Shown one piece after another: positions 1-64,000 of a DNA stretch of 64,000 nucleotides; the first letter of the stretch is position 1, and each line of letters opens with the position of its first letter. The stretch is from Sipunculus nudus. Its lineage: Eukaryota; Annelida; Sipuncula; Golfingiida; Sipunculidae. Made by a program: the position numbers and the translations under genes. The DNA lies in contig CM049310.1 in the NCBI GenBank assembly GCA_026874595.1, positions 79,043,056-79,107,055 on the forward strand. The letters are read 5' to 3'. The notes beneath the pieces are model-generated. The model saw nothing but the letters and a program-made list of their open reading frames with translations, did no database searches and was not told the DNA's origin.

Positions 1-2210
1 TGACGTGTCTGTCACTGCGTGTGAATCAAAATTAGACCCTAAACTGAACAAAGAGAAAGATGTATTCATGAAATAAAACCAGAACGAGGTCGCGACCCAA
101 ATTCTAACATTCGGCGTCTTTTGAGACCAGCTTTTGTTTATGAAGTCTGGCTGGCTATACCTGTAATCACGTGAATATTATATATCGCCTGTCATAATAC
201 CTGTTGCACTACCTTAGGTCTCCATGTACGAGACAAGCGTCTCCGCATGGTAGACAAAATTATCATAAAGCTAAACGTTAACACTTTACTTTTATTTAAA
301 TGCACAGGATAAACAAGTCGTAGTTATTTTCCCACAGAAGCGCTACTTTGATGTATATAACGGTTAAACGGCTGGTATATGCGACCCACGGGGGTACCTG
401 ATTGGCCATAAATCAAGCCACAAAACCCTCCTTCTGTCTTTTGACCGCACACATATGTACATCTTGTACTCTGCAGGAATAACCTGTTTACGGTTGACCT
501 CTGCTGTCCTCAAGAGTCATTCACGTTCAGGGCGACGACCTAAAACCCTCCAGCACGCCCCGCTTCACATCGTCACATACCTTGAGAGGAGAATATATAA
601 TGTATATGCCCAGATAAGTTGTTTACCAAGCTATTCCGTAAATTTTGGTCCGGCTAATACAATAAAGGATCAGCAATTGGCCAAAGAGGTCAGGACCTTG
701 TACCGGTACTCTTCTCATTTACTGCTCTGCCGAGCTCCAGCCTACACCCCTCACCCTGCACCCCTCACGCAGCAGTTAAACACTGTGGTCAGATTGTGAC
801 GCCAAAAAAAATCCCTTAACAGCAGAGTCCTCCTCTTGTAAGTCTTGGAAAACTGCCGCGTGACGTTATCTCCCTCCCAGCTTATCCCATTTTCCCACTG
901 CTTGATTTTCCTGTACGGCGCCACGGAGCTGTTAGAGGACCGAAGATGTTCAGGGCGATGTGACGGGGGTATTGCTCGATTGAATGAGAAGTAACTCATA
1001 AGGTGTGTAGGGCATCAGTTGTCATATGGATTATGTGTTCACAGAGCTTGTAATTGTTCATTGTACGGTCATGTTTTTATATGTACGGGTAGGCCTAGTC
1101 AAACAGATGTATAGTATCGCAGGAAGACAGTACATGCACTCTTAACAACTTTCTTGGTGCACACACAACGCTTACTATAGTATCGTGAGGTTGAGAGATC
1201 TTCCTATTCAATTCAAAACGATTCTCTAACTGGGCCATCAACATATATACCTTTTGATACAACCAATCAAAATCTATTTTGCAGTGCATTATGCGTTGTC
1301 TAGGAAACTCATCTCCTATGGTCAACGCGTGACAGATTATGTTGTCGTTGATCACCGATTTTACCAATATCTAAATGGATTATCCCCAGTCTTAAAACAG
1401 ACCACTAACCATAACTTGTATTAATATTTTTAGCCGTACTCAGTCATAATTTTAAAATAAAAGTATCCTGCGATTAAGTATACCGACGTCTGATTCCTGT
1501 GTTTGTCCTCTGACCTGGCAGTCAAGTGGGTTCAAAAAGTGGGCCTGTCGAATTCTCAAGACAATTTTCAGACATACCTCAATCTTGACTTGGTGGCTGA
1601 TTAATTAATTTTGATTTAACAATTAGCTTAATGTAAGCCTGGCTGATCATGCGTATTCGACTAAGCAATTCATGTGACTGTCTTTTCAAATTCTTAATAT
1701 GTAGGATCATGAAATGAAAGTCATCTAAGCGTGACGAGTCGCATAGACTGGCGCGTGTTACGTCTGTTGGAACAAAGCCAAGCCAATGGTAACTTCAATG
1801 GTGACGGCAGCACATAACATATTATTAATCATTCCCTAGAACCATATTATAACACTTCATCACATAACATACGTTATATAAAGTCAATAAAGTTGCATCT
1901 TTTTCAGCATATGGCGCAATACATGATGTCACATGGAAGATGCAAGGGAGAACTCAGGGCATCAATTTATCTTCAAAGGACGGGGGATGACTCGTGTATG
2001 AGGGTAACAAAGTTGGGACAACCTTTTTTTATAAACATATGTATTATAAACATTATATTTTTTTAATGAACAATCAATATATACATAGAAATATACATTT
2101 TTTGTCAGTTTGACACATTTCCAATATATTACAATTAAGTATAAGCTTTTAAAATATATTGCATTATGTATCCTGTATAGGTCAATTTTCAACCAGGTTT
2201 AGATATGTAA
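1..2210. other. no gene seen; probable GALNT intron or downstream side
   Basis: Moderately AT-rich sequence with only short open frames (up to about 114 codons) that show no recognisable domain, no coding-like composition and no partner exon. I looked for the next GALNT exon on the minus strand (the conserved stretch around the metal-binding and MAGGLF-type motifs) and did not find it. Nothing here is supported as a feature. Confidence 0.5.
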
Positions 2211-2219
2211 TATTGTATA

Positions 2220-2335
2220 TTAATCTTAAATGGAACCGTCTATAATTCTAAATACTTGTATATTTCATATCCAATATATAAATATTATTCTCTGAACAGT
2301 GGGAGGGGGGGGGGTTGATTACATTGACCCCCCCC
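2220..2335 (+). repeat. dispersed repeat, copy 1 (inverted copy at 13375-13500)
   Basis: A stretch with a 'TCTATAATTCT' segment, a 'TTTCATATCCA' segment, a G-run and then 'TTACATTGACCCCC'. The same order appears in reverse complement at 13375-13500. The pair is diverged but clearly homologous. No terminal structure could be resolved. Confidence 0.6.
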
Positions 2336-2674
2336 ATTTGCATAAAAGATTGGGAAGAGGGATCTATATCCCCATCCCAATATATGGACGACTTTGGCAG
2401 AAGTCCAACAATCCTCTGGAATCCTAGTCAAAGTTCGAGTCCCATAAAACTCTCTAAATAAAAAGAAATTTAAAATGGAATTTTGAGATGATCATAAGTT
2501 TATTTATGTAAGTTTACACAAGCAACGAAGGATTATTATATATTTAGCTGCCGATGCAGACCTAACGCTTGGTATGTATTTATACAAATATTTTTGTAAT
2601 ATTTTGTTAATAGTCAACACATGTATACATATAACGTCTTTGTAGTATGTGGCAGAGCTTCCCTTCTTCTTCTG

Positions 2675-2810
2675 GACTCGAGATGGACTCGGCCTGATAT
2701 CTCGAGTCCTTGCCTCCGAATCCAAGCACAAATCCGAGTCCGGGACGCTCGAGTCCAAGTCCGTATCTCTAAAAATGTGGACTCAAGTCCGGACTCGAAT
2801 CCTCATTTAC
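2675..2810. repeat. degenerate GAGTCC/GGACTC minisatellite
   Basis: About ten irregularly spaced copies of GAGTCC, CGAGTCC or the reverse complement GGACTC occur in about 130 bp. Open frames cross it in both directions, as expected of a short-period repeat, and are not taken as coding. Confidence 0.65.
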
Positions 2811-3249
2811 TCTAGGCACGGATCCAAAGGGGTGGGTTGGGTTGGGGGGTTGAGATCTTCCCCTGCACCGTTACTCAAGACATTGGAATTATGTCACAAG
2901 AATTTGCTCAGTTTCCCGGAAGATAAAATTTACCTTACTACATGTAATTTAATACTACATGTATATTTTATACTTTGGGTTTTGTTAAACCTTGTAGTGT
3001 AGTAGGTGTCAGGCCAAATGCGTGTGTGTATATATATATGTATATAAATAAATATACTGATATGCGATATAAAAGGTTTACAAGGTACCCATTATTTTAA
3101 ATAATCCTTTATATATCAGTATGAGTGATAATAATCATATAAATTTATATTTTTTTATATTGAATAATGCTTAGTTACGATGGAAAAGAGTATATTAATT
3201 TATTGTCAATAATCTGGAACCATATTTGCTTGCAACACATACGATATAC

Positions 3250-3251
<2 letters not shown>

Positions 3252-3289
<38 letters not shown>
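3252..3289. repeat. (AT)n microsatellite
   Basis: Uninterrupted AT dinucleotides for about 38 bp. Confidence 0.95.
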
Positions 3290-3292
<3 letters not shown>

Positions 3293-3375
3293 GTATAAGA
3301 AGTATGTATATAAGGTAACCTTAATACCGCGAACTTGCGGAAAAAATCCTCTGTGATGGGAAAAAGTACACCACT

Positions 3376-3718
3376 TAGGCCAAAATAAAAAAAAAAGTAT
3401 GGTTCTCAAGATTTTTTTTTCAGAAATCAATGCGGGCGGGCGCTTTTTTTATTTTAAATTTTTTGGTATGTTTCGATAAAAATGTCAAATGATAAGGGAA
3501 AAGCACGAAAATAACAGTTTTATTTTGATAAACAAGTAAAAGCACTACATAAAAAAGAAAATTGTATAATTTTATCTTCTTGAAAGAAATGTCAGAGCGG
3601 CAGCAGCTCAAAATTGGAAAGTTTTTATTGAAAATCAAAATAAAAATTTTTGATGCGGGGATTTAAAATTGATGCGGGCGGTGCCTGAGAACCATACCTT
3701 AAATTTTTTTTGGCCTTA
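3376..3718 (+). mobile_element. MITE, 'TAAGGCC' family, copy 1
   Basis: About 343 bp bounded by inverted ends. The left end reads TAGGCCAAAA, an A-run, then GTATGGTTCTCA. The right end reads TGAGAACCATACC, a T-run, then TTTTGGCCTTA. Inside are 'GATAAAAATGTCAAATGAT' and GTGCGGGCGG-type motifs shared with copies at 55913-56224 and, inverted, 56561-56882. It has no coding capacity. A DNA transposon using a TA or TTA target is likely, but the exact duplication is not resolved. Confidence 0.85.
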
Positions 3719-4440
3719 GCTCAATTAAACAAGAATGTACTAGTCAGACCATCATACATTTTTTATTTAATTGTGCGAGCGCGCATTTTAATGGCAGAGA
3801 CAGGTCGAGTTAAAAACTGCATGTCCCGTGACCCATCAATCAAAGTGCCAGGTCCACTAACTCTGATTAGAATATATTTTTTTTTCTCTCCTTGTCTAAT
3901 TACATAAAGACAGATATATGTAGGCCTTCTTTGCCCACGTGTGACAACTGTGTATAGTGAGAATATAATTATGATTAATCACCAAGTGGAAGACTTTGTA
4001 ACCGTGTTTGGACGTACTGAGCGAGTCACTCAAAGGTGGTCAGGCCAAACCCGCGTGTTACTCGGTACATATAAATAACAAAGACCTGAACAGCTTACGT
4101 TATATGGATCGTCTCTCAAAAAAAAGTCTGTACTTCAAATATCAGCTAAGCATATGATTACGTTAAATAATATACAGTGAAATGTCGCCCAGATAAAATG
4201 AAAATTTAAAGTCAAAGACAGCATATTTTTGGTAATGAATGAGTTAAGAACTGTGCCACTTGCCAACAAGATCCAAGACTAAGAATCACTATGTTTGGAT
4301 GTGACTGACCACAGTGCTATCTGGAGTCAAATGAAGTAACTAAAAAGGTGCAAAAGCGATTAGCGCACACTCTACCGATTTTAACAAAACAGGTTATAGA
4401 CAATGGTAACCATAAGGCTTGATGATGGATTGCAAACACC
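3719..4440. other. no gene or repeat recognised
   Basis: AT-rich sequence between a MITE and a SINE. I see no supported feature. Confidence 0.4.
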
Positions 4441-4860
4441 GGCTCCTGTGGCTCAGGATTGAGCAAAGGACTCCAAGCCGGGAGATCGTGAGATTAGGCG
4501 GTGAGATTTTTCACGGTCGGCCCTAACTCCTTGTTGCGTTCTTATTGGGAAGGCCGTGCCGAACGGCCGTGTTCCACTCACAAACGAGTGCGCCTTTTGG
4601 GGGTTCTTTGGTGGTACGACCCAGCAATGGGGACGATTGCACAACCAGGGGCCGCAGGTGAAGTAGTCAACGTGCTTTGTGAATACCAAGATATTAAATA
4701 GGAGGAAGCGTGTGATACTGCCCTGCCCCGTTGTTTAAAACCTGAATGGAATTTTGGAGATGTACATATACTTAAAGGGTGAAAATAGCATAAAAAGGCG
4801 GTTACCTCGAACAAAAAAAGTTGAACATGTATTTTGTTGCAAGACAAAATAATATGAGGT
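4441..4860 (+). mobile_element. SINE copy 1
   Basis: Begins with a tRNA-like head (GTGGCTCAGG, then GGACTCCAAGCCGGGAGATC). A body follows with GGGAAGGCCGTG and ACCCAGCAATGG, then a tail with ACTGCCCTG and TGGAATTTTG. The same order of blocks is found at 19101-19530 and, inverted and interrupted, at 14590-14050. A Pol III-derived non-autonomous retroposon is the best reading. Target duplications were not resolved. Confidence 0.75.
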
Positions 4861-5300
4861 TTGTCAGGCAAAAGGTATAGATATAGTTTGGCTGATCGAA
4901 CCAATTTACTTTCTTTTTGAGGGGATCAGAATTAATTGCCACATGTCATAGCTGACACTCAAAGTAAGTATTACTGCATACAGACTGCATGAAATTACTG
5001 TCTTTATAAACACTGAACATATTTATCTCCAGCCATACCATAATGGTAGGTGATTCACGGAAATGCCTGTACAATATGGTACAGTTTTCTGTATACAAAT
5101 ACTAGTATGATGAATGATATATAAAATAATGACAATGACGCTCAGCTGACTTGAACTGTCTTTAATGTTAAACTCTTAGAATGCTTAAAGCACACAAAAA
5201 TACGCGTAACTCAGTTTGATCCTTGTTCACAACTGACCAGCCGTTATTTCTGAGTACAAAAAAATACAAAAAAAGAAATGTGAAAAAAAAAGAAAATGTT

Positions 5301-5312
5301 GGTGGCGCCACC
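5301..5312. repeat. isolated GGTGGCGCCACC palindrome
   Basis: A perfect 12-bp palindrome identical to the core motif of the Helentron-internal satellites elsewhere in the window, here in otherwise unrelated flanking sequence. It may mark an eroded element spanning roughly 5280-5560. Confidence 0.6.
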
Positions 5313-5639
5313 AAATCATTCGCAGCTAAAGGAGGCGCTATCCATGATCAAGAAGCTTGCCGAATTTCAGAAATATCCATGCAATCATTACTGAGATATT
5401 TTATCTAAAGTATGAGTTTCCTACATCAACAGCTAAAAAAGTTGAAGTGTTCAATTGTGTCCACAACAGTTCTGAAGAATTGGCTGGACCGATTCTCTTC
5501 ATTTTTTTTCAAGCTAACGAAGTTTTTGTGCAGTTAATGTTTTAGTTTTACGGTTGAGTGCAAAATGTTTGTTTTACTCCCCAGAACACTAACTAATCTT
5601 ATTTTGTAAGTGCTAAAAACAAACAACATGTTACTCGCG

Positions 5640-5822
5640 AAATATAGGTCACAGTGACCAACTATGCAATCGAAGGAGATTTTCTGAGAACCTACCTTGA
5701 TGTCAAGTCAAACAGTTACGTTTTGTGCCTTGTTCACAGACGGACAGGCCGACGGACAACCGGACAGACGACAAAAGGGGATTGTTATAGCTCAGATGAC
5801 ATAGGTTCAGCTGAGCTATATG
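5640..5822 (-). mobile_element. AGCTCAGCTGA element, 3'-truncated copy
   Basis: Read on the minus strand from about 5822 it starts TATAGCTCAGCTGA and folds back through a second CTGAGCT, then has a GTCCG/GTCTGTCC-rich stretch. The 5' hairpin matches the element at 48082-50702. It also holds AGGTCACAGTGACCA (5646-5660), one base from the perfect palindrome in the relative at 35954-36237. The expected 3' hairpin and CTTGTT end were not found, so this copy is taken as truncated. Confidence 0.65.
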
Positions 5823-6520
5823 CTAGGATATAACCAATTTTAAATGCTATTTGGCCTCTCAAACTGATGAGGGTAACGGGAAGATGCGGAGAGAACTGAA
5901 TTGATACATGCCTATGTGAAGAACTATCATATACTCTCGCCCTATGCCTTTTGCTGGCATTCGGAATTCAAATGCTCATGATGACAGTCCGTGGTACTAT
6001 ATTTCATTATTACCGGTATATCATAACGCTAAATTGGCAGTGTATACTGACCTCGCTCAAGAGATACATAAATCAATTAACATTTTGGGATTTGTGATAT
6101 ATTGCGTCATAACAAGACACCGACAAGATCTACGGGTTTAAATGCACCCAGACCTCGTAAATTTATCATCGCGTTCAATTGGCTGTAATAAAAGCCCCAT
6201 AATGGCCCGTGTTTGTTGTATCCTTTGTCCTTTAACAATTGAGGAGAACCCCTCCTCCGTATTGAATATAAACATCGTGACTGGTACGGACCCATTTTGC
6301 GATCCTTATCGCGGACATCGAAGGCCTGCTAGAGTATTTGCATTATGTTATCGTGTACTATAGATGTTCCCATATTGTACTAGTAAAAGGACAACTGAGG
6401 CGGTAATTGTAGACCTGGAAATCTATATCAGAACGTTAGTTTTATCCAATTATTTTTCAAGAATGTAAGTTGGAGGCCTTTTTGTACCTATCCTAATCAT
6501 AACATACACATCTTTATTCT
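5823..6520. other. no gene or repeat recognised
   Basis: Short open frames only; nothing supported. Confidence 0.4.
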
Positions 6521-6707
6521 TAAAAAGGGAAGTATAAGGCAGAAGGATTGGCAAAAAAACCCTATGTCTAAAACCATCCCAAAAGTTATTTTAAATTCAT
6601 AAAAGACCCCATAAAGAAATTTTGGAACTTTTCTTTAGTTTTAAGATGATTTTGGTAACATTTACAAACATTTACAAAACAAAATTTTTAAAAGGTCACT
6701 AATTAAA

Positions 6708-6899
6708 GCACCCAGTAACAGTAACTCACTTGTAGTTAACTAATATGAAACCTCCTGACAGTATCTTATATTCATCTAATGTGTATTTTCAATATTTCAG
6801 TTTTAAGGTAGATAAAATGATAGAGGAAAAACTTATTGAGATATTTTTATTTAGTTTGAAATTAACCTGCTAAAAAGTAGCTTACTGTTACTGGGTGCT
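6708..6899. mobile_element. palindromic MITE, 'AGCACCCAGTAACAG' family, copy 1
   Basis: The ends are inverted repeats: AGCACCCAGTAACAGTAA at the left and TTACTGTTACTGGGTGCT at the right, about 190 bp apart, with an AT-rich centre. The diverged sister is at about 16110-16329. Non-coding. Confidence 0.8.
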
Positions 6900-7013
6900 A
6901 AAAATAGTGTACTATTTAAAAATTAAAAACAAAAAAGATTAAAATATCACATGAAAATGAGTGAAACTTTAAAAAAATGTAAACTATCAAAAAGCACACT
7001 GTAACAAATTTAA

Positions 7014-9301
7014 ACTAGATATTTCTTGGCACCGCAGGTGCCATAGTATCCCCAGACAATTAATCCCCCCCCCCTTTAAGAATAGGCCCCCCATCTTCAG
7101 CAACAATTAATATCAGACCACACTCATAGAAAAGGTCATTCTCATAGAAAAGGTCATGATCCAAATTTCAATATACATCATCCCCTAACCCATGTCAATG
7201 TATAGGCAAGAAATCTGTCCATTAGTTTTTGACTTATAATGCTCACAATACTGTTAAGTGGCAATGATGGGGTATTAAACGGCACGAAAACAAGTAAAAG
7301 AATTACAAGTGGCACCACCTGTTTCCCGTACATGACAACACTATCCAAGATCTTCGTTCAAGTTGATTTTTGGACCAATCAATGCATCCCTTATTGAGGA
7401 ATTAATGATTTTGTGTGATTTTCACCATATATGGCAATATTCAAGGTCAAAGCCACTCATTGGAAAGGTCATGACCCCTACTGAAATAAACATTATCCTA
7501 TAACCCATATCCATGTATATGCATAATATGAAAGAAATTTGTCCATTAGTTTTTGACTTATAATGCTCACAGTACTGATAAATGGCAATGATGGGGTATT
7601 AAACGGCACAAAACAAGTAAAAGAATAACAGGTGGCGCCACCTGTTTCCGGTACATGACAATACTTTCCAAGATCTTCGAACATGTTGATTTTTGGACCA
7701 ATGCATGCATCCCTTATTGAGATATTAATGATTTTGTGTAATTTTCACCATATATGGCAATATTCAAGGTCAAGGCCACTCTGATAGGAAAGGTCATGAC
7801 CCTAATTTATATATACATCATCCCATAACCCATGTCTATGTATATGCATAATATGAAAGAAATCTGTCCATTAGTTTTTGACTTATAATGCTCACAGGTT
7901 ATAAATGTACTGTTAAGTGGCCATGATGAGGTATTAAACGGCACGAAAAAAAGTAAAAGAATAACAGGTGGCGCCACCTGTTTCCGGTACATGACATTAC
8001 TATCCAAGATCTTCGGTCAAGTTGATTTTTGGACCAATGCATGCATCCAATATTGAGAAATTAATGATTTTGTGTGATTTTCACCATATATGGAATATTC
8101 AAGGTCAAGGCCACTCACTGGAAAGGTCATGACCCCTATTCAAATAAACATTATCCTATAACCCATATCCATGTATATGCATAATATGAAAGAAATTTGT
8201 CCGTTAGTTTTTGACTTATAATGCTCACAGGTTATAAATGTACTGTTAAGTGGCCATGATGGGGTATTAAACGGCACAAAACAAGTAAAAGAATAACAGG
8301 TGGCGCCACCTGTTTCCGGTACATGACAATACTTTCCAAGATCTTCGAACATGTTGATTTTTGGACCAATGCATGCATCCCTTATTGAGATATTAATGAT
8401 TTTGTGTAATTTTCACCATATATGGCAATATTCAAGGTCAAGGCCACTCTAATAGAAAAGGTCATGACCCCAATTTATATATACATCATCCCATAACCCA
8501 TGTCTATGTATATGCATAATATGAAAGAAATTTGTCCATTAGTTTTTGACTTATAATGCTCACAGGTTATAAATGTACTGTTAAGTGGCCATGATGGGGT
8601 ATTAAACGGCACGAAAATAAGTAAAGGAATAACAGGTGGCGCCACCTGTTTCCGGTACATGACATTACTATTAAAGATCTTGAGTCAAGTTGATTTTTGG
8701 ACCAATGCATGCATCCCTTATTGAGAAATTAATGATTTTGTGTGATTTTCACCATATATGGCAATATTCAAGGTCAAGGCCACTCTCATAGGAAAGGTCA
8801 TTACCCCAATTTAAATAAACATCATCCCATAACCCATATCTATGTATTTGCATAATATGAAAGAAATCTGTCCATTAGTTTTTGACTTATAATGCTCACA
8901 GTACTGTCAAGTAGCAATTTTGGGGATATTAAACAGCATGAAAACAAGTAAAGAATAATAGGTGGCGCCACCAGTTTCTGGAACATGACAACCCTATCCA
9001 TGATCTTCGATCAACTTGATTTCGGGATCAATCCATGCAAGTTTTCTTGAGATATTTAAGAATTTGTGTGATTTTCCCCAAAATTGAACCTATTCAAGGT
9101 CGAGGTCACTCTCCTAGTTGAGGTCATGACCTCATTTGAAATAGGCGTCGTCCTCTCACCCATATCTATACATATATCAAGTTTGGTAAAGATCCGTGAA
9201 ATATTTTTTGAGTTATTGTGTCCAAAAGAAATCTCTGCGGCGGCGGCTGCGGCGCGACCGTGCCTAAACCATAGTATCTCCAGACTATGTCTGGCGATAC
9301 A
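7014..9301 (-). mobile_element. Helentron/HINE-like element, family 2, complete
   Basis: Read on the minus strand, the 5' end at 9301 is TGTATCGCCAGAC, which folds with GTCTGGAGATAC. Near the 3' end the mate GTCTGGGGATAC (12 of 13 bp) lies inside the terminus. It is followed by a perfect hairpin GGCACC-TGC-GGTGCC and then a CTAG end running into T (7018-7014). Such asymmetric terminal inverted repeats plus a 3' hairpin define HINE/Helentron elements. The interior is a tandem array of about 330-bp units. There is no Rep/helicase frame, so it is non-autonomous. Confidence 0.8.
7309..8975. repeat. about 330-bp tandem array inside Helentron family 2
   Basis: Successive copies of GTGGC(G/A)CCACCTGTTTCC begin near 7309, 7631, 7967, 8300, 8636 and 8963, giving spacings of about 323-336 bp and roughly six units. 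Each unit carries 'TTGATTTTTGGACCAAT', an ACCATATATGGCAATATT segment and 'GTCCATTAGTTTTTGACT'. Several units contain the full 12-bp palindrome. Short open frames recur in each unit by repetition only. Confidence 0.9.
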
Positions 9302-9410
9302 AATATAAGGTATACTTTAATGGTCTTCTGTGGATTTAAAACCGTTATTGGACTGATTTTAGATATAGGGTTTTTGCAAATCCTGCTACCTTAAAAGAGC
9401 GTACTGCGTT

Positions 9411-10758
9411 AAGGAGAAGTAATAAGCTTATGCTGACGTGATCCTACCGTGACTACAGTTTTTTATATTGTCTTATGACTTTTCCCATATAAAATCGCCA
9501 TTGCCATGCCCATATTTGCTACATCGCTGACATTAGCCAGCCCCCCCCCCCCCCCATACCGAACCATAAGCTAAACCCCGTCGTAATATTCCTATTATTG
9601 CAACATCACAAGGGGGACAGATATCATATTTTCCACTTGTTCACGTTTGTTGGTTCGTCTGTTAGCAATTTATCGAAAAAAAATTTCACCGGATTTTAAT
9701 TAAATTTTGTGGAGGGATAGGGTTATAACCACGGATCAGTTTAGGGTGCTATTTGAATATTCATCATGTTTTTTCATTCAAATGGGTTTACAACATTCTT
9801 ATACATGCAGCTAATTCTTTACCAGGGCCTAGAGCCATATACTTCTATAAGTTTTAGGTGGCTTTGTTCTTGAACTCACCTGTGAACCGGATTGGTGAAC
9901 TGTTTCACACATGAGTGCACAAGAAAACCGGATTTTTAAAACAGATTATGGTGGAGGTAGGCTCTGACTCCACATCTAGTAACGATTACTGTCATGTTCG
10001 TGAATACGATTTGAACCAACTTTAGAACACTTCAGCAATAACGAATAGATGAATTAGTATACACCAGCATCAACTATTAGTATTTTACTATTCAAAAGAT
10101 ATCCTGGGTGTACAATCACACATCGTTCAGAATCATAAATCATCACTTCATGAATGGTCTATGACTATATGCTGATTGTTAAAAGCACAATAACCTCAAA
10201 ATGCATTTATGATTCACTCCCATCTTGACATCCCCAGTAATACCACGCACCAACAGGCCCGATACAAACTGGAAGTAATAACAATTAAAGTAATAACAAT
10301 CCTACCAATCTTAAGGACATGACCTTGCTTATATACTATTTATAAGAGTTGTGAGAACCCACTCTTTATTTACTAACGTTATAGTAATCGAAAGCAGGTA
10401 AATATATTGTGTTATCTTCATAATATCGTTCATTGTGGTATTAATATTCAAGGACGGATACAGGAATTAAGAATGGGGGGGGGGGTAGGAATTAGGAGAG
10501 GAGACCTCCCTCCCAGGTGTAGAATTTTTTAAAAAATTTAGTTGTAATCGTGCAATCTGGGGTAGCATAAATGGATTATTTCAGTACCGATGTTACAGCC
10601 GTGTATAGAAAATCAAAGCCAAACGGCCAGATCGTTTCGTTCACGTTACAGGTCGTTACACTAACAGGTCGCCACGATTCTCTTGGTCAACACTAGTTGG
10701 CGACTTAAAGAGCTATTGTGTAAAGAGAGTTCCCCGTGTCACCTGAACAAAGAGTGAG

Positions 10759-10763
<5 letters not shown>
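9411..10763. other. no gene recognised; poly-C tract
   Basis: A C-run of about 15 bp lies at 9541-9555. Otherwise it is AT-rich sequence with no supported feature. Confidence 0.4.
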
Positions 10764-10811
<48 letters not shown>

Positions 10812-10838
10812 TATATATATATACATATATACATACAT
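10764..10838. repeat. (AT)n microsatellite with AC interruptions
   Basis: AT repeats with a few AC steps near the right end. Confidence 0.95.
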
Positions 10839-10955
10839 CTAACGATTGCGACAACATGAAAACACGTGTAACTGAACATTTTCGTTGTAAATTTTGTGTT
10901 CAAGCGTCAGGCTGGTAGAGCACTGTTGGATTCGTTCAGCACTTATATACTACAA

Positions 10956-10957
<2 letters not shown>

Positions 10958-11014
<57 letters not shown>
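10958..11014. repeat. (AT)n microsatellite
   Basis: About 57 bp of pure AT. It lies in the GALNT intron, about 360 bp beyond the splice donor. Confidence 0.95.
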
Positions 11015-11015
<1 letters not shown>

Positions 11016-11374
11016 TGGGACAGTTCAAACGATTTTCTTTCCACTTTGAGATTCCATGCATAATACAGGTCCTGATTTCGAAATAGTCATATATGCCTTT
11101 TCCTAAATCCAGGATCCTCCCCTGAAATGACTCACCTTTTAAAACCTGGCCTTTATAACAATAATATAACATTCTTAATGTGTTTATCGATTCTTTAACA
11201 GAACACTGAACTTGAAGTCCCACTAGGCTTAGGAGCTGCATCAGATTTGTAATACAACAAGTAATACACAACTACTTACAACAAATAAAATGGCTGGCAT
11301 TTGCCGATTAACGTGATTGGCTGAAAGTTTCGGGGCTGTAATGGCGCTAGCCACCAGTCTATAAAAGTACTTAC
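11016..11374 (-). other. start of GALNT intron 1
   Basis: The donor GTAAGT is at 11374-11369 on the minus strand. No acceptor plus coding exon was found between here and position 1, so the intron is at least about 11 kb. Nothing else is seen in this stretch. Confidence 0.6.
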
Positions 11375-12363
11375 TTGAGACTCCAGCGGAAGGCGCCAAC
11401 ATGGATGCCCATTGGTCGGTCATAATTGAAGGTGAGACGGTCAATGCCATCTACAAACGGCTGTAGGATTGCATTAGGGTGTTTGTTGAGCGAGTCAAGA
11501 ATCGGTTCCAGCCAACCGGTGTTAACCTCCGTGTGTGCGTCATGGAAGACGATAACCTCACCGGTTGACATGTGACAGCCGCGCATGCGCGCTCTGATAA
11601 GACCCTCACGTTCCTTGTTGCGAACAAGTATCACTTTGGGGAGGAGTTTGACATATCGATCCAATGGTTCTCCCAAGTTCTCGTACTGACTAAAGTCATC
11701 AACAAGAATAATTTCTGCCAATAGATGTTCAGGAGTTCTGGATAGTACGCTGTGCACGCCCCGAATGATAACCGACAGAGCCTCGTTGTAGAATGGTATA
11801 ACTACTGTAGCGTTTGGCAGTTTGCGATAGTCGTATTTAATATTTTTACATTTATCCGGCCTGGTGTCAGGAATTGACCTGTCCATGGACAAGTGGTCAC
11901 TAAGCGTCACGTTAATATTATATCGACTGTCATCTGGTCTTATCTGGTTTTTCAGAATCTCTTTTTGTACCCCGAGAAGTGATTTTTTCTTTGCATCTTT
12001 TAGTGGCATTGGTAATGATCCATCGGGTTCTCGTATCCAGTAACTTTCGTCGTGCCGGGCTTCGTGGGGCTGCAGTGCAGGGGGTTCTTCCCTTGGTGCA
12101 ATCATGGGGTTCTTAGGTGCTAAAACTATTTTCCTGCCGTTGTTTGACTGTTTATCGCCCGGTCTGACCGGGGTCTCTTGGGTAAACTCTTTGTGGTAAC
12201 GCTTGTTTATGGGTATGTCAGTGTCAGGGCCACGCTGGATGTGTAAGAACAAAACTAAGGCCGCCCCTACACCCAGCCAAAGCAGCAGTGGTTTTCTTCT
12301 TCTTCCAATGAGCAATGAATACATGTCGAAGTAGTAGGCTCGTTTACCAACACGAATTAACAT
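11375..12363 (-). CDS. GALNT: polypeptide N-acetylgalactosaminyltransferase, first coding exon (partial gene)
   Basis: Pp-GalNAc-transferases move GalNAc from UDP-GalNAc to Ser/Thr of proteins in the Golgi, starting mucin-type O-glycans. The 329 full codons here give a type II membrane topology: a basic cytoplasmic tail (RRRK at 21-24), one hydrophobic segment at about 25-42, a stem to about residue 165, then a GT-A fold. Visible family motifs are SDHLSMDRSIPDTRPDKC (155-172), VVIPFYNEALSVI (187-199), EIILVDDFS (217-225), EGLIRARMRG (253-262) and the metal-binding DxH as D275-A276-H277 in HDAHTEVNTGWLEP. The start is supported by an in-frame TAG 18 nt upstream; Met14 (MYSLL) is an alternative. 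The exon ends in codon 330 (AA|G) at a consensus donor, GTAAGT. The rest of the catalytic domain and the ricin-type lectin domain are missing and must lie on exons to the left. Oddities are HTE where most family members have HCE, and the divergent block FVDGIDRLTFNYD. The paralogue is not assignable. Confidence 0.93.
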
Positions 12364-13370
12364 CCTTTCTAATGGATACTATGATAAGACTATGGCGAGC
12401 GTAGTTGTCGCTCATGTAATGTTGGGCCTGCACGCTTACCTGTCTCTCCGCGAAGACGAAAATACCCACGCCAAATATTTGGCCGCTCAGGGGTCTAATT
12501 TCAGCAGTTGGCCATCCTTATTGTCTTTATAAACAGCAGGAATTCTTATATGTCCGGCACGATGGTCAAAGCCTCCCGAAGACCCCGGCAAGCGGAAGCC
12601 ACGTAGCGCGACCTTTTATTGAGTCTTAACATGCTCTGTGGAGGCGAGACGATTCGCTTCGTTGGTCTCTCTGTCCCATTTGCGTACCCAGGCCCGTGCA
12701 AATATACTGGCCGGGCGTGAGCCGCATAATAGGAGGAATACATAGACCCAGTCAAGCGACTGTATGTCTGAAAAACCCACAGAGAGAATGAATGAAGCGA
12801 GGCAGACATGTGTCGAGTGCACCCAGCAATCAAACCCTTTACTCAAAAAATTCTCGGACTACTTGGTACATATGAATCAACCTTGCAGGTGTTTCACTTA
12901 AGTTTAACTTTTCAGTGTCCTTTACGTGTAAATATCCGTGTTCTTAAGCGACGAGATTTATTTTGAATAAATCTGGACAGAGATCAGCGACAAGTTGCAT
13001 TGAATTCGCGTGACCTGGATTATGTCAGTGAGCGTTCGATCTCACCGTTATATATTATTATATCGGTCCCCCAAAATTTTAATCGCTTGCTGAATGACGT
13101 TAAACGTCATTCATTCGGAATATTTCATATGGAAACTTAATTAATATTGTTCCTATGATGGTTCAATCATCATAGTTTAATCGTCTCTTAATAATAGATG
13201 ATATTGTACATTTTAATGAAATTTACATTTTATTTATATAAAATTTGGACAAAAACTTGAAATTATTATGGACATATTATAGGACATACCATTCTGGACA
13301 TACCTATGTTGAAGCACTCGTAACGGTCTCGGACGAAGGACCAGGGGCGTCAATAAAGGGGGTGGGGGCG
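12364..13370. other. 5' flank of GALNT gene
   Basis: GC content is higher from about 12380 to 12850 than in the surroundings, and open frames there have no recognisable domain. A 5'UTR and promoter should be here. No TATA box can be placed with confidence. Confidence 0.4.
13092..13112. promoter_or_regulatory. CRE-like perfect palindrome upstream of GALNT
   Basis: Ten-base arms GAATGACGTT and AACGTCATTC are separated by one A. The arms hold TGACGT and ACGTCA, the half-sites bound by CREB/ATF bZIP factors, but spaced more widely than in the canonical 8-bp CRE. It lies about 730 bp upstream of the GALNT start codon. A second inverted repeat, CTATGATG-N7-CATCATAG, is at 13153-13175. The regulatory role is inference. 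Confidence 0.35.
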
Positions 13371-13374
13371 GGAT

Positions 13375-13500
13375 TGGGGTGGGGGTGGGGGTCAATGTAA
13401 CCACCCCCCTGCTATTCAGAAAATAATTTAAATATACTGGATATGATATATATAAGTAATCAGAATTATAGACTTTGGTCCCATTTCTGAATTTATCATG
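13375..13500 (-). repeat. dispersed repeat, copy 2 (inverted)
   Basis: Reverse-complement relative of 2220-2335. It has the same order of TCTATAATTCT, CATATCCAGTATAT and TTACATTGACCCCC, next to a G-rich tract at about 13355-13392. Confidence 0.6.
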
Positions 13501-13614
13501 AAATATTATATATCTATACCTGATTCAGAATTTACCTATACTGGAAACATATACCTTTTTTTAAATCTTATATTTAATCTTATATGTAATTCATTTGAAA
13601 TGTGTCACCCAGAC

Positions 13615-13617
<3 letters not shown>

Positions 13618-13675
<58 letters not shown>

Positions 13676-13678
13676 CAT
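13618..13678. repeat. (AT)n microsatellite
   Basis: About 53 bp of AT followed by ACATACAT. Confidence 0.95.
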
Positions 13679-14049
13679 AAATTTGACAACCCACGCCTGC
13701 GAGTCATCCCCTCCCCCATTCTTGAAGATAAATCGACGCTTGGACTATACATAAGATATAAAGCAGACTGCATCGCATAATATCCCCAGAAACTGTAGTG
13801 TATATATTGATCTTCGGCCGTTGAGATGACGGGTCAACTTAGGCTAAAGTACTTTGTTGTGCAGACACTTGATCACGAGACAAATTTCAGGCATGTTTGT
13901 TCACATTTCGATACACAGGAGAAGATAGGGCAAATAATCCGTTTCATATAAACATACAAAACAAGATCAGAAGATATGTACAAGACTTATAGATATTTTT
14001 TAAATATTGTTTTTGGTTAACCGCCTCAATCTTTTTCACTGTTAGCTTA

Positions 14050-14590
14050 ACTGCAGAATTCCATTCCGATTTCAGGCTAAGTGACAGGGCAGTATTACAC
14101 GGTTCCTCTCATGTTTATAGCCTACGTCCGTCAATGACGGGACGTCTTATGGTTTGCCACAGTCCGTCCGAAAACTTGTAGAGTCGCCGCGATAACTTAT
14201 TTTACCAGGGCTTTGATGGATTTTCACGAAACTCGCCAAAACTACTCACCAATAGATTATCTCGCTCGAGTTCGATTATGGGCAAAATCCATGCAAATTT
14301 AATAAGGTCAGAGGTCACTAGACTACATTGTGGTGTCGCCACGATAACTCTACGAGGAATATAATGGATTTTGATATAATATCTAATCTAAGTTCTATTT
14401 CCAGCAAAATCCATGCACATTTAATGAGTTCAAAGGTCACCACACCTTGGTGGCTCACCCCGACTTACCAAAAATCTGATTTATTTTCATATAACTCATG
14501 ATGAGTATTAACCAATACAGTTTCTCACCTTACTCACGATCTCCCGGCTTTGAGTCCTGTGCCCTACCTCGAAGCCTCAGAAGTCGGTTA
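14050..14590 (-). mobile_element. SINE copy 3, interrupted
   Basis: On the minus strand the tRNA-like head (CACAGGACTCAAAGCCGGGA, GATCGTGAGT) lies at about 14585-14528 and the tail block (ACTGCCCTGTCAC, GGAATGGAATTC) at about 14110-14050. The middle (about 14120-14510) does not match the SINE body at 4441 or 19101. Instead it has GTCCGTCCG and repeated 'CAAAATCCATGCA' plus 'AAGGTCA' blocks, so another repeat appears to have inserted. Confidence 0.55.
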
Positions 14591-15914
14591 CGTGAGGATT
14601 TATTACAGACTTAGGAGAAGATTGTCGATAAGATAACATAAGGAAATGACTTCATAAGGAAAGTAAAGAAAGCAATCAACTAAAAGATGACTTACTAAAT
14701 CTCAAATTCACCTCGTTAATGCATTGTTTTGGTTCTGTGTGTGATTAAAAACACTGTCCACATTTACCGGTTTACATCCCTGCGCAACCAGAGTTGCGAT
14801 ATGCATGAAAGAAGAAACACTGGTTTAAAACTTGAAAATCTTGATTCATCCGTGGTATGCTAATGTTTTGAACCACTGAACGCACCCGATCCAAGCTTTC
14901 TCAAACGCGTGTGCAGGAGTCAGCAAAGGATTTAAGAAGGAAACATTGCCAGATACCATAATATTCGGACAAGGAAAACATATATTTCAAGAATATTTAA
15001 CATGCCTGATATGTGAATAGGTCCCTTTAACTATTTCCCTAAACCTAATTCACAGCTGAGATTATGTGCAACAATTGTAGATTATGTACATCATCAACAA
15101 TTATTTTTCACAGCTGAATATGTGTCAGCTAATTACGCCATTTCTTCTAACTGACATACTAGAGTCCACAACAAGTGTACCAGCGTAAAGTTAGGCTTGC
15201 CAGACCAATATGAATGCTTAGAGAGTCGGGGATTCATGGCTAATCAAAAAGACGAGATAATCTGTCCTCCCTGTACTTGCCTATGAATAAAATCATGCAT
15301 CTCTTGACGGTTCTCCTGGATATGACAACCATTCACTGATTAAAAGTTTTTGACCATTTTCTACAAACAGTATTTAAGTCAATAACCCCATCTTAAGAGG
15401 AATATTTCTCACAAACCACCGGGAAAATAAACTTTCCAATTAGGCACGTGTTTGAAAACATCTAATCTAAAATGTGTTTTTTTTAAATTTTTACCTAAAC
15501 TCTAAATTAAACCAAGATTATTTGCCATACTTATATCTTAAGAAATAAAGATTAATCATATTTTGTAATAAACGCAACAAATTCTACTGAATGTTTTAAG
15601 TTTTAAATGCTGTTAAGTAACAGGTCGTACATCCATGACACCGGGTGCTTATTGTGCAATCCCTCCATACTGGTTGTCCTCATTGAATGATGCAATGTAA
15701 GAGAAATCTACAATTTTGCGTATTAATACTAATTTTTTAAATGTTTGATAATATACATAAAAAATGAAGGTTCTAAACGGGATAATTTAATGCAAATGAA
15801 ACTCTAATAAAATTCATTACGATACAGAATGATTTTTTAACAGCCCTAAGGCCTTCTAATTTAAACCACCAGCAGTAATGTGTTTGTGAAATAAAAATGT
15901 GTGTGTACTTACGT
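14591..15914. other. no gene recognised
   Basis: AT-rich intergenic sequence. A lone 'AATAGGTCCCTTTAA' near 15018 resembles an end of the MITE family seen at 18551. Nothing else is supported. Confidence 0.4.
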
Positions 15915-16109
15915 TGTGGATATAAATAGCCATCATGGCAAAATCCCCTATTTCTAAAACCAATCCAAACTTTCTTATAAATTCATATTAGAACCATTAA
16001 GTCTACATTATTGTAAATCTGGTCCAGTGTTCTTTCTGACATTTTGATTCATTTTCATTTAATATTTTAACATTTATTTGTTTTTTAAATTTAAACATTA
16101 CGCTATTTT

Positions 16110-16329
16110 AAGCACCCGCGGTTACAGCAAGCCACCTTTAAGTAGGCTTATGTTAAACTACATAACAATATCTAGTTAACACAAAAAATTTTAAATTTTC
16201 ATTTGTAAGAAGAATTAATTTTTTAACTAATACACACACAGTAGAAGAAAATCAAAAATAATCTTTGAGATATTGTCATATAATTTAATGTTAATCCACT
16301 AAAAATGACTTACTGTTACTGGGTGCTTA
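16110..16329. mobile_element. palindromic MITE, 'AGCACCCAGTAACAG' family, copy 2
   Basis: The left end AAGCACCCGCGGTTACAGCA is degraded and the right end ACTTACTGTTACTGGGTGCT is intact. The position relative to the outer composite end is the same as in copy 1. Confidence 0.7.
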
Positions 16330-16359
16330 AAATAGTGTACCTTTTGAAATTTAAATTAT

Positions 16360-17565
16360 TGTATTAGCCAAAACAAAGTGTTGTGGATACTATGTTTTTG
16401 ACCGGGTACAACCGCCGCCGCGTTTGTTTCCAGAGAACTCCTCTGAAACCCTTAGACCAATCTTTCCAAAATTTGGCATGATTATTCGCTCACCTGCAAT
16501 CCTTTATGTGCAGATTGAATCTGGGTGTCTTTGTGATAACAGCCCATATCTCAGAAGTGGTCGAATGTATTGAGCTGAAATTTTGCATGTCAATAGATCT
16601 TGGATCTCTCAGTCTCATACTTATGATTAGTGGCGCCACCTATAAACGTTTTTGCGTGGCGTCCATCCATACATTTGCCATCTGTTCGTCTTAGTGATTG
16701 GTTCAATGTATTGGGCTGAATTCTGTATTCCATAGATCTTGGATACCTTCATTTCGTACTTACGACTGGAATCGCCCTCTGCAAATATTTTCGCGTGAAA
16801 ATTGTTCATATCTCATGAATGGTTCAATGTATGGTTGCATGTCCATCCATCTTGCAGGGAATTCTCGTAGAGCAGAAGGTGGCGCGACTTACCTTCCCGT
16901 TTTCGTAGAATAAATTAATGCCCTTTTCTCAGGAGTGGTTTGTTGTTTTGGGCTGAAATTGCGCATGTCCATAGACCTTGGACACCTCCATCTCGTACCA
17001 AAGACTGTTGGCGCCATCTGCAAAAGTTATTGCGTGGCATTCTTCCTTGCGTTGGCTTTGTGTAAAAATTGCTCATATCTCAGGAGTTGTTAAATTTATT
17101 GGCATTAAATTTGGCATGTCCACCTATCTTGGAAAGTGTTCTCGTAGACCAGACAGGTGGCGCAACCTACTCCTGGTTTTCGTAGAATATATTGATGCCC
17201 TTTCCTCAGGAGTGGTTAGCCGTATTGGTCTGAAATTGTGCAAATTCATAGATCTTGATAACTCCATCTCGTATTCAAGACTTATGATTATTGTGCATGT
17301 TCATAGAACTTGGATACCTCCATCTCGTATTCAAGACTGCTGGCGCCATCTGCAGTTGTTTTCGCGTGTCGTCCGTTTGCTTTGGTTAAAATTATATCTC
17401 ATATCATATGTAAGGAGTGGATGAATGTATAAGCCCGAAATTTTGCATGTTTATCCGCCTTGGATAGTTCTGTTGTAGACCAGACAGGTGGCGCCACCTG
17501 CGCTCTAGTTTTATAGAATACATTGGTGCACTTTTCTCAGCAGTGGATTGGTGTCTCGGCCTGAA
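16360..17565 (+). mobile_element. Helentron/HINE-like family 1, degenerate copy H6
   Basis: Starts TTGTATTAGCCAAAAC and folds with GTTGTGGATAC, then ATGTTTTTGACCGGGT, as in the copy at 54164. The interior has diverged units with 'CTCAGGAGTGGTT', 'CTTGGATACCTCCATCTCGT' and GGTGGCGCCACC-type cores at about 16630, 17157 and 17488. No CTAG 3' terminus or hairpin is found before the host element resumes at about 17565, so the right limit is approximate. Confidence 0.55.
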
Positions 17566-17640
17566 TTTAACACAACGTTTGGATTGATATCAGATATGGG
17601 TTTTCTTTTGCCAGCTCTGCCAAATTAAGACGGAAAAAGA

Positions 17641-18550
17641 GTCGTGTAAAAGTGATGATTTTCGATATAGAAATTTAAGTGTTTGACTTATTAATTTACA
17701 CTTGATCTTGCAAGATACAAAGTAACGTGGTCACAATAAATGTAAATATTATCCAATGGCGAAGTGACATTATATCCTGCCAACCAGACGGTCGTCTAAC
17801 CGTGAAACTGTTGGTGTTGCAAATTCTTGGTCACGATTCAATGACCCAATAATGCACCGAACAGTAAATAATGAATAGAATGCGAGACGCATGCAGGCTA
17901 TAAAAGTTCAAGGCCAGAGACCGGGTCCCATTAACTACCGACGGTTGATGTGTCTAAAGTCCAGGAAAGCGTAAAGGTGTAAAACATTTTCAAGACTTCA
18001 AGGCCTTAATTGAAATTCTAGGAAGGACTTACAGTTCATATTTTTATTGTATCGACTTTCTTAACCCTCTTTTTATTTTATATGCATTGAATATATAAAT
18101 AGAGTAAAAAAAGAGCCCGCCAATATAAGAGCAGTCAATTATTCAATTTACTATTCAAGTGATTTGAAAATTAAGTTCTCTCACTGGGTGCGAGGCTACA
18201 TACACTCTTGCATGAAGATCATGGTCAGGTTGGCTACCATAATTTACAGGCTAAAGTCGACCTTTGACCTTCGCGCGAATGGCAGAAATGTCTCATTTTC
18301 AATACTGGGACTGTCACGTGGTGAATTGATACCAGTTACACATGAAAATATAAGATAAGGAAATGCATCAAGTTAATGAATGTTCAAGTAAACCACTTAT
18401 TTAATAGAATTTAGACATACAAATATATATAAATAATCGGTCATGAACCTGAACTAAAAATTAGTCCCGTAAGTTTGCTGTTTTAATATATATTACATTT
18501 TACTTGTTGTACTTGCATGATTACCATCAATACATGTCAGTATGCTTTAG
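17641..18550. other. no gene recognised
   Basis: Intergenic sequence with no supported feature. Confidence 0.4.
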
Positions 18551-18986
18551 TTTAAAGGGACCTAATCACCTATCAGACCTACTAAAGCTAATCTCTTGGA
18601 GCTTTTATAAAAATAAGCCAGAAAACATGGATATAACCGCACACAGGCTGCTTGTTTTGTTTTTATCAACGTGTTTATAATATGTGGGGGGCCGCTAAAT
18701 AAACAAAACTACATCAAGGGCATCTGGTGGCAAGTTAGATAAGCCAAAGCTTTGCAAATGGCCTTTTGCAACAAGTGACCTTTCTATCTCCGCATATATA
18801 CAACATATTTTCCCCGTTGCTGTGTTTACAAACGTGTTGTTGATAAACAGGTTCATACATCCTTCACGGAGGCATTATAAGAATTTTTCATTACTATAAT
18901 TACCCTTAGATCATTAATATATACACAGAGGATGCCAGGAATCACTGAAAGTATTTTTCAAAAGGTTGGTAAATGGGCAGCTTTAA
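18551..18986 (+). mobile_element. MITE, 'TTTAAAGGGACC' family, copy 1
   Basis: Starts TTTAAAGGGACCTAATCACC. The right end GGTAAATGGGCAGCTTTAA is a decayed inverse of it; the 39-kb copy keeps a better right end, GATAGGTGATTAGC. Internal landmarks are GCTTGTTTTGTTT, GCAACAAGTGACCTTTC and ACACAGAGGATGCCAGG. Relatives: 31904-32354 (inverted) and 38880-39212. Confidence 0.75.
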
Positions 18987-19100
18987 TTGAGGAGTACATG
19001 TGTTAAACTTTTAAAGTTTTAGCCATACTTTTGTAATAATGCCAAAATCAATCTACCATTTCTATAGGCTGATGTGCTACATAAAACGATCTTTCACGGG

Positions 19101-19530
19101 TTTCTGTGACTCGGGTTAGCACAGGACTCAAAACCGGGAGATCGTTAGTTCTAATATCAGGCGGACGGTGATCATGAGATTTTATGTCAAGTCAGCTTCC
19201 AACCAGGTTGAGTGCATGATCTGCAGACTTAATGGGAAGGCCGTGTCCAACGGTCGTGTTTCACTTAAAAACGAGGTCGGGGGTTTCTCGGTGGTATGAC
19301 CCAGCAATGGGGGTGATTACTCACCCAGGGCCCTCAGGTCCAGTAGTCAACGGGCCTGGTTAATACCAGGATTATAAGATGAGAGTAAGCGTGTACGTGA
19401 CACTGCCCTGTAACGTAATTCCGAAACCGGAATGGAATTCTGCAGGTGTACATATACCAGTACTGAAAAAACGGTGGCGCTTATCGAAACAAAAATCTTT
19501 GTGTATGTCTACAGCATAATACAAAGCCCG
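19101..19530 (+). mobile_element. SINE copy 2
   Basis: Head TAGCACAGGACTCAAAACCG then GGGAGATCGT; body GGGAAGGCCGTGTCCAACGG, ATGACCCAGCAATGGG; tail ACACTGCCCTG, GGAATGGAATTCTGC. Same block order as 4441-4860. Confidence 0.75.
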
Positions 19531-19584
19531 CCAGAAGTGCACACATATTAAAAACACAATTTTACGGACACATTTAGCTCAGGG

Positions 19585-19665
19585 GAAATATTGGGTCGAT
19601 CCCGGTTTCGAACTCATGCCGTTGGCGCACATGTCCGTCGTTCCAACCGCTTCGCTACAAAAACA
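19585..19665 (-). mobile_element. tRNA-derived SINE head with Pol III boxes
   Basis: On the minus strand TAGCGAAGCGG (19657-19647) fits the internal A box, and GTTCGAAAC (19613-19605) fits the B box, 34 nt apart. The sequence between does not fold into a tRNA anticodon arm. This is therefore a tRNA-like SINE head or a tRNA relic rather than a functional tRNA gene. The body was not delimited. Confidence 0.5.
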
Positions 19666-20943
19666 AGATAAACTAGTGAGTCAGTACGGTCCGATTTTAT
19701 GTACATCCCTTAAAAATATACATGTTCTTTTATATATTTTAGATCTTTTCTATCAAGGTCTGTGCCAAAAGCGTTTGAAATCCAGAAACATTTTTTTTTT
19801 ATATTTAAGAAACCATAGCATTAATGAAAATTCAGAATGGGTTTAAAAAGTTTTCTTTTTTTTGCAAACAATTAAATCTGATAACTATTAGTATGGAATC
19901 AATGATTTTTTTAATTCAGATTATCTTATGAGAATTTAAGAAATAATGCCCCACGGATAGATCGCTAACTATAACTGTTTGCAAACGAAAGAATACAAAA
20001 TTGAAATTTTATGTAAAAATATATCATCTTTTAAAATTTATTTTGATAATATAATTTTTACTAAACTTCGTTTGCCTTCACTTATTCTGCCTATATCTAA
20101 TGCAAGTGACTTTACATTTTGAATGTTCCTTGTTAACCTTCCTGAATTCGGATCATGTGCCGGATCTTCAAAACATCTAATCGATTCTTCACTTGTCCAT
20201 TCCCGAAATGTCCTGATTACAATTATTGCGTGAGTTAATTTGTGAACAAACACACAAACATACATACACACACACCCACACGAACGTTGATAAACGCAAA
20301 TTAGTAAAAAATATAATATAGCCCGCCAGCACTTATTTTAAAAAAAAGTGCCTTTGAAACATACATTTCTTTTAGCCTTAGGCGTTATTTTTCGATATCG
20401 ATATTATCGTTATCAATCGCTTTTAGAAACTTCCGTCATATTACATTTTTTTGTGTATAACTGTTTTTAATGTATGTTTAGGTGTTACTGTAATTATTAT
20501 AACCAAAAGCACATGATCAATGAACCAATAAAATAAGTTTAATACTTGGCAATTTCATATATATACGGGGGAAACAGCGGCTTGACCAGGTATAAAATGC
20601 AACCCTTCAGTTGCTTCATGTTAGGTCATCTTGTCCAAAATAATTATTTTGTACTCGGCATTCTTGCTACTTTCAAATTATATGTGATATTTGGTAAGTA
20701 ATATTACCTATTAATTATTCATTTTACTTTGTCCGTCAAATGTCTCGTCCTGGACAGCTAAATTCCTCATTACTCTCTGTACTGTTAGTGTCTTGGAAGT
20801 GACATTCGCAGATTCAGGACTTAATCCTACATTTCATTAGGTTTGATCATGCAAATATGATATTTTTTCATTTATTAATCTTGTACAACTGATATTTCTA
20901 ATTGAAATTAAAACAATACTATGTTGTGTGGAATTATTGTAAG

Positions 20944-21008
<65 letters not shown>

Positions 21009-21700
21009 TTTCACAGACATGTCGCACGGAGCAAGTGTATATGGAATAGCAACAAAAACACAAAGAGAATTTGCAATATATGGCATGTGTAGATAAAGAA
21101 ACAACTTCAAGGGTTCTCTTATTAAATGTAACCTTACCTATATACTGAATGATGAATTACAGGGCATCAGTATACGCACGGCCTAAAAAATTAACGTGTT
21201 CGTTTACAGTTTGGCAGGTAATACATCCCCGGGCAATGGAGGTCAAGCTCCGCCGGTATATGAATTACGCCAATAATGTCGAGAACGTAACCTCACGTTA
21301 CATCAAAGGCGCTGCGTCTTTTGATAATGAATTAAAAAGGGAAACTATAATTATCTGTGGTTAGGAACTGAGGGCTTTATTTAAGAATCTTTTCTTATGT
21401 TTTATTTCTTTCCCTTTGACAGATATACAGCACATTTACATCATGCTAAGCAAAATAAACTCTTCCACCGTTTTCCTTTGATCTCCCCATTTCGCCCGCG
21501 GCGATTCTCACATTGCCTGCTAGCCCCTTCTCGCCACAAGGTCAAGATCGGAGCTAGGTAATTTATGCGTTCATTTTAGAAAATCTTTCGATATGCTTCT
21601 TGCTGCGCCATGTTGACTCTGTAAAACCAATATCAAAGATGACGGATTGGTCAAAATAGCATCTAAATAAAAAGCATTACCATGAAAAGGAGTGTTAAAA
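19666..21700. other. intergenic, one AT tract, no gene
   Basis: Apart from the AT microsatellite at 20950-21006 I see no supported feature. Confidence 0.4.
20950..21006. repeat. (AT)n microsatellite
   Basis: About 57 bp of pure AT. Confidence 0.95.
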
Positions 21701-21759
21701 CTGAAACGGGCATTTCACCATTTGAAGTTTTCACTTTGTTTGGTCAGCGGTGTATGTTA

Positions 21760-22265
21760 AGGCAGCCATGGGGACTGTAATATAACAGCTTGTCCTGAAC
21801 AAGCCACAGTATTATGGTAATAGCTTGCCTTGAACAAAAAATTACATCACGACAGGCATGCGGTTAACACTTTATCCTGAAGTTGAAAACGGTAAATTTG
21901 CAGGCTGGGTGGTAACTAGTTTAAGAAACGGTATGTAGGAAAGCATTCGGCAAAAAGCGTGTCCTAGAAACTACACGAATACCAAGTGTGCGGTAAACAG
22001 TCTGTCCTGAAAAATAAACTGTACGGTGGAAGCATGCAGTAAAGAGCCTCTGTTGAACAAAATAACAGTGTATAATTGCCAGTATGTTCGTGAAAAGCAC
22101 GAACTTGACAGAAACGGTTTATAGCAATTTTTTATTTGGACCGCTTGACCACATATCAAGAAACAGTTTACAGGAATGTATATTAGGACCGTTTGACCAC
22201 AGATCAAGAAAAAAGTTGACAGAAATACTTATTGGTATCGTACCGCTTGACAACGAGTTTAACAG
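21760..22265. repeat. degenerate about 50-60-bp tandem repeat
   Basis: Recurring blocks of the type 'CTTGAACAA', '(T/G)CATGCGGTAA', 'GTCCTGAA' and 'GGACCG(C/T)TTGACCACA' 'ATCAAGAA' 'AGTTTACAG' recur at roughly 50-60 bp. Divergence is high; units cannot be counted reliably by eye. Confidence 0.45.
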
Positions 22266-23870
22266 GTAAACCAGAGATGTTTCCATTACTCTCCGCAAGG
22301 AGTCTCTCAGCGATAAAAGTTTGAAAATACCGAAGGAGCAGGGGAATCGCAGGAGAGTTTCGGAGAAAAAAATATATTCGCCAAAAGATTAACATTAGTA
22401 CAAATCTTTTAAATTTTGATCAAATTATATATTAATATTCTTTTCTACTTTATTTACTTTTATTGTAAAATTATCTTTGCAGATTAAGAATTTATCATTT
22501 AAGAGCATGAAGCCAGAAAGCGCGGTACGGCTGTCGCTGTAACGTAAGACACAAAAAAGACCATCCAACGGATGCTAATTTCAAACTTTTCCTTTAATTA
22601 CAATTGTGTGACATTAGAAGTATCATTAACATAACTTTGGAATGCTTATTTCTCAAAGTTCTACCAGTTTTGAATGCATGTCGAATGCAAGTAAATACCG
22701 TTTTTTAACCTATTTTCAAAGTACACGTATTTTTAGAGGATGTTTATTAGAAGTAAGAGTCCTCTTTTATTATGACAACCCTATTTATTTCTGGTCGATC
22801 AAAGCTTTTTATTGACGGCGTTTTGCTTTTTATCTTACATGTCTGTTAATAAAAACGGAATACCATAGACCTCGTGTCAATCATATGCTACCCATATGAA
22901 ATGTTTGGATCTGTCCAGTTTCTTCAGACAAATGTCACAAAATGATGTACGGGTTTTCTGTTAATCCTTGAAATAAAATGCCACCATTTCCATATATTTT
23001 ATATAGGATATTTTTTACTAGCTGGGACAAAGCAAAGTGATGTTATTGGTGTAATTTAAAAAAAAAAAGAACGTGTGTGTGTATGTGTGTGTTCGAAGAC
23101 TTTAGTCACAGCATGAACCCTCGATTTACAATGCCTTTGTATCATTCTGCACGCATTTAAAAATAAAAAGAAGCATTTTACATCAAATGAGCGGATTGTG
23201 CTGCCATCTCGAGACTGTACAATAAACTAGGCGCATCACTCCACATACTCGTATCGAGCGCCATCTATCGATTGTCAACAACACCGGAAACATTGGTTCC
23301 GTGCGGCCGAGGTCCATTCAGTTCGTTTCACATTTGCTTTAGTATTAGTACTAGAAGCAGAAATAATAGTAGTAAATAAACTTATCATGAGAAATAATGG
23401 TAAAATTATTATTATTATTCAGGCAAACTTGGTTGAGAATGGAACCTCGCCTTTAAAATCAAAGTCAGCTACCTAAAAAGATTGCCTTAACAAATAACCT
23501 GCGTCATCCTGCATTTCACTACCAATAGTTCAGTCACCTCTACACATATACTTGATTATGCCGTTCACACACATATGAAAAATAATATTACATTTATTCA
23601 TTTAATACCGTACCAATATCCAGCACTCAGTGCTGCACAGTATAGATACAACATATAATGATAAAAATTTAAGAAAAAAATTATGAAAGCTAAACAACTA
23701 ATTGTATTGAGATAAAAAAAATAAAATATAATTTTTGCGCAGCCACTAAAAAAGAACGATAACCATATGTTCACGTATGAGCAGCTGGTTGACACAGAAG
23801 ATGCAGGTCACTAGAGCGTAAACTACTTGATGGCTTGTATGACCGCACAAGCTCACCTTGTAGCTTGGAG
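22266..23870. other. intergenic, no gene recognised
   Basis: No coding or repeat call. It contains GCGCCATCTATCG near 23258, noted with similar motifs in the findings. Confidence 0.4.

Positions 23871-23871
<1 letters not shown>

Positions 23872-23956
<85 letters not shown>
23872..23956. repeat. (AT)n microsatellite, longest in window
   Basis: About 85 bp of uninterrupted AT. Confidence 0.95.
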
Positions 23957-23959
<3 letters not shown>

Positions 23960-25465
23960 TGGTTATTTCAATTACCCTTATAACAGGAAGAAAACACAAA
24001 GAAAATATTTAATTAAGGGGACAGCTGGTCAAGAAAAAATGACCCAAACCGTTTGTAGCATTAAGGTTTAATTCTGGTCAGCTGCTCTGAAGTGGTCGTG
24101 AAAATACAGAAAGGCTAAAAAAAGTCAGTCCATTCTTAAATGTGTCTGAAACATTTGAACAACTGCTTGAGCCATATTTATTCATGTTTCTGTATAGAGA
24201 AAAAATATTCAAGTAAGATCATGCAGTTATAATGATTGAATCTCCATGGTAACGTGAACATTTTTTTATTTTTTCAGTAAAAGATGCCGTTGTTTTAAGA
24301 TTACTTTTCAAAATCCTAATTTTGAGTAAAATTTCTTCGTAAAATATTTCAGGTATGTAGATAGCGCACCCATTCCGGTCGAATGGACTATTTATTTTAC
24401 GAAGATAAAAGTATATGTGTATATAGTGAAATTCTGTATATAAAAAAAAACATAAATCCAACGCAGAGGAAATTATGTCAGATTTCACTCCGACTGTTAT
24501 CAAAAACTGGTTTGGTGAATGTTATTCAAATTTTGAATGGTTTGCACGGATGATGCCTGCATATCAGTTCTTTTTACGTTACACCATGCCGGCATATTTA
24601 AAAAAGAAAGCAACTCTCAAAGTGCGAAAACCAGAGAAACGTACATGAAATCGTCAAATGTAGGTGGTGCAACAGAATTTGTTATTAGGCCACATTATGG
24701 CAAACAAACGCAGATACATATATTCAAAATTAGTTCCTTCAGGTCATTGCCGAGAATAGCTATGAACAAACGGATAACAGATGGGCGCTGCTCCACAAAT
24801 GTGGCCTAAATAGAGGATGGATTGTTCCATCGGCTGAGAGGAACCTGTTCATCTGAGGCGCCATCTATCGCTCGGCAAATGATAACTTATCTGAAACAGG
24901 GCAACAGATGGCGTTTCTGCATGGATCGCCCCGACAATCTGCAGTCTGAGTCCATTCTTTTCGTGTTTTGTTTTAAATAGTTCTTCCAAACTATCTCTTT
25001 TTCCTTCCGTTGTATTTGCTTTAAGAATGCATGATAACAAAGAAAACTCCGATGTGTGATACAAATTATAGACATATTTTGTGTATTCACAACCGCATTA
25101 ATTCGAAGGAAATATCTTGAATTTTTATTTTTTTCCCCCGATTAACATATGCATGCCAAACCTCAACGCTCAGATCTATCCCAGTTGACATAATTCATAC
25201 ATTCTACCGATTTTTTTTTTCAAAACGGCATTTTGGATGAAATCAAGCGAGGTGTCCTATTTTTTTCAAGACCATGTTAAAATAAAAAATTAAAATTGAG
25301 GGAGAAGTATTCAAGGAAAATACACCCGAGGTCAGGGGGGATTAAGGGGCAAAGGGGGCGCACCCCCCCCCCCCCCCCTTTATGACCTAAACAGATCTAG
25401 GAAACAGGAAAATAAGCATCTAATGCCGATAAACAGACCCAGATTTTGCATAATGCTGCTTTTAA
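23957..25465. other. intergenic, no gene recognised
   Basis: AT-rich with a C-run at about 25361-25378 and a GGCGCCATCTATCG motif near 24858. No supported gene. Confidence 0.4.
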
Positions 25466-25466
25466 C

Positions 25467-25548
25467 ACTATATGGTCCATCTCTAATTCATTATTTACTT
25501 GATATTATATTAATATTAAGTAAATGATAAAGAGATGGACCATATAGT
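25467..25548. other. 82-nt near-perfect hairpin
   Basis: The left arm starts ACTATATGGTCCATCTCT and the right arm ends AGAGATGGACCATATAGT. Inner parts also pair (TTTACTTGATATTA with TAATATTAAGTAAA) with only minor bulges, giving a stem of about 38-40 bp with a tiny loop. It could be a minimal palindromic MITE or a hairpin RNA precursor; the sequence alone does not decide. Confidence 0.8.
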
Positions 25549-26193
25549 ATGAAAAAACGCTATAGGAAAATGCCAGATAAGTAATATAGTTATAAGGAAA
25601 TGACCCAGAAAAGTAACAAATTTGATCGAAATCGACACCAATAGCAATTCAAGCGCCTGTGGCTCAAGATTGCATAAAGAGACCTTGAGTGAACAAATGT
25701 TTGTATCAATGTTGGTTCTCCAGCTTCAGCTCGACATACAAATAAATGCCTAAACAAGTCATAGGGTTAAGTGTGTTGAGAGCTGCTTTTAGGAGCTTGA
25801 CACCTTTACAAAGGCTGGCCGTTTACTTTCTTATTGTTCCTATGTATATCCCTTTTTTCCATATTCATATTTTGTTTACACGAAAATGACCTCGCAGCAT
25901 ATCCACATGCAGTCATGGTTAATATATAAAAATATATATTGTGTATGTTGAGACACTAAGTCCAATGTACAAAAAACAAATTTTATGCATATATATAAAA
26001 CAAACTGGTATAAGAATTTAATTATCCGTTTGGAGCTTTGAGAAAACAATGTCGATAATAACATCTGATGATAATTCATTATAAAATTTATTACAAAGTA
26101 TTTATATATAATTTATTATATATATTATAAATATAATTATATTGATAACTGAAATCTGTAAAATTAAACCATAATTTCCTTTTCACAAACATG
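25549..26193. other. intergenic, no gene recognised
   Basis: A fragment 'GCGCCTGTGGCTCAAGATTG' near 25658 resembles the SINE head of 4441, probably a relic. Otherwise nothing. Confidence 0.4.

Positions 26194-26271
<78 letters not shown>
26194..26271. repeat. (AT)n microsatellite
   Basis: About 78 bp of AT, about 780 bp upstream of the ABCA2-like start codon. Confidence 0.95.
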
Positions 26272-26274
<3 letters not shown>

Positions 26275-27048
26275 AAATCCTCTCAGGTGAAGGCTGCGAT
26301 GTGCGGTTGATTAAATTCCTGGCTTGTCTGACTAAACGAACAATGCGTCCTGTTTACTAGAAGTATGGTCGTACCACGTATAAGTATAATAAACATCAGC
26401 ATATCACGCCAATCCAATGAAATGTAAGCTAGGCCACCTTTTGGCCGTGCGAGGAACACAATATAAGGTCAGGAAAATCCTATGTTTTTTCGCGCAGTTC
26501 TAGGCCAAAAGAAGACGCACTATAGGACAATCCACTCGTTTCGGTGATAGGCAAACGGGTCATGTCCTTTTGGATAAAGAGTGCGAGATAAGTAGGTGAC
26601 AACAGAGTTGACGGGAACAAGATTATCTGCACCAAATGACATGCGTTGTTTGTAAACACGAACCAATGTCGATGTGCTATTTTTAGAAACCATGTGACCT
26701 GGTCTCAGCGAATCGCAGCACACCTACAGGTAGACGTCACCCTAACATCATAGAAGACGGTGATGTGTGCAACGTAAATGGAAGGCCAGTAAATGAACGA
26801 TACATTCGGTGGTTTATCATTAAAACAAGCTTACTGGTTGTCAGTTTGCTACAGATCGAAGTTGGGAAAGAATCTCAGCTAGGGTCGTCTTGTGTAGCAT
26901 GGATTCTCGTGAGAACATAGCTCGCAAGTGATCCCAGAGGCGAACGACTGCTCGGATCAAGCATTCACGAAACAGCTGACTGCTGATCTGTGAACGGACA
27001 AACAAAGAACCGACCAGTCGTAGCAGACGACAGACTCAGGGGGCCAAT
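26272..27048 (+). promoter_or_regulatory. ABCA2-like 5' flank and probable 5'UTR
   Basis: Relatively GC-balanced, repeat-poor sequence between an AT tract and the start codon. Upstream of the start is a 10-codon open frame (ATG 26899 to TGA 26931) in the same frame. A second in-frame TGA about 70 nt before the start confirms that translation cannot begin further upstream in this exon. No TATA box is evident. The transcription start is not determinable. Confidence 0.4.
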
Positions 27049-27114
27049 ATGGGGTTCCTACTGCAGCTCAGGGTACTACTTTGGAAGAATCTCACTTTAA
27101 AAAGAAGAAACCCG
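27049..27114 (+). CDS. ABCA2: ABCA2-like transporter, coding exon 1
   Basis: ABCA2 is a full-size ABC transporter with two transmembrane domains, two large extracellular loops and two nucleotide-binding domains. It acts in endolysosomal membranes on sterol and sphingolipid handling. This exon gives 22 codons, starting MGFLLQLRVLLWKN and ending with the basic stretch LTLKRRNP. It closely matches, from memory of the family, the vertebrate ABCA2 N terminus (a cytosolic helix before the first membrane span). The start has A at -3 and G at +4, and in-frame stops upstream. The exon ends in phase 0 at CCCG|GTGAGT. Its mate exon, beginning with the first membrane span, is 31.6 kb away. Confidence 0.88.
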
Positions 27115-27979
27115 GTGAGTAGAATGATTACACATGTTAAATAGGCCTTCACAGCATGAAGGTCTTGTTATCAGCTTAATCCATACACGCTGAAAGGGTA
27201 CATTGTTCGTTGTGTTACGTAATGTTTAACACTGGTCACAGCGTGCCGCGTGTCCCCGAGGTCTATACGGGATCGTATCACCTTACAAAATGGTCATTGT
27301 GTACCGGGTTACTAGCTGTGAACTATTGGTTTGAATATAAAGAATACATTTTGAATATCTTAATTATTTTCTCTATACATCATTTAAATAAAAACTTTGT
27401 TAAGTATACCTGTTTAGCAGTTATCATGCTGTCTCCTGATTTTGTGAAATGTTAAATGAAAATTTATAGTAAAATGGTTAAATGTTAAATTTTCACCCAG
27501 GCTGATTTCTGAAGGAAAGAATGTTTCAGCCATAGTTTTTCTTTGCACTTTTCATGAAAGTGTTTCCATGTCAGCATGTGCATGAGGGGCCTATGTGGGT
27601 TTACAAGGGGATTTGATGGGCAGAGGCAGACCCATGGTATGCCCAAAGGGGGCCCATGCGGAATATGACCCACTGCAGTGCTGTTGTTTATATAACTGCA
27701 TGAGCCAAATGCTAGCTACAGGCCTGTAAATGCAAACAAATTTTAAAATTGTCTTAAAATTGCTTTTCTTGTTTAGCATTACAGCCCCTATAAGGTGGAC
27801 AAGTTACCCTCTAAAGCTTACTTAGATCTAAATAAAAGTGGTTCAGACCACGGTTTTCAGCGTTTAGTTAGAGGACATGCAGCAACCCATATATATTATG
27901 CATAGTACAGTTGTGTTGGCTCAGTCGGGACATAAATTGTTAGTTAATGTTCAGTATGTATTAAAATATTGGCACTTAC

Positions 27980-28211
27980 CTCTAAAAAAATCAGGTAATT
28001 GTTTCCTCCAACAGCTAAGGTTTACAGCCTGACAAGGCTTGCACGGATTGCTTTGGAGAGTCTGTTCTAGAGCAAAGGCATGGAGATCGGTGAGGAAACC
28101 ACCATCTATCTCGTGGGCATCTCCTGATTGACACATGTTGTGGACTGGCGATACACCCGCTGTGTTTTTTGTTGACAGATGTGATCGCACCCAGTCCATT
28201 GATTTGAACAC
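27980..28211 (-). other. possible antisense exon, unknown gene
   Basis: On the minus strand a 232-nt block is bounded by an acceptor-like TTTCTCCTATAACAG and by a strong donor AGAG|GTAAGT. It is open through its whole length in one frame, encoding about 77 residues (VFKSMDWVRSHLSTKN near the start, NPCKPCQAVNLSCW near the end). The composition is less AT-rich than the surroundings. I recognise no family. No partner exon was identified, so it could be an exon of an unknown gene, a non-coding transcript, or chance. Confidence 0.3.
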
Positions 28212-28286
28212 CTGTTATAGGAGAAAGCAAATGGTTTCAGGGCAATATTTTGGCAGGTACACATTTATTTTAAAGAAAAGAAGCTA

Positions 28287-29611
28287 CAGTAGAACGTCGT
28301 TTATCCGTAACCCTCAGGGGACAAGCTTTTTGTTTGGATGAACCATCGTTCGGGTGAACAATTTCGCATGAAATTGCTCTTGGAACCACCGTGGTTAGGC
28401 ATACCAAGGAGTTCAGGACATTACCACATAGGCCTACTGACTGGCCCAAATTGATAAGGCTTGCCCTTGATAAACGTTGGACAATATATTATAACATTTT
28501 TGATCGATTTAATAAATTATCATATAGAACACATTGTTATATAATAATATAATTATTAGTGAACAGCCCTGCAATGGAAACAATCAGTATCGTACCTACA
28601 TTATGTCACGCATGGCTCTCATGATAACTAGAATGACCTGCCATGACCTCGAAAGTGCTGCCATCTCTCGGCAGATAAGTTAACTACTTGAACCTTTATA
28701 TTTGTACTGTATTTTATTGAAATGACAAGCGAGAGTTTCGGTTGAATGCACAAGTTAACAAGTTTATGTACACAGTTTTATTTCAATTAAATGAAACAAA
28801 AAGTAAATGTTGCTGATCGTTGATCTTTCGACGTTGAATTCTCTGGCGAGATCAGCTAGCTTGGTACCCCTGTCAAGTTTTGCAAGGATCGACAGCTTGT
28901 AATCAACTGACAGGACATGGCGCTTACGTTACTTCATTGACGAATAGGAGTTAACAGCATGTAAAAATTAAGATGGAGTATAATCAGGATGAGCAGTTAA
29001 TCGTTTTGACAATGACTATCACAATGGTTTAATCAGCTTCATAGCATGGTTTATATAAAACTCAGACCTCCTCAACTGCAGTCATAAGCAGCGATACTAG
29101 CTGATCCAAATTCCCATATATTGGGCAGAAATAATCTGGCCAATAGACTTTGTGAGTAAGTAACGGACGCAACATAAACTCAATGCTCACCGGAACAAAG
29201 ATCAGAGCTATCCTTTAAAGCCACCCTGATCAAAGCTGAGCCAAGGACTACGCAGATTGGAGAAGCTGAGTTATCAGATCTACAACCTGCGGTCTGTTGT
29301 AACATTTTGTATGTGCAGGTTAATTACCCCAGCCTGGGCATTGATTAAAGCAACAACAACCCCGACCGGCCTGGCGGTGCAAGTTTTCATAACCTAATGC
29401 CTCGCTTGGGTACACTAATCAGTTGGCAATATGTATAACCGCTGATGTGGCTACTTTTGTTTTGAATCAGACTATCTTTTTTACCTTTTTTTTCTGGATT
29501 TTTTGTCATTGTTCAGATTTCAGATAAATGGTCAAAATTTCGGTTCTCCCTTTTTATTTCTGATGAACGATTTTTTGGATAAATGGTGTTCTGATATTTG
29601 ATGCTCTACTG
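28287..29611 (-). mobile_element. Tigger/pogo-type DNA transposon relic
   Basis: The left end CAGTAGAACGTCGTTTATCC (preceded by TA) and the right end, in reverse CAGTAGAGCATCAAATATC with ACACCATTTATCC further in (followed by TA), have the CAGT start and TA target typical of pogo/Tigger elements. About 1.3 kb remains. The minus strand holds the transposase DNA-binding domain described in the next entry; the DDE domain is absent, so this is an internally deleted, inactive copy. Confidence 0.8.
28803..28925 (-). pseudogene. CENP-B-type HTH fragment of Tigger transposase
   Basis: 41 codons read KRHVLSVDYKLSILAKLD then RGTKLADLAREF and NVERSTISNIY. This is the classic first helix-turn-helix of CENP-B/Tigger transposases. 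An in-frame TAA lies two codons upstream, and the frame drifts into unrelated residues and a stop about 13 codons downstream. It has no intact start or catalytic domain; the pseudogene call is firm. Confidence 0.85.
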
Positions 29612-31903
29612 TATTTTTCGTGTTAATTAAACATGCTTTATAGGTGATTGGGTCCCTTTAATAATAAAGGTTAGGTTTATTGTTTATACAGTGAAAGCCT
29701 TATTTGTTACCACACAGCACTGCTTGTTTTAGGAATATAACACAAACTGGCACATGTATACATGTAAATTTACAAACACTGATACAGGATCTTGTACCAC
29801 ATACTGGTACTCAGAACATCCAGTGATGTATATAACAAGAGTGGTTATGTCCTGAACACTTTTTTTTATAACCCTCCATGTTTAGAACCACAAGCCACAG
29901 CTCACCATTCCTTCAACCTAAATCAGCATAGACACTGAAACATTGTTTATGTATATTGTTAAATATAATATGTCAGTAGACTAAAAAAATAGATAATTCC
30001 TGGATATATGTAAAGATCAGTTGTCTGTCAAGGTGATGTGTGTCATTTATATAATATGCTAATATAATTTAGTTTTAATTGCTTGACCAGAAGTATCTGA
30101 AAAATTGACTTTCTTCAAACTCCAGGTTTTTCCTTCTGTTGTATATTTTAGATTTTAATTATTTTTCATCATATTTACATAAAAGAACATTTAGCCTAGT
30201 TAAAAAAAGATAAGTTCTTTATATCTTTGTCTCACTCTTGAACTCATCAATATTAATTTTTCTACAAAGTAGAAAAGCATCATAAGAAAGTCAAATGCTT
30301 TGAATTATTTTGGACTCAGCTGACTTTCACACATGATAAAGATGTGTTTTCATGTGTGTGTATATGCGTATATGTGTGAACTGGCAGACTAATATATATT
30401 TGTACAATGGATCAAGCAGGCCTCCCACAAAAAGATGCTGAAGTGACGTCATTTTACCCTGAAACCCTGAGTTCACACAGACCTTGTGCATGAAAATCAC
30501 TCCTGTGGCGATTTTCATGCATAAAAGCACATACCCATAAAAACGCTGATGGACACATTGAAACACTCCAGTTACAAAATTATATGAGTGATTTGTCACG
30601 CATGTACGCAAATATGGAAACATCCCTTAAGTTAAAGCCACAGGTCTTTGTCCATTGTCCAGTTTTTCTTCATGAGAATCTGGTAACCTATATTTCGCAG
30701 GCCACATGTGCCATATATTGAGCTGATAAGATATCTTAAAACTGACTCAAGGTACATCATCTTTACATTATTTCAATATCATCAACAGTTCCAAGTAAAA
30801 TTAATGCTAATGCTCTAGGATCCCAATTATAAAATTTTGACGAATTCATTGCCTTAAAAATTGTTGTTTTTGAATTGCATTATTTGGTGGATGAGTGTAA
30901 CGGTCCCATATATTTTTCTGCTGTTACAGAAGTGAAAGAGAAACTTTTAGACCTTTGAAGAAAACTCAGCAATGCAGTAATATATCTTGCATAAAACCAG
31001 CCATATCACTGAAAAACTGTTTTCAGTCAGATCCATAGCTTTGTCATCATACAAAGTCTGAACAAATATCTTCCAAAAATGTTACAAGTAATCTTGAAAT
31101 TCTTCATACAAATGTGCCCAATCATTAATAATTAATGCATGGCTAATGTATAATTTTACCACATAAGCTAAGCATTTAGCAGTCTCGTATAAATTCCATG
31201 AATCAGGAAAATGTACTTTGTGTCAGTGAGGGATGTTATTCTGTAGTAGCCCAACAGTTGTATATATTTGGCACGTGAAAAGAAAATGGGAATGATGCAT
31301 GTGCCACAGTCAGACGTATATCCAATTAATTTGTCAGGATATGAAAAAAAATTAAGGCCTTTAGTTAGATGTTATAGTCTGAAACATTAGTGAAATCTCA
31401 CTATCATGTACCTTATTATCATAAAAATCTCATAGGTGATGTCAGGTTATTGTTTCTCAGGACATGCTTGTCAGCTGAGGATCCTTACCAAAGGGTCCAG
31501 CTTTTAGGTGATTGTGACCAGTTGAAAATGGATTAAACTATTGTTTCTTTAAGGAAGCTTGTCCATTTGATAAACCTTGGTCACCTGACAAAGGAAATAT
31601 GGGAAAGGTAATTTTACATCGAGGGAACAAGCAGCCAGCCTGGCTTGTATGGTTTTGTAGGCTAAGTTTGAGATATTTATATCATTGAACACTTTAAAAT
31701 GGTTTTACAAGGACTTCCTACTTCAAGTCATCAACATATTAAAAAAAAAGACCCATGTGATAAATGCCTACAGTGTGTTTAGAAATTTGGCATTTTGCCT
31801 GTTATTTATTTTGCAGGCATACCTGCAATCAGTCCTTAAAAACCAAGTTCACAATATATCTGTTTTAGGTAAAAGTGGCTTGAAATATCAGCATATCTTT
31901 TTA
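29612..31903. other. intron 1 sequence, no gene recognised
   Basis: Immediately after the Tigger end, 29637-29660 carries TAGGTGATTGGGTCCCTTTA, a lone end of the 'TTTAAAGGGACC' MITE family. The rest is AT-rich with no supported feature. Confidence 0.4.
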
Positions 31904-32354
31904 TCTTTACAGGTGCCCATTTACCTACCTTTTAAAAAAGCATTTATGTGATTTCTGGCATCCCCTGTGTATATTTTAATGATCTTAGGGTGATTTTTGT
32001 TGTGAAAAGTTCTTATAACACCTTCGTGAAGGATGTATGAACCTGTTTATCAATGTGTTGTAAAGAAAGCAGTGTTGACATGTGGGAAAAAACATGTAAC
32101 CTTGGTTGCATATATGCGATATAGAAAGGTCACTTGTTGCAAAATGCCATTTGCAAAGTTCTTGCTCATCTGACATGCTGTCAGATGCCCTTGTTAAATT
32201 TGTTTTGATTAATTTGGTGGGCCCCCCACATCTTATAAACATGTTGATATTAACGAAACAAGCAGTCTGTGTGCGGTGATATCCATGTTTTCTAGTCTAT
32301 TTTTATGAAAGCTCCTAGGGATTACGTTAAGTTTGGAAAGGTCTGATAGGTAAT
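31904..32354 (-). mobile_element. MITE, 'TTTAAAGGGACC' family, copy 2, cut by Helentron H1
   Basis: Inverted relative of 18551-18986 with the same landmarks (CTGGCATCCCCTGTGTATA, GAAAGGTCACTTGTTGC, AAACAAGCAG). Its terminal sequence GATAGGT is interrupted at 32354 by element H1. It apparently resumes at 34974 as TGGATGAG, matching the GATAGGTGATTGGGT end seen at 29637. Confidence 0.75.
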
Positions 32355-34973
32355 TGTATCCGCCAAAACAGAGTTTTGCGGATACTATGTTTTCAGCTGG
32401 CCGCCGCCGCCGCCGCCGCGTAGGTGTCCGGAGAACTCCTCCGTCACATGTGAACTGCTGCGCCCCGATTTTGTTTTGACCTCTGACCTTTCCTTTGCGC
32501 TCTGCGTCCGTTTGTGCGTCTGTTTCCACACATAAACCCACATATCTCGGGAACCGTTTGACCGATCAGGAAAATTTTTTTGCACAAATGTAGCCCTCGG
32601 AGAGCTTTATAACATACACCAAAAATGGTGGCGCCACCTGCAACCATGTTTGCACAGTGTCCATCTGTTCGTCTGCCTTGGGTTAAAATCACTCATATCT
32701 CTGCAGTGACTTGACTAATTCACCTGAAATTGGGCATGCGTAAACATCCTGGATAGCTATTCTGATTTTATGACAGGTGGCGCCACCTACATTCACATTT
32801 ACGCTGCAGACATCCAAGCTCATATCTCGGGAACCGTTTGACCGATCAGGAAAATTTTTTTGCACAAATGTAGCCCTTGGAGAGCTTTATAACATACACC
32901 AAAAATGGTGGCACCACCTGCAACCATGTTTGCACAGTGTCCATCTTTTCGTCTGCCTTGGGTTAAAATCACTCATATCTCTGCAGTGGTTTGACTAATT
33001 CACCTGAAATTGGGCATGCGTAAACATCCTGGATAGCTTTTCTGATTTTATGACAGGTGGCGCCACCTACATTCACGTTTACGCTGCAGACATCCAAGCC
33101 CATATCTCGGGAACCGTTTGACCGATCAGGAAAATTCTTTTGCACAAATGTAGCCCTTGGAGAGCTTTATAACATACACCAAAAATGGTGGCACCACCTG
33201 CAACCATGTTTGCACAGTGTCCATCTGTTAGTCTGCCTTGGGTTAAAATCACTCATATCTCTGCAGTGACTTGACTAATTCACCTGAAATTGAGCATGCA
33301 TATACATCCTGGATAGCTTTTCTGATTTTATGACAGGTGGCGCCACCTACATTCACGTTTACGCTGCAGACATCCAAGCTCATATCTCGGGAACCGTTTG
33401 ACCGATCAGGAAAATCTTTTTGCACAAATGTAGCCCTTGGAGAGCTTTATAACATACACCAAAAATGGTGGCACCACCTGCAACCATGTTTGCACAGTGT
33501 CCATCTGTTCGTCTGCCTTGGGTTAAAATCACTCATATCTCTGCAGTGGTTTGACTAATTCACCTGAAATTGGGCATGCGTAAACATCCTGGATAGCTTT
33601 TCTGATTTTATGACAGGTGGCGCCACCTACATTCACTTTTACGCTGCAGACATCCAAGCTCATATCTCGGGAACCGTTTGACCGATCAGGAAAATTCTTT
33701 TGCACAAATGTAGCCCTTGGAGAGCTTTATAACATACACCAAAAATGGTGGCGCCACCTGCAACCATGTTTGCACAGTGTCCATCTGTTCGTCTGCCTTG
33801 GGTTAAAATCACTCATATCTCTGCAGTGACTTGACTAATTCACCTGAAATTGGGCATGCGTATACATCCTGGATAGCTTTTCTGATTTTATGACAGGTGG
33901 CGCCACCTACATTCATGTTTACGCTGCAGACATCCAAGCTCATATCTTGGGAACCGTTTGACCGATCAGGAAAATTCTTTTGCACAAATGTAGCCCTTGA
34001 AGAGCTTTATAACATACACCAAAAATGGTGGCGCTACCTGCAACCATGTTTGCACAGTGTCCATCTGTTTGTCTGCCTTGGGTTAAAATCACTCATATCT
34101 CTGCAGTGACTTGACTAATTCACCTGAAATTTGGCATGCGTATACATCCTGGATAGCTTTTCTGACTTTATGACAGGTGGTGCCACCTACATTCACGTTT
34201 ACGCTGCAGACATCCAAGCTCATATCTTTGGAACCGTTTGACCGATCAGGAAAATCTTTTTGCACAAATGTAGCCCTTGGAGAGCTTTATAACATACACC
34301 AAAAATGGTGGCACCACCTGCAACCATGTTTGCACAGTGTCCATCTGTTCGTCTGCCGTGGGTTAAAATCACTCATATCTCTGCAGTGGTTTGACTAATT
34401 CACCTGAAATTCGGCATGCTTATACATCCTGGATAGCTTTCTGATTTTATGACAGGTGGCGCCACCTACAATCAAGTTTACGCTGCAGACATCCAAGCTC
34501 ATATCTAGGGAATCGTTTGACCGATTGGGCCAAAATTTTGCATGTGTATAAATCTCACATAGCTCTCTATCATATGCAAAACTGGTGGCGCCACCTGCAG
34601 CCATGTTTGCACAGCTCCCATCTGTTTAGTCTGCCATGGGATAAAATCACTCATATCTCGGCAGTGGTTTGACATATCTGCCTAAAATTTTGCAAGTTTA
34701 TACATCCCCGACAGCTCTCTTGATTTTATGACAGGTGGCGCCACCTGCATTCTAGTTTATGCAGCAGATATCCAAGCTCATATCTTGGGAACCGTTTGAC
34801 CGATTGGGCCAAAGTTTTGCATGTGTATAGAGCTTTCTGGATTTTTTCGTAGGTAGCGCAACCTACATACACAATTTGGCTGCAGACATCCATGCTAATA
34901 TGCAACACTTCACCCGTTCCACTCTGATTTAGGCAGATACAAGTAGACGCTTGTGGACTACCCGTATTCTAGT
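32355..34973 (+). mobile_element. Helentron/HINE-like family 1, copy H1 with satellite array
   Basis: The 5' terminus TGTATCCGCCAAAAC folds with GTTTTGCGGATAC. The mate of the first ten bases appears near the 3' end (here degraded, GGCAGATACA), followed by a hairpin (GTAGACG/GGACTAC) and TATTCTAG. A CCGCCG-rich tract follows the 5' end. The bulk is a 280-bp tandem array. No Rep or helicase coding is present. Confidence 0.85.
32530..34860. repeat. 280-bp dimeric satellite array in H1
   Basis: Units repeat at exactly 280 bp (for example GGTGGCGCCACCTACATT and variants at 32777, 33057, 33337, 33617, 33897 and 34177, with a near copy at 34456), then decay. Each unit is two about 140-bp halves. 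Both contain CTCATATCT and TTTGAC-type blocks; one ends in TGGTGG(C)GCCACCTGCA and the other in ACAGGTGGCGCCACCTAC. The same open frame recurs in six units only because of the repetition. Confidence 0.95.
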
Positions 34974-35953
34974 TGGATGAGAATTAGTGGCATTTCATAA
35001 CCATTGTGTGGAATTAATTGTTGTAAATAGTATTATATAGCTATTCTTGCTGTAAATTAACCAGTGTGGCTGCTGTTGCAGTTTCATAGCTGAATATGCA
35101 GCCAGGAACATTTTTGGTCCAAATTCTCATTTGGGTCAGGTATCTTCTTGTCAGTATCCTTTGGCTGAGTGTTCCTTCTTGAAATGCAAAGCATGCTGTA
35201 AATCTGAGGCCAGGTGGGAACATAATGTTTCAAGTACTCAGGACATATAGGTCCCCTGTCAAATCAGGTAAGAGTCAATTTAGGTTCTTTTCTTGCAGGC
35301 TCCACTGACCAGCTGTTTCCGGGGCATATTTTGCAACGACCCTAGGGTATATGCATCTGATGTAGCCATAACTACCACGTGTATATGAATATCTTGAAGC
35401 AGTTAATCAATCCCTGCATGAAATTGTGCCATTTTAACTACACTTTGGAAAAGCTGTTATTATACCATTAAAGTTAATGGCAATTTGATAAAACTTGGAA
35501 TTAATTTGACTCATGAATATAGATTTCTGATCTAACATACTGATTTTTAAAATGAAACTTGGAAAGAAATAGTTTCTCTGTTTCACATCAAACATGTATA
35601 AGAAGGCAGGCCAGTTTTCATTTAATGTTCATACACTTTATAGGACCTAGGAGTGAATCTTAACTCATTTTAACTGTTAGTTAAGCAGAAAAAAAACAGA
35701 CAGTGCACAAGCACTGATATTGTGCTGGAAATCAGCAATACAACAATGAAATAATATTTTAAATCTGAATTCCTCTTGAATGAAAAGAAAAATGAAATAA
35801 TTTATAAACTGTTTACCTTGGAGACTGTCAGTATGCAATATCTTCTAAGATTTAATGATTGTCTGAAAATTATTTGATCTTCCATGTATTTCACCTGTAT
35901 AAGAGTATTACTAACTGTACATCTCTAAAGATTTACAATTTGCAGAATTTTTA
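34974..35953. other. intron 1 sequence, no gene recognised
   Basis: Nothing supported beyond the resumed MITE edge at 34974. Confidence 0.4.
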
Positions 35954-36237
35954 TGAGCTCAGCTGAGCATACTAGTCTGGCCATCAGTCAGGCTGTCTGG
36001 CTGTTATCAAGGCACAAAATATAAGTGTTTTACCTAGAAACTTCTAACTTTACATAAAAGTCAGTCCTGCATAAATCTCTTTGCTCACCAAAAAAGTAGG
36101 TCACTGTGACCTACATTTTGCGAGTTATGCATGTATTTTTGTTTTCAGCGCTTTGAAATTTAGATTTTTAGCACTCTAAGATTTTAACATTTCAGACTGT
36201 TAAATCAGCTGAGTGTCATGACTCATGGGTCACTTGT
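35954..36237 (+). mobile_element. AGCTCAGCTGA element, short complete copy
   Basis: About 284 bp from GAGCTCAGCTGAGCAT to ATCAGCTGAGTGTCATGACT, then a small hairpin GACTCATGGGTC and CACTTGT. The inverted CTCAGCTG/CAGCTGAG pair is terminal at the 5' side but subterminal at the 3' side, followed by a hairpin. That is the same design as the Helentron-like families. It contains AGGTCACTGTGACCT. Confidence 0.7.
36098..36112. promoter_or_regulatory. perfect nuclear-receptor palindrome (ERE-type)
   Basis: AGGTCA-CTG-TGACCT, the consensus inverted repeat with 3-bp spacer recognised by estrogen-receptor-type nuclear receptors. It sits inside a mobile element in ABCA2 intron 1. Sequence match is exact; function is not shown. 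Confidence 0.45.
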
Positions 36238-36944
36238 TACTACTAAAATTCCCGAGCAATTAACATGATATGTAGATTTTAAATTTCTACTCATCTTAGC
36301 AAGTGTTCTAATATATCAAATCTCTCTTTATTTCACAATGCTCGTTCTCCAGGAATGTGACTTACCATTATGAAGTTGAACATCATGGTCCACCAGTCTC
36401 ATGTAACTTAAGTTCATTGATCCTTTGGCTCCTCATAAAATTTAATGAGCAGGCATACATGATGTTAGATTTGCGTGTTTTGTTCAGAATTTTTAATGAT
36501 ATATTGGCTGTACACCTAAAAGACTATCTCTTGTGGCATACCTGGAAAATCCATTGTTTGTTGGTATTTGGTATGGATTCAGTACACCATCACTCAGATT
36601 AATAATCCTGAAACAACATGCAGGTATATTTAATACCTGCATATGTACCGATTACTACCTAAAGGCCATTTGTTTATACTGCTGTATGCATGTGATTTTC
36701 CAGCTTCAGGGCTTTCACTAACAAAGGGGCACACATCTGTGACACTCAAAATCAAACTTGGATGCTTGGTTCTTGGGTCCAGGGGTCCAACCAAATGCTT
36801 AAAATTTATGGCTGTTGGATCAATAGTAGTCACTGACTATTGCCGACTACCTTAAAACCCAGATAATTTTGTAAACACTGTTCTGACGTCAAACCCATAT
36901 ATTTTACAGATGTCAAATAATCATATTATGACAAAATGTGTAAT

Positions 36945-37779
36945 TGTATCCGCCAAAACAGAGTTTTGCGGATACTATGTTTTCAGCTGCACGCCGCCGC
37001 GGCGTAAGTGTCTGGAGAACTCCTCCGTAACCGCTGGGCGGAATTTTACAAAACCCGGGATTATGTTCGGGTCCAGGTGAACTGCTGCGCCCAGATTTTG
37101 TTTTGACCTCTGACCTTTCCTCTGCGCTCTGCATCCGTTTGTGCGTCTGTTTCCACACATAAACCCACATATCTCGGGAACCGTTTGACGGATCAGGAAA
37201 ATTTTTTTGCACAAATGTAGCCCTTGGAGAGCTTTATAACATACACAAGAAGTGGTGTCGCCACCTGCAACCATGTTTGCACAGTGTCCATTTGTTCATC
37301 TGCCTTGGGTTAAAATCACTCATATCTCTGCAGTGATTTGACTAATTCACCTGAAATTCGGCATGCAGGTGCAGACATCCAAGCTCATATCTCGGGAACT
37401 GTTTGACCGATTGGGCCAAAATTTTGCATGTGTATAGATCTCACATAGCTCTTTATCATACCCAAAACTGGTGGTGCCACCTGCAGCCATTTTTGCACAG
37501 CGTCCATCTGTTTGTCTGCCACAGGCTAAAATCACTCATAAACATATAGTGGTTTGACTTATCTGCCTCAAATTTTGCATATGTATACAACTTGGATGGC
37601 TTTCTGGATTTTGTGGTAGGTGGCGCAACCTACATACACCATTTGGCTGCAGACATCCATGCTAATATGCAACACTTCATTCTATTTCCCCTTGCCACTC
37701 AATCCATGCCTCACTTCACCCTTTCCACTCTGATTTAGGCGGATACACATAGTCGCTTGTCAACTATCCGTATTCTAGT
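36945..37779 (+). mobile_element. Helentron/HINE-like family 1, copy H2
   Basis: 835 bp: TGTATCCGCCAAAAC hairpin start, CGCCGCGG-rich segment, about two 140-bp satellite halves, GGCGGATACA subterminal mate, hairpin TAGTCG-CTTG-TCAACTA, and TATTCTAGT end. Non-coding. Confidence 0.85.
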
Positions 37780-38879
37780 TATATAATGATATGAAAATGA
37801 TGTTATATAAAAAAGTTTTAATTTCACACCATCCTAAAAAAACTGACACAGGTCACTGTTCCTTTGGACTAGCCGTGACAAACACAACTCAGTACCTGTA
37901 GACGTGTGCTTAAAAAAAAGAGTACACAACGCAGTAGGCACTTATATTGGGCAGGTAAGCCTTACTTGAATCCTGATACAAGCCATACAAAGGAATGCAT
38001 TGCAGTAGTAGTCTTCCATTATGGTGCATTCATATTGTGGAAAACAGCCTATAATCTTAACATTTGGTTACTAATGACAAAAAAATACATGTGAACTCAC
38101 AACCCAAACTGAAACTATGTCACTAATATAGGTAACAAATCCTTTCCTGTTTCAGTACAAGTTGGCTGTGTCCAGTAACTTATGAGAGCCATGCTTGTAT
38201 TCATGTGGTCAGAAATTCAACAAACATGTGGAGGGTTTTACCAAAATGCTGAGTTTAATTGGAATTTTTCTCACTCATGCTAGGTGTTGTTAGAAAGTAT
38301 ACTAAAAAAAAACTAACAATTGGTCTGGTTTATGTCAAGTGACAGCTTACTTGTAGGCTATTAGGCATTGTCAGAAATGACAAAAATATTTGCATCCTCA
38401 CAGAGCCTTAAAGTGTGTCTGACAAAGCCACTCTGACATCTAGTATACTGGTCAACAGGGGTCGTATACTCTCTAATGTCAGAGGGCCAAAATTGCACTA
38501 GCTTAAAACATGCACTGACAATATTATCTCATTAACATGAGCTAATAATGTTGGTAACAAGTTGCAGTGGAATTTGAACCAGGAAAGTTTACCAAATGGT
38601 TTGAATATTATTATTATTTCAGAATTATTGAAATACTGAAATTTTGAACATTTACTCAAAATTGACTTCCTGTAGCAAAATCAAGTTTAACTGTTTGTGA
38701 TGTTATTTAAGAACTGATTTTTGGTGCTTGTTGATGTAAATGTTTGTGTATGTAAATAAGACTCATTATTTTAATTTCATCATCAAATATAAAATATTTA
38801 TTCAGCAGTTAATTTTGATTCGAAAGCAGTTATTTTTCAGGTTCTCAAAACTTTGTTGTGTTTGTCTTATGGTAAGCCA
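37780..38879. other. intron 1 sequence, no gene recognised
   Basis: Nothing supported. Confidence 0.4.
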
Positions 38880-39212
38880 ATATAACCCAAACACATTCAA
38901 CAAAGACACCTGGCAGCTAATCAGATAAACCAGAACTGTCCAAAATGCATTTTGCAGTAATTGAAGCTATAACTTCCGCATACTTGCAACAAATGACCTT
39001 CCGCTTCATGATAATTATGTTTGTTGACATTGGTGCATTTACCACCTTTACTAACAGTTTGTATATAAAGAAGCTGATGCATCCATTAGAGAGACTTTGT
39101 AAGAACTTTTCTTTGCAGGAATAACCTACAGTTCATTAATATGTACACACAGGGAAAGCCAGAAAATCCCATAAATTCTACTGAAAAGATAGGTGATTAG
39201 CTAGCTTTAAAG
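38880..39212 (+). mobile_element. MITE, 'TTTAAAGGGACC' family, copy 3 (5'-truncated)
   Basis: Landmarks CTTGCAACAAATGACCTTCC and ACACAGGGAAAGCCAG match copy 1, and the right end GATAGGTGATTAGCTAGC then TTTAA is well kept. The left terminus is not found. Confidence 0.65.
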
Positions 39213-40043
39213 AAATATATCCATTACTATTTAAAATCCACAAGCAATAAACATTAGATACAGAAAGTATATTTCAAGTTTAAACAATCCATCTTAGATA
39301 AATTCCCTAATTATTTGATTCTGTCTTTATCACACACTGTCACTGTGCTCACGCAATAGAAGTGAAATTTTGTAAAGCTGATTTTCATGACCTGTGGGTT
39401 ACATGTAACTAGAATTCAAGTATTCTTCACACAAAATTGACTCTCACATTGGGAAAAATCAAAGCCTTAAAATACAGATAGGATATACATGTAAGGTGAG
39501 TAAGGCTTATTGATCTACACAAGGCCTTTGTTATGTGACTAGTTGTGATAGCTACCATCAGGTTTACCGGTAGTGGCAGAACAGGATATCATGCATAATT
39601 GCCCATTCAGGATGGTTTGGTATGGATTCAGTCCATGTTTTCTCACATAAAAGCATGGCAGACCATCAGTTGTTGATACAGGTGTATTACCTGTGTCAGT
39701 TGTATAATTTTACCTTTTTTGCACTGCTGCATGCATGTTATTAACAATTCGGTACTGACAGGTGCTTGCACTATGACAAAAAATATACCATCTGTATACC
39801 GGTAGTAGAAACCTGCTTAAAATTCATTACCTGATGATATTACCACTTTAGCGATTGTATTAAGTGCAAACCATTTTGTATTAAGTAAATCATTTCAAAT
39901 GGTTATTTTATGTATGTTAATTGTCATGCACTCACAGGGCATAAAGCTAATTGGGTTTATGTGGATTATTGACAGTCTGGTCACATAGCATGAAATACCA
40001 CAACAAACAAGTACCGGTATCATTGATTGACATGAAACAGTAT
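39213..40043. other. diverged repeat, related to about 36240-36860
   Basis: Blocks such as GGTATGGATTCAGT, an 'ACCTG' palindromic step and CTGCTGCATGCATGT recur in the same order at 36570-36700 and 39610-39735. This suggests an old duplicated or dispersed repeat without clear ends. Confidence 0.4.
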
Positions 40044-40735
40044 ACATTCCATACGTTATACTACTAGAGTACATGAACATTCCATACGTTATACTACTAG
40101 AGTACATGAACATTCCATACGTTATACTACTAGAGTACATGAACATTCCATACGTTATACTACTAGAGTACATGAACATTCCATACGTTATACTACTAGA
40201 GTACATGAACATTCCATACGTTATACTACTAGAGTACATGAACATTCCATACGTTATACTACTAGAGTCCATGAACATTCCATACGTTATACTACTAGAG
40301 TACATGAACATTCCATACGTTATACTACTAGAGTACATGAACATTCCATACGTTATACTACTAGAGTACATGAACATTCCATACGTTATACTACTAGAGT
40401 ACATGAACATTCCATACGTTATACTACTAGAGTACATGAACATTCCATACGTTATACTACTAGAGTACATGAACATTCCATACGTTATACTACTAGAGTA
40501 CATGAACATTCCATACGTTATACTACTAGAGTCCATGAACATTCCATACGTTATACTACTAGAGTACATGAACATTCCATACGTTATACTACTAGAGTAC
40601 ATGAACATTCCATACGTTATACTACTAGAGTACATGAACATTCCATACGTTATACTACTAGAGTACATGAACATTCCATACGTTATACTACTAGAGTACA
40701 TGAACATTCCATACGTTATACTACTAGAGTACATG
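40044..40735. repeat. 33-bp minisatellite, 21 near-identical units
   Basis: The unit contains ATTCCATACGTTATACTACT and AGAGTACATGA. Because 33 is divisible by 3 and the unit lacks stops in some frames, long frames stay open on both strands (11-residue periods MNIPYVILLEY plus, MYSSSITYGMF minus). The only substitution is TAC to TCC, in the units starting at 40238 and 40502, exactly eight units (264 bp) apart. Not considered coding. Confidence 0.97.
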
Positions 40736-41940
40736 AATTTGGCTAAATTGGAAATTGTGCTCCAACAAAGAGAATGTGTTTACACAATTTATTTTGTACC
40801 TTAATGTCTTTGAAAACATTTCATACCAGCTTCTGAACTATATTAAAATGGATTCTTTAATCAGAATTGAAAAGGCAAATGCCCAATTCTGAATAAATTG
40901 AGTTTCAAATGTTTTAAAGATGCCTTGTCATTATAAACTCAGCAATATAAATTCTGAACAGTAAAATTATGAATGCATATATTAAACGTTTTAAGGGTTT
41001 GTGTAATATATTGATGTAGTACAGCCATTTGTTATCTGTCTAGTTTAAATGTATATAGTAATTTTTCACATTAAATGTAAATTAGTTTGCCCTTTATTTC
41101 ATCAGTCTCCCCCTCCTTCCTGCCCCACTACTTAATCTAAATTTTTAAATCAGATTCATTCATGGTTTATACAAAATGGGGTACTTACTGCATAAATAAT
41201 TTTATAACCAGCCCTTAATCAGAATGAAAAATAAAAGCAAGAAGTTGTTATTAGATAACAATAATTAGACTGTTCTTTGATTAACAGAATATGTTTTATC
41301 TTTCAATCTGAGATTGTGCTGTTTGCTTTCTTGGCATTATTAACTGTAATATTTTAGCCTCTTTTTGGTATACAAATGGTTGAATATTTGATCCTACAGT
41401 ATTCAGCTGTATACCCATCACCACCTGTTTGTTAAGCTATCAGACATACATTAAACATGTAGATCCACTTAGTCAGTATCTTCATATTTAAAAGACCCCA
41501 TCTCATACCACCAGTATAAATATACTGTAAATAAATAACATGAGAAATCATACAAATGGAAATATTATGTTTTATGCAGACTGCTATTTTCTTATGAACA
41601 AGAATGTTATAGGAAGATAGATTATTGCGTCCGCCAGGAGGTTATACGTACATCTCTGTTTGTGTGTGCATGTGTTTGTTCACAACATAACTCACGCAGT
41701 CCTGCACTGAATGTCATGAAATGTTCAGGGCATTTCGGGGATAGTCTAGTGAAGTCAAATTGATTAAATTTTGGTGTGGATCTAGATTCAGAAATGTCAT
41801 CAAGGGGTATTCACAAATGTACAGTCACTTATGGATGAATGAACCTGGGAATAAGGGCCGCATCAGTGAATGGCAGGGCTTGCATTCATAAGAATGCAGA
41901 TTTGTAGTTTTAAAGATAAAAGTATACATGATATATTTAC
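40736..41940. other. intron 1 sequence, no gene recognised
   Basis: 41630-41830 (GCGTCCGCCAGGAGGTTAT, 'CTGTTTGTGTGTGCATGTG', 'ACATAACTCA') reads like a fragment of another high-copy invertebrate element, but its limits are not visible. Confidence 0.35.
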
Positions 41941-41949
41941 CCTGTAGTG

Positions 41950-42795
41950 GATATATGTGTCAAAACCCAGATCCCGATCAGGACCAGTTTGCAATTGATC
42001 CAGACCAAATCCTGATATGATTCAGTCCAGCCTAAACCCAGTCCAGAATGTCAGCTGGACAAGGCCAATTCCCGATTGGTCCAGACTTAATCCCAATCTG
42101 GATTCTGACCAGTCCAAACCCTGATCAGGATCTGGTTCAGCTGAAATCCTGATTCAGACTGAGTTGACATAATACTAAATAATGCCTTCAGCACATACTT
42201 CTGATAAAAATAAGGAAAATTAACCTTAGTTTCTCACTACTCATAAACTTAAATCTATATTGTCATAACAAAATTTAATTTTTGCCATGCCAAGTTTCAA
42301 ATACATTGAGTTAGTTGAAAAATTGAATGTCAGTAGGGCTGATACCTTACATGATTTAATAAATGGAATAAAAGAATACTGCTGATTTTTGTGGAACACC
42401 TTAACCTTTTTAAAGTTTGTAATGTGGTAAATTTGATGAATACAACATTTAACTGGCTTGTATTACCTACATGCATCATGAACCAGAGTTGTTAAATTCT
42501 TTATCTTAAATAAACAAGAGACATTTGATAAATATAAAAGATTTTACATTGATAAGATTATAAAAAAGACCCTTGTGGCATTAAGTTAGCAAGTGGATAC
42601 AGTTATGAGCTGGATCAGGGGTATGGGTAGCCAAAAAGTCATTGTCTTTTTTATTAATTAAAGATTAGGATTTGGGCTGGGCTAATTCCCGATTGGGATC
42701 TAGTCTGGACCTATCGGGAATTTGTCCAGACCAGATCTCAATTGTGATTTGGTCCAGCCTAAACCCAGATTAGGATCTGGGCCTTGACTAATGCA
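41950..42795. repeat. degenerate 20-30-bp minisatellite in two blocks
   Basis: At 41955-42155 and again at 42665-42785 there are repeated variants of GATCNGGATCTGGTCCAG and CCTAAACCCAGAT, in mixed order. About 500 bp of unrelated AT-rich sequence separates the blocks. Confidence 0.55.
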
Positions 42796-44423
42796 TAATG
42801 TTTTACTTTGCATATCTTTTAATCTCTTTAGTTACCGCATGTAATAGCAGTGTTCTATTATTCATAACCTTTTCATTTAGCAATACCAGGCTGGCAGCTG
42901 TCTTTGCCATAATGGTGATAGCTGCAGTTTGTGTAGCATAAAATCTGTATTTTATGGCTTGGAAATGTTACATATACAATAAGTCCAGTTATGTACACCT
43001 CAGTACCTGTTGCAGTATGTGTTGATTTCATAGGTGAGCACATCTGCACTCAGAATATAATATATTGCATCATAAATGAAATGGTACCATATATAAGATA
43101 TAAACACTCAAGGCTGCAGATCTGTAGTGTCATGGGCACTATGATGTATGGTAAAGCAGCGTGCAGGTTGGACTATAGTGCAGGGTAGTTAGAATAAATG
43201 CAAGATTCTTATGTATATTACAACATAAAAATCAAGTATTTCAAGACGTGGTTCTAGAGAGATATTGTGCCATGAATTATAATGACCCTATGAGTCAGAC
43301 CTTCTTCCGTTCCTGTAATCCTCAATACATGCTGTTTAGCGCTGGCTTTGAGGTGCGTTGAATACTATTGATTCTTGGAAAGGCCTGCAGGAGTTGTTTG
43401 TTGGATGTCGTCTTGGAGATAAGTGTCAGTGTCAAATGCATCCAGAGGCAAATGAGATTCTGAAATTGTGTACCGTCTGTCCTCATGAAACCTACTTCTA
43501 TTTGAAATATAGTTCGTTGTTCGACATTATAGTGTTAACATGATACATATATGAAATATCCAGGAAACTGAACCGATGCTGGTTGAGAAGTGAGGTGGCT
43601 TTTAGTGAGATGAAGTGCTAATGGATTTGATATTTTTATCTGCTCAAAGGATAGACTGCAAATAAAAATCTAGTCATATAAATCATGGATGATGTTTTAT
43701 ACATACACATTTTAATACCATGGTCATGATGTATTATTATTGGCTGAGGGATCAACATGATATTGCATAATGAACCCACGTTTCCTCATGGAAAAATATA
43801 GGCTTAGTGTTTAAGAGGCTTTTGCTATATCTTAATATACATGATTCTCTGATATATTATAAGTAAAAATCTTTATGGAAAAAAAGTTGTGAAAGCCAAA
43901 CATAGGTTCACTATGAATACACTAGGTGGGTGTCATCATGAAAATTAAAATATGGGCTAGCTCACCACAATGTTAGTATTAAAACATTTTTTTGAGTCAC
44001 TCGGTGCAAATGTTTAACCATCATTTTGAATTAACTCTGTCAACTTGTTTACCTCTCATGCATGTTACACAGTCACTCTCAGACAGGGGCAATCATGTAA
44101 GTGATTAGTGAGGCGTGGGCAGGTTTATAGCATTTTATTTCAGTTGATAAATTAATGTTTATTATAAATATTTGGCTGATGTCCATTATTCTGTAATTTA
44201 CAGGGTTTCATTTTAGCAGGGCCATTTCCTCTTAGCTTATCAAATGTTAATATATACATGAAAAACCAAGTAAAATATTGTTTGCTTAAGTATGAGCTAA
44301 ATAAATGCAGATACACACAGAAAGGACCTGTGAACTCATTAAATACTGATGAAAAGAAATATTTTAGAACCAAGGGACTTTTGGAACACCTGTCATAAAA
44401 CACTTGTAGTATTTAATATATAG
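42796..44423. other. intron 1 sequence, no gene recognised
   Basis: 43240-43470 is less AT-rich but holds only a short open frame with no motif or convincing splice pair. Nothing supported. Confidence 0.4.
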
Positions 44424-45692
44424 AATTGGTTTAATTAAATATGCAATTTAGGTTAATTTATATTGTTTTTGTAGCCTTTTTATTTCAAACATGTATATAA
44501 AATGTTGAAGGTTTATGATAGATCTGCTTTAAGAACCTTATAATTAATACAAAATAATACAGAAAAGGTGCAGTAACAGCAAAGTGTTTATTTAGATCAT
44601 AAAATTTTATTCAAATTATCTCATTGAATAAGTAAGAAATGAAAATTACCCTGGCTTATTGCATTTTATAGAAAAATGATCTCACAGCACAGTCAATCTG
44701 CCCCTCTTGTGTGTTTATGAAGCACTTTTTATGCAGTAGGTTTACATTATATTTACTTTATTCCATTGGAGAAGGCCTACTGGTTTAATAGACATTTAAA
44801 CCGTGCATCTTTTCATCTAGAAAAAATGTTGGTTTTGTTGTTGTATCATTTCCTAAAGTGTGATTCCAAATGATACATGTATATGAATTTACCAATGTAA
44901 TGTGCAACCCCATTATTTCTGGCATTCAAATTGGATGGTATGAGGTGACATAAATAATTGTCAGTTGTGAGTATCCCTGCCCCCGCAATTCATATTATCC
45001 AGTATTAAATGCTGTTAGTATTGACAGGAAAAGCAGACAGCTGTACTACCCATATATAACCTGTCACAGGTAGGATAAACTACTACACAATGCTTAATAT
45101 TGATGAGCTTATTTCATCAATAAAAGATTTAACTCCTGTCTGCATAAAATAGACTACTGTGTTCCCTGTATATTAAAAATGTATGACACTAATGAATTAG
45201 ACATGGTTCACTGTACATTATATTTTGTGAACAAAAATTACTGTTTATCTTGGTTAGCATGGAATTGACATGGCACTGAAATGACAATTAATGTCTGACT
45301 GCAAAAACTCACTTAAACCAGACAGAGCCAAGTGAACTTAAATATTAGTCATGCAGGCCTAAAAATATAATTCTATGTTGTTAAATGTAGCCTTCAGGGA
45401 CACAGTAAAATACATGAAGCTGTATATGGCTGACCACATAAACTCACTCCTACAATACAACAGATGAGCAGAGCCCATAAACTTTAATGCTTATCATGTC
45501 AAAAAGAGTTTGAAAAAATATTTTTCTGTTTCCTTATATAAGTGCCCTTCTGAAACTCTAAATAATATATCAGAGTTTGTTTTCTTTTCTGATTGGCACA
45601 GCACAGCTTTGGGCAGTCCTCTGTAGTTGTGTGGTTCCAAGGTATGGTTGTGAGGCACCACCTGTATAAATTTTAAACCCCTGCATCAAAAT
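44424..45692 (+). repeat. segmental duplication, part A copy 1
   Basis: Begins AATTGGTTTAATTAAATATG and matches 54129-56600 along its whole length (shared ACTCCTGTCTGCAT, GCCTTCAGGGACACAGTAAA, TGGGCAGTCCTCTGTAGTTG), minus two later insertions in the other copy. It keeps the uninterrupted target sites of both: near 44457 for Helentron H4 and near 45312 for a MITE. It ends where a 7-kb insertion begins. Confidence 0.9.
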
Positions 45693-47179
45693 TTTTTTTA
45701 GCGAACCTGTATACTTATGTGATGGTGTGTTGTCGTGCATCGTGTGTCGTGCGTCATGCGTCGTCTGTACGTTAACCATAGCTATCTCAAAAACGGCAGG
45801 AGCTAGCATCACCAAATTTTTTGCAAATAATCAATCCTCCAGAAAACTATATCGGATTTTGTTTATTTTTTCTCTAACTGCATTTTCTTAGATTTTATAG
45901 GGAAAAAGCTAAAAAAGCTTTAAAAATCTTCTTCTCCGAAACTGTCCAGCCAAATTGTCCAATATTTCACAGAAATGATCCCTGGAACAATCTTTCTGAA
46001 GTTTGTTCGAATGGTTCCAGTTCGGAGATTTTTGGCCGAGTTACTGGAGGTTGAACTTTGTTAACTGGGCAAAAAAGCATATTAAAATTTAAATCTCAGA
46101 AACGGCTGGAGCTATCATCACCAAATTTTATGCCAATGCTGGTCACATAGGTCATATCTGAAATTGAGGTATTGGTGGTGCCACCTGCATCGGCCTTTTT
46201 TGTACGGGGTCATCAGTGCCTGTATCACACTGAGGGCTACAAAAAACTTCTTCTCTGAAACCATATGGCCAAAATGTTTAATATTGCACAGAAATGATCC
46301 TAGGGTAGTGCTTTCTGAAGTTTGTTCAAATGGTCTCTTTTCAGTGACTTTTGGCTAAGTTATGGGAAGCTGAATTTAGTCATATGCCATAACAGCCCAT
46401 TTTAGCTCAGTGGCTACAAAGATCTTCTTCTCAAAAACCACTGGGCCAGATTCTTAAATCTCACACATTAATTATCCTCAAATGTTGATAATTCAAGTTT
46501 GTTCAAATGGTTTTGGTTCAGTGCTTTTTGGCTGAGTTACAGGAAGCTGAACTTAGCCAGGTTGCTGTATCTTCCTATATGAGTTATAAACCTGCGAAAC
46601 GTTTTTTCGACTGATGCCACTAAAGCAAGTTTGTTAAATATTTTACAAGAATAATCCCTACAATAATTCTTATAATAATTGTCATTAATGGTTCCACATG
46701 AATGATTTTTGGCTGAATTATGGAGATTGAATTGAGTCATTTTACCATATATGTTAGCTGTGTGATGCTGTTACATCTAGCCTGGCACCATTTTATCAGC
46801 ATCTATTACATCATGCCACTAGACATTTAGACTTCAGGTTATCTTTGGTTAATATTGACAAGAAAGTTTTTTTAAAAGCTTTTAAAAAATTTAGATTTAT
46901 GATTTAAGTTTTTCATCATACCAGGCAATGTTACTATCATGGATATTCTTCTCTCTGTTGCTATATAAAGACAACTGTACGTGGATTATAAATTATTGGT
47001 ATCCATACTCAACTTAATTCAAGAATTTGCCATCAATGAGATATATCAGTATTTTAATTTTTGCATTCAGTATGCATCCGTAATAATTTTACGTATATTC
47101 CTTATTTCTTTTTTTTTTTAAACAAAGTCAGCTGAAAAGCATTTTGTTTTGGGAAAATAAATTTCAAAGTTATTTCAAG

Positions 47180-47560
47180 TAGGGACCACTTTTGTGTACA
47201 GATTGCAGCACTTTGTTTACCATTGGCAGATTGCCAGTGCCTTGATGTTGGCCATTAGCCAAGATGATGTCAGCTCTATAAATAGTTTTGGCACAGTGCC
47301 AGGATTGGAAAAAGTGCAGCCAGGTATAGGTCAAGAGTTCACTCAGTGCAGTAGCTGCATTCTATTTATAGCTTTGGCATATTGCTCACTGCATCATATT
47401 TGGCACCAAAGTTCAGCCTGAATCTATTTATAGCCTTGGCAGACTGCCATCTGTGTCAGATTATGCAACAGGTCAAGAGTTCACTCAGTGCAGCCAGGTA
47501 CAGGTCAAAAGTTCACTCAGTCTAGCCAGGTGCAGGTCAAGAGTTCACTCAGTGCATTAG
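47180..47560. repeat. degenerate repeats 'GGTCAAGAGTTCACTCAGTG'
   Basis: Four or so copies of CAGGTCAA(G/A)AGTTCACTCAGT between 47326 and 47555. They are interleaved with 'TATTTATAG' and 'TTGGCA' blocks around 47280-47450. Part of the 7-kb block. Confidence 0.55.
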
Positions 47561-47966
47561 CTTGAGGCAGCAATTTGTCCCAGGTCATTCGGGGGCAACT
47601 GCCTTACTCACCTAAGCCTTGTCAGCCCAGTGCATCAAACTCTGGGGAAGTTTGATGTATTGGACTGATATTTTGACCTGTCTATGCGTCATTTACAAGA
47701 CAGGTGGTGCAACCTACATTGATTTTTGCCGTGTATGCGCCTGCTTATTTCTACAGAGGAATTTGATACATCAGCCTAAAAATGGGCATGTTTATACATA
47801 TCGGGTAGCTTTATAGTGTGCAAGACTGGTGGCGCCACCTACAATAATTTTTGCACAGTGTGTCCCTGCTTATTTTACAGGAGGGGTTTGACATATTAGT
47901 CTGACATTGGGCATATGTATATATCTCTTCGTTGTATATAAGACTGATGGTTCCAGCTACAAGCAT

Positions 47967-50900
47967 TGTATCCGCCAAAACAGAGTTTTGCGGATACTAT
48001 GTTTTCAGTCGGACGCAGATGCTGCCGCCATCACTGCATAGGTTTCCGGAGAACTCCTCCATAACCACTAGGCAGAATTTTTAGCTCAGCTGACTATAAG
48101 TCATCTGAGCTATAGTCGTGGTCCATTGTCCGTAGTCCGTCCGTCTGTCCGTCCGTCCGTCCGTCCGTCCGTCCGTCCGTAGATGTGGCACGTTTTGAAA
48201 CCGTAAGACCTAGGAATCCAAATTTCAGCATAATGTTAGATGTCCCCAAGATCTCCTACCAAGCCGAAAACTGGGTCTTTGCGACTTCATTCCTTTGAGA
48301 AATTAAGGAAAAACCTCAAATTTTTATTAAAAACCTATTTTCACACTTTAGGACTGCCTAATATCAAAACCACTCATCTGTTTTTCCTTATATTTCCTAT
48401 AAATAATCCTCTATATAATTCCTATGAACATGCCAGAAATTAGGTCTGTATTATTTATTTTAAAAAAGTTATGGGCCCAAACATAATGCATTTTGTAAAT
48501 AATCAGGAAAGAAATTTTATCACTTTACACAAAACTTGTTTAAGCTAAGCACTTTTTTTCCAGTAATATTACTTTTATTAATCAAAATTAAATTGTATAC
48601 CCAAAATTAGATCAAAATCTTTTAAATTTTTAAAAATATGAGCAAAAATAAAAAATTGGTACCTTAAATTTTGCCCAAATTTGACCATGGCACGTTTTTT
48701 TTGCTGTAACTGCTGTGGATTTAATTTTCACAGCATGTTTTTGTTAGCATTTCAACTGTTAACACCAAAAATTTGAAACCAGTTGATCAAAAACTGTAGA
48801 TTTTATTCAAGTTTTCAAGCACCATGTCACATATTGCTAGTGTTATGCAGTTTGCTAAAGCTCAGCTCCCGAGCTTCAGCTCTAAGTTCCTTAAATTTGG
48901 CATACAGTTAGATTTCTCCAAAATCCCCTACCATGCCAAGAATTTGGTCACTAGGACTTAATTCCTTCGAGATATCAATGAAAAACTTCATTTTTCCATT
49001 ATAAACCCAATGTTATACTTTAAGACTGCCTAATATCAAAACCACTGATCTGACTTTGATCATATATAATATACATATTTTTCTATACATTCACTATGCA
49101 CATGCCAGAAATGATGTCAGTATTGTGTATTTTTTTTAAGTTATGGGCCCAAACATAATGCACTTTGTAAAAAATCAAGAAATATATTTACTCCCTTAAC
49201 AAGGGCATTGCTGAAGCTAGAGATTTTTTTTGTCAGGGATGTAACATTATTTAATCAAGATTCAATTGAATACCCAAAATTAGTTCTGAATTTTTCAAAT
49301 TTTATAAGTTATTAGTATAAATATAAAATTAGTACCTTAAATTTTGCCCAACTGTGACCAAGGCACGTTTGTTTCCCGTGAGCACTGTTGATATAATTTT
49401 CATATCATGCACACATAAGGATTTCAGCTTTTTAGTTTAGAAAGCTGAAAGAAATTTGCCAAATATTGTAGCTTTTATTAATGTTTTTTATGAGACCCTG
49501 TCAGACTTTGGCTCTCTCCAGCCCCTCTTGAGTCACCTGTATGTTGACCTTGTTGACCTTTCATCAAATTATGCACGCTTGAGCGAAGAATCCAGGCAGC
49601 TTATGGCCAGCCACAGTTGATCCAGGTGTTCAACCCAACTCATCTAGTAGTTTTAACCAACAACATAACAATAAACAATAAATTAATAAATTTTTATTGG
49701 TTTTTAATAACAAATTAAAGAAAAATAGAAAAGGAATTTGTTAGTTTATAATAACAGGAAATTAACTTGCAGTTACTGATGATATAAGAATCTTGTATCG
49801 ATGGGTAGAATGTCACATATTCCAAATAACACCATGCAGTCACCATGGCATTTTTCAGTTCATTTTTAATGATAAAGAAGTAAATCATATTATTCATTAC
49901 TAATCATTAAGGATTATATGAAGGAAATTAATGATAGACAAAGATGCAGTTGATAATATTAATCTAGATTCCTACTGTGTCTAGTGTGTTCATTGATGTG
50001 AAATTAGTCCAAAATGAATTTTTTACAGTTATTTTTTAATATAAATAAAAGCCATAAAACCAGGTACTTATGATCATTATTTAAATGTGTGAAATTTGTA
50101 TATTCTGGATTCTCAACATCATTGTTTGGTGAAAACTGAATAAATACCAGACATGGTGCGAATACTTTGTAATTGTATTTAAATACGAATATGATTATGT
50201 ACTCTATTATAAAATTTCTTGCATAAAGAATGGGAATTCAGGTAAAAATGAAAGTATATGAATACTCGTGCAAATACTTTCAAAATGTATTCATGAATGC
50301 ATTCATGAATATATTCTTTAATATTATTTTAATAATCATATCAGTTATATTTCATTTTAAAAAATCATATGATTCTCTTATTATTTTTAATAAAAATTAT
50401 ATTTTGGACAATATTTGTAATTTTTTTAATAAATAGTTAAACTCTTATATGTTCTGCTTATAAGTTATATGGCCAAGTAAAAATCATTGTGACAGTAGTA
50501 CTCCATTTGTTAATAAAATAAATGAAATAAATCCTCTTCCCTGTCTCCAAAGGTACTATCAAAATCATACATAAGCTAAACAACAACAACTCATAATACA
50601 GCTTATATTTATTACCACACAAAACCAGCATGTGCCTCATTTCTAAATAATATTTTTTATCATATATAACAGCTGAGTGTCGTGACCCATAGGTCCCTTG
50701 TTTAAAATTCGGAATTATGATCAGTCACATGTGAACTGCTGCACCCTCATTTTTGGTTGACCTCTGACCATTCCTCTCTGCCCAGCGTCACTTTGTGTGT
50801 CTGTTTCCACACATAAACCCACATATCTTGGGAACCGTTTGACTGATAAGCAGAAAGATTTTGCACAAATGTAGCCCTTGGAAAGCTTTATCACATACAC

Positions 50901-52577
50901 TAAAAATGGTGGTGCCACCTGCAACAATTTTTGCACAGAGTCCATATGTTCATCTGCCTTGGAGATAAAAACACTCATATCTCTGCATTGGTTGGACTTA
51001 TCCACCTGAAATTTTGCATGTGTATACAGCCTGGACAAATTCACATTTAAGCTGCAGACATCCAAGCTCATATCTCAGGAACCGTTTGACCAGTTGGGCC
51101 AAAAGTTTGCATGTGAATAGATCTCCCATAGCTCTTTATCATATGCAAAACTGGTGGCGCCACCTGCAATCATTTTTGCACAGCGTCTGTCTGTTTATCT
51201 GCCACAGGATAAAATCACTCATATCTCAGCAGTGGTCTGACTTTTCCACCTGAAATTTTGCAGGTTTATACATCTTGGATAGCTTTCTGGATTTTATGGC
51301 AGGTGGCACCACCTACATTTATGTATACGCTGCAGACATTCATGCTTATATCTCAGGACTGGTTTGACATGTCCCCCTGAAATTATGCATGTGTATAGAA
51401 CTCACATAGCTCTTAATCATAAACAAAAAATGTGGTGCCACCTGCCACAATTTTTGCACAGCGTCCGTCTGTTCATCTGTCTTGGCATAAAAACTCTCAT
51501 ATCTCTGCATTGGTTGGACTTATCCCCCTGAAATTTTGCATGTGTATACATCCTGGACAGCTTTCTTGATTTTATGACAGGTGGCGCCACCCACATTCAC
51601 GTTTACTCTGCAGATATCCAAGCTCATATCTTGGGAACTGTTTGACCGATTGGGCCAAAATTTTGTATGTGTAAAGATCTCACATAGCTCTTCATCGTAG
51701 GCAAAACTGGTGGCGCCATCTGCAACCACTTATGCACAGTGTCCATCTGTTCATTTGCCATGGGATAAAATCACTCATATCTCAGCAGTGGTTTGACTTA
51801 TCCACCTGAAATTTTGCAGATTTATACATCCTAGACAATTTTCTCGATTTTATGACAGGTGGCGCCACCTACATTCACATTTACTCTGCAGACATCTAAG
51901 CTCATATCTTGGGAACTGTTTGACCGATTGGGCCAAAAGTTTGCATGTGTATAGATCTCACATAGCTCTTCATCGTAGGCAAAACTGGTGGTGCCACCTG
52001 CAACCACTTATGCACAGTGTCCATCTGTTCATCTGCCTTGGGATAAAATCACTCATATCTCAGAAGTGGTTTGACTTATCCACCTGAAATTTTGCAGATT
52101 TATACATCCTGGACAGCTTTCTCGATTTAATGACAGGTGGTGCCACCTACATTCATATTTACTCTGCAGACATCCAAGCTCATATCTTGGGAACCGTTTT
52201 ACTGATTGGGCAAAAATTTTGCTTGTGTATAGATCTAACATAGCTCTTCATCATAGGCAAAACTGGTTGCACCACCTGCAACCACTTATGCACAGTGTCT
52301 ATCTGTTCATCTGCCTTGGGATAAAATCACTCATATCTCAGAAGTGGTTTGACTTATCCACCTGAAATTTGGCAGGTTTATACATCCTGGACAATTATCT
52401 TGATTTTATGACAGTTGGCACCACCTATATTCACTTTTACACTGCAGACATCCATGCTAATATGCAACACACCTCACTCTATTCCCCTTTCCACTTAATC
52501 CATGCCTCGCTTTACCCATCCCACCCTGATTTCAGCAGATACACATAGTCGTGCTTGTCGACTACACATATTCTAGT
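47967..52577 (+). mobile_element. Helentron/HINE-like family 1, copy H3 with nested insertion
   Basis: Start TGTATCCGCCAAAAC hairpin; end TATTCTAGT after a partly decayed hairpin (TAGTCG...CGACTA). Comparison with H2 and H5 shows that 48082-50702 interrupts it after GCAGAATTT. Downstream, 50720-52450 is an array of about 140-bp halves (CTCATATCT, TTTGAC, GGTGGCGCCACC variants), more diverged than the H1 array. Confidence 0.8.
48082..50702 (+). mobile_element. AGCTCAGCTGA element, 2.6-kb long copy nested in H3
   Basis: Starts TAGCTCAGCTGACTATAAG folding with CTGAGCTATA. Then comes a (GTCC)n tract (48134-48180) and an internal direct duplication of about 670 bp (TTATGGGCCCAAACATAATG at about 48470 and 49141). 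It ends CAGCTGAGTGTCGTGACCC, ATAGGTCCCTTGT. The insertion point is between T and T of the host H3. It is the long relative of 35954-36237. No protein is recognised. Confidence 0.75.
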
Positions 52578-52740
52578 TTTAAAATGTCCTAGTCTGAAAC
52601 TTGCAGGTCCGAAACTTCCATTTTGCTGAAATCATAATGACTAAGGAAGATATGCAGGACTCGAGAGGATCAATATTAAATTTTTAAAATAGATCTCCAT
52701 TCCCAAACTTTGCACAGGTTCGCATTAAGCCTGTAGGCCT

Positions 52741-54125
52741 TGTTTTGATTTTCAATAGAAACTTACCAATTTTGAGCTCTAGCTGCTTGTACATTTCTTT
52801 CAAGAAGATAAAAACATAAAATTTTGATAAAATTTCCTTTGTTATGTAGTGCTTTTACTTGTTTAGCAAAATAAATTTGTTATTATCATGCTTTTCCCTT
52901 ATCATTTGACATTTTTATCGAAAAATCTGCCCACCAGCATGATTTTCTGAAAAAAGTGCCTGAGAACAGAACCTTATTTTTTTGGCTTTATTGAGCTATT
53001 TTATGTGTTGTTTTATGATGTTCAGGATTTGTGAAAAAAAAAATTCTAGAGATAGACTTTGTCTGTGCATCTGGAAATGTCAGGTTTGTACATGCCAGGA
53101 ATGACCCGTTGCCTGACCCTGGCTGCTCCTGGCTTTGACAGTCTGGTGGCTTTTGACAAGTGTTAGAAAGCAGTTCCCAGCCATAATGGGGAATTTTTCG
53201 CCCAAAGCACAGATGGAACTGTCACAAATGTCAGAATTGTTATGTTTGCTCCTATAAGTTTCACAAAAGCCACCTCTCCAAACTGGAAGGTCTGCCAGCA
53301 TGTATTATATGAGTGCTTCTTCATTTTCTTTTATGTTTGTTTTACATGTATTTTTGAGGTCCTGTTGATAATTTTTTTGCCCATTCAGATTAACTTTAAA
53401 ATGTACTTTATTCAAATTTAGTGATTTGGGACTGCTCTTTGATTGTGCTGTATGTACTTCTGTCAAAAACTGGTAATTTTTAAAGATTTAGCTGCTCAGT
53501 GGTAATTATTATAAATGAGCCAATGAGGCCACATGGCATAACATGAGACAATGAAGCAGCTCTGAGTATTCTTAGGCCAAAAAAAATTGTTGGCAGTATT
53601 TGCAAGCAAGTTCAATTTGACTTGTGACTATCACTCAGTTCCCTTTAGCCACTGGATGCCACCTAGCAATGCTAAATGTTTGATCAAAACACTGCACCGG
53701 ACATCCCTGTAAAATGAGTGTACATGAGCTATTTGATTGGTTCAAAGGTCTTATTTGTTATTCATGAAATAGATGCCAGAATGGGTTGAGGAATCAAGGT
53801 CTGTGAATGCTTCGTCTTGTCAGAGAGTATGAAGATGGTCCTTCATCTAATTGATGTTTGTTCTTCATCATTTGTTGATATTTTGCAATATTTGTTGGAT
53901 ATTCTCCACCATAATCATCATCATCATTTGGATCTTCTACACCATGTTCATCATCATTTGTTGACATTCTAGAATATTAGCTAGATATTCTACACCATGT
54001 TCATCATCATTTTTCGACATTGTGGAACATTTGTTTGATATTCTACATCATGTTCATCATCATTTGTTGACATTGTAGAATATTTGCTAGATATAAACAC
54101 CATGTTCATCATTAATTATGGACAT
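52741..54125 (+). repeat. segmental duplication, part B copy 1
   Basis: Matches 56636-58000 closely, including TTGCCTGACCCTGGCTGCTC, CACTGCACCGGACATCCCTG and AATGAGCCAATGAGGCC. It ends with about five copies of the 53-bp minisatellite (53870-54115). The first 250 bp are the right half of a 'TAAGGCC' MITE whose left half lies at 45643-45692, across the 7-kb insertion. Confidence 0.9.
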
Positions 54126-54163
54126 AAAGAATTTGTTTAATTAAATATGCAATTTAGGTTAAT

Positions 54164-55070
54164 TGTATCCGCCAAAACAAAGTTTTGCGGATACTATGTT
54201 TTTGACCGGGTTCCGCCGTCGCTGCGTTCGTTTCTGGAGAACTCCTCTGAGACTAAAGGACGGATTTTTCCGAAACTTACACAAATTATCGGGTCACATG
54301 TGAACTGGTGCCTAACCAAGTGGCCTTGACCTCTGACCTTTCCTGTCTGCCCAGCGTCCGTTTGTGTGTCTGTTTCCACACATAAACCCACATATCTTGG
54401 GAACTGTTTGACCGATCAGGAAAAAAATTTTTACACAAATGTAGCCCTTGGATAGCTCTATAACATATACAAAAAAGGGTGGCGCCACTTGCAGCCATTT
54501 TTGCACAGCGTCCATCTGTTTGTCTGCCTTGGGTTAAAATAACTCATATCTCTGCAGTGGTTTGACTAATTCACCTAAAATTTGGCATGCGTATACATCC
54601 TAGATAGCTTTCTTGATTTTATGACAGGTGGCACCACCTACATTCAGGTTAACACTGCAGACATCCAAGCTCATATCTCGGGAACCGTTTTACCAATCAG
54701 GAAAAAATTTTTACACAAATGTAGCCCTTGGATAGCTTTATAACATACACAAAAATGGTGGCGCCACTTGCAGCCATTTTTGCACAGGGTCCATCTGTTT
54801 GTCTGCCTTGGGTTTAAATCACTTATATCTCTGCAGTGGTTTGACCAAATTACCTGTAATTCGGCATGTGTATACATCTTGGATAGTTTCTCATTAAATC
54901 AAATAACAGATGGCGCCACCTACAATCATGTTTATGTGGCAGAGATCCATTCTAATATGTAACACACGTAACTCTATTTCCCCTGCCACTCAAACCATGC
55001 CTCACTTCACCCGTCCTACTCTGATTTTGGCGGATACACATAGTCGCTTTTCGACTACCCGTATTCTAGT
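54164..55070 (+). mobile_element. Helentron/HINE-like family 1, copy H4, empty site known
   Basis: 907 bp: start TGTATCCGCCAAAAC with the CGGATACTATG fold-back, GACCGGGTTCCGCCGTC, two to four 140-bp halves, GGCGGATACA subterminal mate, hairpin TAGTCG/CGACTA, and end TATTCTAGT. The duplicate at 44451-44470 reads GGTTAATTTATATTG without the element, so the insertion lies in AAT|TTA with at most 1-2 ambiguous T bases. Confidence 0.9.
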
Positions 55071-55912
55071 TTAAAATGTTTTTGTAGCTTTTTCATTTCT
55101 AACATAGAAAGGTTTGAATATTTATGATAGATCTGATTTAAGAACCATATAATTAATACAAAATAATACAAAAAAGGTGCAACAACAGCCAAGTGTTTAT
55201 TTAAATTATAATTAAGCAAATTATCTCATTAAATAAGCAAGATATGAAAAGCACCCTGGCTTATTGCATTTAACAGAAAAATGTTCTCACAGTCAAACTG
55301 CCCCTCTTGTGTTTTTATGAAGCACTTTTATGCAGCAGGATAACATTATATTTACTTTATTCAATAGGAGAAGGCCTACCAGTTGAATAAAAATTTCAAA
55401 CTTCTTCAAAGTTTTTCTAGAAAAAATGTTGGTTTTCTTGTTATATCATTTACTAAAATGTGATTCCAAATGATACATGTATATGAATTATACCAATGTA
55501 ATCTGCAACCCAGTTATTTCTCGCATTAAATGGGATGGTGTGAGGTGACATAAATGATTGTCAGTTGTGAGTATCCCTGCCCCCACAATCCATGTTAATT
55601 ATTATACTGTATTAAATGCCGTTAGTATTGACACTTAATGGAGTACTACCATATATTACATGTCACAGATAAGATAGACTACTACACAATACTTATTATT
55701 GATTAGCTTATTTCATCAATAAAAGATACAACTCCTGTCTGCATTAAATAGACTACTGTGTGCCATGTATATTAAAACTGTATGACTTTAATGAATCAGA
55801 CATGGTTCACTCTGCATTATATTTCGTGAACAAAAAATAACTGTTTAGTTTGTTTTGCATGGATTTGATATGGCACTGTAATGAAAATTAATGGCTGACT
55901 GCTAAAATTCAC

Positions 55913-56224
55913 TAAGGCCAAAAAAAAAAGGTATGGTTCTCAGGCAGTTTTTTTTCAGAAATCAGTGCGGGCAGGTGATATTTTTTTTTTTTACCTTTTT
56001 TGTGTTCTTCGATAAAAATGTCAAATGATCCAGGAAAAGCGTGAAAACAACAGATTTTTATGGCTAAACAGGTAAAAGCTCTACATTGCACAGGAAATCT
56101 TACCAAACTTGTGTCAGTTTATCTTCTTGAAAGACAAAAATCAAAATAAAAATTTTTGATGCAGGGGGTTAAAATTGGTGCGGGCGGTGCCTGAGAACCA
56201 TACCTTTCATTTTGTTTGGCCTTA
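55913..56224 (+). mobile_element. MITE, 'TAAGGCC' family, copy 2
   Basis: TAAGGCCAAAA left, TTTGGCCTTA right, with GGTATGGTTCTCAGGC and GCCTGAGAACCATACC just inside. Absent from the duplicate at about 45312 (ACTCACTTAAACC). Confidence 0.88.
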
Positions 56225-56560
56225 TACAATAATACTGTGAAACCAGACAGAGCCAAGTGAACTTAAATGTTAGTCATGTAGGCCTAAAAATATAATTCTG
56301 TGTTGTTTAATGTAGCCTTCAGGGACACAGTAAAATACATGAAGCTGTATATGGCTGACCACATAAACTCATGCATACAAAACAACAGTTGAAGCAGAAC
56401 CCATAAACCTTAATGCTAGTCATGTCAAAAAGAGTTAAAAAATATTTTTCTGTTTCTTATATATGTGCCCTTCTTAAACTCTGAATAATATATCAGAGTT
56501 TTCCTTTTCTGATCGGCACAGCAAGGCTTTGGGCAGTCCTCTGTAGTTGTAAGTTCTTTT

Positions 56561-56882
56561 TAGGCCAAAAAAATAAAAGGTATGGTTCTCAGGCACCACC
56601 AGTGTCAATTTAAACCCCTGCATCAAAATTTTTATTTTGATTTTCAATAGAAACTTACCAATTTTGAGCTCCAGCTGCTCGGACATTTCTTTCAAGAAGA
56701 TAAAACATACATTTTGATAAAATTTCCTTTGTTATGCAGTGCTTTTACTTGTTTAGCAAAATAAATTTGTTATTATCATGCTTTTCCCTTATCATTTGAC
56801 ATTTTTATTGAAAAAAATATGCCCGCCCACATGGATTTCTGATAAAAAGTGCCAGAAAACCAATCCTTATTTTTTTTGGCTA
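56561..56882 (-). mobile_element. MITE, 'TAAGGCC' family, copy 3 (inverted)
   Basis: TAGGCCAAAA, then GGTATGGTTCTCAGGCACC on the left. Internal TTGATTTTCAATAGAAAC is the reverse of copy 1. The right end is TTTTTTTTGGCTATA. The corresponding element in the other duplicate is split by the 7-kb block. Confidence 0.8.
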
Positions 56883-58000
56883 TATTGAGCTATTTAATGT
56901 ATTGTTTTATAATGTTCAGGATTTGTGAGAAAAAAAAATTCTAGATATAGGCTTTGTTTGCGCATCTGAAAATGTCAGGAGTGTACATGCCAGGAATGAT
57001 CCGTTGCCTGACCCTGGCTGCTCCTGGCTTTGACAGTTTGGTGACTTTTGACAAGTGTTAGAAAGCAGTTCCCAGCTATAATGGGGAATGTTTTGCACAA
57101 AGCACAGATGGAACTCACAAATGTCAGAATTGTTATGTTTGCTCCTATAAATTAAGTTTCACAAAGGCCACCTCTCCAAACTGGAAGGTCTGCCAGCATG
57201 TATTATATGAGTGCTTATTCATTTTCTTTTATGTTTGTTTGACGTTTTTTTGAAGCCCAGTTGAAAATTTTTTGCCCATTAAGATTAACTTGAAAAATGT
57301 ACTTTATTCAAATTTAGGGACTGGGGACTGCTCTCTGATTGTGCTATATGTACTTCTGTCAAAAACTGGTAATCTTTAAAGATTTAGCTGCTCAGTGCTA
57401 ATTATTGTAAATGAGCCAATGAGGCCGCATGGCATAACATGAGACAGTGAAGGAGCTCTGAGTATTCTTAGGCAAAAAAAAAAAAAAAGAGAGAACTGTT
57501 GGAAGTATTTGCAAGCAAGTTCAATTTGGCTGGTGACTATCACTCAGTTACCCTTAAGCCACTGGATGCCAACCAGCAGTGCTAAATGTTTGATCAAAAC
57601 ACTGCACCGGACATCCCTGTAAAATGAGTGTACATGAGCTATTTGATTGATTCAAAGGTCTTATTCGTTATTCATTAAATAGATGCCAGAGAGGGTTGAG
57701 GAATCAAGGTCTGTGAATGCTTGGTCTTGTCAGAGAGTATGAAGATGGTCCTTCATCTCATTGATGTTTTATTCATCATCATTTGTTGATATTTTGCAAT
57801 ATTTGTTAGATATTCTTCACGATGTTCATCATCATTTTTCGACATTGTGGAATATTTGTTGGATATTCTACACCATGTTCATCATCATTTGTTGACATTG
57901 TGGAATATTTGTTGGATATTCTACACCATGTTCATCATCATTTGTTGACATTATAGAATATTTGCTAGATATTCTACACCATGTTCATCATCATTCGTAG
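56636..58000 (+). repeat. segmental duplication, part B copy 2
   Basis: Homologous to 52741-54125 with small indels and substitutions. It passes into a much longer 53-bp minisatellite array than copy 1. Confidence 0.9.
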
Positions 58001-58675
58001 ACATTGTTGAATATTTGTTGGATATTTTACACCATGTTCATCAACATTTGTTGACATTATGGAATATTTGTTGTATATTCTACACCCAAGTTCATTATCA
58101 TTTGTTGACATTGTGAAATATTTGTTGAATATTCTACACCATGTTCATCATCATTTGTTGACATTGTAGAATATTGGTGGATATTCTGTGCCATGTCTAT
58201 CATTGTTTGTTGACATTGTGGAATATTTGTTGGATATTTTTCACCATGTTCATCATTATTTGTCACCATTGTGGAATACTTGTTGGATATTCGGTACCAT
58301 GTTCATCATAATTTGTTGACATTGTGGAATATTTGTAAGATATTTTACACCATGTTCATCATTTGTCAACATTGTGGAATATTTGTTAGATATTCTACAC
58401 CATGTTTATCATCATTTATCTACATTGTTGAATATTTGTTGGATATTCTACACCATGTTCATTATCATATTTGACAACATTGTGGAATATTTGTTGTATA
58501 TTCTACACCATGTCCATCATCATTTTTCGGCATTGTGGAATATTTGTTGGATATTCTGTACCATGTTCATCATAATTTGTTGACATTTTGGAATATTTGT
58601 TGGATATTATACACCATGTTCATCATCATTTGTCAACATTTTGGAATATATATTTTATATTATTCACCATGCTGA
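57770..58675. repeat. 53-bp minisatellite, about 17 units
   Basis: The unit includes ATTGTGGAATATTTGTTGG, ATATTCTACACCATGTTC and ATCATCATTTGTTGAC. Divergence between units is moderate. The array ends about 30 bp before the ABCA2 exon 2 acceptor. A short array of the same unit sits at 53870-54115. Confidence 0.93.
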
Positions 58676-58706
58676 TATCAGTGTTTATATACTTTCTCTT
58701 TGTCAG

Positions 58707-58800
58707 TGGGTGGTGGCCTTTGAATTGTTCATCCCACTGGTGCTCTTCATCATCTTGTTGTGTATACGTAAAAAACAGCCGGCATACCCAATAGGAGCAG
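58707..58800 (+). CDS. ABCA2: ABCA2-like transporter, coding exon 2 (first membrane span)
   Basis: Reads WVVAFELFIPLVLFIILLCI, a single strongly hydrophobic span, then RKKQPAYPIGA, and ends one base into the next codon at GCAG|GTAAGT. The acceptor is TTTCTCTTTGTCAG. It continues exon 1 exactly in frame (…KRRNP then WVVAFE…), as in vertebrate ABCA2 as I recall it. The span anchors the N terminus and leads into the first large lumenal loop. Confidence 0.93.
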
Positions 58801-59036
58801 GTAAGTTATCGCCTTTCAAAATAATTAATTCTATTTATAAATGTAAAACTTATTTGTTTTAAGAAGTGCTATTGAATTAGGTTAAAGTACATTACTTGAC
58901 TGCTGTTGCTATTATTTATACAGAAAATTTCCTTCTAAGTTTTTTTTTTACGGTAGTTAATCTCAACTATAAATTTGAATAGTCTCACACTGTATGAGGG
59001 AGGATTACTAAAATCTAATTTTCTTTTTATTTTCAG

Positions 59037-59148
59037 TTCACTTCACAGCTAAGCCATTACCGTCAGCAGGTGTGCTGGCTGTGATGCAAGCTTTTTGTAC
59101 AGGAGGTGTCAAGGATGATAATGGCTTTGTGAAATTTCCAAATGCCAC
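59037..59148 (+). CDS. ABCA2: ABCA2-like transporter, coding exon 3
   Basis: Preceded by TTTTTATTTTCAG. Completes a Val codon and reads HFTAKPLPSAGVLAVMQAFC, then TGGVKDDNGFVKFPNA, ending two bases into the Thr codon at CAC|GTAAGC. PLPSAG-LAVMQ and DDNGF are conserved-looking ABCA features at the start of the first extracellular/lumenal loop. Intron 2 is only 236 nt. Confidence 0.93.
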
Positions 59149-59476
59149 GTAAGCTATAAAAAATTCATTTGATATGAAAATCTCACTTCATATGATTTGT
59201 GAAAAAGCAGCAATCATATCTTACCTTGAATTATATGCCATGCATAACACCATTGTAAATTTGTTTCTTTATAATTATATAAAAAATATATTAAACTTGA
59301 AAAAGACTCACCTGTTTTGATTTTACTTTGATGATTAAATTTTTCCCTGCTTTGGTTAACATTGTCAAGAAAACAACCTTATGAAAAGGTATATATTATA
59401 GTATAGTATAAATGTATTCTTGATATTCAGAGTAATGTGTGGCATTTTTTATTAAGAACAAAATATTCCATATGTA

Positions 59477-59637
59477 CAGTGAAACATGTCTATAAGAACA
59501 CCTGTTAAATAAGACCACCCGTGCATTAATCATTAGCATTGACTCAAGTTATGGCTGGCCTGTCTAATGAGACCACTTGTCAATTTAGACCCCTATCCTC
59601 CAGTCCCAAGAATGGTCTTATTACACAGGTTCTGCTG
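59477..59637. mobile_element. Tigger-type MITE, 161 bp
   Basis: CAGTGAAACATGTCTATAAG at the left and, in reverse, CAGCAGAACCTGTGTAATAA at the right, flanked by TA on both sides. The CAGT-type ends and TA target fit pogo/Tigger mobilisation. Non-coding. Confidence 0.75.
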
Positions 59638-60257
59638 TAAATATAGAAACTGGACTTTATTATTCACAATACATAACTGCTTTAGATATATATTATATGT
59701 TATATTTAAAGATAAATAAATTATACATCATGTATATTATATATTACTGCTTATACGTTCAAAAGATCAGTAAAAATGTATGAATACAGTTTCTGTAAAT
59801 ATAGGCCTTATAATCATGGCACTCATGACGCTGCAATAAAAATTAAGATCTTATTTCATTAAAGAGCAGCTGGGGACGCAGAATATGAAAGTAAAGTGTA
59901 GTTAAAAATTCGCTTATTTAATCAAGGTATGGTAAAACAGTGTGTAGAAGACTTGATTAAACATTAACTGATTGTGACTGTATCACATGAATCTGATTAA
60001 GTGGCTCATGTTACATGGGAAATATCTGTAACTCTTGCTAAACAAAGAGTGATATGTACATTAAAACAGTGATAACTGTAGTCAGGTCATTTGCCTGGTA
60101 TACTTACAGTAAGATTAGAATTCCTGATAAAATAAAAAGTGATAATACGATTTGCTTAATATTAGCTTTGTTAAGTGGGGAAATATCTGCCAAGTGTGGT
60201 GTGAGGTTTTACACAGATGTTCAGTTTAGTATGGTGTGATATAATAGATATATAATA

Positions 60258-60373
60258 CAATAAAACCTAGCCCAACGACCACCTCAGTTTAGTGACCACC
60301 TCAAAATAATTACCACTTTTTCATGGTCCCAAGAATTTTTTGCTCACTTAGACATAATTTTAAGGTTTCACTG
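60258..60373. mobile_element. Tigger-type MITE, 116 bp
   Basis: CAATAAAACCTAGCC at the left and, in reverse, CAGTGAAACCTTAAAA at the right, flanked by TA. It includes ACGACCACCTCAGTTTAGTG. Non-coding. Confidence 0.7.
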
Positions 60374-62222
60374 TATATATATAATAATTGCTATAATTAA
60401 TAAAGGCAATGACAAATATATAATGTAAGAAGACGATGATAAATGTATAATAAATAGAGAAAATGGCAAATATATAATGAATTAAAACAAGTGTCCGATA
60501 TGGGGATGCAAACCCTGTGCAGAAGTAAATGTTCAAAGTTGGTGCCTTTACTTTGAATGTCAGTTAAACTTAGTGTTATTCCTGGGATTTTTTTAATGAA
60601 AATTATTTTGAAAGACACCCTGGATATCATGGTATTGCTGTCCGTGATTAAATAACACAACAAACAACAACCATGCCACCCAACCCACTCTCCAAAGCTG
60701 TACAATAATTTACTGACCCCTTTCAGGGAAACGGCACTTGGGACGATGTCATTGTCATCTGTGACGTCGCGACTGGCACTCCTAAGATGGCCATATTGTC
60801 ACATGCTACGTCCCTGTGTAAACAAATATGCTATAAAAAACATAAAACACTCATTCCCAGGTTGTTTACACATGGATATATACCAAAATTGAACTTCTTG
60901 AACATTTTCATAAAACCAACCAATATGATAAATTTCAATAACATCTGTAATACTTTTCTTCTCAGATCTTGGGAACAGACACTCACACACACACACAGAA
61001 TCAAGTGAAAACAATAACCCTCGCACAGGGTTAAAAAAGAAAATGACAAATTAATGATTAATGGGGACATTGGCAAATATAATGACATATACTGGTATAA
61101 AAAAAATAGAGGGAGTGACAAATTTATGACTAATAGAGAAAATGGTAAATATATACAATTTATTGATGATGGCAATTATTATAATAAATAAAGACAAAGA
61201 AAAGGAAATTATGTAATTATGACAGTTGTTATGATTTGATGATAATTGCTTGTAATTGTTATGTTGGTTTCCAACAGTTGGAACCTCTTTGGAATAATAT
61301 GACATATCAAGGGGTGTCTATATTTAATGTTACTCAGTAGAATTCATAACACAGGATAATTGGGTTATATGAGTATATAGTTTTTATAATACTGAAGCAA
61401 ATGTTTACAGAGGATTATTAGACAATATGATAATTTTAGTGTATAGATTTATATTTGGAACAGCTGTGCACACAATAATCAGGGATCCAATTATATATGA
61501 ACCAATAAAGGTGTCATAAATATGAACAAATTACATGTTGATTCATAAAATATGCTAAGCTTTGTATTTTTAATAAAATTTATATGATTGGTACAAAAGA
61601 ATAAACATGTATTGGACAATAAGCAATGTTTAAGCTTTACAAAACCTTACACTCTTCAGTATAACAGTTTCTCTGACCTAAGTATCTTTCATCCCTTTAT
61701 GTAGGTCATCAATTTAAGGTGAGCTTATGTTCAGGTTGAAAAACATGTGTTCATTGCCTGAATTTTGTTTTGTTCATTTTGTGGCCTCTTTTAAAATGGA
61801 TGAGACAGTGTTCAGTCTTCCCAAAATTGTTCCCATCTTTATTTTGATTTATATACTGTTTCTTCTTGAGGATGAAACAGTATGTGTTCGTTAAAATTCA
61901 AGATTCATTGGAAAAATTAAATCTTTATTGTATATGAGTTGTTTATTCAGTCTCTGAATCATTTATTGTGAAACTAATTCTAACAGTTATTTGTATGATT
62001 TATTTATACAAGAGAAACATGTTTGCTTGTCTAAATGTTTGCCAGTATTTAATTTGTTTCTTCCGAATCTCTAAATATCTCAGAAGTATTCATCCTGTTT
62101 AGACCCATGTCTGAACATAATTTATTTGTGACTGAATCAATCATACACTTAGAATAAGAAATTACACCAGATTTCAAGATATAAATTCCTTTTCTTTATT
62201 GAATTTGTGTTTTATTTTTCAG

Positions 62223-62380
62223 GGTCAGTGACTTTCTGGAACAGCTGAACAGTGTTGCTCACCACAACAACTTCTTTGAGCCAGGGTTTTCTGTTCAGGA
62301 ACTAGACCACTTGCCTAACATCTATCGCAGTATTATAGAGGACCCAGCAGCAATTCACGATGCTTTTGCTCATGCTCATG
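62223..62380 (+). CDS. ABCA2: ABCA2-like transporter, coding exon 4
   Basis: Acceptor TTTATTTTTCAG. Completes Thr and reads VSDFLEQLNSVAHHNNFFEP, GFSVQELDHLPNIYRSIIED, PAAIHDAFAHAH, ending one base into the next codon at CATG|GTAAGG. It continues the first large lumenal loop. With exon 3 it forms FPNATVSDFLEQL, resembling the NST-V-LLERL region of vertebrate ABCA2. The NAT sequon spans the splice junction. The rest of the gene lies beyond the right edge. Confidence 0.92.
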
Positions 62381-62677
62381 GTAAGGGGGTAGACACTCTT
62401 GCGCAGCAGGAGTGGGAGTGTGTTTTGGTGGAAGGGAAGGGAAGCATTAACATTAAGTATAGCCATCAAGATTTTCTGAAATTAACAGAGAAGAATATTT
62501 TGTGATGTATTACTGAAAATCTAACAAAAACAGATTGTATTGTGTAGTCAATGAACTAATCTTTTGTAAAATGATTGAAATAAGATTCTGATGTCAAGCC
62601 AGGGCTGGACCCAGGATTTCTGAAAAGGTGGGGGAGGGGCCTGGGGCTAATCCATGAAAAGGCTAATAAAATATAAT

Positions 62678-63339
62678 TGTATCCGCCAAAACAGAGTTTT
62701 GCGGATACTATGTTTTCAGCTGCATGCCACCGCCGCCGCAGCTGCGTAGGTGTCCGGAGAACTCCTCTGTAACCGCTGGGCGGAATTTTACGAAACCCGG
62801 GATTATGTTCGGGTCACATGTGAACTGCTGCGCCCCGATTTTGTTTTGACCTCTGACCTTTCCTCTGCGCTCTGCGTCCGTTTGTGCGTCTGTTTCCACA
62901 CATAAACCCACATATCTCGGGAACCGTTTGACCGATCAGGAAATTTTTTTTACACAAATGTAGCCCTTGGAGAGCTTTATAACATACACAAAAAATGGTG
63001 GCGCCACCTGCAACCATTTTTGCACAGTGTCCATCTGTTAGTCTGCCTTGGGTTAAAATCACTCATTTCTCTGCAGTGACTAGACTAATTCACCTGAAAC
63101 TCGGCATGCGTAAACATCCTGGATAGCTTTTCTGATTTTATGACAGGTGGCGCCACCTACATTCATGTTTACGCTGCAGACATCTAAGCTCATATCTCGG
63201 GAACCGTTTGGCTGCAGACATCCATGCTAATATGCAACACTCAATTTTCCCTTGCCACTCAATCCATGCCTCACTTCACCCGTTCCACTCTGATTTAGGC
63301 GGATACACGTAGTCGCTTGTCGACTACCCGTATTCTAGT
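62678..63339 (+). mobile_element. Helentron/HINE-like family 1, copy H5 (662 bp, best preserved)
   Basis: Start TGTATCCGCC with the CAAAAC/GTTTTG stem; CCGCCGCCGCAGCTGCG tract; about three 140-bp halves; GGCGGATACA subterminal mate; perfect hairpin GTAGTCG-CTTG-TCGACTAC; end TATTCTAGT. It lies in ABCA2 intron 4. No protein-coding capacity. Confidence 0.9.
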
Positions 63340-63820
63340 TTAAAAATGAAATTTTCATAATTATAATTTGCATTTTTGGTGGTTTTTAGACAAATAATGG
63401 TTTTTTATTGATATTTGTTAGAGGGGCTAGAATCCCTCATAAACCTTCCTCTTGAACCAAGCACTGTAGGCATCTGTGCATGACTATACAGGAAGCTTTA
63501 AGTTATTTTGTATGTTTGTGATAATCTGAATTAATCAGGTAGATTGTGAAATAGAAAATACTCAGAGCCTCTGATAATACTGGACTGTGTGATTATTGTC
63601 ATTCAGTCATAGAGGAAATATTTGTTGCTTTGAAGCCCTAAAGATAAATATAGTTAATTGAATGTAGGAGTCAACTTTATTCTTCAGATTGTCAGTAATG
63701 CTTGTTAAGGATCAAGGAATGGGAATTTCATAGGATTAAATAAATCTATTGATCATGAGCCAGAAATTGAATATTATGAGAGTTAAGAGTTTTGAGACAC
63801 TGAACTGTGATTCCCATCAC
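63340..63820. other. ABCA2-like intron 4, nothing recognised
   Basis: AT-rich sequence with no supported feature. Confidence 0.4.
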
Positions 63821-63990
63821 TGTATGCTATGTATGTGTGTAACTGAAATTCACTCTTCACTATGCCATGTATATGTGTAAATTAAATTCACTCTTCACTA
63901 TGCTATGTATTTGTGAAACTGAAATTCACTTATCACTACACTATGTATGTTTGTAACTGAAATTCACTCATCACTATGCTAATTGTGTGG
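63821..63990. repeat. about 43-bp tandem repeat, four units, runs to window edge
   Basis: Repeated 'TATGTAT(G/T)TGTGTAACTG' then 'AAATTCACTCTTCACTATG' with small changes at spacing of about 40-45 bp. Confidence 0.75.
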
Positions 63991-64000
63991 GTAACTTACT

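Follow-up and report, generated by a model that had tools for sequence, protein, structure and literature searches.

Copies of HINE-1 and their terminal structure

The window analysed here is a 64,000-nt stretch of the Sipunculus nudus genome (GCA_026874595.1, CM049310.1, positions 79,043,056-79,107,055, forward strand). It holds a family of repeated elements, HINE-1, with defined ends (Table 1). Five copies, H1 to H5, had been described in the initial annotation, and all five are real: each begins with TGTATCCGCC at its listed start and closes on the final G of CTAG at its listed end, with TT next in each. On both strands of the window, TGTATCCGCC has 8 exact matches against an expectation of 0.02, and 0 of 100 shuffles reach 8. 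Allowing one mismatch gives 12 matches where 1.63 are expected by chance, so that lone near-matches elsewhere may be chance. A decayed sixth copy, H0, had been overlooked, as had the element nested in H3 and the HINE-3 type; no 3′ end was recognised within the bounds given for H0. Inside H1 to H5 there is no open reading frame of at least 120 aa, and scans of Rfam and of viral-contig and genome-contig collections gave no match. When five strings were sought in literature text, only the two 10-letter ones occurred among the matches listed.

Table 1. HINE-type elements and associated features, in positions of the window.
Feature	Position	Strand	Description
HINE-2-type copy	5151..5819	-	one box monomer at 5296-5399; 3′ bound approximate
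HINE-3 type	7015..9303	-	box-bearing 336-bp core array, related ends
H0	16360..~17575	+	sixth copy, decayed, with an old core array and the 5′ end
H1	32355..34972	+	HINE-1 copy, 8 dimeric 280-bp core units
H2	36945..37778	+	HINE-1 copy
H4 empty site	44418..44869	+	paralogous empty site of H4
H3	47967..52576	+	HINE-1 copy, interrupted by second HINE-type element
HINE-2-type element	48082..50700	+	nested in H3; without box at up to 3 mismatches
H4	54164..55069	+	HINE-1 copy with empty paralogous site in window
H5	62678..63338	+	HINE-1 copy, shortest and cleanest in window
H5 5′ terminal module	62678..62715	+	TGTATCCGCC with inverted copy, hairpin
H5 3′ terminal module	63298..63338	+	inverse repeat, hairpin, CTAG end

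The copies start with TGTATCC (TGTATTA in H0), preceded by T. Conservation is concentrated at this end: H1 to H5 show 97-100% identity over the first 38 bases and 60-92% over the next 75. The 5′ hairpin has folding z-scores of -7.5 in H5 and -6.3 in H4, the two copies folded. The inverted repeats are asymmetric, with TGTATCCGCC at the 5′ end and its inverse about 31 bases short of the 3′ end. This subterminal inverse, which had been given as GGCGGATACA for all five copies, is exact in H2, H4 and H5 (3/5) and present as variants in H1 and H3. In the GTAGTCG/CGACTAC hairpin proposed for the 3′ end, 30 of 35 cells pair over the five copies; the full 7-bp stem is exact in H5 only. The best folds of H3, H4 and H5 include this hairpin, and those of H1 and H2 do not. 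Covariation in this stem amounts to one pair with two-sided change among the five copies, and 291 of 500 shuffles do as well.

Copies across the genome

HINE-1 is repeated thousands of times in the Sipunculus nudus genome: with a strict 35-base form of the 5′ end, 4,872 exact matches are counted genome-wide, against 0 for the reversed control. The genome sample used below comprises 69 5′ ends, all copies from one contig, which yield 58 independent left flanks and 35 independent two-ended copies. For 24 of the 69 no 3′ end was found, partly since many stretches extend only 1.5 kb past the 5′ end, and 11 of the 69 have one flank in common. Copy lengths group at intervals of about 280, and the arrays change by whole 280-bp dimers. 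The loop of the end hairpin is GAA in 13 of 58 genome copies.

Insertion sites

The empty site reported for H4 is genuine: the joined flanks of H4 align across the junction to its paralogue in the window with 84% identity over 456 columns. A second empty site had been claimed for H1, which was said to lie in a MITE end with an intact form at 29637. This claim was rejected. The left flank of H1 alone matches a repeat (18938-18561, minus strand); on the right, the match to that repeat runs 4 bases past the junction, one of them mismatched, and then leaves it, and 29580-29760 gave no alignment. The window thus offers one empty site (H4) instead of the two independent joins first counted. Contig C9 supplies a cleaner HINE-1 empty site, within a Helentron: there, 119 of 120 joined-flank bases equal the unfilled paralogue.

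The proposal that the element enters between T and T and makes no long duplication is borne out by these two empty sites together with the 35 independent two-ended genome copies. Of the 58 independent left flanks, 49 give TNAT|T as the target. By position, -4 is T in 56 flanks, -2 is A in 52 and -1 is T in 56, against a frequency of 0.093 for TNA before TT in the window. On the other side, T follows CTAGT in 34 of the 35 two-ended copies. Flank matches of 2 bp occur in 4 of these 35 (shuffled mean 2.1), and matches of 3, 4, 5 and 6 bp in 1, 0, 0 and 1; beyond the shared T, no duplication exceeds shuffled pairing in the 35 copies. A constant target duplication of at least 3 bp, which the initial annotation had named as refuting its reading, is not seen in the genome copies. 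At each empty site two T's are left over that can be assigned to neither side, so that, formally, the junctions also accommodate insertion between A and T or a TT duplication. For a HINE-type family, the 58 flanks and the two empty sites together give an insertion rule at base level: TNAT|T, duplication-free.

Class of the family and its candidate mover

In its architecture HINE-1 fits the Helentron-associated elements (HINEs): it combines asymmetric inverted repeats, an inverted copy with hairpin at the 5′ end, a 3′ hairpin and T|T insertion without duplication with a tandem-repeat core and no coding capacity. Judged on these sequence features, H0 to H5 are most probably non-autonomous rolling-circle transposons that a Rep/helicase protein mobilises in trans (probability about 0.88). 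The signals read by such a protein would be the hairpin and inverted repeat at the 5′ end and, at the 3′ end, the hairpin together with CTAG(T); a single strand would be peeled off, perhaps circularised, and then pasted between T and T.

The initial annotation had placed the family among Helentrons. The HINE-type architecture stands, but "Helentron" outright is too strong, since asymmetric inverted repeats and end hairpins also mark endonuclease-less Helitron2 elements and TNAT|T is the target printed, in the relevant part of PMC5148889, for two Fusarium Helitron2 groups. The genome contains 143 matches to Helitron_like_N, and several of these lie in open frames 1,626 to 2,426 aa long. A Rep/helicase/endonuclease locus bounded by HINE-1 ends had been suggested as a check: the HINE-1 3′ end occurs on 0 of 23 3′ sides, a sample of the 143 matches that, for the alpha/delta group, stopped short of the 3′ end. 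With no HINE-1 3′ end at these 23 loci, the mover may belong to either class, Helentron or Helitron2. A 3′ terminus of HINE-2 type is common to 12 of the 23 sampled loci, some of them endonuclease-bearing, and thereby ties a second HINE type to endonuclease-bearing Rep/helicase elements in the same genome.

The rolling-circle mechanism would be kept if the mover were an endonuclease-less Helitron2, in which case the family would not be strictly Helentron-associated. This is less likely than not: the TNAT|T target and the GAA loop match those given for FoHeli1/2 in passages of PMC5148889, and the missing HINE-1 3′ end at the loci examined points the same way. Against it, a scan of the candidate endonuclease stretch at 6 loci showed endonuclease domains in 5, and an endonuclease-less mover with HINE-1 ends was likewise not found at the sampled loci. 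A canonical Helitron, reading TTGTATCC...CTAG and inserted between A and T, is improbable. CTAG does agree with CTRR, A precedes T in 52 of 58 flanks, and the ambiguous junction T's fit this reading as well; the HINE-1 5′ end, however, is not TC, T at -4 is no weaker than A at -2, and canonical elements are described, in parts of PMC4067079 and PMC5148889, without inverted repeats or a 5′ hairpin. Still less credible is a cut-and-paste MITE with a 2-bp TT duplication, which would account for the two extra T's at each empty site but not for asymmetric ends, a 3′ hairpin and 2-bp flank matches no more frequent than in shuffled pairing. Spread of the copies through segmental duplication of flanking DNA alone, as the local duplication around H4 and the flank common to 11 of 69 sampled copies might suggest, is already refuted by 58 differing left flanks with identical junction points and by the two empty sites.

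Relation to known elements

Among described systems, Cg_HINE of the Pacific oyster resembles HINE-1 closely: as set out in sections of PMC7492417, it has a 5′ inverted repeat with adjoining inverted copy, a microsatellite-like stretch, a short satellite-like array, a 3′ inverted repeat with palindrome, and a T-rich, duplication-free target. Compared by description in that partial text, HINE-1 differs in its 280-bp dimer of two diverged monomers and in a target resolved to TNAT|T; the oyster repeat cluster is tied to one pair of ends, whereas in Sipunculus related monomers occur across end types. According to the same sections, the oyster study could relate its HINEs to no autonomous element (PMC7492417). 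HINE-Mo and DINE-1, from the account in part of PMC4067079, share a palindromic repeat near the 5′ end, a T-rich target, duplication-free empty sites, and, counted back from the 3′ end, a repeat at about 40 bases and a hairpin at about 11; they have autonomous partners with the same ends, and for HINE-1 there was none among 23 loci. FoHeli1 and FoHeli2, Helitron2 elements of Fusarium oxysporum, have end hairpins, asymmetric inverted repeats, the GAA loop and TNAT|T in common with HINE-1 (passages of PMC5148889, where the figure legend gives TNAT|T and a text passage TNAT and A). They differ from HINE-1 as autonomous elements of a fungus; they have no endonuclease, and those passages mention no satellite core. 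Bivalve elements and satellites (Pearl/CvA, DTC84, MgE, BIV160/Cg170) are likewise mobile elements with short satellite arrays whose monomers retain short motifs amid divergence (excerpts of PMC7492417 and PMC5139131), a likeness drawn from descriptions rather than from motif letters set against GGTGGCGCCACC.

Core repeats and the palindromic box

Two diverged monomers make up the 280-bp dimer that forms the HINE-1 core unit, and related monomers are found within different end types. Derivation of these monomers from read-through of the 3′ end is unsupported: in 12 comparisons, 14 to 263 of 300 single-letter shuffles reach the score. A 12-bp palindrome, GGTGGCGCCACC, is kept in the core repeats of three HINE types and occurs in those of all 45 two-ended HINE-1 genome copies, with every HINE-1 core monomer retaining it; the 12-mer was not found in literature searched on box and CTCF terms. 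A longer form of the box, AGGTGGCGCCACCT, reads AGGTGGCGC on either strand, which we take to resemble the core of the motif of the insulator protein CTCF. That a host chromosome protein binds GGTGGCGCCACC is a long shot. If one did, the box would have been retained in rolling-circle families that differ in their ends while the remaining monomer diverged, and very many symmetrical sites would lie scattered through the genome in arrays alternating between spacings of about 149 and 130 bp. A functional box would also explain how the arrays hold one short motif amid drift. The palindrome is the least expected feature of HINE-1.

Copies in the window and the genome

The initial annotation had proposed five Helentron-like copies of HINE-1, a non-autonomous rolling-circle family, and all five (H1 to H5) could be bounded, each running from TGTATCC to CTAG. 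The exact 5'-end sequence TGTATCCGCC occurs 8 times in the window versus 0.02 expected, and 12 times versus 1.63 when one mismatch is allowed. A BLAST search with the 5' module of H5 found a decayed sixth copy, H0, which retains an old core array and has no recognizable 3' end; it holds the single open reading frame of at least 120 aa among all copies, a 148-aa frame with no Pfam match.

Features in the window
Feature	Position	Strand	Remarks
HINE-3	7015-9303	minus	third type; 336-bp core array, ATCTAG|TTT end
Reading frame	11374-12378	minus	glycosyltransferase family 2 domain; likely a host exon
H0	from 16360		decayed HINE-1
H1	32355-34972		HINE-1
H2	36945-37778		HINE-1
Tandem repeat	40044-40737		33-bp unit, 21 copies, 99%, open on both strands
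Repeat region	45700-46700		degenerate; box monomer at 46078-46190
H3	47967-52576		HINE-1
HINE-2-type element	48082-50700		nested in H3; empty site provided by H5 and H2
H4	54164-55069		HINE-1
H5	62678-63338		HINE-1

The element architecture and the frame with a glycosyltransferase family 2 domain would point to an animal source, perhaps a mollusc. The genome (1.43 Gb in 153 contigs, the window being C5:79043056-79107055) was searched after the window. It contains 10,475 + 10,458 exact matches to TGTATCCGCC (reversed control: 343 + 323) and 2,438 + 2,434 to a strict 35-base 5' end (control: 0). Copies were sampled as 70 stretches, all from contig C1 (30 loci and 40 regions), giving 69 distinct 5' ends once repeats were dropped by script; a 3' end was recognized by pattern in 45 of them. 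HINE-1 is a large HINE-type family rather than a new kind of element, and a literature search by sequence did not find it in print. What is unusual is its sharp TNAT|T target rule, a palindromic box shared between types, and the link of the HINE-2 type to endonuclease-bearing elements.

Terminal modules and target site

Identity among H1 to H5 is 97-100% for the opening 38 bases versus 60-92% for the 75 that follow, and mean identity is 88.6% in the last 42 bases versus 70.6% in the preceding 70, where a gap in H1 depresses the value. Folding two of the copies gave a strong 5' hairpin (z of -7.5 in H5 and -6.3 in H4). At the 3' end the hairpin is modest (-2.2 in H5, -1.9 in H4, -1.1 in H3) and absent from the best folds of H1 and H2; its stem is paired in 30 of 35 cells, with no covariation above shuffles.

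With near-identical left flanks counted once (n = 58), position -4 is T in 56, position -2 is A in 52 and position -1 is T in 56, and 49 have the full TNAT; T follows CTAGT in 34 of 35 independent two-ended copies. The resulting target, TNAT|T, agrees with the one that PMC5148889 gives in a figure legend for FoHeli1/2; a text passage of that paper gives TNAT and A. Flank matches that might represent target duplication are few beyond the shared T: one base matches in 32 of 35 copies (shuffled mean 32.1), two bases in 4 (shuffled mean 2.1), and three, four, five and six bases in 1, 0, 0 and 1.

Two empty sites bear on the exact junction. The preserved site claimed for H4 was borne out, as its joined flanks align through the junction to 44418-44869 (84% over 456 columns); H1, also offered as such a case, had to be rejected. 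The second belongs to a 1498-bp copy on C9 (L107+L109) lying upstream of a beta1-group Rep/helicase gene: a paralogue on C17 (L084) without it agrees with the joined flanks at 119 of 120 bases, and identity is 98.6% for the left flank (555 bases) and 95.2% for the right (1452 bases). Joining the flanks leaves, in both cases, a surplus of two T's over the empty site, so these T's cannot be apportioned between element and target, and TNA|TT, that is, insertion between A and T, would fit both sites equally well. An old HINE-1 upstream of the gene is common to these two beta1 copies, and the C9 copy gained its second about 58 bases beyond it. The element nested in H3 leaves seven T's when its site is joined versus four in H5; the surplus could be either terminal T's or a TTT duplication.

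Core repeats and the palindromic box

The H1 array consists of 280-bp units, each made of two monomers 58-60% alike (three units compared). Units 2-7 are mutually 94.6-98.9% alike and the last unit is nearest to those of H3 and H2, a pattern that fits expansion of the array within the element. Genome copies mostly fall into length classes spaced by about 280.

Near the end of nearly every monomer lies the palindrome GGTGGCGCCACC (the box), the sole 12-bp perfect palindrome with more than two copies in the window, AT runs aside: 23 copies are exact and 54 lie within two mismatches (0.95 expected from simulated sequence). The box may resemble a CTCF core in sequence. A profile built without the box found 52 monomers at E <=0.01, and the box (two mismatches or fewer) accompanies 46 of them versus 23 of 4,404 random stretches, though its 22 training monomers were picked by the box and most matches lie inside H1 to H5. 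Outside these copies it accompanies 9 of 12 monomers (one in the HINE-2 type, two in HINE-3, seven in H0, two in an old fragment). A profile including the box gave clear matches in the HINE-2 type (5296-5399), in HINE-3, which has the shared core monomer and box, and at 46078 (best E in 11 control sequences: 0.14). All 45 sampled two-ended genome copies carry the box, 307 in total. That every HINE keeps it is countered by the element nested in H3, which has none within three mismatches. For a squid, passages of two reviews describe CTCF-like sites at the borders of domains; the box is not mentioned there. The repeat region at 45700-46700, whose ends were not found, is possibly a further HINE type.

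Rep/helicase loci and carrier repeats

Helitron_like_N (PF14214) has at least 143 matches in the genome (150 of 195 candidates scored) and none in 14 control genomes. The 3' sides of 23 of these loci were read, and 12 of them have a HINE-2-type 3' terminus in the same orientation, where one would be expected or close by. Likeness ends at this terminus among four beta1 copies (about 98% identical), among three beta2 copies (80-82%) and between the epsilon loci L085 and L096; between L085 and L097 it continues past, perhaps through local duplication. L092 and L093 were compared over 57 shared bases only. An Exo_endo_phos-type domain is present in L080, L081, L082, L083 and L102, and a 70-aa piece of L085 gave no match; L084 encodes a Herpes_teg_N-like domain and L079 a DUF6570 domain. 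Given the terminus at Rep loci and the endonuclease domains, HINE-2-type elements are very likely moved by endonuclease-bearing Helentrons, a link resting on the 3' ends; no HINE-2-type 5' end was recognized in four Rep-locus 5' stretches (L079, L084, L094, L107).

The HINE-1 3' end was found at 0 of the 23 loci, the alpha/delta group being read only within the stretch where two copies stay 96% alike. One left flank is common to 11 of the 69 sampled 5' ends (L012, L024, L025, L030, L032, L036, L041, L043, L048, L053, L064). In the ten aligned, HINE-1 is embedded in a longer repeat whose end is the HINE-2-type 3' terminus, with divergence beyond, an arrangement indicating that HINE-1 has been copied along with its carrier repeat, as a passenger.
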